A DNA stretch of 64,000 nucleotides. It comes from Gyrodactylus bullatarudis (Eukaryota > Platyhelminthes > Monogenea > Gyrodactylidea > Gyrodactylidae). The stretch covers positions 30,523 to 94,522 of the forward strand of contig SSNU01000076.1 of assembly GCA_012064415.1 (NCBI GenBank). Direction: 5' to 3'. Both the position numbers and the translations under genes were made by a program. Positions within the stretch are counted from its first letter, which is position 1. Each line of letters opens with the position of its first letter. Below are positions 1-64,000 of the stretch, piece after piece. The notes under the pieces are model-generated. The model saw only the letters and a program-made list of their open reading frames with translations, searched no databases and had not been told where the DNA came from.

Positions 1-663
1 GGGAGGAGTCGATCTTCATGATTCTTTGGTTTCAAGATATAGACCTTCTTACAAGTCAAAACATTGGTACCTTTACATTCTCTGGCAAATTCTAGTTTCA
101 TCCAGTGTAAATGCTTACATAGTCTATAGAGAAAGATGCAAGGTATAGGAAGTACCGAAGAAGGACATAGTGAGAAGAAGAAGATTCATTCAGCTCCTTT
201 GCAACGATTTATTACAAAGAAATTTCGAAAAGAGGAAGAGCTAATTTAGAAACTTCATTTCAAGAACCGCCCACAAAGAGACATAGAATCATGGTCCCTA
301 TCGACGATGTACGTCGAGATGGTGTGAATCATTGGATCCAGAGCTTGGTGAAAGAAAATGATGCCAACTATGTCGGTCACATTGTTCTTTTTACTGTGAA
401 AAATGCCTTGTGAATCTATGTGTTAATAGAGAAAGAAATTGTTTTAAAAATTTCCACAAATAAATTTATACTTTGTTAATACTAAGTAGAAATAGACCCA
501 AGGAACCCATTGGGTTATTATTATCACATATTGGTGACTGGATTATGGATAAAGTTAAAGAAATAATTTTTACACCGTTGAATTTAGCATGCTCAAATTG
601 CTCAGTGAAGATATTTTCAAATTTTTTCGATAAAAATTGATCGCTTGGGACTTTAAGGGTTAA
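1..663 (+). pseudogene. piggyBac transposase relic with 3' end
   Basis: The 3' part of a piggyBac-type transposase, broken by frameshifts. Frame 2 opens with GGVDLHDSLVSRYRPSYKSK, the conserved motif at the end of the DDD catalytic region, followed by a tryptophan-rich stretch. Around 290-330 a PIDDVRRDGVNHW motif matches the segment before the zinc-binding domain. At about 369-462 a third frame gives the C-terminal cysteine-rich domain, with C-x2-C-x3-C-x4-C-x2-C spacing ending NCFKNFHK. At least two frame changes separate these pieces, so it is dead. At 651-663 the sequence CTTTAAGGG followed by TTAA looks like the terminal repeat and the TTAA target site. The 5' part lies outside the window. 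Confidence 0.85.
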
Positions 664-1040
664 TGTGAAATTCAATAAAAATATGTACAAAGATAAATAA
701 AGTTTAAATACATTGTGAATCTCATTATAGTCTGTAAAATAAAATAATGAATAATTAAAATCTTGGAGTCTTTGTAAATAAGTGTGATAAATTGAATCTG
801 AAAACGTTTTCGCCTTATCAGACCCTGAAATGTAAACCTGAATTCGTACGCAGATGACTTCGTTATGCAGTTTATGAGAATAAAAACAGCTATGTAATTA
901 ATTAACTTGAATGCATAGCGGAATAAGTAGTCTTTCAGGCATTGTAATGTATTTTAAAATCAAATACACGTAGACATGGGAAAACATTATGTAAACAGTG
1001 ACCAAAGGTCACGAATGCACATCGTGATTTGAGAATACAT
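664..1040. other. AT-rich spacer without recognised gene
   Basis: Sequence between the piggyBac relic and the Tigger element. I see no coding region. A motif resembling a degenerate hammerhead core lies on the minus strand at 786-830 but was rejected. GGTCAC/GTGACC half-sites occur near 1003-1015 without known meaning. Confidence 0.5.
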
Positions 1041-2322
1041 TTAAGTTTTATTTTAAGGTATAAAATTTTCACTAAAAAAGGACTAGTGACCTTTCGACAT
1101 TTGTTTACTCTACAGATTTGTATGACTACGTGTATTACATGGTTATTTAATTTTAAGACATAGAAAAGGTTGTATTTTTGGGAGAGAAGAACAAACTGAT
1201 GATCATTGGCAAGAGTCGTAATCCAAGATGGCTGCCGAGAAATCAGGGTAAGTCGAATTAAAAATCATTTCACTGGCGAAGTTTTTATTAATTTTCTTTC
1301 AAGACCTAACTTTCGATTACGAGGCTTCAGAAAATGCATGGATGACAACTAGCATAATGAGGAAAATTCTATTCAACTTGCACAATACATTAGTCAACGA
1401 GAATAGACAAGCAATTCTTTTTATGGATGGTGCCTCTTTCCATAGAACAGTAGTCAGAGATTTCAACTTGAGCTTCTGTTTTTTTCCAGCCAATTCTACT
1501 CCGGTGACACAACCAATTGATATTGGTATTGGCAGATCTTGGAAAGCAGGTTATCGGAGGCGGCTTGAAGAAGAACGCTTTCGAATTACTGACACCAGAG
1601 AAAGAAATTATGATGTCGTGGAAAAGCTGATAAGTACCTACCGTTGCTGTCAGATGGCTGCAGAAGCATGGGAAGATGTCACCAAAATGACCATTTCTAA
1701 ATGTTTCGAAGCCACCAAAAACGGCTGGAGCAACCTCAAGTCACTGATGATGATTTTGTACTAGAGTTTCTCACGATAAAAACAGCCAGCCGAAGAAATC
1801 GCTTCTTGATAGAGAAAATTCAGGAGGCAGAAAATTACATGAGGAGGCATCAGTTTCTATGCGCTGCATTTGAAAGAATGAATTTTGATTAAAATTTCAC
1901 AAGTTCTTATCTCTTAAAATAAACAGCTTTTTAGATATGAAAAAAACACGCTTGTTTGTTCTTAATTAGCTACTTGATCTCTTTTCTCGCCATTCCTGTT
2001 CTGATAAGGTTCATTTCTACATTGACTTTCGGGGGGTAACATTCATGTTTATGTAAAAATAGAAAACTTTCACACAAAAATTAAAAAACCAACAATGTAG
2101 TGACACTACATTGTAGTGTGCATTGGATTGTGTATTTGTAATGCATATTAAACATACCTTCACATGGGGAGTGGAAAAATACAACCTTTTCTATGTCTTA
2201 AAATTAAATAACCATGTAATACACGTAGACATACATATCTGTAGAGTAAACAAATGTCGAAAGGTCACTAGTCCTTTTTTAGGAGCACCCACGAAAATTT
2301 TATACCTTAAAATAAAACTTAA
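1041..2322 (+). mobile_element. Tigger/pogo-type DNA transposon with long inverted repeats
   Basis: The left arm (about 1041-1187) and right arm (about 2163-2322) are inverted copies of each other over roughly 145 bp. Both contain the block AAGGACTAGTGACCTTTCG and the outer motif TTAAGTTTTATTTTAAGG. A 14-bp block differs at the outer end of the right arm. Between them lies a pogo/Tigger-like DDE transposase remnant that lacks the N-terminal DNA-binding part, so the element is internally deleted. I could not fix a clean TA target duplication, so the exact ends are uncertain. Confidence 0.85.
1189..1892 (+). pseudogene. Tigger/Jerky DDE transposase, C-terminal half, frameshifted
   Basis: Two pieces join across a 56-nt GT-AG intron (1248-1303): KLMIIGKSRNPRWLPRNQ then DLTFDYEASENAWM, matching the DDE_1 domain of Tigger/pogo transposases (LVIGKSKNPRCF...AWMTSEIF type). 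Then come FMDGASFH (second catalytic Asp block) and FFPANSTPVTQPIDIGIG, which matches the LPPNTTSLLQPMDQGV block. An Ala-Trp helix (AAEAWEDVTKMTISKCF) matches the family C-terminal segment. The frame ends at 1764, and the next frame (to 1892) carries on a plausible tail, indicating one frameshift near 1735. The helix-turn-helix N-terminus is missing. Probably inactive. Confidence 0.85.
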
Positions 2323-2456
2323 CTGTATATTGTCCAATTTTTATAATATTCCTAAATTTATTCAATAAAACAGTAGCAAGAACTGAATAATATTCTAATT
2401 TCTCAAAATGAAGACATTTTCATAAACAAGAAAGAACGGTGACTTAATAAGTAAAT

Positions 2457-2500
2457 ACAGTGATTTCCCTACATAACGCCTCGAGATAACTCTACCCCAT
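2457..2500 (+). repeat. Tigger-like terminal repeat, copy 1
   Basis: TACAGTGA followed a few bases later by ATAACGCCTCGAGATAACTC. The same block recurs at 3788-3830 in the same orientation. The CAGT start and ATAACGC core resemble pogo/Tigger terminal repeats. Copy 1 may be the left end of the broken Tigger relic at about 3250-3480. Confidence 0.6.
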
Positions 2501-3249
2501 GCGATTTTCTTGATTTATACCTCCCCATATGCAACAACCAATCAGATTCGAGTATTAAAATTCATATTTTTTTTGCAAAGTTCTCAAGTCCCATTCAACA
2601 ATCATTTTACATGAATGACCTTCAAATTTTCTGCTCTATCAATTGAATTAAAAATTAGACTTATATCTGCCTAAATAAAAAACTTTTTTTATATTGATTC
2701 GTACAAGAAAATTTGCTGTATCAATAGATAGAGACTCTCAAGTTCTACCATCCTTCACATTTTTGATTATAAATCTTTGAAAATCTGAAAGAAATTTCAG
2801 TTCAAAGTTCAATCCAAAATTGGCTTTAATTTGTCTTGAAAATCTTGTTTTTAGATTCTATTCATGCAAACGACATAGACCCCCCTTCTTTCCTCTTCCT
2901 TTTCATAAATTCTAATGTAAGAGACCCCCTTTTTATCCTTTTGATATGTTCTACTGGGAATTCTCAATCTGGTCACCAAAATCATTCTTCATACGATGAC
3001 GCAATACGTTCTTAAATCCACACCCTCCTATACCCTTAACGCTTATTCTGTCTCTTTCATTCTTTTAAAACTCACACTCCTATTACGTACCAGACTACAC
3101 CACTTTCTTTATTCTTCGTCTATCAAAATTATTCAATTTATAATTCGGTTCTTCTTTCAACTCATACATTTTAATTTTTCAAATGAAACTTACTCGGGAA
3201 CAAAAACAATGTTTTTAAACTCTACGAAACCTATTCATTATGCTACATA
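2501..3249. other. non-coding transposon debris
   Basis: AT-rich, pyrimidine-biased sequence with no supported gene. It lies between the copy-1 terminal repeat and the C-terminal transposase remnant, so it is probably the decayed body of the same element. Confidence 0.4.
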
Positions 3250-3490
3250 GCTAAGCCAAAGTGAATCGAGGAACAATCCGCAAAATTCTACAAGATCATT
3301 ACAGAAGCTTGATGGCACAGAAACTAGCTTCAGAGAACATTCATTCAGGATATGAATAAAAATGCTAATCTTGAACAATGTCTCCTAATGGTCCAACAAT
3401 CTTGGGATTAAGTCAGTCGGCAGACAGTAATAAATTGTTTCAACCATGCAAAATTCATACAAAAACCATGAAAAAACTTGATTGGATCGA
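3250..3490 (+). pseudogene. second Tigger-like transposase remnant (C-terminal helix)
   Basis: A frame around 3380-3480 reads EQCLLMVQQSWD, stop, VSRQTVINCFNHAKF. This matches the C-terminal Trp helix of Tigger/pogo transposases (AWDSVSAETIVNCFRHAGF type). An in-frame stop splits it. Copies of a Tigger-like terminal repeat lie on both sides (2457 and 3788). Confidence 0.6.
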
Positions 3491-3787
3491 AATGTCAAGA
3501 ATTTTTTCATCAATTTCTTAAAAATGCAAAAGCTTTTTGGCTGTGTAGAGAATATCAAATTCTCCCAGATATTCGAAGAAACAGAAAGAATAAGAATAGA
3601 TGATGTTTTTGAATTCAACGTATGAAATTTTTTATCAAAACTAATAAAACATTCCTTTGCTTATTTAAACTTTTTGTGCAAAGTTATCTAAACTTTATTG
3701 GTCTATTAAACATTCTCGATCTTAATTGGACTGAATGACTAATGCTCTATTAATGTATTAAATTCACCCAAATACTGTTTTAATGTA

Positions 3788-3830
3788 CAGTGAGTTGCAT
3801 GGATAACGCCTCGAGATAACTCTAACCAAA
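3788..3830 (+). repeat. Tigger-like terminal repeat, copy 2
   Basis: TACAGTGAGTTGCATGGATAACGCC followed by TCGAGATAACTCTA, a direct repeat of the block at 2457-2500. Direct rather than inverted orientation means the two copies are left ends of two different insertions, not a pair. Confidence 0.6.
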
Positions 3831-4364
3831 TAATAATCCTTTATTTATAACTCTCTGTCCCAATTTCATCGACCAATAATATTCGAGTATCCAATCAACC
3901 AATGAGATTGAAGCATGTTTTTTCCTTATCCACTTTTTGTGATTCCACTCTCTTCTCTTTTTATGATTACGTTTTAGAAAACATGATTTTATATTTTACA
4001 TAGTTTAAAAGTGAATTTTCTTAGCTTTCACATCAAATAAAAATTAAGTCTCTAGCATCACGCATTCCTGAATTAAAATAACTCTGTTATTATTAACTTC
4101 CTGATCAAGATATTAGCACCACTCGATAAAAAATGTTTTTTCACTGGCTTGTGAAATTTTCATTAAGCCAGCATAAAAGAGCTCACAGAAAATTAGTTTA
4201 TAAGTTTGGATCTGAAATAGATTTTTAAAAATCTGATTCAAAATCACATCACTCATGAATGTAGAATAGAGAACAACACCATGCTTCACCTTCCCCCTCC
4301 CTCAATCTGCTATCATATGTGAAAAGGGGAGAAAAATCTTTAACGCCATTTTAATGACTTCGTC
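3831..4364. other. no gene seen
   Basis: AT-rich sequence with no supportable gene. The motif CGACCAATAATATTC near 3868 recurs at 8700, suggesting shared transposon debris. Confidence 0.4.
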
Positions 4365-4510
4365 ATCGCGAAAATTTCTTGATAGTTGACTGATCCTGTG
4401 ATGCGGTAACATTAAGTTTATCAGCAATTTCATTTTTCGTGTATCCTTTGGCAACAAGATCCACGATACATTTTTTCACTTGAGTGAGAGATTTCTAGTT
4501 CTTGACATGT
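4365..4510 (-). pseudogene. helix-turn-helix N-terminus of a Tc1/pogo-type transposase
   Basis: On the minus strand an ATG near 4509 opens MSRTRNLSL. After a one-base frame change it continues TQVKKCIVDLVAKGYTKNEI then ADKLNVTASQDQSTIKKF. This is the helix-turn-helix pattern at the start of Tc1/mariner and pogo transposases. Only this domain survives. The family assignment within the IS630-Tc1-mariner superfamily is open. Confidence 0.6.
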
Positions 4511-5346
4511 AATGAGGAAATTGTTTAGTGTTTTGATTTTAATGATTGTCAGATTGTGAGACAGACACACAGGCTGTGTGCATGCAATGAGCTAGATTAC
4601 AAGACCTTTTTTAAAAAAAAATTCTTTTTCGTTCGAAAGAATAACAAAAGGGATCGACGAATAATCCTTTTTATCTAGAGAAAGAAGTTGTTGATGAAAA
4701 CCCGACTTTTCACATTTCGATTCATGAAATGTAAGAAAAAATAGGCTCTAGTTTCAAGACTAAGGTACTCTGTTCAGATTAGATATTTTGCATTGAAAAT
4801 AACAGGAATGTCATAATTTTGAATTCTGATTCGAATGGTGCTAAATATATTCACCATGAAAACAAACAAACTTGCTTAAAATTGTATTGGGGTCTCTGAA
4901 AAAATAGTTGGTGGTGAAGAATAAGCTTACGATGCTTTGGACAAATTATAAGTGAATTTTAATGTAAAATAGACGAGAAATTAATCCTCAAAGTTAGCCG
5001 AGTCGGGGAAAATAAATTTAAAATTCATGGACATACTCATGAGTAGAGGGTCGAAAATATTTTAATGCGGGAGTCAAACTTCTATACAATTTTTAGGACT
5101 TTTAGTGTATATTTGAAAAAATATTTAACCAAATATCAAGCCTCGATAATCAAATATCTTCTGGGATTAACAAATTAGGCCCTCTATTTCCTTCTGAAGA
5201 TGTCATTCCTTTTTATCTCAAGGTTGAAATGATGTAGACTAGTCATTCTCTGGGCTTGATAAAAAGATTTGACCAATAAGTAAAGAGAATTTTTAAAACC
5301 TTGTTTCATTTTCTTCGTGTTCATTTAAACAAATCTCGTATCATAT
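4511..5346. other. no gene seen
   Basis: AT-rich spacer. No reading frame here resembles a known protein and no inverted repeats were found. Confidence 0.4.
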
Positions 5347-5745
5347 ATGCCACGTGCAAGTCAGACTCCCAAGCATAAGATTGATAGTTATATCAAAGAA
5401 TTTCCTGATTGCTTTTCAAATGTGAAAAACCATCTTTTCTGTGAAGCTTGCGGTTGCCGTGTTAGTTTTGACCAGCGATCACAAGTCATACAACATCTAA
5501 ATACAACTTCACACAAGAGTAGTAGTAGAAACTCATTCAACTCAAGATAGATGACTCTAATTGGGCTGCTGAAGTTACAGATGCATTTATTAGCTGAGAA
5601 ATTCCCCTTAATAAATTACGGCTAAGTTAAGGAGTCTTTTTGAAAAAACAGGCAAGCATCTTCCGAGTGAGACAACATGCCGCCGCGAAGTAAAAGGACT
5701 ATACGAAATCCAAATTGATCGAATCAAAGTAAATCAAGTAAAAGT
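5347..5745 (+). pseudogene. hAT-type transposase N-terminus (BED-like zinc finger), broken
   Basis: The first 67-aa frame contains EFPDCFSNVKNHLFCEACGC then VSFDQRSQVIQHLNTTSHK. The C-x2-C ... H-x4-5-H spacing and flanking residues match the BED-like finger of a hAT group. After frameshifts, later frames give EVTDAFIS and KHLPSETTCRREVKGLYEIQ, which match the next conserved hAT block (PLxKL...F...YTGxxxPxxxTLRxxY). Several stops and shifts show it is dead, and the catalytic domain is absent. Confidence 0.75.
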
Positions 5746-6285
5746 AAATCAAAGTAAAATCGAGTAATGTAAATTACAACTTATCTTCTTATTATATAGG
5801 AATTTATATCATTTAGGTTATTAAATAATTGTTATTTATCATGGATAATTATTTACTATAATTTCCTATCAGGATTTCTATCATTATTGATCGGATAATT
5901 TAAGTATCATGGAATGATTTGAAACTACTAATATAGTCTTGCTTATTGTTAGTTGCAAAGCAAAAGAAGAGATTTTGATTGAATAAAAAATAGGTGTATT
6001 TATTTTAAAATTTCACAATATCTTGAAAAAATTGATTGAATCTGTGCATAAATTGGCACTGCTCGGACTAAAAAAAGAAAAATGAATTTATGCCAAACAA
6101 TATTAACGAATCGTTCCTAACGATAACTATCATTGAACAACGTTTCAATTTACCGTATACTAACCTTCTTATTGCTAAAATATATAAATAATTAGTAATA
6201 AATAAAATCTATTATCTATTTATTATTTAGAATAAGCTTACTGTTAATCTAGGTAGTTTACGAGCAAGAGTAAAAGTATATAAAC
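5746..6285. other. no gene seen
   Basis: Very AT-rich sequence with the short tandem motif AAGTAAATCAA near 5726-5755. No supportable gene. Confidence 0.4.
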
Positions 6286-6289
6286 GTTA

Positions 6290-6340
6290 CCGGGGTAGAG
6301 TCTGAAGAGACCCGGCGAAATATAACGTTTATCACTATAA
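6290..6340 (+). ncRNA. hammerhead-ribozyme-like motif, copy A1
   Basis: Core elements in order: CTGAAGA (6302-6308, fits CUGANGA), an 8-nt spacer GACCCGGC, GAAA (6317-6320), a small near-palindromic stem III around AACGTT, and candidate cleavage after C6333. Stem I pairs AGT (6299-6301) with ACT (6334-6336), then a mismatch and two more pairs. CCGGG at 6290-6294 is complementary to CCCGG at 6311-6315 inside the spacer. Hammerheads are known in Penelope-like retroelements. About 45 nt downstream an ATG opens MSLDPNE, which looks like the start of a PLE reading frame (repeated at 11306-11352). All core residues are present, so this copy could be active. Confidence 0.75.
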
Positions 6341-6390
6341 TATACGCTTGTTTTCTCTAAACCTTCCTCATGAGTTTAGATCCTAACGAA

Positions 6391-6871
6391 AATATTTTAT
6401 TTACTTTCTTCAAGTTGAATTGAATTAAAAAGTCTTTCCCCCCTCTTTGATTATTTACATGATGTTTTCTGACTTCTGACCTTCAGATACATATCAGATT
6501 ACATTACTTTAATTTTGTAGTTTCACATGTATTGAAATCAATTTCAAGGGGTCTCATCTACACGTTACAATAATGAGTCTGTTGATGAAACTTCCGAAAA
6601 AGTAGTAAGCATAAGAACTCCCAGCACTGGAAAATCACGAATTGGAGGGTAAGGCAATTCTGATGCAATTGTCAAAAGAGGTGCAACTCAAGAATTTGTA
6701 AATGTCTGAAGAATTCAGTCCTTTGCAATTTAAAATGTCACTCTAAAATAAACTGTGAAAATACAGAATATAGAAAACCCTTTATAATTTTCTTTTTCAT
6801 GAAAAAATGAAAGGGAGAGATTTATTATAATTATAATTCAATTCAACTTGAAGAAAGTAAATAAAATATTA
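6391..6871. mobile_element. MITE-like element with perfect 37-bp inverted repeats
   Basis: The sequence starting AATATTTTATTTACTTTCTT at 6391 is repeated exactly in reverse complement ending at 6870 (arms 6391-6427 and 6834-6870). The ~400-bp interior has no coding potential. The left arm cuts into the PLE start sequence after MSLDPNE, so it inserted into, or formed from, a PLE terminus. Perfect arms suggest a young event. I did not find a clear target-site duplication. Confidence 0.7.
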
Positions 6872-7009
6872 TTTCAAGAAAACACGTTATTTAATTTCAA
6901 ATATTTATCGAAAGAAATGATATAAATCTTTATTTATCAATTATTTAAAACTATAATACATATTTAATACATAAGCATAGACCGATTGCTCATCCACCCT
7001 TTATTTCCT

Positions 7010-7190
7010 TATAATTCATATTCGTCAAGGTATATCTTGCAGATTATGCATAATTGTCAAAAACTTGATGAATTTGAATAAAATTATGTATATTCGTCAG
7101 GTTTTTGCTAATTATGCATAATCAGCAGGAAAACTTGCAGATTATGCATAATCGGCAAATTATCCAAATTCATCACAACATATATACTAG
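7010..7190. repeat. cluster of ATTATGCATAAT palindromes
   Basis: The 12-bp palindrome ATTATGCATAAT (or its core ATTATGCATAAT with flanking CAG) occurs near 7044, 7111 and 7141, mixed with ATTCGTCA/TTCATCA motifs. No reading frame overlaps. It may be a short inverted-repeat transposon or a decayed satellite. Confidence 0.5.
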
Positions 7191-7262
7191 ATATAATATA
7201 TTTTTATTCATAAAATAAGTTATTTTAAATAGTTTTATAAATTTCTTATGATCTAGTAGACA

Positions 7263-8005
7263 TCAAGATGAGAATTTACAATTTTTACAAAAAACTCGAT
7301 ATTTTTCTGAGGATTCAAAAAAAATATTTTTTTTAAATTCGAAGCAGTTAAGTTATGATATTAGGGATCGAGATTAGACAAAAAATTCGAATTTGGCCAT
7401 AGAGATAGTGAAGATCTTACTGTTTCAGAGAAAAAGTTAAACTTCCAAATTTAGGTAATTTGCCTTCGTTATAATCGAAAAAATTCAAATAGTTCGATTT
7501 CCCACACTAATAACGAATTTCAGTGCACTGCTGCAGGTAAATTCGAATTCTTCGTCTAATGTTGATCCCAAATATCATCACTTAACTGATTCGAATCATC
7601 GGAATCGATAAAAAATTTGGGTTCCATAATTGAAAAAGTGGAAATTTGATACATTTTTGAAATTCCAAAAGTTAAATTGATTTGAATTCGAGTAACATAA
7701 ATAAGTTCTTAATGTTCAGAAAAGATTCAAAAATATTTCAATCTGACCAAAATTAGCCTAATTTCGGATTTCGAAAAGGAGTATTTGCAAAATTGGTCCT
7801 TCCCATTTGCAGATATGGTGACAGTGGTAGGCCAAAATACAATTTTGGTTACTTTTTTACATTGGATTTGAGGACCCCTAAAAATTAATTCACTTTTGGT
7901 TCACTTATAAGCTCATTCCATTTAAAATTCAAAAAATTATTTTTTTCTGTGAATCAGGAAAAAAATATCGAGTTTTTTGAAAAAATATTATATTTTCATC
8001 TTCAT
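7263..8005. mobile_element. MITE-like element (AAGATG...AAAACTCGATA arms)
   Basis: The left arm (7264-7315) and right arm (about 7950-8005) are diverged inverted repeats sharing AAAAAACTCGATATTTTT. The outer motif AAGATG plus GAATTTA links it to the elements at 17591-17806 and 43100-43491. The interior has AT-rich sequence but no gene. Confidence 0.6.
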
Positions 8006-8790
8006 GTTAACTTGCTTTATATTATCTACAGCTATTCACAATGAATTTGAGAATTCATTATTTTTCCTAAAGTATAATTTTGCACGGTAATGGGGTGTTT
8101 CCTAAAATCTCATTATCTTTGGTTCCCTTGTCTGATAATCTTGGAAAATATCGTTTAATTCCTCTCGAATCTCGAAATCAATATATTAAAATTAAGTATC
8201 TCATAAACAGAAAACTAAGAAAGAAGATTAAGAAAAATTTAAGGGGTTTTGAGTAGTACTCAACCGTGAGTTCTTGTAAAATTTTGTAGTACAAGTTACG
8301 TACATGTTTTGTATGAACGAATCATGCTGTGTTTGTGAGATTGAGAATTGGCATTTTATTTTTAATTTCAAAAAACCAACACTTTTTTGAAATGCTTCTG
8401 AGCACTAGCAATAAATCATAGGTTAATGAAAATTTGTAAAATTGATAAGTTTTTTATCAGCTTTCTAATAGTATAATTTTTAACTCAAGAATCTATCAAA
8501 TAAAATTTTTTCTTATTCAGTATTTTTCATTGATAAAAATTGCATGAGCTCATAGAGGAAGATGAGATCAGTTTGTTTGTATAAATTTAAAATAAATAAT
8601 TCTCATTTCTTATTTAGTTTAATAGCTTAGATTGAATCAGGGTGAAAAATAACGTGATATTCTCCCACGAGCTTTCCTCGATTCTCATTGGTCCATGCAA
8701 TCGACCAATAATATTCAACCCAAATTAGCCCTATATATAAGGCTTCAGCAGTCTTTAAGGCGTTGACATTTCTTCCGTTTTGTCTATAAA
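8006..8790. other. spacer with PLE 3' flank
   Basis: No gene seen. Immediately downstream of the PLE remnant (minus strand), 8680-8760 contains CCAAT-type boxes and TATATATAAGG, similar to PLE terminal regions elsewhere in the window, but no hammerhead core was found. Confidence 0.4.
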
Positions 8791-8794
8791 GAAT

Positions 8795-9570
8795 TTAAAA
8801 GTTTGAAGGGGAAGATTTTTTGCCACAGACCTTCACATGATCTCTAACTGCAGTATTACCCATGTAGAGATATACTTTGTCTTCTAATCTCCTTGTGGTA
8901 TGTCCTATGTATTCCGCTTCACATGGACATTTAAACTTGTATACCACATAGGATGACTTCTTATAGTCTAACAAGTCTTTTGATTCATTTGTTAACATCT
9001 TGTTTGTCTTAAATATGTATCTGACCTTTTTTCCTGGTAATGTTGTTTGGAATAATTCACTTTTTGCTCTATCGTAGAACTATGGTTATCTCCTTTATAT
9101 GGAATTATAAGACAAACTGGTTTTGGGTTTTCATCTTCTACTATTATTACCTCATTGGTCTCCATATGGTAGAGAATAAATTGTCTAGGGTAATTGTTAC
9201 TCATGAAAATTTTATGAGTTTCTCTTTCTCTTCTTCCCATACTTCCTCTGATACCAGTTTTTTGATTCTATTGAATATAGATCTCATCAGACCTTTTATG
9301 TAGCTCATTGGTACAAAAGAGTTATAATTCATTAGTTTAACAGCGAAGGTCTTATCTATGTATCTGTCTTCTTAGTGACCCATAATCCATTCTGTTCATA
9401 AGGATCTCTAGGAAAGGTAACTTATTTTCTGTCTCCATAGATGTATGAATACCTTTTATGTAACATGTATATTCCAATGGTACTCTCACCCTAGCGTGGG
9501 AATACCAATTAACATACATAACACTAGTTGACACAAAATTTTTTACCAGGCTGATTTTCACATATTTTGT
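8795..9570 (-). pseudogene. Penelope-like element relic: RT C-terminus and GIY-YIG endonuclease
   Basis: Read on the minus strand, 9561-9352 gives ENKLPFLEILMNRMDYGS (the FT.E...LPFLD block of PLE reverse transcriptase). A different frame at 9240-8992 carries the thumb/linker, and 8998-8795 gives SYVVYKFKCPCEAEYIGHTT then RRLEDKV, a GIY-YIG endonuclease core with the PLE-type CxC before the YIG motif. The pieces lie in different frames, and the palm and N-terminus are missing, so this is a 5'-truncated, decayed copy. Ribozyme-like motif B1 lies 400 bp away in the opposite orientation. Confidence 0.85.
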
Positions 9571-9960
9571 TCAGAATTTTGCGCTGATTTCAATGGTGCT
9601 ATTTATTTAAAAAATATTTAGTTTTGTGGCCCCCATGGCAACAGAAAGTTTTAACAACTTACTTTGACATTATTTTTATTTTCTCAGGTTCTAAAAGTCG
9701 TAGAATAATGTTCTTGGTATCAATCGAAAGCTAGAAAGATTTCTCATCTGAATATACGAAAGTTTAATTTGTGCGAATATTCAGCTCTCTATAACAAGCC
9801 TTTTTATCTCTAAGTCCTCCTTTTGAACCCTTTCCGTTAAAATATTCTCAACATATTTACCATCAATCGATTCAAAATTTTGTAACGATTCTAAATATAT
9901 TTTGATCTTTCCTGTAGACCTTGAGCCAATCAGATCAAGTTTTAATTTTTCTTTGTATTT
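9571..9960. other. no gene seen; CCAAT box before ribozyme B1
   Basis: Non-coding. GAGCCAATCAGATC at about 9929-9942 lies ~35 bp upstream of the hammerhead-like motif B1. The same CCAATCAGA box precedes copies A2, A6 and B2. Confidence 0.5.
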
Positions 9961-9971
9961 TGTATATATCT

Positions 9972-10020
9972 GGCATATAAGAGGCTGATGAGTATGCCTG
10001 AAATAAAGCGCTTATTCCTC
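9972..10020 (+). ncRNA. hammerhead-ribozyme-like motif, copy B1
   Basis: CTGATGA (9985-9991), 8-nt spacer GTATGCCT, GAAA (10000-10003), stem III ATAA/TTAT around AGCGC, candidate cleavage after U10016. Stem I is four perfect pairs: GAGG (9981-9984) with CCTC (10017-10020). GGCATA (9972-9977) is fully complementary to TATGCC (9993-9998) in the spacer. A second copy of this family (B2) is at 29091-29140. Base pairing and core residues are intact. Confidence 0.78.
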
Positions 10021-10213
10021 AAACTTTCGGCATGCCTTTTTACTCAATTTTAAAGTTAATTTTAAATACTGAGAGGAATATTTTCCAGCATAGTTCAAAG
10101 CTTCGATCTAGATGTGAGCTGCTTACATGACGAAAGCTCTATATCAGGAATCTAGTACAATTTAGCACAGAAATAGTACCAGCTATCTTTAAAATCAGAT
10201 TTTTAGAAAATCA

Positions 10214-10296
10214 ACCTGATGTATAATTAATAGTATGACAGATTAATAAACAGTAATTTGACTAAAAAATAAACTCAAATCAAAGTTTATACAGGT
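10214..10296. repeat. direct repeat, copy 1
   Basis: CCTGATGTATAATTAATAGT and the following ~60 bp recur at 14158-14245 at about 80% identity in the same orientation. The pair brackets PLE copy 2 (about 11800-13994), so they may be remains of its terminal repeats. Confidence 0.6.
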
Positions 10297-10404
10297 AAAA
10301 GCACTGTAAAGTGACGAGAGTTGTGACAATGTGGAAGTACACGTTACTTATATACCATTTCTACCCCAAAACTCATGAATAATAGACCAATAGAAATTGA
10401 GCAT

Positions 10405-10712
10405 TTGTCGGCCAATCAGAATCTAGCAATATTCCTCCTACAAAATTCCTACGGTTCCAAATATATTTTGCTACTAGAATCTCAAAATTTTCAACAGGTT
10501 GATGAAATTTTGTAGATGATCTTAATCTTTTGTTCTGAATCATATCCACTTCGAATTCTTTATCATATCAGGAAGAGGCTGTAGCAAAAATAGCTTAAGC
10601 AATGGTCAGTCATACTTAAATTTAGTACCATTATATTCAGCATGAAATTTAGAGTAAACTTGGAAATTTTCAAGCCTCTATTCGGAAATATATGGCAAAA
10701 ATGCGATTTTTA
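10405..10712 (-). repeat. dispersed repeat R1, copy 1 (coding remnant)
   Basis: Matches 29535-29842 in opposite orientation over ~300 bp. On the minus strand it encodes NKRLRSSTKFHQPVENFEI and LVAKYIW...LDSDWPT, nearly the same peptide as the other copy, with one in-frame stop. No family recognised. Confidence 0.65.
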
Positions 10713-11305
10713 AATCGGTCTCAGATTTTGAATGATTTTAGATGAAAAATCAAAAAAGTCATTTTTCGTTTTCCCAATCCCATACCCCTCCCCATGATTA
10801 ATCATGGGGTTGACCATTTGTACATACACACTATGTATTAGGCCTATTTGGCCAATTTTATATCGACGATATTTGATGTGGCCGACGCGAAAAGTTATTC
10901 CTGACTATCCCCACTATCTATAAAAAAAATTTCAGTCCGCTATGACATTCGGAAGAAGGTCCGGTTCAAACATGTTTGAGCTATATTTTTTGGATTTCAA
11001 ATATTTTACATCATACTACTCATGAGCATTTTTAGCGAGCAAAAAAATCGTTGAAAATTAAAAACGTTTTTTTGATATAAATTTTTGTTTAAATCTATCT
11101 CTATTCTATTTTCACCATTTGGCGTAAATTTGGATGATTAGTTAAATTATTCATCAAATCAAAATTTTTCTACATTAAATCGGTATCGATTGATAATTAA
11201 GTTTAGATTATATTAATGTTAACGATTTAACTCATACTTTCATATATTCCAATGATCGAATACCATATATTTTGAGATAATCGTCTCAGGATGAATTTTA
11301 ACTTT
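10713..11305. other. no gene seen
   Basis: AT-rich spacer without supportable gene; no inverted repeat recognised. Confidence 0.4.
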
Positions 11306-11352
11306 GTTTGTTTTCTCTAAACCTTCCTCATGAGTTTAGATCCTAACGAAAA
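11306..11352 (+). repeat. PLE 5' fragment (second copy of the MSLDPNE start)
   Basis: TTTTCTCTAAACCTTCCTCA followed by TGAGTTTAGATCCTAACGAA repeats 6350-6391 exactly. In copy A1 this lies directly after the ribozyme-like motif and includes the presumed start codon of a PLE frame. Here the ribozyme itself is absent. Confidence 0.7.
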
Positions 11353-11419
11353 GTTTAACTTTAATTCTCTCTAGTTCTGATTCATTAATAATAAAAGTCG
11401 CAAAGTTCAAGGATAAATA

Positions 11420-11779
11420 TTATTTATTTGCTTTTTCAAGTTTAAGCATTTTATTTAATTCTAAAAAATCATTCAATGTTGCATCATTGCTGAATTTATC
11501 CTTTCCTTCATCTGTAGCTCGAATGATAAGATTCCTCTTCCTAGCATCACAACCTCTTTCACTCGCGTTAGCAGCTATTTGAATAAACCTTTCAACACTT
11601 TGGTTGTTTGATGTTATTCCATCAAATCTGATTGGTGTTGATGAAGTTATATCATCAGGAATCAACAAGGGACGACAATAAATACTAGTATTAAATGAGA
11701 CCATTTCATGATAGGAATTTGCATCATCATCAATAATTGGCATCAGATAAGTTCTATCCCCGCGATAAGATTGAGCCAA
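11420..11779 (-). CDS. unrecognised ORF, possibly an exon
   Basis: A 119-codon frame starting MAQSYRGDRTYLMPIIDDDA and ending KLEKANK. Composition is that of a real soluble protein (mixed charge, no low complexity). I do not recognise the family. Its 5' edge abuts the PLE remnant that begins at about 11800, so the gene may have been interrupted by that insertion, or the frame may belong to an element. No partner exon was identified. Confidence 0.4.
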   Translation of the reverse strand: MAQSYRGDRTYLMPIIDDDANSYHEMVSFNTSIYCRPLLIPDDITSSTPIRFDGITSNNQSVERFIQIAANASERGCDARKRNLIIRATDEGKDKFSNDATLNDFLELNKMLKLEKANK

Positions 11780-11799
11780 GATTTCTCATAGTATTTATT

Positions 11800-13994
11800 A
11801 CAATGTGTTCCCAACAGACGAAATATGAACCTAGAAATAGACCTCGGGTTCGAATTATTCTACAACTCAAAAATCTCACTGCTTCCACTAAACAACTCCG
11901 TGAAAGATTCAACATAGTCCTTAATGATGCCAGGGTCCAAACAACAGAAGATTGATTTTCCATTCTAACAGCTGCCCACTACTCCGCAACAATCCTAACG
12001 TGCTGATCTCAGATCTGGGCAAAGGCTCAGGAATCGATATACTGAACGCTGATGAATACTAGCGGAAGGGAAGACTACTCATCAGTGATGTCCGGATGTT
12101 CAGACAGCTCGACGGTTCCTAGCCTCAATAAACAGGAAAATTGACTTCTTAATTGTAAAGAAATTCATGTCCGAAAAGACAGCCAATAGCATACGTTCGA
12201 ATGGTTCTGGAATATGTCTTCTTTACCTCCTACCGCAGATCCAAAGGGTACCGATGACTTGAAATTTCGTCCTATCCTGGACATGACGCCAAGTCCACAA
12301 CACGGTCTAGTTCAATGGTTGGCCGACGCTTTGAAATTATTGAGAGATCGTCTATGTCCACATTCGGTTGTTAATGTTTATGATTTTCTTTCCAGACTCA
12401 GAAACAAAAATCCGTTCACTGGCCAGATGGTCTCCTTTGTCGTATCGTCCCTCTTCACCAATGTTCCCCTCAAAGAAACTGTTGACTTCATACGAATGAA
12501 ACTCTCTGAGCACCCAGAATTGATCAAGAGTGAGGACCCTCCAACCATTCCAATGACAGCTGATGAGATTTGCTCCCTCATTTTCATGACGGTCCAAAAC
12601 ATAGACTTCAAATTTGATGGATCTTATTTCCGGCAGTAAGACGGTGTCGCTATGGGAACTCCCCTGGGTCCGATCTTGGCTGATATATTCCTGGCGTCTA
12701 TAGAATCAACTAAGATGACTAGTACAATCAATGAGGCCCACCTATATTTACGCTACGTTGATGATACATTCCTCTTGTTGAAAGAAGAAAAAAATCCAGC
12801 TGAATTACTATCAGAACTTAACCAAATGCATCCCAGATTGAAGTTCACGATGGAGAGAGAAGCCAACAACAAGCTGAACTTCCTCGAAAAATGCCCAAGC
12901 ACCGAAAGCTTCATCTCGAGGATATACAAAAAACCTGTTATCCCTACGCAGTACATGCCATACACCAGTTTTAGTCCTATCGAAACCAAAAGAGGCCTTG
13001 TGAGAAGCGAATTCTTGAAGATCTACCGTGTAGTTTCAACCCATCTCCAGGACTTCAATCCTCAAAAACAAACTGTCGAAACTCACGTCAGAAACTTTTC
13101 CAGGGTACAAAATACGGTTCCTGCCTAAAACAACCAAATTGTTGAACGACCGTAATAAGGATCCGGTCCATTGGCTCAAGAGAAAAGGTGTAGTGTATGA
13201 GTTCAAATGTTCCTGTGGTCAATCCTACATTGGCATGACAATAAGAACAGTATCAGCGAGGATCAAGGAACACCTTACTCCTAGTAATGACCGCTCTTCC
13301 ATCCAAAAGCATATCCGGCAAATCAAACACTCGGCAGGGATAGAAAACTTCAGGATACGCTACACAGCGGATCCTAAGCTCAGCAAACCACGCTTACAGA
13401 AGGTTCTGGAGAGGCCAAACTAGTCAACGAAGAGTTACCCTCGTTATGCGCCCAAAAGATATTAGGTAGAAAGTCAGGCTTTACGGGAGTAAATTTCCAC
13501 AAAGCATCCAAGACGATCGAAAAGATTGCAAGGATAACCGAAAGACCGATCGAGAGACAGCAACAGAACAGTGATTTGAACCCGAGTTCAGTAAATGCAC
13601 CACAAAACTCAACATCAGTTGATACTACAACATCTGAAAACGGTCCAATTTTCACATCAACTCAAAAAGTTTCTTCTAATGATGGCCTAACAACTGGATT
13701 GATCGCAGCTCAAACCTCAACATTAGTTGATAATGACACTCCCTCTAGTTGTAAAACCTCAATTGAAACTACTATCTCTAATAGTTCCCTCCCCCCAGCA
13801 ACCAAAAAGACTTTGACACCCATGATGATCGTATGAGGTATTTCTCTCAACCAGAAACAGAAGCCCCCACGCCATCGCGGAAAAAGAATCTATCGGTTTC
13901 CCCCAAGAAACCAAAGGGAAGAGGAAAGCATAGAGGAAGAGTATCATCCAGTATCCAGACAATAGATGCATTCTTCACTGCCCCTAAGAGATGA
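11800..13994 (+). pseudogene. Penelope-like element: RT, GIY-YIG and basic/PIP-like tail
   Basis: Near full-length PLE reading frame broken by stops and shifts. Segments in order: N-terminal region (NNPNVLISDLGKGSG... about 11975-12160); RT fingers/palm 12214-12639 with FRPILDM and MVSFVVSSLFTNVP; 12652-13128 with GTPLGPILADIF, the catalytic LRYVDDTFLLL, and LNFLE. In motif A the catalytic Asp of the usual SFDVxSLFTN is Val, so the RT is dead. 13139-13423 is GIY-YIG (VVYEFKCSCGQSYIGMTIRT). After a shift, 13424-13836 is a Ser/Thr-rich linker, and 13833-13994 is a basic tail ending SSSIQTIDAFFTAPKR. Partial direct repeats flank it (10214, 14158). Confidence 0.9.
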
Positions 13995-14157
13995 ACACCC
14001 TCTACTCCCATTGATCAGAACTATACCTTTTGCATGTCATTTTGAGAGAAAGTGTTGAACAAACTGCTAGATAATTATAATTGTTTTCATTATAAAGATA
14101 TACAAAATGAAGTATAAGTAGTGTAATTATATAGAAGTATATGTACAACAGTCTATC

Positions 14158-14245
14158 CTGATGTATAATTAATGGTATGACGGATCAATTATCAATACTG
14201 TGACTAAAAAAACTCAAATCAAAAAGAAAGTTTATAATTCAATCC
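14158..14245. repeat. direct repeat, copy 2
   Basis: About 80% identical to 10214-10296, same orientation, 165 bp after the end of the PLE frame. Just before it, GTTGAACAAACTGCTAG at about 14053 is shared with 37687-37704 downstream of another element ORF. Confidence 0.6.
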
Positions 14246-14292
14246 GAGAGGATTATTTATTATATTAAATCTTGTTTATTCATTATAATACG

Positions 14293-14514
14293 TCAATATG
14301 TACGGCACATTGAGAAATTGTAGCTGGGAATATCTTGTTCAGTCCCAATTTCTAAAATTCTCATGTTGCATTCACATTTTGGAAGATCACCAGTTCTTGT
14401 ATAATCAATAATTTCCTCCTCTTGGTAGGGGTAAATCATTTCTAGTACGAACCCAACGGTAGGCTGTGGAATAAGGAGCATCAGACATCTTGGCATATTC
14501 CCTTCAGTTACCAC
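14293..14514 (-). CDS. unrecognised ORF, possible terminal exon
   Basis: A 73-codon frame ending IPSYNFSMCRTY. An alternative frame over the same bases reads MSDAPYSTAYRWVRTRNDLP, which looks like a Trp-rich repeat, so the true frame is unclear. No family recognised and no partner exon found. Low confidence that it is a gene. Confidence 0.25.
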   Translation of the reverse strand: MVTEGNMPRCLMLLIPQPTVGFVLEMIYPYQEEEIIDYTRTGDLPKCECNMRILEIGTEQDIPSYNFSMCRTY

Positions 14515-15440
14515 CGTTCCTTTACAAGGCCAAAACTTTTTTTCTCACATTCTCATCATGTTATGTCATCTTTCACTATCGTAGTAGACACAATGTACCT
14601 AAAAAGTTTGAAAAATTAGTTAAAAATTTTAATCAGAGTGAGTTTAACATTTGACCTTAAAAATTTACGTTGAGACATTCTGTGCCACCCTTCCACACTA
14701 GAGCACTGCTTTTTTTAAAGGATTTTTCTAACTCGCAGAAGTGTGTTCGATTCCTAAAGATAAACTTAAACCTATGTTTTAAAAAGCTCAAATATTTCTA
14801 TATTCCGAGTCAGATTTTAAAAACTTAATTATATTGCTAAAATAAGAAAAATAATTTTGTCGCCTTGGTTTAAGAGGTATCGTATCTATCGTATTATTTA
14901 TCAGCTAAAAAGTTCAGATCTCAGCACGATTAGATTTTGAATTCAATTCTTATGAATACAGTCTTATGTACCGATACATCCTTTCACTTACAACATTCAT
15001 TTCACATTATTTTTATTTAAAAAAACATTGAACTACTAATATTTTTTTCTGTATAAACTCTGTATAAAAATATTTTGTAATTATTGTAGTGCTCCATATG
15101 ATTTTGCTTTCAAAGACGCATCTTTGTAATTACCTGAATATACCGTTTTCGATAAGTTTTTAGTACATTTTGTGCATATAGACTAGTGTATATTATCCAT
15201 GGTGTACCCACGTGATGAAACAAATTAACCTCCATTGCTTTTATTGGTTGATAAGGATCGAGTACAAAATAGTTTATAATTTTACATTGTTACTTTAAAG
15301 TTGTATTGTTAAATAAATAAGGTTTTTTAAAGGAGTAATCTTTGGTTGTAGGACATTCATACTGAGAATCTTCAAAAGAATTTTGATAATTTCAATTTTT
15401 ATTTGGTGAACATCTTCTCAATTCAATTTTTAAATAGCCT
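14515..15440. other. no gene seen
   Basis: AT-rich spacer. A weak tRNA-like pattern at about 14880-14960 was rejected. No reading frame resembles a known protein. Confidence 0.4.
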
Positions 15441-15465
15441 TTGATTCATTTTAAGATATTTTTTT

Positions 15466-16530
15466 TATCGGCTAAAACCATTCTCTTCTTCAACTCGTGG
15501 GACATTTCAGTCATTTCTGGATATTCCTTCAAGAATTTTGTTATGAATTCCTCATGTTTTCTCTGAAAATAGATGAAAATCGTCTTGATGTTGACTTACT
15601 GAGTGATTACTTTGACTAGTATATTCATTCAGCAATTCATGCATAGTTTTAAAGGCTTTAACTTTCCTTTTCTAAAAGAATTAGCACACCAGTATGGTAC
15701 CTTTCTTTGATTTTCCCTATACATTTGAGCTTTGGAATCATTAACTCTCATTATTTTGTCAAATGTTGATTTTAATTCTTCTTTATCTATATCTCTTAGT
15801 TTCGAATTGACCATAAATTCATTGAGTCTCTCTTGACAAGATATTCTCGTGGTTGAAATTGAAATCTCGTCTGGTTCAGTTCCATTATCAGCATATCAAT
15901 AAACGTAGAATATGACTCTGCTATATTTTTTATTTCCAAATCTGCTTTTTCCTGACAATTTAATACAGATATTAGAAAACATAATTAATCACTTTTTCTG
16001 TTCTCAATTGATCTCGGACGAATTCTTCTGCAGTATGCTTGAAGAGTGTAAACAAAGTTTTTTGCTGTTCTTCGTCCAAGATTTTTTCGATTGCGAGTTT
16101 TTTGATGTAATCTTTAATTAATAGCCCCAAGTTGGTAACAGCTGGGAGGTTTTCCTCAATCTATGAATGAATAGGAACATTACAAACCCTCCTCTTGAGT
16201 GGACCATCATTGACCATATTTTGAAGTGCTTCGTCATCCTAAATATTAGAAAATATGAAAAAGTTTTATGCTTAAAAATTCAAACTACTGAACTTTTCGG
16301 TGTTCATTTTTCAAGAATTCCTTACTGATATCTCCATTGAGACCTTTACTTTCAAGTTTTAGTTTATTCAATGGTTTTTCGATTAGATTATTCCAATTTT
16401 TTGCTGTATTTTCCATCTCAGTTGAGGCACCCATCTGAAAAATAAAATTTTTAAGATGGCGTGCTACTTCGAATTGTCGTTTGAATTCGTCAAATATTTC
16501 ATCAGATACCGACTTTTTCTTGTGGGTCTA
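15466..16530 (-). pseudogene. partial copy of the GBP/atlastin-like GTPase C-terminal region
   Basis: Minus-strand exons resemble the helical C-terminal region of the gene at 25846-28765. 15565-15466 gives FITKFLKEYPEMTEMSHELK, parallel to VSRFLERYPDMAEIGDKLL. About 15660-15620 gives MHELLNEYTSQ, parallel to MHELLTEYSKK. 16170-16000 gives a helix ending RDQLRTEKV, parallel to LGTLRANEKV. Introns are short. No GTPase domain is found upstream (16560-17590 has none), so this is a 5'-truncated duplicate. Some exon frames contain stops; it is probably a pseudogene, though a short expressed form cannot be excluded. Confidence 0.65.
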
Positions 16531-16559
16531 AAAACTTTAAACTGCATTGAAAAACATTG

Positions 16560-17590
16560 GCTACAAAGCAATCAATGATTTGGATCCAAAAGACTCGAAA
16601 TAGGTAAAAAATCGAAAAATCCAGATTCGAAATCAGCATAAAATATTGAAATATCTCATTGGAACCCATATATTTTAGGAGATGAAAGCAGAAAATTTAA
16701 TCAAAGATTTGAAAAAAAATATTTTTTATTTTGACTGCAAATTTTAGCGAGTTATTTTTCTCAAACCCACTTAAAGGACCCATCATTTGATTCAAAATTT
16801 TACATAAAAATCTTAATTATTTTTGTAAAAAGCCAATTTAGAAAATGTTTCTATTACAAATTTCCCCCTCTGAAACTGAGATTGAATCATCTTATTATTG
16901 ATATCAGGATTATGAGACCAGATTTGGAATCAGCACAAAAATTTGAAGAACCTAATGAAGACCTTAGAAAAAGTTTTGTAATCATTCTCTATATTAGATA
17001 GAGTACATCTAAATCCTGTGGTGTACCCCTAGGGTTTTCTAACTAATGAATAGTCCACATAACCTATTTTTATTTACATTTCCAATTACACTTACTATTT
17101 TCTGATCCATGATTAATAATAACGATTGAACTGAACTCTTCTTGAATACTCATGTGCTTCTAAGTGAAGCAGAAGAAATCTATATAATTTATAATAGATG
17201 TAATAAATCTGCTCGCTTTCTTTGCTACCTCTGACAGTACCTATTTTATATTTTTTTAACTTAAAATATATCTTTAACTTGAGTAATGAAAAAATATTTT
17301 CAAACCCTTGATTAAGTTAGATGACTATTTTTACAATAAAACTCATTATTTCTCTCCAGATAGCCAGGAATAAATGAGTTATTGAAATAAAACAAATCCA
17401 AGTTTGGCCATTTTACGAATTACGAAAATGCCAAATTTGAGCTCAAAACTTTTAATTGATTGATTGAAACATTTATGCTGCAACAGGTATTCATTTTCAA
17501 TCCTGAATTATTGTACTAACTCTCCTTGTTAGATATATTTAATAAATGGTAAATTAAACGTAATTTTTGATTCTTGTAAAATACTTAATT
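16560..17590. other. no gene seen
   Basis: AT-rich spacer upstream of the truncated GTPase copy. I searched it for P-loop-containing exons (GxxxTGKS) and found none. Confidence 0.5.
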
Positions 17591-17806
17591 AAGATGAAAA
17601 TGGGAATTTATGAATTCTACAAAATTCTCAATTTTTTCATCAAAGAATCAAATTTGATCAAGAATTTCTGAAATCTAGATCATGGAGAAAAAATATTTAT
17701 CGATTTTTTTGTCATATTGTGGTCTTATAATCGAAAATTTAAATTCGATTTATTGATGAAAAAATATGAGAATTTTGTAAAACTCATAATTTCCAATCTC
17801 CATCTG
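17591..17806. mobile_element. 216-bp MITE, AAGATG family
   Basis: Arms starting AAGATG...GGGAATTTATGA and sharing TTACAAAATTCTCA...TTTTTTCATC face each other (17591-17642 and 17756-17806). The same arms bracket 43100-43491 in a THADA intron and, in diverged form, 7263-8005. No coding capacity. Confidence 0.75.
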
Positions 17807-17941
17807 TAACTAGCTTTATGTTTTGCTCTGTCTGGTACCTGAAAATGTCCTAAAACTTGAGACCCTTATTGATCACAAATTTTTATTTTTCAACTTGTAA
17901 TTTAAATTTTTAATGAAAAATTTATAGATTTTCATTATATA

Positions 17942-19467
17942 GTGGTCGACAAAAAAAAAGTTTTCACCAAAAATCCTTATATTTCAAGTTATCCAATATG
18001 CTAGAAAATTAAAACATACATCAATCGAAAGAGAAAAAAATTTACTATTCGGTCATAAAAACAGATTTAATAAAAATTCATTCATAAACTTAAAAATACA
18101 AATTTACGTTTTTTCATTAATTTGTAAAACGACAAAATAAAGTTTTCAGTTATATATAAAGCTATTTCTGATCTAGAGAAACTTTCATTTTGTCAAAACT
18201 AAATTTTACTTCAATTTTAGCTTCAAAACTTTAGATTTTTCATATTTTGAAATTAATTGCTAATTGATGATACCTAATAGAGCTAAAAATTCAAAACTCT
18301 CTGCATTGGAGAGGGAACGAGCTATTGAGCTCAAGCAAGAGGGTTTCAGTCATAGAAGGATTGCTAAAACTCTCGGTTGTTCTTTTACCTCAATAAACAA
18401 CCTTTTCAAGACCAAAGAATCAGTAAAATTCAAAGAAAGAAGGGGAAGAAAGGCAATCATACCGAATTGCCTCAAAAATAAAATCAGATATGCAGCTGTA
18501 AAAAACAAAAGAACTGCTCGTCAAATTAAAGATGAACTTAATTTAAAAGCCAACGTTCGTACAATTCAGCGTTACCTCAAAAGTAATGTTAAATTATCTT
18601 GGGGGAAGGCTTACAATGTTCCTAATCTAAAAACTGACGATAAGGTTGCAAGGAAAAATTGGGCAGTGGATAAAATTGTCGAGAGCATGGATTGGAGAAA
18701 AATAATATTTTCAGATGAGAAAAAATTCAATTTGGATGGGCCTGATGGTTTAAATCTGTCTTGGATTGATAGGAATCATCCGAAACCAACCCGTGTCAAA
18801 CGTGGATTTGGAGGTGGTAGTGTTATGGTCTGGGGAAGTATCACAAATGATGGAACTGGTAATTTGCATATTGTGAATGAGAAGCTGAATTCAGTTTCAT
18901 ATCAGAATTTATTAGAAACCCAATTAACTCCTTTTAAAGAGGAAATCAAAAACATGGGTCTTGTATTTCAGCAAGATAATGCACCTTGCCACAGATCTAA
19001 GTCAACCTTAAATTGGTTTAAGGAGCAAGGAATTGAATTATTACCTTGGCCTGCAAGAAGTCCTGATTTGAACCCGATAGAAAACCTTTGGGGAATTCTA
19101 GCGCAAAAAGTTTATGCGAACGGTAAACAATATTCAAATAGGACAGAATTAATCGAATCAATTTTGGTCGAGTGGAATTTAATTGGAATCGAAACAGTAA
19201 AAAATCTGTACAATTCTATGATGAAAAGGTGTTTAAATGTTGTTTTATGCGAAGGGAATTTCACAAAATGAATCTGAAAACTTTATTTTGTCGTTTTACA
19301 AATTAATGAAAAAACGTAAATTTGTATTTTTAAGTTTATGAATGAATTTTTATTAAATCTGTTTTTATGACCGAATAGTAAATTTTTTTCTCTTTCGATT
19401 GATGTATGTTTTAATTTTCTAGCATATTGGATAACTTGAAATATAAGGATTTTTTTTTGTCGACCAC
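17942..19467 (+). mobile_element. Tc1-like transposon with IR/DR termini
   Basis: A complete element bounded by TA dinucleotides (17940-17941 and 19468-19469). The inverted repeats (17942-18149 and 19274-19467) are identical over 194 bp apart from a 14-bp deletion in the outer part of the right one. Each left-hand repeat carries an outer GTCGACAAAAA...GTTTTCA motif and an inner ACGACAAAATAAAGTTTTCA motif, the IR/DR arrangement of Sleeping Beauty-like elements. The outer right motif has lost its GTTTTCACC half. An intact transposase lies inside. Near-identical arms mark a recent insertion. Confidence 0.95.
18264..19271 (+). CDS. Tc1-type DD34E transposase, intact
   Basis: 335 aa, about the normal length for Tc1 transposases (~340). 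It cuts and pastes the surrounding element at TA sites. N-terminus: first helix-turn-helix (residues ~10-55, LSALERERAIELKQEGFSHR RIAKTLG), a GRK-type linker (RRGRKA), second helix-turn-helix (~70-115). Catalytic domain: IIFSDEKKFN (first Asp), QQDNAPCH (second Asp), SPDLNPIENLWG (Glu), with 34 residues between the second Asp and the Glu. The GGGSVMVWG glycine block is present. No stop or frameshift. Translation from the first ATG of the frame; MIP start follows the inner repeat by ~115 bp. Could be enzymatically active. Confidence 0.95.
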   Translation: MMIPNRAKNSKLSALERERAIELKQEGFSHRRIAKTLGCSFTSINNLFKTKESVKFKERRGRKAIIPNCLKNKIRYAAVKNKRTARQIKDELNLKANVRTIQRYLKSNVKLSWGKAYNVPNLKTDDKVARKNWAVDKIVESMDWRKIIFSDEKKFNLDGPDGLNLSWIDRNHPKPTRVKRGFGGGSVMVWGSITNDGTGNLHIVNEKLNSVSYQNLLETQLTPFKEEIKNMGLVFQQDNAPCHRSKSTLNWFKEQGIELLPWPARSPDLNPIENLWGILAQKVYANGKQYSNRTELIESILVEWNLIGIETVKNLYNSMMKRCLNVVLCEGNFTK

Positions 19468-19469
19468 TA

Positions 19470-19735
19470 TATTCTCATGCAACCTAAACCTAATTTTTAT
19501 TTTCAACAATAAGAGAAAAATATAAAATTAAGGAATACCTATTCATAAACGAATTAAAGTTTGTATCATACAAACTGGTTGTTTACAATATAAACTTCAC
19601 ATTATCGCGTATTTTCTTTCTCACAGCCTTTCATGCCCTCTCTCAACTGATAAAAATGGAAGTATATGAGGTTAGAGAATATTTTGATCAAAACGACAGA
19701 ATCAGATTCACTGCAATTTTCAATTCATCAAGATC
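19470..19735. other. short spacer
   Basis: Host sequence between the Tc1 element and the hypothetical gene on the minus strand; nothing recognised. Confidence 0.4.
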
Positions 19736-19739
19736 TTGA

Positions 19740-20865
19740 TTACAGGTCTAGGATTCGTACCGCTTCATTTGTTTTCAGCTCTTCTCTTTGGTTGCACTCA
19801 AATAAAAAATAGACTATTTCAAGTTTTAAACATTTAAGCATCTCATGCGTTGAATATCCGACTTCGAGTTGTAAATATTTCATATAATCCTCAGAGTTTA
19901 AGCTCTCTTCCTTCGCAAGTTGATCTTTGAATCTTGAAAATCTGTTTTTCAAATCCTCTCATTCAATGAATTCCAACATGATAGCGATCAATTGCTCCAT
20001 TTTATCATGATATCTTTCCATTATTTTTAATAAATGTTGGTAAAAATGTGCATGAGTTTCGTTACAATCGATAAATTTTTTCATGGTTCCAATTAATAAT
20101 GAATCAGTCCCAAGAATAGGATATTTTTCTGCATCAAATGCACAAACCTTCTTGCATATTCCAGATTGATTCAGAAACTGTCCATATACCTTGAATATCT
20201 TTTTATAACTTTCTTGATAACTCATATAAAAGTTTTCTTTATTCCAATGTTGTTTCAGTAATTTTTCCAATAACGCGTACTCATAAGTTGCCAGATAGCA
20301 CAACTTTAGCATATCATGATCAGAGAAAGAGGATAGGTTTATTTCTGGAGGAAATTCATCGCAGTATCTTATCTTTTCATCGTATATGTAGTCTATCATC
20401 TGCTGGAAAGGATCTTCCAGAAAAATATCAGGAATTTCTTCTTTCTCGATTATTACTATAGGTTCTTTTGAGTATTCGAAAAGTGTTCCTGAAATGACTT
20501 TTCTCACAAAAGTTTTTTCATTTACAGGTTCTATACATTGAACCAATTCTTTATCATTAGCAACATCACCTATTGATTCTACAGCTACATCATCTCCAGG
20601 TTTATTTTTAACATTAAGATGAACTAGTCCGGACTCATAAGTCATATCAGCTGATGATTCTACAGCTAAATCTTCTCTTAATTGCAAATTAGCATGTTGA
20701 GCTAGACCGCCATAAGTACTATCTGATGTATATTTGTGAAAAATATTGAAGCATGAGGTTGTACTCTCACTTTTGGACCAATTTAGGTTTGATGGTTTTC
20801 TCTTTAATTTATTAAGTTCTGAAGATATACATGTAGAAACAGAACTTTTTCTCCTTTTAGTTGCT
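19740..20865 (-). CDS. hypothetical protein gene with an internal TGA
   Basis: A long minus-strand frame runs from about 20865 to a TGA at 19959-19961, then continues in the same frame for 72 codons to 19740. The N-terminal part has two imperfect ~25-residue repeats (LREDLAVESSAD / GDDVAVESIGD). The centre reads PFQQMIDYIYDEKIRY ... DMLKLCYLATYEYALLEKLL, which looks like the second half of a BTB fold; this is a weak inference. No start ATG is near the beginning, and TATATCTTCAG at about 20825 is a possible splice acceptor, so an upstream exon is likely. The TGA may be the true end, a recent nonsense mutation or read through. Confidence 0.5.
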
Positions 20866-20979
20866 CCATTAGGTTACTTATTCATTTTTTATGAGATACA
20901 AAAAGTTAGAAATGAGATTTTATTTCGTAATCATGACGCATTTAATGATTTTCAAGTCTGTAAACTATTTGTCTGACTA

Positions 20980-21480
20980 CAACTTCATATCACTGATAAT
21001 TATTACTTCTAAGTTGTGTTCAAAATCGAAAGGATCTTGGCCTCATTTATGACTACAAGGTCAGTATGAAACCCCATGTTAATGAGATTCTGAAATCCCA
21101 AAGATATTCCCCATATCTGATCACTAAATTTATAAACTGTTCTCAACTCAAAATTCGAATATGGAGCATTTAAAACTCATCAATCAAGAAAATAAAACAA
21201 ATTCAATACAGATTTCTAAAATCTTGTTTCAGCCCCTTCAGCTATAGATTCTGTAGTACAGAAGTTGTCTCGCCAAACGGCAAGTTTTTCTTCAGACGCT
21301 ACCAACACTGCTGTTAATTAATCATTTTCCAATCTTAATCTATTTTAATTCATGGTTTAAGCACCCACGAACAGCCGACCAATGAAATCATACATAAGTT
21401 TAGAGAAAATCAAATAAAAAAGGCATGTATTTGGTGCTCTATTGATGAATTTTTCAAAAGCGGAGATTCGAACTAGATCG
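20980..21480. other. no gene seen
   Basis: AT-rich spacer between the hypothetical gene and a gypsy relic. No supportable feature; the upstream exon of the hypothetical gene may lie here. Confidence 0.35.
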
Positions 21481-21588
21481 TTAGATCATATTAAAGCTGG
21501 CATAGTTAACTTCAAGATCATATGCTTTAAGAATAGAAATGCAAAGAAGATTGAGCTTAATGATTTTTGGGAAGATCTTTTCATGTTC

Positions 21589-21960
21589 TCACTTTGAAAT
21601 TGTTGCAGAAAGCCCAGACATCGTAACGGAAAATTTAGAAAATTTGGATGATGCAGTAATGAAAATGTCGTCAAGATAACAGATTGTGTCAGTAAATTCA
21701 TTCAAAATTTGATCCATAAGTTGTTGAAAAATACCTGGAGCTGTTTTGATGCCAAATGGAAGTCTTAAACATTTGTAAAGATCCCACGGAGTATTTATAG
21801 ACAGCAATTCTTGACTATCAGGATCCATTTCAATGTTAGTATAAGCATTTTTCAAATCCAATGTGGTAAAATACTTTTGGGGTTTCAGATGTGTGGGTGA
21901 AGGAGAAATTCTTCATCAACAGGTATAAACCTAATTTGTGTGTTCAAAAGAACTATTCGT
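21589..21960 (-). pseudogene. Ty3/gypsy-type reverse transcriptase fragment A
   Basis: Minus strand 21861-21640 encodes DLKNAYTNIEMDPDSQELLS then LRLPFGIKTAPGIFQQLMDQ and the catalytic YLDDIFI box, with FTTLDLKNAY just upstream in a shifted frame. These are motifs A to C of gypsy-class RT. RNase H and integrase are absent nearby and the frame changes after the YLDD box, so it is a short relic. Confidence 0.85.
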
Positions 21961-22152
21961 TTAATCTTCAACTACCGTGGCCTATGTGAGCTTTTTCTCT
22001 TCACTGTTGCTATTTATTGAAGAGTTTTTGGCGTTTTTCAGCTTACATTATATTCCTATTTCCATTCATGATTCTTATATTCTTTAATATTTACTATTTC
22101 TTTCAAAATTTGTAAATTATTATTTTTCATTCAAATTTAACTTTTATCATTT

Positions 22153-22200
22153 TCAAAGAGAGAACACTGATGATCCTTTGAGAAATGCGCATTTGGTTTT
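22153..22200 (+). ncRNA. hammerhead-ribozyme-like motif, copy C
   Basis: CTGATGA (22167-22173), 8-nt spacer TCCTTTGA, GAAA (22182-22185), then the palindrome ATGCGCAT for stem III, with candidate cleavage after U22193. TCAAAG (22153-22158) is fully complementary to CTTTGA (22176-22181), the same long-range pairing as in families A and B. Stem I is weak (two pairs, mismatch, two pairs). An ATG at 22231 opens MYLSGFSDVFEQL, resembling a PLE-type start downstream of a ribozyme. Confidence 0.55.
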
Positions 22201-22230
22201 AAATATATCTTCTTATATAATTCCTAAATT

Positions 22231-22332
22231 ATGTATTTAAGTGGATTTTCGGACGTTTTTGAACAACTACATGAATCACTCCAACGTATTAAAATCTTTT
22301 CTAGAACATTCTATTTCTCAATGATTGCTTAG
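22231..22332 (+). pseudogene. micro-ORF MYLSGFSDVFEQLHES, probable element N-terminus
   Basis: 33 codons, starting ~38 nt after the ribozyme-like motif C. A related frame, MNLRGFSDVYENLREYL, starts at 29177. The two share GFSDV-(F/Y)-E-x-L. This is likely the beginning of a retroelement protein whose remainder is lost. Function unknown. Confidence 0.45.
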
Positions 22333-23838
22333 TTAGTAGTTAGCGTAATAAACTTCATTGGGTGAATAGAATATTCTAGAACAAATTCCCAGATGGTTTG
22401 CTGAGACTCATAAATTTGAATGTGAAGCCTTGCCAGCGTCGGTTCTTTTTGGGGGATTTAATGGAAGTAAGGTCAAAGTGTCTGGTATCGTCAGAAACCT
22501 AAGCCTAAGCTACGATGGGGCCAGTTGTGTGTGTTCTTTCCTGGTAACAGAGCTGGAGAAATTTATTTTGAATCGGCAAACGTGTGAGGTGTCGGGTATT
22601 TCATTATCTCTGATACAGTCAAATCATGTATGAATTAATGGTGACTCTTTCAGCGCTAGCCTCAGATTAGCACGTGAGATTGATAAACGGAACTTAATAT
22701 TTCATCATAAGAATGTACCTGTCTCACTCATGCAAAAGTTGAATCGACTCTTAAAGAATGGCTGAAGGCTGGTATCATTGAACCAGTAGATAATCCTATC
22801 ATGTCGGCACCTCTATCAATCGCACATAAAAAAACGGTAAGATTAGGCTCACGAGTGGATATCACAGGACAGCTAATTTTTTCATTGATCCTGGCTCTTA
22901 TCCCACCCCACGCATCGAGGAACTTCTCTCAAAGGTTTCTAATTGTAAATACTACTCGGTGATTGATCTTTCAGATGTATACCATCAAATTGAATTGGAA
23001 AAGGAGTCGAGGTACTTGACGTGCATATCAACGCATTTGGGCTACTTCCAATTCACCAAAATACAATTCGGATTATCAGCAGCCCCAAGGATATTCCAGG
23101 AAGTCATGACGAGAGCATTGGCTGGAATACCTCTGATGGCGGTGTTTCAGGACGATATTATAATTGGTGGACGAACGGTGGCAGAGCATGATGAAGTCTA
23201 TGACATGGTTTGCTGTAGGCTGAAAACCCATGGATTCAAAACCAATTTGATGTAGCTTCAGAAATGTAGTGAGAAAATTCAATTTATGGGATTCATCATT
23301 GAGAATGGGAAAGTCCTACCTGATTCAACCAAAATTTCCAAATTTAGATCGTTAGCTGTACCCACCAATAAGACCCAATTACAGAGCCTATTAGGTATGC
23401 TACAGTATTATGGTATGATGTGCCAAAACTATTCGCCGGTACTGAGCAAGGTATTTGGGTTACTACAAAAGAAAGTGGAATGGCATTGGTGTCAGGAGTA
23501 TACGAATGCCCTTGAGACAATGTCGACCAGAATTGCCAAAGCAAGTGTCACGATATTTGATCCGAACAAGATGGTGTATATAAGCCCGGATGCGTCTGCT
23601 AAGGGCCTGGGTGCAGTCATCTCGTATGATCCCGAAATGAAACAGGTCGTCCATTACTCGAGTAGACTACTCAAGCCGTACCTGATTGGCAAAAAGTTTG
23701 TCATTCAGACGGATCACAGTCCACTGCAATACATATTCTCTGACCATTCGGAAAACAGACGGGTCTCCTCGAGGGTTGATGGATGGAGACAATGGTTGTC
23801 GTTATTCAATTATAATTGAATAATTATGAAATCAAGTA

Positions 23839-24649
23839 CAAGAGCATCTGGAATATACAAATCACACTGTTGATGTGAACAATTTCAGCATACTCTATCA
23901 GACTAACCCAGGTGATCCACGTTCAGTGAGAGAGAAAGAGTTAAACAAGGCCGAGGCCCACTTTATCAATAAGTTGGAACCCATACTGTGCAAACACAAA
24001 GTTTTGGCAACAAAACTAGGCTATGAAGGCAAAGAACGTATTAAAATGATGAAGAAGTTAGCCAAGGTTTCCAAAATCTTCAATGATAAACCAATCCATT
24101 CTTCAACTCAAGTTGCTAATAATGATTAGACTGATGCAAATCCAAAAAGCGAACAAATCGAGCAAGTAGTGGAAACTATGTCCCAATGCAATCAAGTCAG
24201 TTCTGCCCCAGCAACAATTCAAGTGCAAAAGAAGAGAAGCTAACGGATGTTAGTAATCAAATCAATTCTCAACCTGTAATTAGTATGAACCGAGAGGAAT
24301 CAAACATTGTTGCTAATCAGAAAAGAGGGAAGAAACGGAAACGATTCAGTGGACAATTATCGTTGGACGAGTTTGTGAAAAGAAGATAATTATAATTTGA
24401 AATATCAATTAGCCTTGGTGACAAATTTTAACTCATTAACTCAAAAATCCAATGAGATTATAACCAATCAGAGGAACCTGTACATTTTCTTTATTTTCTC
24501 TATAAATATCGAGCCGGTGTAATAGTCTGACGAGATCCGGTGAAATATAAGCTTTATCACTAACCATTCACTTGACTTCAAATTCCTCTAGATGATTCCT
24601 TCATCGCCACCAAATATTTTTGAAGAAGTCCGGCACTACTTTCCTCAAA
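23839..24649 (+). mobile_element. nested Penelope-like element, 5'-truncated, with 13-bp target duplication
   Basis: ATGAAATCAAGTA occurs at 23826-23838 and again at 24650-24662, bracketing ~810 bp that interrupt the gypsy frame exactly. Contents in order: end of the GIY-YIG domain and its helical tail (VREKELNKAEAHFINKLEPI, 23875-24129), a basic C-terminal extension (24186-24389, frameshifted) ending KRFSGQLSLDEFVKRR, a CCAATCAGA box (24464), TATAAATA (24501), ribozyme-like motif A2, and after ~30 nt an ATG opening MIPSSPPNIFEEV. Ending just inside a new start codon fits the tandem terminal-repeat organisation of PLEs. Confidence 0.88.
24514..24566 (+). ncRNA. hammerhead-ribozyme-like motif, copy A2
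   Basis: CTGACGA (24527-24533), spacer GATCCGGT, GAAA (24542-24545), stem III around AAGCTT, candidate cleavage after C24558. Stem I: TAGT (24523-24526) with ACTA (24559-24562), four pairs. CCGG at 24514-24517 is complementary to CCGG at 24537-24540. All core residues intact. It lies in the 3' terminal region of the nested PLE, 125 bp after its stop codon. Confidence 0.8.
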
Positions 24650-25215
24650 ATGAAATCAAGTATAGAGAAGGTGAAAGAATGTCCTTGCCAGATGCCCTGT
24701 CAAGAGTAGGTATAAAGCATGAGTATGTTGACATGGATGATGAATTCCTGGTAGTGCCACAAGTCAATTTAGTGTATCCGGATGGGTCCCATGAAACGCT
24801 CCTAAAGGCTATCAAAGAAACGGACGATCAGCTATATTTTATGTTAATTAAAGTAATCCAACGCAAGTGGAGTGGCAATACTAAGTCAGTAAGAGAGTTC
24901 AGTCAGCTCAAGGAGGACCTATACGTAGAGGATGGTGTAGTGTACATTGGTGATAGAGTGGTTGTTCCTAAACCATTGAGAACGGTTATATTAGAAGCTC
25001 TGCACAGTAACCATCCGGCAAGAGATGCTATGTACGGAATGGCCAAGAGGTATTGCTGGTGGCCAGGAATGTATTATGATGTAAATTGTTGGGTGAATGG
25101 CTGCCTTACGTGTCAGAGAAATCGCAGAAGGCGCCTCAATACTAAATACTTTCCTCAACTAAAACAATGCATTTATATGCATGCAAGTTTAAGAAACATT
25201 ATAAAATTTGACCAA

Positions 25216-25840
25216 TAGCAATTATTCATCCAAAATTGACCAATGGGAATTGGGTGTGCTCATACTCTTGGGACTGTGACGAATACATTTATTGTCTAAT
25301 TATAATTATAAGTTGATAATCGTTCTTTTTTGTTGCTTAGGTTATGTTGACAGGTTTCTTTTTCGTGATAGAGTAGGGGCTTGTACTTCCGGCTGAGAGA
25401 AATACCTCTTTCGATCAAAATTCATTGAATTCTTTTCGTAGTTTACAGAATTAGTTAAAGTATAATGATTTTAAAACTAGAAATTAAAAAAAATTAAAAT
25501 TATTAAAATTTCAAATACAAGAAATCATACTGGGCCCATTGAGTTATTTCTATCAGATATCATTTTAGCAAATGTATTTTTGTTCATTCAAAGGCTCAGA
25601 AAATACTTCTTTTATCACCCATTCGAAAGGAAATCTATTAATCTCCTGGAATACACAAAAGATCTCAGCTCTGACATTCCTCAATCTCGGGCTATACTTA
25701 CTAAGAGTCATAGACAAAAAATGAGATAAGTAATCCTACTTGTGGAATTCAAATATGAAATATCTTGAAAAAACTTGAAAAATTCAATGAAACTGTTTAT
25801 TTTACCAATTTACCTAACACATATTAAAAGAAAGGATTTA
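25216..25840. other. no gene seen
   Basis: Spacer between the gypsy relic and the 3' end of the GTPase gene. Two GACCAAT boxes occur at 25209 and 25239, but no ribozyme motif follows. Confidence 0.4.
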
Positions 25841-25845
25841 TATAT

Positions 25846-28765
25846 TCATTTTTGGCCGAGAGAACCAAATCTTCCAAAATTTATATTCAATCTGGGACCA
25901 AATTGAGTGATAGCCCCCGTCACAAGATTATAAAGCCGAGATAGAGATGAATTCGAGTCATATTCCTTCATGGCCACCAAAAGCTTATCGCCGATTTCAG
26001 CCATATCTGGATATCTCTCAAGAAATCTTGACACAATTTCATTCGGATTTCTCTGGAATTAAAATTCATTGATCACAACCGAATAACTTACCCAGAAATA
26101 AAACTTTTTCGAATACTCTGTCAACAGTTCATGCATGTACAAGTTAGCCTTGCATACTCTTTCCTTAAATTTGAGTTTAATTAGGAAGAATTAATTACTT
26201 CTCTCAATTTATTGACATGGGCCTCTATAATTCGCTCAACATTTTGGGCTCTCTCTTGGAATTCATCCTTAAGTTTAGCCTTTTCTTCTTCACCAAGTTT
26301 TACACCCCCGAGAATTATCTTCATCTCATTGGCCTGTGAGTCTAGTTGTACTTTCAGCTGATTTTGATTAATTTCATCACCGTCTTTTATTTTTTTGTCA
26401 ATATCAGAAGCCTTGATTCGTTCAATCTTGCTCATCTCATCGATTGCTCTTTTCTAAAAGTGATTACATCAAAAAATAGGCCAGAGCTCACCTTCTCGTT
26501 GGCCCTCAATGTCCCCAATTGCAACGTTGCTTTTTTCTTCAGAGATTCCAAAAGCACAGGCTTATGTTCTTCCTCTATTTGCATCTTTACCATTTTATCC
26601 GAAACATAAGACTCTAGGAAATTATCTACCTCTTCCATGTCTGAGTAACTATTCAATTGAGCAAGCTATAAGGAATCTGGTTAGATTTAAGGGACCGACC
26701 TTCTTAACCAGATCAGTTTGGGCTGCATCAAACAAGGCGTTGATTTTTTTCTCATTCTAGAATTATATTTTCATGATTTAATTTTTAGCTTACTTTTTCT
26801 CGAAGAGTTTTTATGTCTACCAGGTATTTCCACACCTCTTCAAGCTGATCGCTAAGTTTCCCAGTGAAACTGTCAACGGGCTTGATTCCTTTTTGTTCAA
26901 ATTTCTCTATCTGTTTGCTTTTCAACGAGTCCCAATTATTCAAGACTTCGTCAATTTTAACAACTGTACCTGTTTTCTGCATTGCATAGCTATAATAAAA
27001 TAAAATTACCTTCTCAATATCTTGTTTGAAATCGGCGAGAATTTTGTCCAAGTACATTTGATTCTTGGAGTTTATCTGATCGTTTTGTGTTTTTATTTTC
27101 GACACGAATATTTCTTTCTCCTTCAGATATTTTTCCTTAATGTTACCTTCGAGCGGAGGAAAAGAGAAAAGGGATTCCTGTAGCTTCCTCGTGCTATCAG
27201 ACTGCATTTTTAACCAAGTACTTTGGAATTCATCAGAATTAATGTATTTATTTTCATCTTCAAAGAAAGCCTAGATAGAAATAAAATGGAGATTTATCTT
27301 GCCTTATTTATAGCTGTTTTGACTGTATCAATCTCTAAATTGATACTCTCTTTATCTCGAGCTTCAGCTTTCAAATTTATGTTTTCTTGGAAGCTCTCGT
27401 AATTCGTTTCAAACTTTTTCTTGAAGTCATCCAGTAGAGATTGGGTATTTGAATGATTTTGCTGGATAGAATTTTTGAGTCTTTCTTCATATTCTTCGTA
27501 CAAACCATTTGATAAAGTTTTGAAACTTTTCCAATTTTGTTCATTTTTAACACGCTTAAAAGGTTAATATAAAGGAATTACCTTTTCGATTTCTTCTCTT
27601 AATTCGTCAGCCAAGGCGTCTTTGATCTCTAGGTTTTTAACCTGCTCATTAGCTTCACAAATACTCTTTAGGTCTGGTTTGAAGCCACCTAACTTGTTAA
27701 AGAGATTCATATATGATACAAGCCATTGGCCACATGTGATCGGTTTTTCGTTAGATAATTTCACTCGCGCTTTTCCCGGCTTGAAGAACTCGTTGACAAA
27801 ATTTTCGATTTCTCTTTCAAACTCCGGAGTAGCAGTTTCCTTCTCTTTTGTACGATCTCCAGGATGTGGCATCAGGGTGCAGGTTATTTTGGTGAAGGAT
27901 TTCTTGAGATTTTCCCTTGATGTTCTGTTGTCTGACTTGACGTCAGCATCCAAGACCCTCTTTAGATAATCTCGACCTCCAGCTAATCCATAGGGACTCT
28001 CACTAATGTGCTGCCAGTCTCGAATGAGTATGTGGAGCTCTTGAAACTTTGAGTCGGAAATATTGTATTGGGCGAAAGATGTAAGATTATCCAGGTCACT
28101 CTCGTCAATTTTGTTCTGAATATTGTATATTTGGAGTGAGCTGAGTATGGTGCTAATCATGAATATTGTGGCACTCTCATTGAGATCAGTGGCCTTGTCG
28201 AAAGAACCCTCATTATCGATGAGGAATATGGCCACTTTTGAGTCTTTATCCTCAATGATGATTGGCTTACTCCAAATGTAAATGCCCATTGTGGTAGATT
28301 CTGTGCCGCCCTTCCACACGAATCCTTCCTTGAGCAAGTTTTTGTTCTTCTTGTCAAGATGACTCAGAACCTTGTTGAGAAAGAAAGATTTCCCTGTACG
28401 AGACTTTCCAGAGATGCTATATACGCAGATTGGAAGTTCTTGGAGCTCTTCATTATTGAAAATACTCTTGATTTCTTCAATATTTGGTTCCAGTTTACCG
28501 CCAGAAGACTTTTTAACGATTTGTATAGGTCTTCCATCGTGAAAGTTCTTATCTATTCAAGCAATAATTGAAATTTACTCGTACCTTCTAACTTTGCTCC
28601 AGGGTTTTTCTTGAAAAAGTAAAAAATTCTTCAAAATCCGATTTCAATCCTAAAAATATATCTTAGACTCACCAAATTTTTAACAATTTTTTTCTATTCA
28701 AAAGCAATCAAGAAAGTTTAACTCAATAGAATATTTTTATTTTAACTCACTAATTTATTAGGCAT
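25846..28765 (-). CDS. GBP/atlastin-like large GTPase (dynamin superfamily)
   Basis: A GTP-hydrolysing dynamin-family protein. First codons MPNKL at 28765-28751 are followed by very short introns. The G domain: DGRPIQIV, P-loop SGKSRTGKSFFLNK (G1), TTMGIYIW (G2), FLIDNEGSF (G3), HILIRDW (the RD motif that replaces NKxD in this family). Then a helical middle domain and long charged helices across exons at 28337-27564, 27503-27294, 27207-26785, 26656-26432, 26435-26181 and 26034-25846. No transmembrane pair was seen, so the shape is GBP-like more than atlastin-like. Introns include one of ~32 nt near 28575. First three small exons are my reconstruction. A truncated copy lies at 15466-16530. Confidence 0.88.
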
Positions 28766-29085
28766 TGCTTTTTATTTTTGAGCATAGCAAAATTAATTCC
28801 CTCTTATATATACCTTTTTAGTTTGATTCAGACTTCAAAAAAAAGTGATTTAACTGTCTGAAGAGCATGATTTAATGGAGGAATCAGGGTTGAATAAGGC
28901 ATTTCAATGTCACACTTCACTGAAAAGTTAGTCTAGTGAAGTTTCTCTAGGTATGTAATGAGGAGAGATATTTTTAGAAACTGAAAACATACCTAGAGAT
29001 AGTTTAATTCCTGTTGATTATTTATATCAACCAACTCTCGAATTTAATCTATTTCAGAATATTTTAAGAAATAAAAAGATGCCGA
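28766..29085. promoter_or_regulatory. upstream region of the GTPase gene
   Basis: AT-rich, with TATATATACC (28804) 40 bp upstream of the proposed start on the minus strand. AGGTATGTA...ACATACCT near 28951-28993 is a short inverted repeat. No gene. Confidence 0.35.
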
Positions 29086-29090
29086 AATTT

Positions 29091-29140
29091 AGAGGAATAA
29101 GCGCTTTATTTCAGGCATACTCATCAGCCTCTTACATGCC
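29091..29140 (-). ncRNA. hammerhead-ribozyme-like motif, copy B2
   Basis: Minus-strand CUGAUGA (29127-29121), spacer GUAUGCCU, GAAA, stem III AUAA/UUAU around AGCGC, candidate cleavage after the U at 29096. Stem I AGAGG with CCUCU gives five pairs. The upstream strand GGCAUG (29140-29135) pairs with UAUGCC with one G-U, a wobble-conserving change relative to B1. AGCCAATCAGATT lies upstream at about 29273-29261. Confidence 0.78.
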
Positions 29141-29176
29141 AAATATGTTCTCTTCCAACTTTGAATTTTGAATAAT

Positions 29177-29251
29177 GAACTTAAGAGGATTCTCGGACGT
29201 TTATGAAAATTTACGTGAATATTTAGCTCGTAATATACAAAGAGTTTAAAA
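29177..29251 (+). pseudogene. micro-ORF MNLRGFSDVYENLREYL
   Basis: 24 codons from ATG 29177. Related to the micro-ORF at 22231 through GFSDV-(F/Y)-E-x-L. It lies 35 bp from ribozyme B2 but on the opposite strand. Probably an element N-terminus. Confidence 0.4.
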
Positions 29252-29534
29252 AAAGAAGAATCTGATTGGCTCTCTGGTCATAGGGGGTAAGGAACGTTTG
29301 CCAAACTAACAAATGATATAAAAGATCATTTAAACAATCTGAATCATTTCAGAATAATCCAAAGTTAATTTTCAAGCCAAACATAATCTTTTTACGATTA
29401 TCAATAGTTGTTAGATAACTTTTTCTTGGACCTGTTTACATATTTAAGAGTATTAATTAACGAATTTGAAGCAAACTTTTAAAAGCCAATTCCTAAGAGA
29501 AATTACTATTTTTTTGACAATTTTTTACTTAAAA

Positions 29535-29842
29535 TTCGATTTTTAGCCATATATTTTAGAATAGAAGCTTGAAAATTTCCAAGTTTACTCTAAATTTCAT
29601 ACTGAATATAATGGGGCTAAATTTAAGTCTGACTGACTGCTGCTTTAGCTCTTTTTGCTACGGCCTCTTCCTGATAAGATAGAAAAAAAATTCGAAGTGG
29701 AAATTAATCAGAATAAAAGATTGAGAACATCTACAAAATTTCATCAACCTTTTGAAAAATTTGAGATTCTGGTAGCAAAATATATTTGGGACCTTGGGAA
29801 AATTGTAGGAGGAATGATACTCGATTCTGATTGGCCGACAAT
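29535..29842 (+). repeat. dispersed repeat R1, copy 2 (coding remnant)
   Basis: Inverted match to 10405-10712. Open frame 29655-29846 encodes NKRLRTSTKFHQPFEKFEIL and VAKYIWDLGKIVGGMILDSD. The peptide is conserved between copies while the DNA has diverged, implying it once was protein-coding. Not recognised. Confidence 0.65.
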
Positions 29843-30484
29843 CTAATTTCATCAATATGATTAAACCAATGAGAATTCAGAAATGAAAATTGATAAAAAT
29901 TCTGGCTTGGAAAAAGCTTAATAACCTCGAAACTACTAATCCTACGCTAATAAAAAGGGCACATTGGAATGCTTTTTAAAATTTTAAATTTTATTAAATC
30001 TACACGTCAAAAAAGAAGAAAAGCACTCAAAAAATATGTATTTTTTAAAGGATTTTTCAATTTTTTCTAACTTGACGCGCGTTTTAAAAAGCTTTGCGAG
30101 AGTGCTAAATTCGCGTATTACCCATCAATTAACGCGAAATTTTACGCTCTTTTTAATGGGGATAAAATCAATTTCGAATTCCTATGTTTTCATACCAATA
30201 ATATCAATTAAGTTCATTGAGATACTCAAAATTAGCAATTTTTGGTTTTTTGGCTATAGCGGCCAAAATATTAACGCTAGCAAAATTCTGAAAGCAGATC
30301 TGAAATCAGCACAAAATTTTATTCCAGAAAAGTTAAACTTGATCAAGATCTTATAAAATATTTTTCCAAATCACTACCCGTGATATTAGCCAGACTGTTG
30401 AATTAATCATAATTTTTATTTTAATAGTAGTAGTAAGAACACAAAAGGATGAATGAATTCTCGTATTGATCAGAAAGGAAGTTT
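29843..30484. other. no gene seen
   Basis: Upstream region of the secreted-protein candidate. A 106-codon frame at 30036-30356 has no protein-like features beyond AT-rich composition and is not called. Confidence 0.4.
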
Positions 30485-31867
30485 ATGATACTACAGATAG
30501 AATTGGTTAATTGTATGATAATTTTACTAGTCCTTCCACTTGATTTGCTAGTGGGAATGGAACAATCCCTTGAAGATGGAATACAAAAGGCTCTATCCCC
30601 ACTGGGGAATTTGAATAGAAACCTTTTCGATTATCAATTGCCAGATGAATACCTCGACCCAATGTACACTAAGGAAGGTTGCTGTTTCAGTTTTGTAATC
30701 CTCAAGGAATCCACCAGAATCGGCAAGAGACCGATCATCTTCTTAATGTTTCACTTGCGAGCTATAACTTCAAATTATGACCACTGGATGGACAAGACTC
30801 TCTTTCCCAACATAAAGTATTGTAAACAGACGGTGGACGACAATGAAGCGGAAATTACTCGAAACTGTCACCTCAACATCATGTTAACTGGTTCCAATAT
30901 GGACTACAAGTGTGAAACAAGACCAGTTAGTTACTGTGTGATAACCCAATCAGGTAGCGAGTTGAAGAATCATTTAATGGAGTATACTGACATTCTCACA
31001 AACTTTCCGGCCACCGTGAATCATAACCCAAGTTTCCATTATGAGTCCTTGGACTGGATTGACAAGATTAACAAAACATTCAATCTCAATATCGTAATTG
31101 AACAGCTGGTTGAGAATAATTTTGACTTGAATAGACATCTTTTGAGCCTCTACAAGAAGAACAGCCATCTTGAAATGCTGAATCATGAGATTTATTCTAC
31201 CTATTACACAAGATCAAAGGATTACATCATAACCTACGTGTTTGAGAGGAGAAAATCTGTAATGGAAGAGATTTGTTGCAACCTAAAGGTGTTGAACTGC
31301 ACTGTGGATCATAGACTGGACTCTCCAGCCAACATCGATTTCAATGATTTAGTCTTTACCTCTGTAAACTGTAATCATTGGGTGAAATTTAAGGCATTTA
31401 AGCTTGAATATTTTAGTGTTTTCACAGTCTCTTTCAAAAGATACACCATCGCCAATTCGCTGTATTCAAAGGATAACTCAAGGGCCACATGTTTACTTCG
31501 GTACAAAGAGATAACCTGTCCTGATATTGAATTATTTGGATATGGAAAAATAAGACAAATAGTTTGCCCGAGTCAATCCTCAGATGTATGCCTCGTAGTA
31601 AATGAGTCTGTCTGCTTTCCCAATCTTCCAGATGAACCAATAGCTCGAGACAAGCCTACTCTAAATGAACCAAATCATGCCCGGGAACAAGGAGATGAAC
31701 TAGAGAAGGTTCAAGAACAAGGAGATGAACCAGACAATCAAGACAGGGAATGGAAAATTGTGATTGAACCTTTTGAGCATTTCCTATCGAAATCTGACTC
31801 TTGTAAATGTCTTGCTAGATATTTGTCCCTAGCTGTTATCAATTATCTAATACATTATCTCAAATGA
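30485..31867 (+). CDS. intronless secreted or membrane-anchored Cys-rich protein, unrecognised
   Basis: 460 aa in one exon. The first ~24 residues (MILQIELVNCMIILLVLPLD) form a hydrophobic signal-like segment. The body has about 18 cysteines and several N-x-S/T sites, as expected of an extracellular domain. Near the C-terminus is a short acidic repeat (EQGDELEKVQEQGDEPDN, ~residues 397-414), and the last ~20 residues (CLARYLSLAVINYLIHYLK) are hydrophobic, compatible with a membrane anchor. No family recognised. Lack of introns, unlike its neighbours, could mean retroposition or simply small-intron loss. Confidence 0.65.
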   Translation: MILQIELVNCMIILLVLPLDLLVGMEQSLEDGIQKALSPLGNLNRNLFDYQLPDEYLDPMYTKEGCCFSFVILKESTRIGKRPIIFLMFHLRAITSNYDHWMDKTLFPNIKYCKQTVDDNEAEITRNCHLNIMLTGSNMDYKCETRPVSYCVITQSGSELKNHLMEYTDILTNFPATVNHNPSFHYESLDWIDKINKTFNLNIVIEQLVENNFDLNRHLLSLYKKNSHLEMLNHEIYSTYYTRSKDYIITYVFERRKSVMEEICCNLKVLNCTVDHRLDSPANIDFNDLVFTSVNCNHWVKFKAFKLEYFSVFTVSFKRYTIANSLYSKDNSRATCLLRYKEITCPDIELFGYGKIRQIVCPSQSSDVCLVVNESVCFPNLPDEPIARDKPTLNEPNHAREQGDELEKVQEQGDEPDNQDREWKIVIEPFEHFLSKSDSCKCLARYLSLAVINYLIHYLK

Positions 31868-32585
31868 ATGTACCTTGTAATTTCATTACAGATTACAAAC
31901 CAGTGAGTATATTCATTGATTACATGCAATCTGATTGGTCTATTCAAAAGAGAATCAATCAAAAACTGCGGTTCGCCCAATGAATTCGAATAGATAATTG
32001 AAAATTTTAGAGAAATAAACTAGCTGATCAATCCTGTTAAATAATAACCAGGTTATTGCATTATATTAATTGCTAACAAGATAGTCGTGTAGTACACTGA
32101 AAATATTTTATTGAGAAAGAAACCATTAGTTTTTTGTGGATTGTAAATTAGTATTCCTCCTGGAAAGGATATTCCTTATGGTCCCCGATATAGCTGAAAG
32201 GAATAAACACATTTATTAAGCAAGATCTAATCAAAAGACTATTAGTAGGTCTTGAGGATGATACTATAGAATTTTTTCGTCACATAAACTGTATTGTAAA
32301 CTCTTTCAATGCCCCACTAAACTCATTTCAATGATCTTTTAACATCATCTATCTATTTCAACCTCATCTTTATTCTTGTTTTGTTTGAATGAAAAATTAA
32401 AAGATATCCTTTTCAACAATCACTGTGTCCACTTCTATCAATAAATTTCAGAATAGAAATTCTCATTGGGCAAAAGTTCCCTTTAAATTACTCACAGACC
32501 CTGATAAAATTATGTAAAAGAAACATTAGCTATGATTTTAAAGGGGTTAATTTATCTAGGATACTCTAAAATGTCTTGGCTGAGA
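31868..32585. other. no gene seen
   Basis: Convergent 3' region between the secreted-protein candidate and the first aldo-keto reductase. AATAAAC at about 32012 and AATAAA-type signals follow both genes. Nothing else recognised. Confidence 0.45.
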
Positions 32586-32589
32586 TGAC

Positions 32590-34771
32590 TTACTCTTTTA
32601 GATTGATGTAACGAAACTTTGGCTCGTATCCCATCAGTTCTTGCATATCTTCTGGGGCTATTTCAAAGTTGAACAAATCAAGATTTTCCTTTATTCTACT
32701 CTCATTGAATGATTTGGGAACAGTGCAAAGACCACGCTGGACATTAAACTTGAGACAGATTTGACCGGGTGTCTTTTGATACTTTTCCGACATTCTCTTT
32801 ACCATTTCCGATTGAATCATTGGCCTAAATAGATAAAATTACTTTACGGAGTCGATTCCTTAGATGAAATAGTAAGCTTCTACTCATCGAAAGAGGGGAA
32901 CAAAACGATGGCCTCTTGGTTTTTTATTGAAAGACTTTCGATTTTTTCGTCTCCAATCTTAGTCCTGAGAGCTTTTCACAATCAAAGATTATATAGATTT
33001 ATTTTTCATGAGTTTTTTTGATGAAAATAATATTTCAACTTCACGATTTTATTCCCTACTAACAAAATATGAGTCACATCTCTGATAAAGAGAGGCTTTT
33101 CCTGTTTTTTATGGAAGAGAAATTCACGAGCTATCAGATGGTTTAATTTAAATTGAAAGTCATTTTCCACTGTCTAAATATGGTAATAATCTTACTTCAA
33201 AGTAGTCAGGCATTTATTGAATCTAAGTAAAAAGGGGTAGAGAGGATAGGGTAATTCTTCACATGACTGTCATCGATAAGTATGAGGAAAAACAATTCAA
33301 CTTTCACCATAACTAGAAGAGACTTTATATATGATTTTTTTAAGTTTAATTGACTATAGGAAAAGAGAAGCTTCTGAAATTACATATGGTCTAGAGTCTG
33401 GCAAAAGAGCTGTTTGGTCCTTCTAAACAAGGGGTTCCAAAAACCCGCATTTACAGAAAAAGGAATTTTCATGATTTGTAGATCTTTGAAAAGTGACTAA
33501 CATATATAGTTTTAAGTTAAACTTTTAACTCATCTTCTACATACTATTAAGGCTTAAGATTTCTGTGCGATTGATATTTTTAAAAATTCATTGTTCAACA
33601 TACTTCTCATTTATTACGGATGGATTTACTAATGGAGAATAGGCCATAATCTTGATATCCTTGGAATGACAGTAGTCAATAAGCTTTTGGTTTGGAAAAG
33701 AAATTGATGATTCAATCTGGTTGACAGCCGGCTTAATTTTGGCTATAGCAAGGATCCTGTCAACCTGCTTCTTGTTAAAGTTTGATATTCCAATACTCTT
33801 GACGAGACCTTTGGCAACCAGCTCTTCCATAGCCTTCAAGATGAAAATTCCTTTTATAAGCACAAAAAATGCTAGATAGTAAGAAAAATTAAATGGATCC
33901 ATCCTCTTATATGAGCCTAATTAAAATAATTTCTTTAAACGACTTATTTGAAGGATTTGGCCGGTGGTAATTCTAGTCAATACATCACAAATACAACTTC
34001 AATAGGGAAAAGTTGAAAGCTTTTCCCTTTGATTTGGCAATGATGAAAAAATTCAATTTTAACACACAAAATTCGAATGAGAGGAATTAGCTGACAAGAT
34101 CAAGAAAAATTCTGAGAAACTTTGAAGTTTCGAATAACTTTGATTTTTTCTTTCTTTATACTGATACAAGAAAAATCGTGTAGTGTATGCTGGTTTTAGC
34201 CATTACTGACGTTAATACCATTAACTTAATAGTAGGAAAATATCGAATGCCAAAAATACATTGGTCTCAAATTAAGAAATGATGTTTATCCTAAATTTAT
34301 TCTGAACTAACCTTCCAGGTTTCTTCAAGGGGATAATCAAGATTCTCATGTTTCATGCCTAATTTAACCTCGGTTCCATTGTATACAAAAGCAGTAGGCC
34401 AATGAATCAAATACATATCTATGTAGTCAGTCTTGAGCAGTTCCAAACTCCTTCGACACGCAGGCTCAACCTGTTCTCGCTGATGGAAATTATTCCAAAG
34501 CTTAGTTGTGATGTATAGTTTTTCGCGTTTGTTATCTGGATTTTTCAACCACTCTTGAATGGCATCTCCAACCTGACCTTCAATGCAGTATATAGTGGCT
34601 GTATCAATATGGGTGTATCCACAATTCAAAGCATCTAGGACAGCTTTAAAAGTTTTTGTACGTTCTTCTGGCTAAGATTTATTTTATTAATAATTATTTT
34701 ACTGTTTGAGAAGCGGTACCTAATCCAAGTATTGGAATAGAGGAACCATCATATAACTTGATACTTTGCAT
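32590..34771 (-). CDS. aldo-keto reductase A
   Basis: NADPH-dependent carbonyl/aldehyde reductase of the AKR superfamily. Four exons: 34771-34703, 34671-34312, 33833-33604, 32824-32590, summing to 297 aa in frame (family usually ~315). Starts [19 protein letters not shown]. The catalytic tetrad is visible: Asp and Tyr in [12 protein letters not shown], Lys in TTKLWNNFH, His in MYLIHWP. Cofactor motifs [15 protein letters not shown] and [10 protein letters not shown] are present. Intron 1 is only 31 nt, while introns 2 and 3 are ~480 and ~780 nt with no coding content. It is a tandem paralogue of reductase B, 330 bp downstream of it in the same direction. Physiological substrate unknown. Confidence 0.95.
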
Positions 34772-35101
34772 TTTACAAAATTTTTTTGAAATTGTCAACT
34801 AATTTTAGAAGAGAAAGTCGATGAGAATAAACAGTTGTTTTAACCAATTCTCAACCGCTAATTTGAATCAAATTTTTTAGCTGACTTATTAGTTTCATTC
34901 AATGAGTTACACTGAAATTTTCGTTTGTTTTGCTGTTGAAACAACACACCCAATTGCTAAAGGAAATTATTTATTTAGTGTCACTACTATCTAGTAGTTT
35001 GACAATACTTGGTAAAATAAAAGTATTAGAATAAGTGACAAACGTAAACTAAAAATATTTATTTACTCAGACAAAATTATCTTTTTCCAATAAAAATCAC
35101 A

Positions 35102-36163
35102 CTAGAATTCATCCTTGGTTGGGTCCTCGGCGTGATGACCAACAAATCTTGAAAGAAAATCAATAAAAAATACGAGGAATTACTTTGCAATGTTATAAAA
35201 CCTATCTCTTTTCTCGACATCCTTCTCAAGTACCTTCATGTCCTCCTTGGAAATTTCAAAGTCAAGGATATTCAAATTCTCAATGACCCTCTCCTTCTTG
35301 GTTGACTTTGGCAGGACAATCATCTTTTTCTGATGGCAGTATTTAATGCAGAGCTGGGCTGGAGTTTTCTTGTATTTTTTGGCCATTTCGATAATCTTTG
35401 GATTCTCCAAGAGCCATTTACTAAAAGACAAAAAGTTATCTAAAAAAGGGCTTACTTTTCCTTGAAGAGGCCTGGATTGCCGAGTTGGGCGTAGGCCTCA
35501 ACTTGGATATTTTTGGATTTACAGAACTCAATTAGTTTCTCATTTGGAAAGACAATGGATGATTCAATTTGGTTAACGACAGGCTTAATTTTGGCAATCT
35601 TGAGTATTCTCTCAATTTGTCGCTTGTTAAAGTTTGAGACACCGATACTCTTAACCTTGCCGGACTCCACGAGCTTCTCCATGGCCTGCCAGGTCTCCTC
35701 GAAAGGATGAGTTAAACTTCCAGTGTTCTTTTCCAATGAGATCTCGGGTCCATCGTAGACATGTGCCATTGGCGAGTGGATGAGGAATAAGTCAATGTAA
35801 TCGAGTTTCAACTTTTCCAGACTCCTCTTGAGAGATGGGCCGACTTGTTCTTCCTCATGAAAGGTATTCCACAGTTTTGTCGTAATGTACAAATCTTCGC
35901 GTTTGTTATTTTTATCTTTTTTGAGCCATTCAGCGATAGCCTCGCCAAGTTTATCCTCGTTATTGTAAATCTGGGCAGAGTCAAAATGACGATAGCCAGC
36001 CTCGAGGGCATCCAAGACAATTTGCTTTGTCAGGTTTACCTCGGATTTCTTGGAAAAAAATCAGAATTGACCTACTTACATCAGGCTGAAAGAGACCCAA
36101 GCCGATAGATGGGATCTTGGTCCCATTATTCAAATCAATCATTGGCACATCAACCTTTGGCAT
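35102..36163 (-). CDS. aldo-keto reductase B
   Basis: Four exons: 36163-36080, 36048-35456, 35420-35184, 35147-35102, giving 319 aa, the normal AKR length. All three introns are tiny (31, 35 and 36 nt). Starts MPKVDVPMIDLNNGTKIPSI. Tetrad: Asp and Tyr in FDSAQIYNNED, Lys in TTKLWNTFH, His in FLIHSP. Cofactor-binding SIGVSNFN, VNQIESS and VLPKSTKKERV present. The C-terminus ends HHAEDPTKDEF. Shares exon phases with reductase A, so they are a local duplication. Role: NAD(P)H-linked reduction of aldehydes or ketones in the cytosol. Confidence 0.96.
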
Positions 36164-36560
36164 GCTTCTTCTTCTTCTTTTAAAATGAATACAACTCAAA
36201 TTATCTCTCGATTAAATATTACCTAATGCTTATCTAGATGAACCAATCAGAGTGAGAGAGTGGAAATGCAAATACAAGTTTTGTGTGTAGAAGAAGAATG
36301 GTTTTATTCAAAATTTCTCTTTCACTTGTTTCATCTCTCTCTATATCTGTAAAGACATTAATGAAGAAAAATAATCAGAGGGCATAGGGTATTTGTTGAA
36401 CTCACAAAACCTGTATCATGTTTTATCAAGATTGATTTTTACTCTACATTCAATGAAGAGAAGAGATCACAACCTACTTTGCTCAGCTACACACGCATGG
36501 ATAAAGATGAAATTTTGAATGGAGAAAGCCTGTCTCACTTTAAAGATGCGATCACTGCAC
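36164..36560. promoter_or_regulatory. upstream region of aldo-keto reductase B
   Basis: AT-rich 5' region. ACCAATCAGAG at 36241-36251 is a CCAAT-type box of the kind that recurs before ribozyme motifs, but no ribozyme follows. No gene. Confidence 0.35.
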
Positions 36561-36567
36561 TACAAAA

Positions 36568-37684
36568 ATGGTATTTTTAATTGGAAATACATCACAAGTG
36601 TTTGTTGTTCTTGTAACCTACTTCTTCAGATTTGTCTTCAAGCTGAAAAAAGAGTATAATATACTCAAAGATAGCGAGAGAGTTCGTCTTACGAATAGAG
36701 AAATCTTTAGGGTAACTAATAAGTCTAAAGTTTTATTGATTACACAGCTAACCCTAGATGACATTAAAACCTACATTTTATTTTACAATAAAATGAAAAT
36801 GTCATATAATAAAAAGAGAAGACCCACAGCAATCTGGAGGACTGTCAGGTATAATTTCTTGTACTGAAAAAGACAGATGCATTTCGAATTACATTTATCC
36901 TAGAGTTTACATTGAATACTAACTAGATTAATCAGGATCTAGGCATATTTTATTGATTGTATATCGTACCTTTTGGACGACTTTAATGGAAAACTATTTA
37001 TCGTTATGAAAGAGGATGGTCTCGTCATTAGAGACTTACCCCCTCGAAATCCATCCTAAGATGGTGAATTCTAATGGAAATCTTTGAATGATTTTCATTA
37101 TAAAACCATCAAACAGCTCACTTACATCTGTTAAGTCAGTGAAAAGCTGGACTTTTTCAAAGAGAACCAAAATATAGCAGGTACGCACCTCTTGGATCAT
37201 TTTATTTCTCAGATTCTTCTAAAGTAGTAAAATTTCTTGAAATACTCAACAATAGTTTTATTCATTTTGAAATAAATTTTCAGTTTCTGCAGGCAAGTGA
37301 AAATTTGTGAATCAGATACGTTCTAATTTAATATACAAGAATGCATTTCTCTGTGGTTTCATAAATAAATGCAGACTGTACCTTGCGAATCGGTCGGGAT
37401 TTTTCCTAGAAATAAAACTTTTGTCAACTAATTTAAAATCAACCAGACAAGCTCACATATATCTTGGGCGGGACTCTCTTAATTTTGGGCATAGAATTAA
37501 GTTAATCTTGGAAGAAACAAACCATTGGAATAATCTGGTAAAGTTACATGATAAAAGGCTTCTCACTACATTCAGAGGCTACATCAGAGAATCGCAGATT
37601 GAGAGGGAATTCATCCCCAGTCTGATGATTAACTTACATCATCTTGTGGCTAGAGAGAGGTTGAATAAGAAGAGAGAAGAATAA
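36568..37684 (+). pseudogene. element-like ORFs upstream of ribozyme A3
   Basis: Two frames, 36568-36867 (99 aa, basic, ending RRPTAIWRTVRYNFLY) and 37307-37684 (125 aa, with QAHIYLGRDSLNFGHRIKLI). No family recognised. Reason to link them to a retroelement: the 3' flank (GTTGAAACAAACTGCTAG at 37687) matches the flank after PLE copy 2 (14053), and a degenerate ribozyme motif follows at 38050. They may be remnants of an element different from the PLEs. Confidence 0.4.
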
Positions 37685-38049
37685 ATGTTGAAACAAACTG
37701 CTAGTACAACGATTTTCTGATAACAAATCAAGATTTCAACATGATTAGACGCTAACTCTGATCTTTGTTATCTAATCAAATCAATGTTTTATTGAATTTT
37801 TCTATACTTACATTCTTTTTGAGAACACTTTTCTTATGGTTTAATAATCTCAATAAGCGTTTCGATACGACTAAGTAATTTTTCTAGGATTTATAATCTT
37901 TTACACAATCTACTATTCTGATTTCGGTTCACGGAGAAGATTAGAAAACAAGCAAATATTGACAAAAGTAATGAGACTATGAATACAGGAACACTAATGC
38001 TTCCAACCGCCCATAAGTAAAGAATTCTTAGATCATTAGTAACAACAGT

Positions 38050-38096
38050 ATAAAGTCTGATGAGACCAGCGGGGAGTAAAACGTTTGTCTCTTATT
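38050..38096 (+). ncRNA. hammerhead-ribozyme-like motif, copy A3 (degenerate)
   Basis: AAAGTCTGATGAGACC at 38052 matches the family A core with a perfect CUGAUGA. The GAAA box is replaced by GTAAAA after an insertion, and AACGTTTGTC follows in the stem III position. The upstream pairing strand is absent. Probably inactive. Confidence 0.5.
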
Positions 38097-38472
38097 ATTT
38101 GTTTGTTCTCTAATGAACGTAAATCAGAATAGTAATATCTTAAATGGAGTTCAACAATATTGTATCTCTGTTCTGAATAAAAAAATGTTCTAGTCTTGTT
38201 TCTTCTAACACAGAACGAATCTAAGCTTTCTCATTTGTTTTAGACTTGATCTGTAAGCCAATAATATATATTCCTTAATTGAAATAATCCGAATATATAA
38301 AATTGAATTTCAATGAATTATTATCTTTTGAGAATTCGAAAAGTGATTGCTTTAGGACAGGAAAAAAATACCCATTTAATTATTCTCGATTCAGAGTGTA
38401 AAAAATCTATATAAAAACTGTTGTAATACATAAATCTAGAATGGATAAATCTATCTTTTGAGGTTTCTTTTT

Positions 38473-40388
38473 TCATTTTTGGCCATTTCGATGTAGCAAA
38501 AGTGAAATTAACTGCAAATTTTCAATGAAAACAGAGTGTCAGCCCAGATATTTACTAATGAGTGTTTTTATGAATTAAAGAGGTAAAAAAATATCACGAT
38601 CATGTCACGGTTCTACCAAGCAAGCGTAAAGTGAAAAATCTATTCTTACATCTTCAGCATCGAAACTAAAAGTTTTCTGTAAGAAGAGAAAGAAATGAGA
38701 ACATTCCTTAGAATCAAAAGGAAATACCGACGTCTCACAGATGCAGGAAAGTTTGTAACCTAAAATGGCCTCTGTGAGGTCCCAAGGTTGTTGTTGCCTT
38801 ACGAAATACTCCTTCATTTTTAACTAAAAATTTAGAAATTTACTCTGATGGTTGTCTCAGTTACAACCTACTTTGTAAATTTTACTCAGGGTCTGTATGA
38901 AAAGAGGTGAGTTCTATGAGCAAGGAACAAACTTTGGAGATAATTTTTTTGTTTTTACCCTAGGTTGACAGAAAATAAGTTGAGAAGTTCTCAATAAACT
39001 CACCAGAGAATTTGAATTGGCAACTGCATATTCTGGAAATTGATGGACTTTAGAGTCTTCTGAGTCCTCTTGAGTCTATATAAGAAAAAGAAGAGCATTA
39101 GTTTACGTCTGGCTTATTTTCCAAGTTCTGATGCAGGGTTAAAGATGCTCACAAATTCTGGATCTGAACTGGGCACCTAGGAAGCAATTAGACAGACATT
39201 TAGGGTTATCAACTCACAAGGTTAAACTTTATTTTATGTGATTAAAATAGTAACTTTCACATAAACTATATCAAACCTGTTCATGTTGCTCAGTTAACCT
39301 CTTTAAATAGAAAATTTTCATTTTTAAATCTTACAGAAGATTGATTTAAGGATGACTACATCTATGGTAAATTGAATGCAAATTCTCAGAAGCTTACTTC
39401 TGAGGTTTCATTATGCTTCTGTATCAGGAAATAACTCGGGTGTTATTCAAGTCTTACATGAGAATCCTATGTGAATAATTATCCATATAATTAAAAAGAA
39501 AATAGTTACATTTTCAACGAGGGCCTTTGGTGACTGAAAAATAAAGCTGTTTTTCCTTCCTAGCATGGCTTACACTTTCTGAGTATTCAATGGGTAAGTT
39601 CTAGAAGAGTTGAATTAGTCGAGAAAGTATACAACCGACTCCTGATTGAGTGACCTGGCCAATGAAAAAGTTTAAAAATCCTAATTTACTTCTGGCAATT
39701 TCTTTACTAGATTAAAAAGGAATAAATGATCCTTTACCCAAGAATTCTAGAGAAAGATTATTTCATAATTCAACCTGTATACTAACGTTTAAAGTGAGAT
39801 CAATCTGGAATGTGTTTAGAGTAGTAGTTAAAATTGTCTTACTTCATCGAATTCTTGAAGAAAAACTTGAGTTAAGCCATATCTCAATTTATTAGCTAAT
39901 CAAGAAATCTGGAAACTTTAAATTCCCTGCTTAAATACAGACTTGGAACATAATGAAGACAGTTTATGTAGAACTGAACTCACCTGGTTCAGAATTGAAG
40001 AGAGCTAGTGATTGAAATGACACTTTTCAACTAGGGGGTAACTCACTGTCATCCTCTAGGTTTAAATTTGAGAAATTCGTTGTACTCTGATATGTTGAGG
40101 GCTGGATAATTCCTTGATTAGGATCATGGGTCAATTTAAACGGACGGTAGGTCTTTTCTTTTGGGTTAAGAAGAAGGAAGAAGTATCATGAAAGACAAAA
40201 AAGTTACTCGTCTTGTGCTTTGGATTGACGCGGAGTCGTGGACGAAGAGTGGCCTTTTTCCTAGTGTAAGTTTTCATCTTCTTCCGGCTTTTCTTATCTA
40301 CTGGTCAGCAAAGGGTATGATTACTTGATTTCGAGCTATCCTTGTTGACTTTGGAGAGGAGAGTGAACTTTATTTTCTTCTTCACCAT
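38473..40388 (-). CDS. microexon-rich gene, 16 exons, 223 aa, unrecognised
   Basis: Reconstructed exons: 40388-40325, 40300-40208, 40157-40047, 40004-39984, 39853-39843, 39746-39738, 39701-39690, 39600-39574, 39533-39510, 39418-39398, 39176-39153, 39075-39004, 38892-38872, 38823-38728, 38676-38650, 38511-38473. All borders are GT-AG and the lengths sum to 672 nt with an unbroken frame. Exons 5, 6 and 7 are 11, 9 and 12 nt; intron 1 is 24 nt. The protein has a very basic N-terminus (MVKKKIKF, KKSRKKMKTYTRKKATLRPR), an acidic Ser/Glu-rich middle, and a C-terminal segment LTLSKIYKLKMKEYFVRQQQ PWDLTEAILGYK. It looks nuclear. No family recognised. Microexons 6 and 7 are the least certain. Confidence 0.7.
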
Positions 40389-41238
40389 ACTATTCTAATA
40401 AATGCTAGTGGTAATGAAGGAGAGGCTCGTTGTCAAGTCTAGCATAGTCTAAACTGTCGATAACGAAAGTAATCAATTTAATTGTAGTCGCAAATAGAGA
40501 TGATCACAAGGTTAAATGAGAAAGAGTTGACTAAATACGAATTTCTTCATTCTGAATCAAAATTTGGTCAGTCAATCAGATTGAAGCTTAAATCCAAGGT
40601 TCTACACATCAAATCTTAGCAGAAGAAGACAAAACGAATGATAATTTTAATTGATACATTTGAGCTATCCATGAGAAGTTGGCATTTGAAATCAGAGTGT
40701 ATTGATAGCAAGTAATCAATTGGTATTTTTAGCTAAAAATTGATGATTTACTCGGTGACCAATGAGCGAGCAGGGAATATTCTAGTGTTTATATAGCCAA
40801 TCAGAGAAGGGTTTGATTGTCGAGAACGTTCTGTAACAGAAGTTTATATTTGAAAGAGGCTTCTAGTTTTTTATTTTTAGTGAAAAAATATATTTTTATA
40901 TTTTCTTTAAGACTCTTTAAGACCATACAAGAAGAAGACGGCAAGGTTCAGCCTGATAATAATCTCAACTTTTAAAACTAGTTACTGAGCTGTGCTAAAG
41001 CTATCTTGGGAACAATAGATACTCTTTGTTCATTGGTCGACAAAGGTTTATGTACAGGTTAATTTTGTAATTTTATTACTTAAGAGTAGTTTCATAAATT
41101 AAATAGAAGATTTTAAGAGAGGTTATGGCTTACAATGACAGTGCTGTAACATCTATACACCTGAAATTATAATTAGTGAATAAAAAATTGGATTAATTCA
41201 AATAATAAATTTGAGATTTATTTCAATCAACTAGTATT
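40389..41238. other. intergenic region with CCAAT boxes
   Basis: Between the microexon gene start and the 3' end of the THADA-like gene. GTCAATCAGATTG (40568), GACCAATGAGCG (40758) and AGCCAATCAGAG (40797) followed by no ribozyme core. No gene seen. Confidence 0.4.
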
Positions 41239-44200
41239 TCACATGAAAATCTGAGAATTGCCAAGGAAATAGAGTCGGCATAAGAGTCTATCGAATATTT
41301 CTTCGGGTTGAACGTTTTCAGCTATAGAGAGAGATAGGCGAGTAAGGATTTGAAACAATAAAAGATCTAAAGGGAAAACTAACCTTGATTGGCAAAATTT
41401 CTCCAGCGGGCTTCTCCTTAATAAGGCTGTAAGCGCTCAATAGGAACTCTTGATAGTTTGGATAGAGGTTGGCCAGGTCGAAATCATAGAGGACCTTTCT
41501 GGAAATGTAAAAAAACAATTGGATAATTTCTTGGGTTAAAAATTTTCTCTCAGATTGTACCTTTCTCTAGCCTTGATAAAATTGACAAAATTTTCTTCCA
41601 TCAGGGTGATTATGTAGTTCCAGATGTTGGTGCCGACAATGGCTAGATTGGTCTTGGCTGAACGATCGTCTTTGAATATAATCTCAGCTAGCCGGGGGAT
41701 ACTCTCTCTTGTTGATACATAAATTTGCTGGGGGTAACTGGCCTGTTTAAGTAAACATGCTATGGCTTGGGCGTAACAAGCTCGAATATTCTCGCATTCA
41801 TCATAGCAATTAAAGTAGAGCATACTCAAAAGTCTGAAAATCTAATGAGACTATGTAGACTTACTTGACTTTGAGCTTGTCTGAGGGGGAAAACCTTAGT
41901 AGCATCGAGTGCTTAGTCAATAAAAGGATGGTTTTAGCGCATTGATAACGACAAGACTCTTCAGATGTCCACTCCGACAGTTTTACCAACCGGTCCAGGA
42001 TGAATGTATTACTAAAATAAGGATAATTAAAAGAACATACTCAAACCGATTGTCAAAATTTTGGCAAGCATAAATTTTTACATAGCACTGGATTAGGAGG
42101 GACTCGATTTCCGGTTCATAGCAACCATCTTTGATTCTCTTGGAGAGACTCTCAAGTATCGCAGATAAATCATTCACATTAATGTGAATAGCCTCTGTCG
42201 TCTGGGCAAGGGATTTGGCCAAGAGCAGGTAGAAATCTTTGTGTTTTGTTTGGAAGAAATTCTTGCTGAGAATGACTTTTGATATTAGGGTCTCGTCGAC
42301 CATGAGACATCTCATAAAGAATATTTTCTCCTCCGAAGAAAGGTTCTCTTCTTCTGCTCCATGAATTTGGATTGGTCTCAGAGAAATGTTCGCCTTCATT
42401 GTGACAAGAGAAGTCCAAAAATAGTTGAAATGGGCCTAGTAGGAAATAAGCTAAAAAGTCCTTACCTCTTGAGCTATGGAGACGGATGAACTGAGGAGAG
42501 TGTGGAAACGAGATTGAAGCTTTCCGATACTGCTTTTCGGGAGAATATAACGTAGTTGAAGCTTGTTTATCAAAATTATCATGTTATTGCCGATTTTACA
42601 GAGCATATCAGCAAGATACCAGTTCTCGCGGCGAATTAGGACAGCGAGTATCATTAGATAATTGTCCAAACTGAATAATCTTGACAAGATTGTTGTTAAA
42701 TTTCGAGGAGAAAAAAGAACACCTCTAACTTACTGAAGCTGTTGGGATAGCTCTGAAAAGGTGTGGAATTTTCTACTAAAGTATGCATCCAGAATCAAGA
42801 GTTCATCGAGAAATTCATTCTCATTCAAATCAAAAGAATCTGGTTTATGCCAAGTCTGGAGGTTCGTAAATATTGGTTGAATTAGATACTTTTGTCGGAT
42901 GAATCTTGGAATTTCATTTTTTCCATTCAAATTAACAATGGCCATGGCTGACATTTTCTTTAGGTGTAAATTCTTTTGTTCATAGAGATGGCGGCTGAGC
43001 ATGGTGAGGACTTGTCTAATTTCCTCTTCACTAGAAGTTAAAATAAGAAAATTCATGATAAATTTTCAAGAAATATCTAAACCTAGTTAATTCATATATC
43101 AAGATGGGAATTTATGATTTTTACAAAATTCTCAATTTTTCCATCAAAGAGTCGAATTTGATTTTTTTGAATCTAGAAATATATTGTTGATTTCAAATTG
43201 AGAGACTGATCAAAAGTTGATTTGAGAGAAAGACCAAAATAAAATACGAAAACCGATAATCATCATGAGAATTTCGATACATTCCTTATTTCATTCAGGG
43301 ATCTTGAACTGTCAAAATTTCATCGATTTTCACGTAGGGAAAATGATCCAAATATAAAAATTCAATTTTCCCACGAATTCAAAAATTTTTTCCATATCGT
43401 GAAAGTGGGCCTAATGATCTAGATTCCAAAAAATCTTGATCAAATTCGATTTTTAATGGAGAATTTTGTAAAGATCATAAATTCCCATCTTTATCATATT
43501 AAACTAGGCTTACTTGAAACTCACAATTTGAGAGCCTTTGGACTGTAATGAACTGAACTAAGTAGACTCAGCCAGAGGATGAATATTTTGGTTTGACTCT
43601 CATCATGACAGGTCGTAGAAAGGATCCTTTTCAGCTCTACCAAAAGAGCTGGATAACTGGCAAAGATCTCATGGAAGAAGGGACCTGAGCCAGATCGAAC
43701 GACACCAACCAGTTTTTGAAGGAATGAAGCTAAAGAGAGAAATACATTGAAATTGATCGGTGGATAAAAAGTTGAGCAAGTTTCTATCTTACTGAACAGT
43801 TGGAGAGCTGCATTGGAATTTCTAAACTTTTCATCGCAAAAGTGAACTGAGACAACGTTGATCATAACTTTGGAGAGCCAGTCACCTTCGCCAGTCTCTG
43901 GTTCAAGAGCTAGGAGATAGGGCGAGATTTTTGAGTCAGCAAATAATCCTCGCATTATATGCATAGCTAAGGCTCTGGGATCATCGTCGGTCTGAAAGTC
44001 AAATTCTGAAGACTTGCTATCCTCAAGGCTGATTCGATAGAGCATTTTGATCCAACGATCTAACTGGTCCATCTATCATTAATAAAAAGATGTTACTTTG
44101 ATATTGAAAGGGGTGATAGAAGGGAACTTGCAAGCTTTTGATTTGAATATAGATAGTGAGTCTTGCGCGAATTCGAAGAGATCATGGCATAGAAAGCGCT

Positions 44201-47200
44201 TTTAACCAAATGCCATAGGCCAGCTGCTCGTCTGGCAACAGAGTATTTACACTGTGTCAAAGTCTGATAACAGTAACTGAGCACTTCACTCGAGTTTAAC
44301 AGTGTGTTTTCCCCCTCAAAAGAGTTTGTTGCATTCAAATATTCAGCCAGGGGGACGCCGACAGTTTCTATTGTACCCTAAGTTTTCAAAAACATAATGT
44401 AATTTGAACGATAATATTGTCTAACTTCATCAAAAATAACCCAATATATAGGGTTCTGAACTATTATTGGGGAAGGTTATAGAAAACAGACGTATATTAT
44501 AGTGATTAACGTTATATTTCGCCAGGTCTCTTCAGACTCTACCCTGGTTGACATATAAATACTATCACAATGCTAAATTTTGGTGCACTTCCATTGGTTG
44601 AGTTGATTGCAAATTGCATCAAAGAAGCAGGGAGGGGGTTCACTTATCATTTCACTTTTTGTCTCTTCATGAATGCATCAATTTGTAGCTGACCAGTGGA
44701 ACCTCTTCTCTTTCGCTTGGCCACTGGGCGGTTTTTATTTTTTCTTTTCTCGCTAATTACAGGTTGGCTTATAATTTGATTATCAACTATTGTTGACTTC
44801 TCTTGGGTTTCAATTTGCAACCAATGGATGTGCACAAAAATTTAGCATTGTGATAGTATTTATATCTCAACCAGGGTAGAGTCTGAAGAGACCTCACTAT
44901 AATATACGTCTGTTTTCTCTAACCTTCTCCCATAATAGTTCAGAACCCTATAATAGTAATAATGTAGTTTATTATTTTTGGTTAAATGAATCTTTCTATA
45001 AAGTATGAAGTAAATAGGATGATCTGGTTTTGGTACTTACTCGATGACGACAAGTCAAGAGGATGTGCATCAAAGATAGACCAATATTCCTAATGATTTC
45101 CTTGTCCTTATCATTAATTGTGGGTAGTTTAAGCTTGAGGGATGCCCATTTTGCGCATACCGATGAGGCTATCTAAAAATAATAAATCGAGAATTAATCA
45201 AGTTACAGCTATAACCTGAAGGAGCATACCATGACCACGTGCCAGGTCCATGACATCAGTCTTTGGTATTGTGGTGTGAGGAACGCTGTTTCCAATTCAT
45301 CCTGGCATGACTCGCTGATAGAGACGGCTATCCCTTCAAAGGATGTGGAACCTTCGTCTACAGAAATTTTTATTTAGATTCAAATGTAGCAAGTAAAAAT
45401 AAACCTACATTCAATGGAATATTTGCCGGACTCATCAACTTGATGTCTCTTGCCGCCCATCAGTTCAAAGGCGAACAGACTCAAGCTCATGATCTTCAGA
45501 ATGGAGCCATTGTCAAGATTAAATGCATCGTCATCTATCGGACTATGCTGGTACAATTTCTCCAGGAATGTCAGTAGTCCTAGATGAGATTTATTGGAAA
45601 TCTCTTGGACCAACAAGTCCCTCGGCCTGTGCAAAATGCTCATGTCAACTGAGGAATGGATGATATCCATGATCGTTTTCAGATTGAGGGCTTTCCTAAC
45701 AAAAAGTTTAGGTGTTGATAACTAACGTGGAAGAGACTAGCCAGGAGAGAATATTCGCAGAGGCTGTGTAATGTGTTAGCTCGTAGGCGTTGGATAATTT
45801 CAGGATTTCCTCGAATCGATAATCAGGTATTGACGTGTCTCCTTGTACATGGCAATGTTGACTAATCAGTTTCATGAGAACCTCTTGAAGCTAAAATGGG
45901 CAAGTTAGAGAGAGTCCGGGCTTACATCGATCGTGATATTCTTGAGGTTATCCACGAGGAAGTCGAGGGTCTTTGAGAAATCTCTAAATTGCCAATCAAA
46001 GGTCGAGGTTAGCCGGGAAATTCTGTCTTGGATCAGGGTAAGGGTGCCTTTAGTGTAACTCAGTCTTGAGTTGGAGATTCTCTCAGTACTCTTAGAGTTA
46101 AAGTCGAGTTGTTCATAGAAAATCTTCAAAGCTGCCACAATAAAAGACTGTTCTGAATAGGGTAGGCCAATTGGAAATAAGAGACCGTCCTTGGCCGTAA
46201 AATTCTTCAAGAACATTTGGATTATTTCATCTATTGATAGGGTTCAAGATTAAATTCAGTGAAATTGTAGATATTGGTTAAAACTATTAAAAGGCTAATT
46301 TTTGCTAATTTTAAATCCTGTATAAATTTGGTTCACAAATTCAGTCGTATATATAAAATAATTACAGCGTTTCCGAGAAAAATTTGCAATTTTTGCGTCC
46401 TATTTATTTTTGTAGATAATTAGTTATTTTTGCTATATGACTTAAGCATCTTGGCGGAGAATTTCTAGAAACAGAATAATTATTCCTCCTTATAATCCTC
46501 CTTAAAAACAACTTGCTTTTCACAACTTGAAAGATAAAAATTGTTCTGGAGATTAGATTATATGTTACAGCTCTATAATAGAAGGAATTGGAAGAAATCC
46601 AGACAAACTTTATTTCATACGTAAATAATTCTTAATAGATTTTCTGATAAATTAAAATAAAATACTTGTGAGAATTATCTTGATGGTTAAATTGCTTATT
46701 ATTTTTTTGCTAATTTTCAAAAAAGATGCTTAATTTTTTGACAGCTCTAAATGATTAATGACTAATATTACTAAGGTTACATACTAAGATAGAGACATCC
46801 AATTTGACTTCGGCCAAGTTCAGGGTTATTCTCAAGGCTAAGCGAGGAGATTTCTTCTTCGAGGGAAGTTGTAGAAGCAGCATCTCGAATTACAATGACA
46901 AAATCTGAGAGGGCCTTCATTGTTTGTGCTCGTTGCTTGGGAATTTGAGTCTTGATTGAAGAGTTGAACATTTCAAGCCACAACTTGAAGAGGGCCAAAG
47001 ATTTCTCACGACTCAGTGTGGTTGAAGAGCTACGCAAAAGGAATTGTGCCAAAATACTTCCTAATGACTTGAATGCCAAGAATCGAAGTTGATCATCAAA
47101 ATGTTTCGAAGCCATCTTCAGGGGAATCAAAATCTTGGGATCCAAGTCGACGATTCTTTTGGCAATTTGAATTTTATCCAGATCAATGTAATAGCAAAGA

Positions 47201-48132
47201 ATGTAAAGCCATCTTTTAAGCACCTCCTGGTTATGAGAACTTGAGAGACGGTCTAAATCTTCAGAATCTAATTCGATAAAATTCTCAATTCTGAAGCAGC
47301 CGTCTAGGATACTTTTCGGATCGATAATTTGCTCATTATTGAATATTTCCAAATTAGAAAATTTAAGATCCTTGTTTGCAATGAATTCATGGAATAGATC
47401 GTCGAAATCAATAAATCTAGAAAAGTTTATTTTTAATCCCATCTCATACAGTTTTGGATTTGGACTGATTAAAATTCCATAAGAACTTACTTATTTTCAA
47501 GTAAAAGTTTTATGCAATCAGATGCAATATTCGAGGTCTGATTCCAGCTGGCACTAGAGCAAAGAGTATAAAGAATTTCATTTTTGTAAATCTTGTAAGA
47601 ATATTCGAAAAAACAACCAACTATATCCTTCCGTCTCAAAATGCAAACTTTGAAGAATCGCAGGAACCCTTTATTGGTTAACGATAACTGAGAATAGTCC
47701 GTAAGAATATCTAGCAAGAATTTGTCGTAAAATTCATCGTTTAAGTCTAGAAAGCCTTCAAAAATAGCTGATATTGCGTGAAAAATAGAACTCTCATCAG
47801 AGTTGAAGAACGAAAAGATCTTTTGAAGCAAGCATAAAAATATTTTCTTCTAAATGAGAATAAAGAATTTAAGCGGTTTTTACTTGTGAATTTTCAATTT
47901 TTTCCTGTAAATATTTTAGAATAATCGATGTGAAATCAGGAATGAAAAGTTTGAATTTGGGTATTTTAAGGAGAAAAGTGAGGTAGTCGAGGAATTTGTT
48001 TACGTCAAAAGATTTGATATTTAAAATGATACAAATTAAGTGAATCGAAATGACTGAAGTGTCATTCTTTTCAAGGTGTTCTTCTATTGTTTTTACAATT
48101 TCCTTCTGAAAAGTATCCATATGAGTATTCAT
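41239..48132 (-). CDS. THADA: THADA/Trm732-like HEAT-repeat protein
   Basis: Large many-exon gene. In other eukaryotes THADA/Trm732 partners the FTSJ1/Trm7 methyltransferase for 2'-O-methylation of tRNA position 32. Diagnostic segments: HILLTCRHRGTIETVGVPLA (the SRHRGA block), VARRAAGLWHLVKSAF (the TRRSAG block) and DDPRALAMHIMRGLFADSKI ... NSNAALQLFSKI (the core DUF2428 pattern of HALNILRALFRD ... RNAALQLFG). Exon blocks include 48132-47874, ~47849-47490, ~47442-46777, ~46228-45925, ~45690-45410, ~45360-45180, ~45085-44975, 44390-44110, 44072-43521, 43056-42730, 42687-42451, 42399-41983, 41829-41536, 41518-41360 and 41321-41239. Two transposon insertions sit in introns. Start could be Met 48132 or 48120. 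Exon borders are approximate. Confidence 0.85.
43100..43491. mobile_element. 392-bp MITE, AAGATG family, in a THADA intron
   Basis: Arms AAGATGGGAATTTATGA...TTTACAAAATTCTC (43101-43143) and the reverse complement ending CCCATCTT (about 43448-43491). Same family as 17591-17806. It fills most of the intron between exons ending 43521 and starting 43056. Confidence 0.8.
44499..44547 (-). ncRNA. hammerhead-ribozyme-like motif, copy A4
   Basis: CUGAAGA (44535-44529), spacer GACCUGGC, GAAA (44520-44517), stem III around AACGUU, candidate cleavage after the C at 44504. Stem I AGU/ACU plus two outer pairs. CCAGG (44547-44543) pairs with CCUGG (44526-44522); compared with A1 (CCGGG/CCCGG) this is a compensatory double change. 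All core residues intact. Sense orientation within a THADA intron. Confidence 0.8.
44871..44910 (+). ncRNA. hammerhead-ribozyme-like motif, copy A5 (core deleted)
   Basis: CCAGGGTAGAGTCTGAAGAG then ACCTCACTATAATATACG. Relative to A4, the end of the spacer, GAAA and stem III (about 20 nt) are missing, so it cannot fold. Inverted partner of A4. Confidence 0.75.
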
Positions 48133-48377
48133 ACTTCTTATATATTTTAATTTATCCTTTATCGAATGTTCCTAAAGTTAATAAATACTAATACTTTGTT
48201 AAAAACGTAGGAAACATCTTCAAAAAGGATTTTGCACATGTTCCGTTTTTGTAAGAATCAATTTTTAAAACAAAAATATACTATTCTATTCCAATATATC
48301 GCCTTGTTGTTATAGTGATCACAAGGTGTCTTTTTAATTGAAATAATATAAAATTAATAATTTTCCTATAAATTGAC
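48133..48377. promoter_or_regulatory. divergent promoter, THADA-like / DRC8-like
   Basis: 245 bp separate the two start codons, which face away from each other. The stretch is AT-rich, and no clear TATA or CCAAT box is visible. A shared regulatory region is inferred from spacing only. Confidence 0.5.
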
Positions 48378-48845
48378 ATGGAGGATGAAATTTATGAGAA
48401 AATAATTAAAATAATGAAGGTTTTCGATTATCAAAGGAATGATCAAATTAAATGTGATGATGTTTATTATATTGTTAGATCATTAGGACTGATAATGTCA
48501 AATAAGGACATAGAAGAGCTCATCAATAACGTACAGAATACTCCCCCTAATGATTTTATATGCTATGAGAAATTCATCCCTCTAGTTTATCACATGTTGA
48601 AAAATCGAATGTTTGCAGCCTCTTGTGAATTGGAGTTGAACCGGGCTTTCAGATCAATTCTTCAGAGCAAAAACAAGGGCACCCTTACCAATTATGAATT
48701 TGAGAATGTTTTCCAAACTATAGGCGAAGTTTTTGATAAGAATGAACTTCTGGATTTTCTCAATGTCTTAATGATTAAAAATAATGACCAATTGAATTAT
48801 CTGAAATATCACAGAATCTTTTCATGGGCTTTCAAGAAAGATTAA
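48378..48845 (+). CDS. EFCAB2: EF-hand protein, DRC8/EFCAB2-like axonemal protein
   Basis: 155 aa, no intron, calmodulin-like length. DRC8/EFCAB2 is a subunit of the nexin-dynein regulatory complex in motile cilia. The match is to the whole layout: VFDYQRNDQIKCDDVYYIVR SLG (first EF-hand, ligands partly lost), a segment NDFICYEKFIPLVYHMLKNR corresponding to the YIRFEKFLPVM block of the family, then a second pair (AFRSILQSKNKGTLTNYEF). Canonical calcium ligands are mostly missing, as is usual in this subfamily. It could instead be another calmodulin-like protein. Confidence 0.7.
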   Translation: MEDEIYEKIIKIMKVFDYQRNDQIKCDDVYYIVRSLGLIMSNKDIEELINNVQNTPPNDFICYEKFIPLVYHMLKNRMFAASCELELNRAFRSILQSKNKGTLTNYEFENVFQTIGEVFDKNELLDFLNVLMIKNNDQLNYLKYHRIFSWAFKKD

Positions 48846-48941
48846 AAGATGAGATTTGGGTGTAGGAGTGAAAAAATACATTTATTTCAGGATTAATCAT
48901 TTCATTTTTAACTGAAAACGATAATTTATTCATGAATCATT

Positions 48942-49993
48942 CTATTTCGTTTTTATTCCCAAGTCATCTGATCGGAGGTCTATTTTTTCAATAGCTGATT
49001 CTATAGAAACTGGTTTACTTCGTTTATTCTCGAGAAATTCTCTTACTAAATGTTCCAGTAATAATAGATAAGCATCCTCGTTGGCTGCTTCATCGGCTGG
49101 CACTTCAGTCTTCATAAAATTGCATACTTTGAAAAGATACTCATAGTTGGGACCGCAAACTCCTCTGGCATTTGCTATTTGATAAGCCTGTAACTCAATG
49201 GGACCATTGCCAATATACTGATCATTATTCGACTGTGCTATGTAGACTTGAACCATGAAATTAATTCGATCTATTCTTTTCTCTGGATCAATGTTATGAA
49301 CTAAATTTTTTGGATCATCCCTTTCCGGGTCAAAGGAATTCGAACGCTGCTTATAACCATAAAACTGTACTTGATCAAAACGATAACCTCCGAGTATCAT
49401 TTCACGCTCGGCTAAATGCTCCAATGCAACATCAATATGACTAGGATCACTAACTTCAAAGGCCACTCCCCAGACTCTTGAATTTGATAGGCTTGATGAG
49501 ACCAAAGTGGCAACCCTTCCTGGCTAGAAATAAAATACACGGATTGATAGAGATCACATTTCGATATTCACAAACAATTTTAATGTGCAAATTGCTGTTG
49601 AAAAAAAAGAACAATATCTGCATACAAAACCTAACGATGAATGTGACTAGATACTTTTTTATTGACAAAAATAGTCATACTCTAATTTGTAGCATCATGA
49701 GAAGAAATTAAGCAGAAACAAGCATCTCTCCAAAACTATTCTCTCTGCTAAAGAAATAAACTTACATTCATTGGAGTTCCACGATGTGTAGTGGTTCCCT
49801 GATAAAACCTCCTCTTGTACCCTTCAATGTAGCCGACCCAACTTCTGGAATAGGGGAAATTTGGTTTCCATATCAAGGAGCCATAGCCGAAAACGCATAA
49901 TTTGCCCGTCTCCTGGCAGACCATCATTGAGCGTAATTGAGCATATGTGATTGGTTCCTTGTTGGGTGTACTGCTATCAGGAGCCTTACTCAT
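48942..49993 (-). CDS. CHAC: ChaC-type gamma-glutamylcyclotransferase
   Basis: Degrades glutathione (or gamma-glutamyl peptides) to 5-oxoproline in the cytosol. Two exons, 49993-49766 and 49523-48942, with a 242-nt intron; 269 aa. Family signature [20 protein letters not shown] at the N-terminus (substrate loop GYGSL), [20 protein letters not shown] at the junction, VWGVAFEV, and [11 protein letters not shown] containing the catalytic Glu. A C-terminal domain ([20 protein letters not shown]) matches ChaC1/2 IA.A.G..G.N..YL. Whether it is the Chac1 or Chac2 type is not decidable here. Confidence 0.95.
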
Positions 49994-51240
49994 ATTATTA
50001 TCAGAAATAAAAACTGTACAATAAGAAAAGAATTAATACTGGCTATGAATATTTCTATTTGTGATCTTGTGATAAACTCTTGTTCAATTCAGAATTGATT
50101 TGTTTCTCATTGGTTAGAATTTTCTTAACATTATTCTGATTGGCTAGATCGATATGTATTGAAGAAATAATTTAAATTTAGAATCTAAATGAAATTCCTA
50201 ACCAATTGAACATTATCTCAATATCCTATTTCTGGAATATGGATAATCTTGAATGAAGGCTCTTCGGAATGTGTAAGAGAAAGAAAAAGTTGATTTGGTT
50301 TCTACCAAAACACGAAAGAAACCTTATTAAGGCTTAGACAGACGCCAGACAGTAAAAGGTCAATATAGAGAATGTGATCAAAATTAGAAAAAAACTTTTT
50401 CTTCTGATACCTTGTGAGAGATGTAGACGAGTTGAAATATAAATTTAGTTTCTTTCTTTCTTCTTCATGATATCTGTATCTCTAAAGATTTTGCAGGAGC
50501 GATCGTATGACACGTGTTAAAATAAATTTGCCTTTGGCTAATTATCGATTTTAGGCTATTTCTCCCTAACCAAGGGAGACTAGATGATTTTGATAACAAT
50601 TGATTTATCCTTGAGATTAGACCTGAAAAAGCTCTTGGTGAGAAGGCGACTCAACGATCCCCTAACAGCGTTGCAAACAAGGTTATGCCAACAGTTTTTG
50701 GACCAGTAAATGAATTATTCATTACAAACTAATGGTCGGAAAGTTACCTCCCAGAGATGTCTAAACTCTTTGAAGCAAATGGTTGCCAAATTGAAGAAGA
50801 TTCGCCTAGAATTTCACCCCTAAAATATCGATAGTATAGGCCTTTGGAAGCTATAACATTAATTCACTGATTGGACAGAATATATTTTTGAAGAAAAAAA
50901 TAGTTTATCACCTGAAACTTGTCTAATTATTTGCATCTACTGGAACAAATGAGACCTCAGAAAATTTTCTCGGTCTCAGTGTTAAAGCTAACTGATTGGC
51001 TAATATTTTTATGTCATGAGTCAATAAAACTACCAATCAGCCAATAGAAATTTACTCATGAATGCGTAATTATAATTTAGTAAAAAGTGTAATTTATATC
51101 AAATTGAAAATACCCCATTTGGTCAGGGACCAGTGGTCAGATCATTTTCTCATTTCCGTCAACTCTGTCTCACTTTTTTCACAACGGTTTCAACACAAAC
51201 CTATTTCACTCTTTTTATATTAATGGCCGTCAAAACGTTA
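49994..51240. other. gene-poor spacer
   Basis: AT-rich with several CCAAT/ATTGG boxes (for example GATTGGCTAG at 50139, GATTGGCTAAT at 50993). No gene or ribozyme core seen. Confidence 0.45.
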
Positions 51241-51249
51241 AAACAACTC

Positions 51250-51610
51250 CGCTAGATCCACACTCTCAATATCACTACAATAAGAAATTATCTTAAAACT
51301 CATCCTACCAAAGCATGGAAGAAACTATAGTACCTCGCAAATAAGCTCCAGACCTCCAATGATCACAGTGCCATTTCTCCAGAATCCCTAAACGGATTTT
51401 TCCATTCAATTTTTTCATCGTACTCTGAAACCTTCTTAAAAAACTTGCAGTATTCATGTCATCGGCCCTTGCGAATAACTTTATTCCTCAAGAATGGCTA
51501 ATTGTTAGAATAACCCTGATTCCAAAGAAAATTGATAGCAATTTTTGAACACGCGCCAAGATTTTCACAAGGATTTTTAATTACCTCCTCAAGATCAAGT
51601 ATTAGTATTA
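51250..51610 (+). pseudogene. LINE-type (non-LTR) reverse transcriptase relic
   Basis: Frames around 51315-51560 encode SNDHSAISPESLNGFFHSIF and, one frame over, PQEWLIVRITLIPKKIDSN. These match the region before the RT domain (…FNxFFxxIF…) and motif 0/1 (P..W..A.V.PI.K) of LINEs. In-frame stops and shifts show decay. A further frame at 51662-51931 may be the continuation but has no clear motif. Confidence 0.65.
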
Positions 51611-51956
51611 ACCCTCCCCATAGAAGTTGGTAAAATTACACATTTCACAAGCGGGGTCCATTTGGAAAATCCAATTCAGTTTCCTGAAATCTTGCTTTGG
51701 ACCACTAAGCTACACAGAATGCCTAACGTTGTCCTCCCTCTACCCAATCTGGTTAAGAAGATCAGCAGGCTGAGTTATCCTTTTTCAACTCTTATAAAGA
51801 CACTAATGACGTCAGAAACCACAACACTCGCAGTAGTAGAAGCTTTTTCATCCTTCTCAGGAATATCCTCCCATTGCGATCCAGATTGTTTAAAACTTTT
51901 TCGGCTATTTGTTCATTCTAAAGAGAATTAAATTTTGAGAAAAAATTCTTTTGATA

Positions 51957-51983
51957 TTTTTTATTATTATTATTATTATTATT
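51957..51983. repeat. (TTA)n microsatellite
   Basis: About eight tandem ATT units within TTTTATTATTATTATTATTA, after the LINE relic. It could be the residue of the LINE 3' tail, since some LINE clades end in short tandem repeats. Confidence 0.85.
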
Positions 51984-51999
51984 TCATATTTTTTTCTGA

Positions 52000-52560
52000 T
52001 ACACAAAAATGTCATTTGAAAATTACAATTTTTAAATCAGCGCCATAAATGAATCTTACTACGATAATTGATAAAAGTCAATTATTAAGCAATCTGTGTG
52101 ACTTTTCGGATGGGAATTATTTTGATAGCTATTTAAAATCCCTCCACTAGATTACCTAAAAAACTTAATGTGTTTTAAAGAATGGGAAAATGGGTTTTAT
52201 GGGTATCAGACCGATAAAATTTTTGAATTTAATTTATGAAAAGCTTCTTTTATGTGTTAAAGGTGTCCAAATTAGCAAGGGTGTTCGGAAAAAAATTACT
52301 CTGTATTGCCCTAATACTGAATAATAAATAAATTTCTATTACATAAAGTAACAACTGGACCTATTCAAAATTTTTGAACAAATCAGAGTTCAGAGATATT
52401 CTCGATTTTAATTGGTTTTTCATTGGATGATCATCAATGATGATTCATCATCAACCAAAAGTAATAGACATTTTTTTCTTATAAACTCGTTCCTGATTGG
52501 TTTGAGAAATTTTTGATAAAAAAATTAAATTTGAAAAAATGAATGGGTCCGAATCCAAAG
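52000..52560. other. no gene seen
   Basis: AT-rich. A near-palindrome, GATGATCATCAATGATGATT near 52425-52447, is the only structure noted. Confidence 0.4.
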
Positions 52561-52578
52561 ACAAAATAAATCAGTTTT

Positions 52579-52884
52579 TTAGTGATTCTGATAGTTTTTT
52601 AGCCAATTGGTTGGAGAATTTTTAGTTTTTAAAGCTTTTATCAACAGACCCTTTTGGGATGAAACTTTTGGGTCGCCTTTAATAGAGTCTTCAAACAGGG
52701 TTTGAGAGAATGTTTCGTTAGATAGAGCTGTTCTTGGACTTTTTGGCTGAGCGTTTGATGAGTTGGCAAAAGAGATGAAAGAAAAGTTGACGTGACCTGC
52801 TGTTTCGTATATTGGCGTCACGTAGTATATTGCTAAAATTTTAGTAGGATCTACTACTTTGCTAAATACACCCGGTTTATTTGG
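52579..52884 (-). CDS. possible exon, unrecognised
   Basis: A minus-strand frame from about 52884 (PNKPGVFSKVVDPTKILAIY) through VTPIYETAGHVNFSFISFAN to ANW-type end at 52579. There is no ATG; GTG or an upstream exon would be needed, and no acceptor is clear. The sequence looks protein-like, but no family is recognised. It may be a pseudoexon. Confidence 0.3.
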   Translation of the reverse strand, partial: PNKPGVFSKVVDPTKILAIYYVTPIYETAGHVNFSFISFANSSNAQPKSPRTALSNETFSQTLFEDSIKGDPKVSSQKGLLIKALKTKNSPTNWLKNYQNH

Positions 52885-52889
52885 TTACA

Positions 52890-53567
52890 TATCCGACTAG
52901 GCAAAAATATCCTTTATTATTATCAGAGTTACTAATCTAATAGTTTATATCATTCTGGGAGACAACAGTCATCTAGCAAGCGAACAGATAATATTATGAC
53001 AACCAATATTATGACTAGGGCGAGAAGAGAAAGCACTTATTTCGATCTAAAATGAGCAAAATATTAGTAGAAACATCTCTCATCATAGACTGAATTTAGA
53101 CTTATTCTTCTATCAAAAGACTTTTCTTATGTAACATCATAGCTGACTATCATTAGACAAAAATAATACAAAGTTTATCATTAGAATAGATAGACGAGGA
53201 GACCTGCTAGATATCAGCAAAAATGTTCCAGAAAAATAGCAATCTATTTTAATTCTAATTCTGTGCTTATTGTATCAAAAATAGCGTCATATAAACGTCT
53301 CGATGCAGAAACTTCTAGTAGGGGCTTATGAAAAAGGCTTGATGATTTCTGATTCAATTATAGGCCAACTGTTTTTATATGCGAGCTGAAAACCCCTCAA
53401 AACTCTCCAATAAATAGCAACAATGGAAATCAATGATGTTGAAGATTGTATAATATACATTGTATATGAATAATTTTTCTAGACACATGGATTTTGTTTG
53501 TACTATTTTTCCTATATCAGTTGTGAGTTATCAATAGAATAAAAAGACCATTGAGTTGGCTTTGTGA
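52890..53567. other. no gene seen
   Basis: Upstream region of the putative ciliary gene. No structure recognised. Confidence 0.4.
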
Positions 53568-54264
53568 ATGAATAAGAAGGAAGACCGTAGTGAAAAGCTT
53601 TTGAATTTAAAAGAAAATGTATTCACAGAAAGAAAACACCGGATAAACTTTTATTTAAAAAATCAAGATAAATTCGAAGAGAACAAGGTTGAACCACGCA
53701 AGAGACGAGATGCTCAATTTAAACCAAACTCCATTAACTGTGAAGCTTGGGAGGAAATATTACGCAAACAGGAAGAGATTAATAGGAAGCTGATTGAAGC
53801 CTCAAATATCCCAAAGCAAGTGGAGAGGCCCATCAAGGAAGATAAGCCGCCTTGTTTAAATATGCGTCCAGCTTCTCCGATCACAAAAAGTACTATTTAC
53901 TCTGGTCTATGCAAAGAAGGCTTGGGAAGGTAAGACTGACTAAAAATACTTGAACTTGCTTTCAAGATTTTTTTGATAAATTCTTTGATTTTACCAAGGA
54001 CAGGATTTTGCCATAATGTGAGGTTTTGAAATTTACTCTTTTTTTCTTGAAAGGTGCCTCTACTTGAAGAAGAGGGCAGAAATATCGCCAAAAGAAAAGT
54101 ACGTCTATCCCATGGTTAGTTCTTGGGATTATGGATGGGACCAGCCAGATCTACCGACTATGATAAAAGATTCAAATTCACGTAAAGGACGCAGAAATCT
54201 CATTGAGAAGGCTCTCTATTCAACAAATGGGATAAAATTTGAACTTTTGGAGAATGTGGATTAG
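53568..54264 (+). CDS. small basic protein with SSWDYGW motif, possible ciliary microtubule protein
   Basis: Two exons, 53568-53929 and 54054-54264, separated by a 124-nt intron; 190 aa. The N-terminal half is a charged helix (KENVFTERKHRINFYLKNQD ... EEILRKQEEINRKLIEAS). The C-terminus reads YPMVSSWDYGWDQPDLPTMI ... RRNLIEKALYSTNGI. The P-x-S-S-x-x-Y-G-W ... FYxxNGI pattern reminds me of small axonemal proteins (CFAP/microtubule inner protein types), but I cannot name the family with confidence. The ends are set by a clear ATG and stop; AATAAA follows at 54286. Confidence 0.6.
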
Positions 54265-54418
54265 AGAAGGGTGGTGTTGTTTTGAATAAAATAAATTCGA
54301 TAAAAAACTATGTATTTTTTCATTCATATTTTTATACAAAAGAAAAATAAAAATATTTTTAAATAGTTTTGAGGGGTATGTATGTTTTATTTAGGTTTGA
54401 ATTTGTTATCACAGGATT

Positions 54419-56621
54419 CTACTTATCCTTCATAACTAACGAACTGGTAGGGCCAGGGAGTTGATTCGAAATTTCATCTTCAGAGGAATAAATGTCTAAA
54501 ATTTGATGACAAATATCCTCGATTAACTAAAATAAAAGTTAACAACATCATAGAGATAAGCATCTAGCCAATGAACTTTATTCAGAATGAATGCAAGCTT
54601 TTACATCTCGTTTAATTAATTTATGAATTTTTCATCTTTTCCTTTTGAGAGGTTCGCTCTATATATTATTGTATATGTAGTGAACTTCCTAAAAAAAGTA
54701 TATAAAGAAGAGGATCTGACTAAAATATTTTAACCTCTTTACTAATGAGTAATGAGATTGTGGCTCTAGTTTTAATCCTCACAACGTGAAATAGGAACAA
54801 AGGGGGTCCGATATACGATGACTCAGTTAGGAAGAGTATGACGTAGTTGGTTTGGTAAATAGAGGGGTCTCTCTCAATTGTGAAAACGACTTTTCGTATG
54901 GATTTTCCAAAAGTATTGAAATGAGTTTAAAAAATAAGAAGTGGGGTTTAAGGTCGGTCTAAACTGTCACCAGGCAATATTTTGGAATGGAAATTAGGCA
55001 GCTGACTCAACTTTTGATTCTGCATCGAATGGTGTTCAATTTAATGAGCTAAGATCAAAAATACTGAACTCTGTTTTTTCAAGAGATATGAATTAGAAAA
55101 TTATTCTGGTAATAGAAGGATAGACATAGGTGACATGTTCAAATTTTCAACACATTTGAACTTGAAATGAGAGAGATAGAGGCACTCAAAGTGGATAGAC
55201 CTAGGGAGAAAAAATCTTAAATTCATCTCATTACTCATTAGTAAAGAGGTTAAAACATTTTAGTCAGATCCTCTTCTTTATATACTTTTTTAGGAAGTAT
55301 ATAGGGCGATTATTCAATGTCGTAAGTTCTCAGTTATTAGTAATAAATATCACATAATCTTATCTTATAATTCAGGCTCAAAAAAATCTCAAAAAACCAT
55401 TAAGTGTCAAAGAGATATCTACAAGTTTGGATATAATAGCCAAGATTAATAAAATTAGTTTTTCATCTACTTATTAGTTGATGGGAAAATCAATAGGAAA
55501 TCGACTTTCTTAGATGGGGTCAAAAGAATCCTTATTGAATAGAATTTTTATTAAAATCTGATTTAGAATCGTTCTATATCAGTTTTGAGTCTTTTCTCGA
55601 TTGGTTTTCTTATCGTCTCGATAGAGTTAAACTGACTCTGACAGATGAAATCAATTAGGAATAAGAAAATTGGGTTGATAATGAAATGATATCTAATAAT
55701 ACCATGCCTTTCAACGGTCTAACTTGCAGGTTGTAGCATTCTATTTTAATCTATTCTGACATTCAATTTTCACAAATCTCTAATAAATTTACCAGGAGAA
55801 TTTATTGAAAATTGAATGTCAGAATAGAATGCTACAACCCGCAAGTACATTTAAAATAATTTGAGCATAAACAATCTTTGGTCAGTAAATCAAAACTTAC
55901 TTTAACTGTCATGTCTTCAACGAATGTTTCCCACCATTTAAGATCTCTGCGTCTGTTCTCCCAGTCTTCTACAGTGAATTTGTTAATCTTGGCACCCAGA
56001 TAAAGAACAGAGCAAGCAATAATCTCTGGTTCCCATTGGAGACAAAGAGTTGTCGATAGACTGTCATTTATAAAACCCCATGCAGACTGAACAACCTTTT
56101 TGAGGGATTCTTTTTGGTTTTCTGGGCCTTGAAAATTTTACTTTCAAATTCGATTTCAACTTACAAATAATCATTTTGGCAAATTTTAATAAATATGAGT
56201 AGGGATGAATGACAGCGAGGTCAAATTTTATGGTTTTCAGCAAAATTTTCTCATAAACAATGAGAAGTTCTTTTGGATTTGGTCCGAAATATCTAAAATC
56301 TTCAATAGGAAGAATTTCTTGGGCTGTTTTAATTATGTCTCGAATCTTTTTAGGTGTTTCCTCCACTTTACCAGCGAGTAAAAGGCAACAAGTGGCTGCT
56401 ACATACTTTGGGGAATCAGTAAATGAATGAAACATGTAAAATCGATGGAAATATGTTACAGCAGTTGCAAAAGTATCATATTTAAGCTTTAAAAGTTGAC
56501 TGAGATCAATGATAAATCTAGCTCCTTCAGTTCTGAATCTTTTCTCCATAACAGCAGGGATACCTTCGCGAAAAGAAGGAGTGTTTTGAAGTTCATCTTC
56601 ACTAAAGTACCAACATGGCAT
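54419..56621 (-). CDS. CCNK: cyclin K
   Basis: Regulatory subunit of CDK12/CDK13, which phosphorylate the RNA polymerase II C-terminal domain. Three exons: 56621-56165, 56127-55901, 54525/6-54419; 263 aa. Starts MPCWYFSEDELQNTPSF, as in cyclin K. The first cyclin fold has EGARFIIDLSQLLKL, YFHRFYMFHSF and AGKVEETPKKIRDIIKTA, near-identical to the family. The second fold has SAWGFINDSLSTTLCLQWEP and WWETFVEDMTVK. The last exon is LIEDICHQILDIYSSEDE, then a short tail. The long Pro-rich C-terminus of vertebrate cyclin K is missing. Intron 1 is 37 nt. Intron 2 is 1.37 kb and holds a MITE and a hairpin. Confidence 0.95.
54684..55298. mobile_element. 615-bp MITE with ~73-bp inverted repeats in cyclin K intron 2
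   Basis: ACTTCCTAAAAAAAGTATAT at 54684 and its reverse complement ending 55298, with arms reading through GAAGAGGATCTGACTAAAA and CTCTTTACTAATGAGTAATG. Two or three mismatches over ~73 bp. No coding capacity. Different family from the AAGATG MITEs. Confidence 0.85.
55719..55851. repeat. long hairpin (inverted repeat with ~42-bp arms)
   Basis: ACTTGCAGGTTGTAGCATTC (55721 on) and GAATGCTACAACCCGCAAGT (ending near 55848) are inverted copies that continue through TCTGACATTCAATTTTCA on each side. The left arm carries a 10-bp extra segment (TTTAATCTAT). The loop is ~45 bp. In RNA from the minus strand (cyclin K intron 2) it would form a strong stem. Confidence 0.8.
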
Positions 56622-56838
56622 TCCCTGGAAGAATTACATTCATTGGAAACTCACTTCTTCCATTTTATAATTTATAAATTTATTTTGAGTAAAAATTTAA
56701 AAGTTGTATCGATGGAAACAATTTTCATCTGCCTCAGTTTAAATGGTGAGAAATTTTGTTTTTCTATCAAAGAAATTTACTTTTGTACGCGAATAGAATA
56801 AAGGAGCTCATTAGTGCATCAACAATAGTCATAATATA
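56622..56838. promoter_or_regulatory. divergent promoter, cyclin K / HCF
   Basis: 217 bp between two start codons pointing outward. CATTCATTGGAAACTC at 56638 contains an inverted CCAAT box relative to HCF (CCAATG on the minus strand), and a TTTATAATTTATAAATT stretch lies at about 56664. Bidirectional use is inferred from spacing. Confidence 0.5.
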
Positions 56839-59686
56839 ATGAATACAGATGGTTTTTTCGTGAAGTGGAAAAAAATCACGAGCATGTCTGGTAATGTTCC
56901 GCGTTCCAGACATGGTCATAAAGCTGTAGCACTAAAGGATTTAATCGTTGTTTTTGGTGGTGGAAATGAAGGAATTGTTGATGAACTTCATGTTTTCGAT
57001 ACGTGTAATTTTGATTAAATTAATTTTTAGCCTCTTGTCAATGGTACTTACCTGCTGTACGAGGAGAAATTCCTCCAGGCTGTGCTGCTTTTGGAATGAT
57101 AGCGGATAATACTCGTATTTTGATTATTGGAGGAATGCTTGAATATGGAAAATACTCAAACGAACTCTATGAACTTCAGGCTTCCCGATGGGAATGGAGA
57201 CGTTTAAAACCGAAGCCTCCTCGTAATGGTCCATCTCCATGTGCTAGAATTGGACACAGCTTCACTCTGGTTGGTAGTAAGGCTTTCCTATTCGGTGGTA
57301 TTACTAATGACAGTGAAGATCCCAAGAACAACATTCCCAGATATCTAAATGATCTTTATACTCTTGAGTTGAGACCAAATTCCAACATGATGAATTGGGA
57401 TATCCCTATTACATACGGAGAGCCTCCCTGTCCGAGAGAATCCCATTCAGCTGTCGCCTATCAAATCCTTGACGGTGTTGTAAAAAAGTGGAGACTCCTT
57501 GTTTATGGAGGTATGAATGGAAATCGTCTCGGGGATATTTGGCTTCTTGAAATTGATACCATGACTTGGGTAAAACCCGATTTTACTGGTGACCCTCCCC
57601 TCCCACGAAGTATGCACAGTTCCACAGTCATTGGAAATCGAATGTTTGTCTTGGGCGGATGGGTTCCCCTCTCTAATATCAATGAGTCCTCCAATAACAA
57701 CTCAAACTCTAATAATCAAAAATCCACCACTCCAAACATTGTAGGAGGGGCTACTTGTATATCTGACCGAGAATGGAAGTGCACCAACTCATTGGCCTGT
57801 CTAAATCTTGATTCAATGACATGGGAACCGTTAGCCCTTGATTACTTTGATGAGAATCAAGTGCCAAAAGCCAGAGCTGGTCATTGTGCAGTTAGTGTAC
57901 ACTCTCGCTTGTACATTTGGTCAGGTCGAGATGGTTACCGCAAAGCATGGAATAATCAAGTTTGCTTCAAAGATTTATGGTTCCTTGAGACAGACAAGCC
58001 AGCCGCACCTTCAAGAGTTCATCTTGTCAAAGCAGGTACTGTTAATCTCGAGGTTACTTGGGGTACAGTTCCAACTGCTGATGCCTATGTCCTACAGATT
58101 CAGCGATACGATGTCTCTCATGCAAATACTGTCAGTCAACCTGGGCTAGTTAGAGAATCTCAAAGTCTCCAGACATTAGCCAATTTCGCCACATCGGATA
58201 ATAAAGATAATGTCATCTCTATCGTACAGCCTATTGCAGCTAAGCCTATGACAACTACAACAATTATAAATCCTGTTGCTACTCAGTCAATTGAACCAAA
58301 GTTTACACAACAGGTTCCCGCAAGTCTCAAGATAGCCTTGCCCACTACCACCGGCGCTAATAACATTGGAATTACTCCAAAGAGTACACGTCTACCAACT
58401 CAACAAATCATCAGACCTGCAAACATTACAACAAACACTACAGCAGTACGACCTAATCAGATCATCACTGTTGCTCGACCAATGCAAACCAGACCTACTG
58501 CTCCTGGTCAACAAAGTACTCCCAACCTTGTTCATCTTGTCAAATCTCAAGCCGGCATGCTACGACCTATCAAGTTGATTACTTCCACCAGTTCTGCAAA
58601 CACGACAGCAAAAATTATCAAAACAATTCCTACTTTGGGCGGCGGTGTTACTGCACAAAAACAAGCAAGCATTTCAGTACAGAAGCCGATAATTCTATCA
58701 AACCAGTCTGCTAGTGGCCTCAAAAATATTAGGCCAATAGCCCCTTATCAAGGAGATACCACTAATCTACCTCAATTGGATGGTACCGATGATACTGACG
58801 AGGTGACGGAAAGTCTCGTCGAAATTAAGGAAACAGAAAGTAATCCTGATGAAGCCTCTGAAATGTTGTTTAGTTCCCCAATACAAAATCAAAATCAACC
58901 GGAAGGTGAGAAACAAGTTAGCCTTGAAACACTTGCCAGAATGGCCTCAACAGCCAATGAAGACAAGAGTCCGAATAAGGCTGATATGATGATTAAAGGT
59001 CCAAAGAAATCTGATTCCAGCTGGCATGATGTTGTCATCATAAAAGGAACAAGTTTTAACGTTACCTCTTACTCTGCCAATACAAATGATGTCGGAGTTA
59101 ATGTTGATGCTATCTCTGCTATACAAGGGAGTGAAGGAATTAGTTCTAGTGGTCTATTTGGAACTGGTCCCAAACTAGGCCTCTCCTCAGGGGTTGCTTA
59201 CAAGTTTCGAGTTGCAGGCATAAACGCTTGTGGTAGAGGTCCATGGTCAGAAATTTCAGCTTTCAAGACATGTCTACCTGGCTTCCCTGGAGCTCCCAAC
59301 GCCATCAAGATTACTAAGAAGGAGAAGGGTGCCCAACTGTACTGGGAACCTCCACAAAATGGTTTTGGCAAGATAACTGAATACTCTGTTTACATTGCGA
59401 CAAAATCTCCAGCTACTGAAGCCGACAAGGTAAGGATCTCAACTTAATTTGAACCAAGTCCAAGTAAAATTAATCTCTTTTCTAGAATCCGAATGCAACT
59501 ACCTTTGTCAGGGTTTACTCTGGTCCCAATCCGAATGCTCTTATTCCAAACTCAGTCATTGCGACAGCTCATCTGGATACCACATCGAAACCTGCTGTCT
59601 TGTTCAGAATAGCGGCTAGAAATGAAAAAGGTTACGGTCCCGCAACTCAGGTCCGTTGGCTACAGGATTCGGTTCCATCATCTTAA
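56839..59686 (+). CDS. HCFC1: host cell factor (HCF), Kelch-FN3 chromatin cofactor
   Basis: Scaffold for transcription factors and histone-modifying complexes in the nucleus. Exons 56839-57004, 57031-59429, 59486-59686; 921 aa. Intron 1 is only 26 nt. Residues ~10-370 form the six-bladed Kelch domain, near-identical to family: [96 protein letters not shown]. Next FN3 strands begin ([20 protein letters not shown]), a Thr/Gln-rich linker, then the C-terminal FN3 pair (~residues 690-920: [36 protein letters not shown]). No HCF-type threonine repeats. A taspase-1-like QLDGTDD lies at ~residue 580 (58773-58793). Confidence 0.97.
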
Positions 59687-59875
59687 TTTTTTAAAACTTC
59701 TTATCATGACATCAACTATTATTATTTTTCTCTTAACTTGTACAGATAACATAACTAAAATGAAAGAATATTTTTCAGAAATTTTCGAATTATGTTTAAA
59801 AAATATATTAATGAAAATAATGATAAAATGAAATGTACAAATAAAAAAACAATAAGAACAAAAAATTAATAAAAT
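59687..59875. terminator. convergent 3' ends of HCF and Emi1-like gene
   Basis: 190 bp. AATAAAAA at about 59840 and ATTAATAAAATT at 59865 give candidate polyadenylation signals for both directions. No other feature. Confidence 0.45.
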
Positions 59876-60520
59876 TCATAGCCTCCTGATGGCTCGGCGT
59901 AGCTCTTGACTTGATCTGGGTTTATTGAGAATGCTCCTAGGTGGTAGGGATCTTTCTTCAAACTCGCTGCGCTCTTTAAAGGAAAGAGAACTAATTAGAC
60001 GACCATCAAAAGTGAAGCAGCCACATCTTTTAATTTTACTTTGGTAGTACGGCAATTTACAAGTGAAACAAGTGGAAATTGAGCAAAATTGGCATCGACA
60101 GAGATCGGGAAAGTCGTTGATATGTCGAATTGATGGACTGCCGCAGTTAAAACAACGAATAACCATCTCATTTTCAGTACAACACTGTGCGGTTGATAGC
60201 CATGGATCGGATCCACTATTCTTTAAATTTCTTAGAGGAAGACGTTTAGGATCAAGGTTTTCTTTGGTTTTTTTTAGCTCTTTAATTTGTTTAAGAAATA
60301 AGTTCTTGTTTCTTAGTAGGATCTTACGCCATCTCTGAGATACACACATTGAATGTTTAAAATCAAAGTAGGAGATTTTTTTGAGAATCTCTTTAATTAT
60401 ATAGTCTGAATTGTCATGATCTTCGAGTTTTGATACAAGATCTAGATAGCGTATGCCAACATAATCGCCCGGATGGTATTCTTTGAACATTAATGATTTG
60501 AAATTCAAATTTTGAATCAC
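59876..60520 (-). CDS. FBXO5: Emi1/Rca1-type APC/C inhibitor (FBXO5/FBXO43-like)
   Basis: 214 aa, no intron. Family members block the anaphase-promoting complex and so control mitotic or meiotic progression. F-box at residues ~40-72 (YIIKEILKKISYFDFKHSMC VSQRWRKILL). Zinc-binding (IBR-like) region at ~122-168: CFNCGSPSIRHINDFPDLCR, CQFC, CFTC, ending CGC, with the S-P after the first C-x2-C that is typical of Emi1. The protein ends ELRRAIRRL, matching the LRRL tail that Emi1 inserts into the APC/C. Shorter than vertebrate Emi1 (~450 aa); the long N-terminal region is absent. FBXO5 versus FBXO43 is not decidable. Confidence 0.85.
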   Translation of the reverse strand: MIQNLNFKSLMFKEYHPGDYVGIRYLDLVSKLEDHDNSDYIIKEILKKISYFDFKHSMCVSQRWRKILLRNKNLFLKQIKELKKTKENLDPKRLPLRNLKNSGSDPWLSTAQCCTENEMVIRCFNCGSPSIRHINDFPDLCRCQFCSISTCFTCKLPYYQSKIKRCGCFTFDGRLISSLSFKERSEFEERSLPPRSILNKPRSSQELRRAIRRL

Positions 60521-60745
60521 GAATTACACTTGGTTACTTTTTCAAGTGTAATGTTAAAACAAGCAATGTGATTAGATCATATTCCTGTGTTTAAATGAAA
60601 CTTTGTAAGTCTTTTGAAACTTAACTTGAGTGACTAATGTCTTTAATCACTATACTTGCAAGTAGTAAAATCAAAAGAAAAATATTAATCAGATACTGTA
60701 TTTGTTTAATATTCAAAAATGTACATATTTTTTCTTATCATTGTC
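60521..60745. other. short spacer
   Basis: 225 bp between the start of the Emi1-like gene and the Wnt stop codon, both on the minus strand. AT-rich; no clear promoter box. Confidence 0.4.
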
Positions 60746-63628
60746 TCAGAAACATTTTTCTTTAATTTTCACAACAAGGCATTTCTCACATTGCACTTTG
60801 CAACACCATACGAATTTGCAATTACAATTTTCCATTTCATAAACCACCTTCGATTCATGACCCCTTCCACAACACAACTTATTACAGCTATTCTCAGCTC
60901 CTTGAGTAGAGTTGCAACTCCTACCCTCGGTACCTGGTATGTTAAACTTTCTGTTGGCAGTGCAAAAGTCAATATCCTTCTTATTCTCATAATAAACTAG
61001 ATGATTTTTTATTGGCTCTGGCTTTGAGAATTTATTCGATAGATTTCTTCGATTTCGTCCAAAGGCTGATCGATTTTTATCCATTTGAACAGCGCTCAGA
61101 TATTTTTGTTTGAGCAAATTTCCGATGGATCGAATTGTCGGTATTCTTCTGTAGCAGGTTTTAAGAGTGCACGAACCTGAGGCTCCATGGCATCGGCAAT
61201 ACAATTCCATGTTTAGGGCAACATTCTACAAATTCAGAAATACCAAGTTCAAAGTGTCTGTCATAAAACTGAGTAATCAAGTGATTCATAAAGAATGTGT
61301 TGAAATTCATTTATTTAGAATGCTGGTCCAAGCAGTTATGATGAACTCAAAACGAGGTAATAAAATCGCTTAAAAGTTGTTGTTAAAGACTGAGACTACA
61401 TTTTATGTTTTATGATACAATGTGTAATAACGTAAAAATTTAGATTTATTCTACAATGTTGAATATTTCTCGGACAGATCAACATAATACCCCGAAGATG
61501 GCATCCTGAAGATATCTTAGAGGAATTAACATTAAATAATTAATTAATTTCACCAAAATAAAAAACTCTATAGTTTACATCATCCACTTGATAATTCAGA
61601 TCGAAACCCATAAGTGAAGTGTTTAGAAAGGATTCTCTTTCATCATTCTAGAAAGTCTAGAAATGAGGCAAGGGCTTCTAATAATTTGCAAAAAATTGCA
61701 TCAAAATCTATTTCACGATGCTGAAAAATCCCTTTTTGAATACAAAACTTTTGATATCCAACTCAGTCCAGACACAAAAAACCTTTTTATTTATTTTCTA
61801 TTAACCCCCTTAGAATAAAATAATAAAACAAACATACCCTTCGTCCAGCTATATTGTTATGACGATTCATAGAATATTTCAAGTTTCGTCCAATCTCCAT
61901 AGAGTCGAATAATTTTCTTGTTAATTTGCGAGCATAGAATATATTGTGATCACATCCATACCATTGCCATTCATTGGAGTTGGAGCGGCGGCCACGATTG
62001 TCACAAGGACAGTCTCCAATTCTCTGATGACAGGCTTCGGCTATGGACTGCATAACACCAGCATTGATCAAGGAATGAACAAATGCCGTCTCAGGAATTC
62101 CTATGAGAGAATTTTTAGAGAATTCCTATGAGAGAATTTTTAGAGAATTTCTATTAGAAATTTTCTAATCTTTAGTGCTTTATATTCAGAGGTGTCAACA
62201 TTTCTCACCCATTCAAGAAACTCTAACCCATCTTTCTATTACCATTATCTACTCTTTGACTCCATTTTTGAATGATCTATCAAGTTTAAAAATAATAATT
62301 TCTTATATTAGAGGAAAACTTGATTATTCCTCGACCCTTCTTAAATCTGAACTTGATTCAAAAATCTAAGCCCTCTGTTTTGGGATCTAACATTTTTTGA
62401 AAAGTTTATCCATGGTATTCCGTAAACATTGCTGAGTTTACGTTTTAATGAGTTTGGATTTTCTGCAGTAGCTCATGATGTTGTGTAAATGCGACATGGA
62501 GTACCGCAGCTCACTATTAGTTTAACCCTTTCGGTGCCGATAGACATATATGTCCATTTTATAATTTTTTTGAACCCTCATAACTCTGGATCAATTAAAG
62601 TTTTAATTGAGGCCCACAATGTGAACTTGCATTAGTAATATTTTTGGCCAAATAACTTGGTATCTTCATAGCTAAATTTTGGTTTTCATAAATATTGTGA
62701 AATAGTCTCGGTACTGTTGATGAAAAATATAGGAAAATATCTATGACCCTGGGAAGTAGGTTTTCAAAGAACCGTTTTAAACAAAAATTAATCTTTTGAA
62801 AAAAATCCACTCTCTTTAAACTAGTATAGCACGAGTTTGACGACTGATAGAGCCAAGATCTTTGCGTATTCCAGGAGATTAATCAATTTCCTATCAAATG
62901 GATGGTGAACAAAGTATTTTCTGAGGCTTGAATGAATAATAATGATCTGTTTCCAATGAAGAACTCATTGTGAGGATTCAGAAGACAAGTGAATATTTAG
63001 TGATAAAGCTTATAATTCACCGGATCTCATCAGATTCTTACACCGGCTAGATATACATGCAATTTTAAACCTGATAAAATTTTTGATAAAATCCTCTGAT
63101 TGGTTCAATCGGATTTGAGCACAATAAAGGGGGAAGGAATAATAATGAGTTGCTAAAATGACATGTGATAGAACTATCTTTTACTAAAATGATTCTAAAT
63201 TTTCTAATGACTAACCTCTCTCCAAAAGATTTCCGAATAATTCAAGGGAATTTTTCGAATTCTCCTGATCCAAAGTGGAACAATTCCAGCGTTCATTCTT
63301 CATCTGATGCTGACACTCAGCAACTGCTCGTTTCACGCCCATAATGACAGCTTCGAGAAGAGGTATATTAACCTTCATTTTAGCTGGCTTCTTCTCATTC
63401 GGATTAGTGTGCTGGTTATTCTGGAGGAATTGGCGCCATTGAAATCGACTCAAAAGTTTAGCGTAGGCTCTCAGTTGTTCGTACCACTGATTCGTCAGCT
63501 TTGTTAGGTCTAATTCACTCATGGGTGATTTCATAATCTCATCTGAAGCCTTGGAACTTGAGTCATCTTCCAGTTCATGTGAGTACGGAAGTTCATGTCG
63601 GTAGAGTACACTTATCAAGTTGTCCATT
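60746..63628 (-). CDS. Wnt: Wnt family secreted signalling protein (first exon missing)
   Basis: Lipid-modified ligand of Frizzled receptors. Exons found: 63628-63216, 62100-61838 and 61225-60746, in frame for ~384 aa, close to normal Wnt length. Signatures: VKRAVAECQHQMKNERWNCS, GIPETAFVHSLINAG, EWQWYGCDHNI, NRHNNIAGR, CRCHGASGSCTLKTC with the Ser that is normally acylated, and a C-terminal Cys-rich block ending CKFVWCCKVQCEKC. The proposed first residues (MDNLISVLY) lack a signal peptide, and a splice acceptor (TTAATTCCAG) directly precedes the ATG, so an upstream exon with the signal sequence is expected beyond ~63700. Subfamily not assigned. Introns are 1115 and 612 nt. Confidence 0.95.
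62522..62600 (+). mobile_element. piggyBac-like terminal end in Wnt intron 1
   Basis: TTAA at 62522-62525 followed by CCCTTTCGGTGCCGATAGAC and the palindrome GACATATATGTC. TTAA plus CCCTTT is a typical piggyBac terminus. The matching right end was not located. Likely a MITE derived from piggyBac. Confidence 0.45.
63000..63046 (-). ncRNA. hammerhead-ribozyme-like motif, copy A6 (mutated core), in Wnt intron 1
   Basis: CUGAUGA (63033-63027), spacer GAUCCGGU, then GAAU where GAAA is expected, and stem III around AAGCUU. CCGG (63046-63043) pairs with CCGG (63023-63020). ACCAATCAGAGG and TGTATATCT lie upstream as in copy A2. Stem I pairing is poor (AGAAU against ACUAA). Sense to Wnt. The GAAA change and weak stem I argue it is inactive. 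Confidence 0.65.
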
Positions 63629-64000
63629 CTGGAATTAAATTATAATTTTTTCAGGTTTAATTTCTTGGGTTTCGTGAGATTTTTTTTCTTGGGTTACGCA
63701 GTCTTGATTTATATTATAGCACAATTGAAAAAATTATATACATTATAACCTAATGAATATTGTAGAGACTTGTGAGTGTACTTTAGTGGTCTGTCTAATT
63801 AAAAACGTTCAATAAATCTTAACGATGATAATCATGACTTCGGCTCCAAATGTATACAAACAAAGTCACTTTCACACGTAAAACCCTGAATGAATTAGCT
63901 TGATTTGGCGAAGGGAAACACACAAAGCTTTCGAGTCTAAGTGAAAATCATACACAGTGATTTGGGAATTGTATGATGCTGATCTTTGATCATAAATGAA
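63629..64000. other. upstream region of the Wnt exons
   Basis: Likely intron or 5' region of the Wnt gene. No signal-peptide-coding exon with a good ATG and donor was found in this stretch, so the first exon probably lies beyond the window edge. Confidence 0.4.

Follow-up and report, generated by a model that had tools for sequence, protein, structure and literature searches.

Results

The window, by which we mean the whole stretch of 64,000 nucleotides of Gyrodactylus bullatarudis DNA that was analysed, holds seven exact matches to CTGANGA-N8-GAAA against 0.30 expected, a number that none of 100 shuffles reached. Six of the seven are hammerhead-like, each with a full core, an 8-nt spacer and a complementary upstream segment (Table 1). 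The seventh, at 48665 on the minus strand, is without hammerhead-like features and was counted as background. The original prediction had listed nine loci, of which six have the full core, one (A6) is decayed and two (A5 and the flank at 11308-11391) are remnants; the upstream/spacer complements that it quoted are all present in the sequence. The C copy in the window has one mismatch in stem I, and A2 has Gypsy-like reading frames for RNase H and integrase on either side.

Table 1. Hammerhead-like copies and related features in the window
Feature	Positions	Strand	Core	Upstream strand	Complementary spacer part	Other anatomy	Basis
A1 hammerhead	6290..6336	+	CTGAAGA 6302-6308	CCGGG 6290-6294	CCCGG 6311-6315 (spacer 6309-6316)	GAAA 6317-6320; stem I 6299-6301/6334-6336; stem III region 6320-6332; predicted cleavage after 6333	pattern scan and anatomy; A1+A3 alignment (alignment A4)
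B1 hammerhead	9972..10020	+	9985-9991	GGCATA 9972-9977	TATGCC 9993-9998	predicted cleavage after 10016	pattern scan and anatomy; B+A2 alignment (alignment A3)
A-type downstream flank	11308..11391	+				no hammerhead core	repeat D1
C hammerhead	22153..22198	+	22167-22173	TCAAAG 22153-22158	CTTTGA 22176-22181	palindromic stem III ATGCGCAT 22185-22192; predicted cleavage after 22193	pattern scan and anatomy; class C alignment (alignment A1)
A2 hammerhead	24514..24562	+	from 24527	CCGG 24514-24517	CCGG 24537-24540		B+A2 alignment
B2 hammerhead	29092..29140	-	from 29127	GGCATG 29140-29135	TATGCC 29119-29114		pattern scan and anatomy; B+A2 alignment
A4 hammerhead	44501..44547	-	from 44535	CCAGG 44547-44543	CCTGG 44526-44522		pattern scan and anatomy; A1+A3 alignment
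A5 remnant	44871..44905	+		kept		keeps stem I strand and CTGAAGAGACC; spacer end, GAAA and stem III absent	inverted repeat I6
A6 decayed hammerhead	63000..63046	-	from 63033	CCGG 63046-63043	still complementary	GAAA changed to GAAT	inverted repeat I5

Across the 77-Mb genome the same pattern gave 4865 matches, compared with 156 for the reversed pattern. Spacers of 7 nt (807; reversed, 179) and 9 nt (719; reversed, 175) were far fewer, so that 8 nt is a strong mode of spacer length and not, as claimed originally, an exact rule: family B includes a sub-family with a 9-nt spacer (GTATGCCAC), in which the GGCAT partner is kept in four of the five places fetched. Patterns that demand the exact pairing segments matched 510 (B), 707 (class C) and 315 (A1) times, with no match to any reversed control, giving at least 1532 copies genome-wide. 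The hammerhead features of core, A15.1-U16.1, UH site of predicted cleavage and stem I are present; since the core is the search pattern itself, its presence is no independent test of membership.

For complementarity we sampled 100 distinct places among the genome matches listed and set aside one containing an N. In 55 of the 99 places the spacer has a Watson-Crick run of 5 or more with its own 24 upstream nucleotides. The corresponding numbers were 9.3 for shuffled, 13.3 for swapped, 7 for reversed and 21 for reverse-complemented spacers; self-complementary words like CCGG inflate the last of these. When the run was required to be in register and at least 4 long, 67/99 places qualified (shuffled, 10.1, maximum 19; swapped, 15.3, maximum 24), rising to 75/99 when G-U pairs were allowed (20.7 shuffled and 28.4 swapped). 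The remaining 24 places, with no in-register helix of 4 even counting G-U, are partly background and partly decayed copies.

In family B the spacer partner is not unique, because there is a second complementary segment downstream. The spacer might then act as a switch, pairing either upstream or with a second GGCAUC 3' of the predicted cleavage site, with competition between an active and an inactive fold. Runs of 5 or more that could pair with the spacer occur downstream in 20 of 33 B copies (1.65 with shuffled spacers), while the same test gave 0/35 in family A (2.0 shuffled) and 0/42 in class C (3.6 shuffled). That confinement to family B speaks against the switch, as does the retention of only 4 bp downstream against 6 upstream in two copies (L131 and L157). 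Local alignments of B end at a median of +51 from the start of CTGA, close to the downstream segment, which may therefore belong to the 3' end of the element, and we regard the switch as unlikely.

Covariation was scored in three alignments, and in each of them the upstream/spacer helix exceeded 500 of 500 shuffles. In class C (33 rows), 87.4% of pseudoknot cells are paired, with 34 double-change cells against 9.3 in shuffles (0/500 reaching that number), and the covariation score is 0.488, compared with at most 0.171 at slid registers. For the pseudoknot together with the 10.1-11.1 pair, the scores were 0.546 in B+A2 (29 rows; slid, at most 0.157) and 0.331 in A1+A3 (22 rows; slid, at most 0.124), the rows of these two alignments having been chosen by spacer subfamily. 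On trees of the three alignments, 9, 5 and 4 double changes preserve pairing, 18 altogether, and any one slide gave at most 3 in total. Pair-breaking changes comprised 41 single (15, 11 and 15) and 5 double changes; these are as expected for decaying copies and are no evidence for constraint.

Other measures were less decisive. Neither the number of pairs showing double changes nor that of pair types stood clearly above shuffles in class C (113/500, 95/500; 421/500, 106/500) or in B+A2 (457/500, 102/500); in A1+A3 the shuffle counts were 18/500 and 16/500, respectively. An RNAalifold-like ranking of 741 column pairs placed only some pseudoknot pairs near the top (ranks 5, 10 and 12 in class C, 6 in A/B, and 1 and 14 with all classes together), because the families are few, subfamily registers lie 1 nt apart and many copies have decayed. 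As isolated duplexes, four class C pseudoknots are weak, at -1.5 to -3.9 kcal/mol. Judged by covariation, the long-range upstream/spacer helix is real. The compensatory changes cited in the original prediction hold up as a sign of true pairing.

The loop between CUGANGA and GAAA is thus complementary to an upstream strand where helix II would stand, the mark of a pseudoknot hammerhead, and both this position and the covariation support substitution of the long-range helix for helix II. Of the 64 A/B places classified among the listed spacers, 61 retain one G-C or G-U pair at the stem II base, in keeping with the original claim. Part of class C departs from it, with U-A, A.A or U.U as first and last spacer bases, and the A.A and U.U subfamilies have no standard pair at 10.1/11.1, which goes beyond what had been proposed. 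An intramolecular helix II hairpin of at least 2 bp, usual in hammerheads though known to be reduced in some of them, was seen neither in A/B nor in the A.A and U.U subfamilies of class C. It could be argued that these are ordinary hammerheads with a degenerate stem II hairpin, the upstream pairing being the usual contact between loop II and stem I; PMC3088659, in the passages concerned, predicts that some 40% of hammerheads form a stem I-II pseudoknot and describes stems II with two pairs or one. Here, however, the long-range helix occupies the 8-nt spacer and leaves room for no more than a single extra pair, and even the standard 10.1-11.1 pair is missing from some of class C. The distinction between contact and replacement is partly one of wording, and the crystal structure paper (PMC11300833) treats such a helix as replacing helix II; we give the degenerate-hairpin explanation a small chance.

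The other two stems also covary. In the class C alignment, all five stem I pairs show double changes, A15.1-U16.1 is retained in 32 of 33 rows, and the palindromic centre of stem III alternates between GC (25) and AU (8) at 36:39 and between UA (17) and CG (15) at 37:38. A palindromic hexamer is found in stem III in 39/42 class C and 44/64 A/B places. The 4-bp palindromic stem III originally described holds for C; in families A and B there is instead a region of 13 to 14 nt with a palindromic centre. A weak stem III with a palindromic, covarying centre points to dimers, as had been suggested. Within such a dimer the pseudoknot could also form in trans, each upstream segment pairing with the partner's spacer in an obligate, interlocked domain swap. 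Most classified copies have the palindrome and the same segment pair runs throughout a family, so intermolecular pairing would be feasible, and covariation reads the same for cis and trans. The linker of only 3 to 4 nt between pseudoknot strand and stem I nevertheless suits a cis helix beside stem I, and we think the trans arrangement quite improbable.

Families B and C are carried by Penelope-like elements (PLEs), bearing out the association first proposed, and sit 3' of the ORFs of two clades. A same-strand exact motif lies 201 to 488 nt past the GIY-YIG match in 12 of 19 GIY-YIG matches, only one of the 12 (L020) belonging to family A. The motif is downstream of the ORF in 15 of 20 PLE copies examined; for the more distant clade the figure is 10 of 12. 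The L118 frame matches Pfam RVT_1 (1.7e-14) and GIY-YIG (2.4e-4; 21.8 bits against a cut-off of 22.6), the latter reaching 24.2 bits in L123. Among 120 relatives listed for the PLE ORF, the named ones are mostly from flukes, plus a tapeworm and a coral. The host genome looks to be that of a neodermatan flatworm. The second clade, which carries class C, is 36 to 39% identical across the GIY-YIG-holding region of L118, and the C-terminal piece of one copy gave no Pfam GIY-YIG match. A direct upstream hammerhead copy was present in only 3 of 12 full-length PLE copies (1.3 to 1.5 kb upstream fetched), and cutting to unit length at two sites would therefore not be the general case. Of 17 pairs of neighbouring B copies within 3 kb, 15 are arranged head-to-head.

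The motifs adjoining PLE ORFs carry eight different compensated helices. This bears on the sceptical reading, that the complementarity comes from conserved words in the DNA or from the common origin of a few repeat families, with no ribozyme. The founding families are limited in number, so that simple counts overstate independence, and many copies have decayed. Against it stand the slid-register and tree-based controls, the simultaneous covariation of stems I and III and the eight helices themselves, and we hold it to be highly improbable.

Discussion

We put at roughly 85% the probability that these are predicted PLE-borne ribozymes in which a pseudoknot helix replaces helix II and stem III is palindromic and dimer-prone; the original interpretation is to that extent partly supported. 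The spacer would give the 3' strand of helix II, from position 11.1 or 11.2 onward, and the upstream segment would take the polarity of the missing 10.x strand, tethered by 3 to 4 nt to the far end of stem I. Given this strand geometry and tether, one pseudoknot helix of 4 to 6 bp could do both jobs of an extended hammerhead, building helix II and holding helices I and II side by side. At its base, A and B nearly always keep the single G-C or G-U pair (10.1-11.1), which several class C subfamilies lack. Because stem III has 2 to 4 bp capped by a palindrome, two copies could pair there and complete helix III as a dimer. Situated 3' of the PLE ORF, and in a minority of checked elements also as a direct copy upstream, the folded ribozyme may self-cleave and so define RNA ends or trim multimeric transcripts to unit length.

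A more radical form is conceivable for part of class C, namely a symmetric dimer with no intramolecular helix II, the 3' strand of helix II from 11.1 onward being paired solely with an upstream strand, helix III complete only between molecules and two active sites formed by strand exchange. We consider this doubtful. If true, with one ordinary intramolecular helix of three, PLE ribozymes would need the encounter of two element RNAs, or of two copies within one transcript, to be active.

The pseudoknot could thus stand in for helix II and also provide the helix I-II contact in at least 1532 copies of one small genome. Two PLE clades with several compensated helices make up a natural mutation series for testing complete replacement of helix II by a pseudoknot, and the same series bears on the dimer requirement and on why covariance models miss such ribozymes. 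An Rfam search of the window returned no hammerhead match at E up to 10, and loci L118, L137 and L138 gave none at E up to 5. Canonical hammerheads coexist in this genome, Hammerhead_1 matching at all four loci fetched, one of them above threshold. Because the Rfam search missed every copy in the window, we suggest that other animal genomes be re-scanned for hammerheads with 8- to 9-nt spacers.

In Penelope-like elements and animal repeats, type I hammerheads that are minimal or dimeric have reportedly been described by Cervera and de la Pena (2014) and Lunse (2017). As far as the relevant passages of PMC7761336, PMC6155905, PMC7229834 and PMC3088659 go, the copies here share with them the type I layout, a weak palindromic stem III, a possible location in PLE pseudo-LTRs, thousands of dispersed copies and proposed dimer action. 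Two reviews (PMC6155905 and PMC7761336) describe PLE hammerheads, in the parts concerned, as minimal forms that lack the characteristic tertiary interactions, helix III, or both; their role is given as unknown in the later review. Compared with these review descriptions, the present copies differ in having a covarying pseudoknot in the place of helix II. The axolotl HHR_Amex2 is reported in a section of PMC7229834 to have a U.U mismatch at the base of stem II. Rfam Hammerhead_1 (RF00163) shares the type I core and cleavage logic but models stem II as 4 bp.

Among the closest known forms is the pseudoknot-containing hammerhead (Weinberg 2015, as cited), with a crystal structure by Zhan 2024 (PMC11300833; PDB 8YDC). 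In the crystallised ribozyme an 8-nt spacer, GACUGGAC, separates CUGAUGA from GAAA, and there are a single G10.1-C11.1 pair and a CCAG/CUGG pseudoknot. Replacement of helix II by a pseudoknot helix and spacer length are common to both. There, however, a helix IV hairpin, connected to helix I through AUAAAA, supplies the pseudoknot strand as its loop, whereas here 3 to 4 nt join that strand to stem I, with no room for helix IV; an outer duplex was no better than shuffled in 100 copies of 5 groups (group mean z, -0.15 to 0.44). Stem III is palindromic here, and the standard 10.1-11.1 pair is missing in part of class C, in contrast to that ribozyme. The layout of the pseudoknot form resembles the pistol ribozyme (PMC11300833), while the core here is that of a hammerhead. 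A metagenome type II hammerhead shown in Fig. 4 of PMC3088659 has a one-base-pair stem II and a 6-bp pseudoknot that, in the accompanying text, is required for activity and is rescued by compensatory mutation; a natural U10.1-U11.1 mismatch is also mentioned. The present copies are instead type I and lie in retroelements. The principle is thus already published, in the relevant parts of PMC11300833 for a pseudoknot hammerhead with the same 8-nt spacer and of PMC3088659 for the 1-bp stem II form. What looks new, on sequence grounds, is a type I, retroelement-borne and dimer-prone form that does without helix IV and, in some subfamilies, without the 10.1-11.1 pair.

Distribution of the motif in the window and in the genome

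The hammerhead-like motifs lie at the places named in the original prediction. Six of its nine loci have a full core and one is decayed; the remaining two are remnants. The C copy in the window carries a single stem I mismatch. A pattern match at 48665 on the minus strand was rejected as an additional locus, as it has no hammerhead feature besides the match. The exact pattern, CTGANGA and GAAA separated by an 8-nucleotide spacer, is far above chance, with 7 occurrences in the window against 0.30 expected and, across all 77.3 Mb of the genome, 2335 plus 2530 places against 78 plus 78 for the reversed pattern. Forms with spacers of 7 nucleotides (807 places genome-wide; reversed control, 179) and 9 nucleotides (719 places; reversed control, 175) were also found. 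Because the 7-nucleotide spacers listed appear to be a mixed set, the true background may be nearer to several hundred places than to the reversed control; we estimate that roughly 4000 places of the 8-nucleotide form are real. A 9-nucleotide-spacer relative of family B (GTATGCCAC, with a shorter linker) is real, the same pseudoknot and upstream partner being retained in four of the five places fetched.

Covariation of the long-range helix

The predicted complementarity between the spacer and a segment upstream of stem I was confirmed in a genome sample, three alignments and trees, more strongly than could be known from the window. Among 100 genome places of the exact motif, picked independently of the upstream segment, 99 were counted; the spacer had a complementary run of at least 5 nucleotides within the upstream 24 nucleotides in 55 of these 99, compared with 9.3 for shuffled, 13.3 for swapped, and 7 for reversed spacers. 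Reverse-complemented spacers gave 21, a control raised because words like CCGG are self-complementary. The pairing register is mostly narrow, with spacer base 3 pairing 8 or 9 nucleotides ahead of the core.

Covariation was tested by pair counting in three separate alignments, each against 500 shuffles and slid registers. The A and B copies were grouped by spacer subfamily, which placed 51 of 57 distinct stretches in a B/A2 alignment (29 rows, labeled A3) or an A1/A3 alignment (22 rows, labeled A4) and excluded L003, L097, L109, and L117, which have odd spacers, together with L157 and the A2 copy in L118. The class C alignment (33 rows) excludes L045, an A2 copy that the stem I rule had put in the wrong class. 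Of 134 distinct places, 28 were unclassified and did not enter the class alignments, apart from the C copy of the window, which was added. In class C, one pseudoknot position is C-G in 14 rows, U-A in 12, A-U in 2, and U-G in 2, and the next is A-U in 21, C-G in 6, U-A in 3, and G-C in 1. The B/A2 and A1/A3 alignments, in which the pair counts take in the single 10.1-11.1 pair of helix II, behave likewise. All three alignments beat 500 of 500 shuffles and every slid register in percentage paired, double-change cells, and covariation score; the number of pairs with double changes and the number of pair types showed no clear excess over shuffles in the class C and B/A2 tests.

To allow for shared descent, trees were built on flanking sequence, leaving out the pseudoknot columns, and changes were then counted on them, with L047 and L083 excluded. 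Eighteen branch changes (9, 5, and 4) alter both partners and preserve pairing, with at most 3 in all at any single slide, and 41 single and 5 double changes disrupt a pair, which fits copies in decay. When all column pairs were ranked without supervision, with L045 kept, support for the pseudoknot was less clear-cut, because the ranking uses one fixed register for all rows whereas A1 and A3 are offset by one nucleotide. A helix IV or outer stem that would place the pseudoknot strand in a loop was considered and rejected, since duplexes between upstream and downstream flanks were no better than shuffled ones.

What remains of helix II

The first and last spacer bases are G-C or G-U in 61 of the 64 classified A and B places, and also in all 51 rows of the two A/B alignments, rows that had themselves been chosen by spacer subfamily. 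Helix II in these families thus consists of one pair plus the long-range helix. The claim that stem II keeps a G-C or G-U pair therefore holds for A and B and fails for part of class C. Some class C subfamilies have U-A or G-C at these two bases, and others have A.A or U.U; the A.A copies include L142, L145, and L147, which neighbor open reading frames of Penelope-like elements (PLEs). In most class C rows the last spacer base is itself part of the long-range helix (U-A in 21 of 33). A basal U.U mismatch in stem II, taken alone, has precedent in passages of PMC3088659 and PMC7229834.

In hammerhead numbering, the 3' strand of helix II would still come from the spacer, and the upstream segment would substitute for the 5' strand with the same polarity. 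The far ends of the upstream segment and stem I are joined by 3 to 4 nucleotides, a link that would hold helices I and II next to each other. The geometry is inferred from sequence and agrees with excerpts of PMC11300833, in which a pseudoknot helix takes over the function of helix II. The proposal of a long-range helix in place of helix II was right as to structure, and its principle already has precedent.

Palindromic stem III and a second complementary segment

Directly after GAAA, 39 of 42 class C places have a perfect 6-nucleotide palindrome, which takes the form TGTACA, TACGTA, or TGCGCA; L045 was retained in this count as one of the 3 nonpalindromes. A palindromic hexamer lies at the stem III center in 44 of 64 A and B places, in five versions. 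The two innermost pairs of class C covary (G-C/A-U and U-A/C-G), and such pairs are impossible in a hairpin. Nine stem III segments folded alone gave no hairpin, yet formed predicted homodimers at -4.5 to -13.6 kcal/mol. The closest paper to the dimer claim is that of Lunse (2017), whose abstract reportedly mentions diminished stem III, PLEs, and dimers.

Palindromes and predicted homodimers of this kind are the mark of the dimer-forming hammerheads treated in passages on newts and viroids (PMC6155905), axolotl (PMC7229834), PLEs (PMC7761336), and Aedes with other repeats (PMC3088659, which reports a palindromic stem III for animal repeats).

Family B has a second segment complementary to the spacer, GGCAUC, downstream of the predicted cleavage site. 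Downstream runs of at least 5 nucleotides occur in 20 of 33 B copies, against 1.65 for shuffled spacers, and in 0 of 35 A and 0 of 42 C copies. It may act as a switch or belong to the 3' end of the element.

Carrier elements

The exact motif lies on the same strand 201 to 488 nucleotides downstream of 12 of the 19 GIY-YIG hits in the genome, and these 12 motifs comprise 10 of family B, 1 of class C, and 1 of A1. The open frame of the PLE carrier L118 (731 amino acids) matches reverse transcriptase and GIY-YIG; the named proteins among its 120 listed relatives are mostly from flukes, plus a tapeworm and a coral. Searched against the genome, the protein gave 68 scored matches, with identities of 36 to 39% or 47 to 100%. 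The motif is carried downstream on the same strand by 15 of 20 PLE copies examined. The closer group has family B motifs in 5 of its 8 copies and the more distant group has class C motifs in 10 of its 12; together they show eight different compensated helices. The stop codon lies 174 nucleotides from the core in one class C carrier and 240 nucleotides in L118. Of 12 full-length elements checked, 3 also have a direct copy upstream, a count that excludes L160 and L161, whose stretches came from the wrong side of the open reading frames. When the PLE protein alignment was searched against viral_contigs, none of 6 pattern-matching stretches was a confirmed relative, and none of 75 pattern matches was confirmed in genome_contigs, where the DNA covered included no other flatworm genome.

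Family A shows little open reading frame evidence. The A and B copies align mutually over a median of about 65 to 120 nucleotides around the ribozyme, as expected for short, truncated insertions, although divergence shortens such alignments too.

Of the 510 B places, 100 were listed, and among these 15 of the 17 neighboring pairs no more than 3 kb apart are arranged head-to-head (minus left, plus right). An inverted copy thus seems to be present at the 5' end of many elements. The A2 ribozyme sits between an RNase H frame and an integrase zinc-binding frame, as if inserted into a Gypsy-like element.

Canonical hammerheads in the same genome

The pattern for canonical hammerheads, whose stem II has 4 bp (TCC/GGA), matches 317 genome places, against 0 for the reversed control. 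Rfam Hammerhead_1 reports all four canonical loci fetched (39.4, 32.5, 21.8, and 19.3 bits, one above threshold). No pseudoknotted copy was reported by Rfam in the window, even at an E value of 10, or in three PLE loci at an E value of 5. Since the canonical copies are reported, these missing hits reflect the library and not the genome. Just upstream in L162 and L164, two of the four canonical loci, is a sequence that we take to be a tRNA-like B box. This suggests a hammerhead-bearing SINE comparable to the schistosome Smalpha repeat.

Other features of the window

Inverted repeats of 67 to 181 nucleotides (98 to 100% identical) bound three units, probably young DNA transposons. Gene content had at first suggested an arthropod host, a reading that was rejected: the host cell factor (HCF) protein shows 73 to 75% identity to the best fluke and tapeworm HCF proteins over 43 to 45% of the query; its best E value was to a protein labeled Trichuris trichiura (a nematode), at 54% identity. 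The genome size (77 Mb), the GC content, and a comparable distance from flukes and from tapeworms would suggest a monogenean, perhaps Gyrodactylus.

Locations of features in the window and of selected loci in the genome
Feature	Position	Remarks
Downstream GGCAUC, family B	9985+, 29127-	About 20 to 30 nt after GAAA; also in copies such as L028 and L092
9-nt-spacer subfamily of B	G000:C28:61651, C98:508079, C103:560817, C70:9488	Genome places; others exist
Canonical hammerheads	L162-L165	Loci fetched
Surroundings of A2 ribozyme	23286-25218	
RNase H frame	23286-23819	
Integrase zinc-binding frame	24592-25218	
Inverted pair	17969-19454	
DDE_3 transposase reading frame	18264-19271	Inside inverted pair 17969-19454
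Inverted pair	1072-2282	
DDE_1 frame	1342-1764	Inside inverted pair 1072-2282
Inverted pair	54692-55291	
Host cell factor	57096-59447	Host gene
Wnt	60746-61210	Host gene
Guanylate-binding protein	27564-28337	Host gene
Aldo/keto reductase	35452-36015	Host gene
ChaC	48942-49505	Host gene
Cyclin	56064-56621	Host gene

Comparison with known hammerheads

Among the papers covered, a literature search found none joining Gyrodactylus and the hammerhead ribozyme, and no type I PLE-borne hammerhead with a pseudoknot replacing a stem II of 0 to 1 bp. The search did not reach Lunse 2017, Cervera 2014, Weinberg 2015, or Arkhipova 2017, so we do not call the form undescribed. We file it as a new variant that is type I, PLE-borne, without helix IV, and with a palindromic stem III, part of class C being in addition without the standard intramolecular helix II pair.

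PLE hammerheads are described in sections of two reviews (PMC7761336 and PMC6155905) as minimal, without helix III and/or tertiary interactions. Passages of PMC11167929 report that one PLE hammerhead needed added protein to cleave in vitro and note earlier PLE hammerhead self-cleavage at 3 to 25 mM Mg2+; a negative result with naked RNA would therefore require a protein control. The excerpts of PMC3088659 include a hammerhead whose stem II has one pair and whose six-pair pseudoknot could be rescued by compensatory mutation. The pseudoknot hammerhead crystallized in PMC11300833 has a spacer, GACUGGAC, that is likewise 8 nucleotides long, with CCAG upstream.
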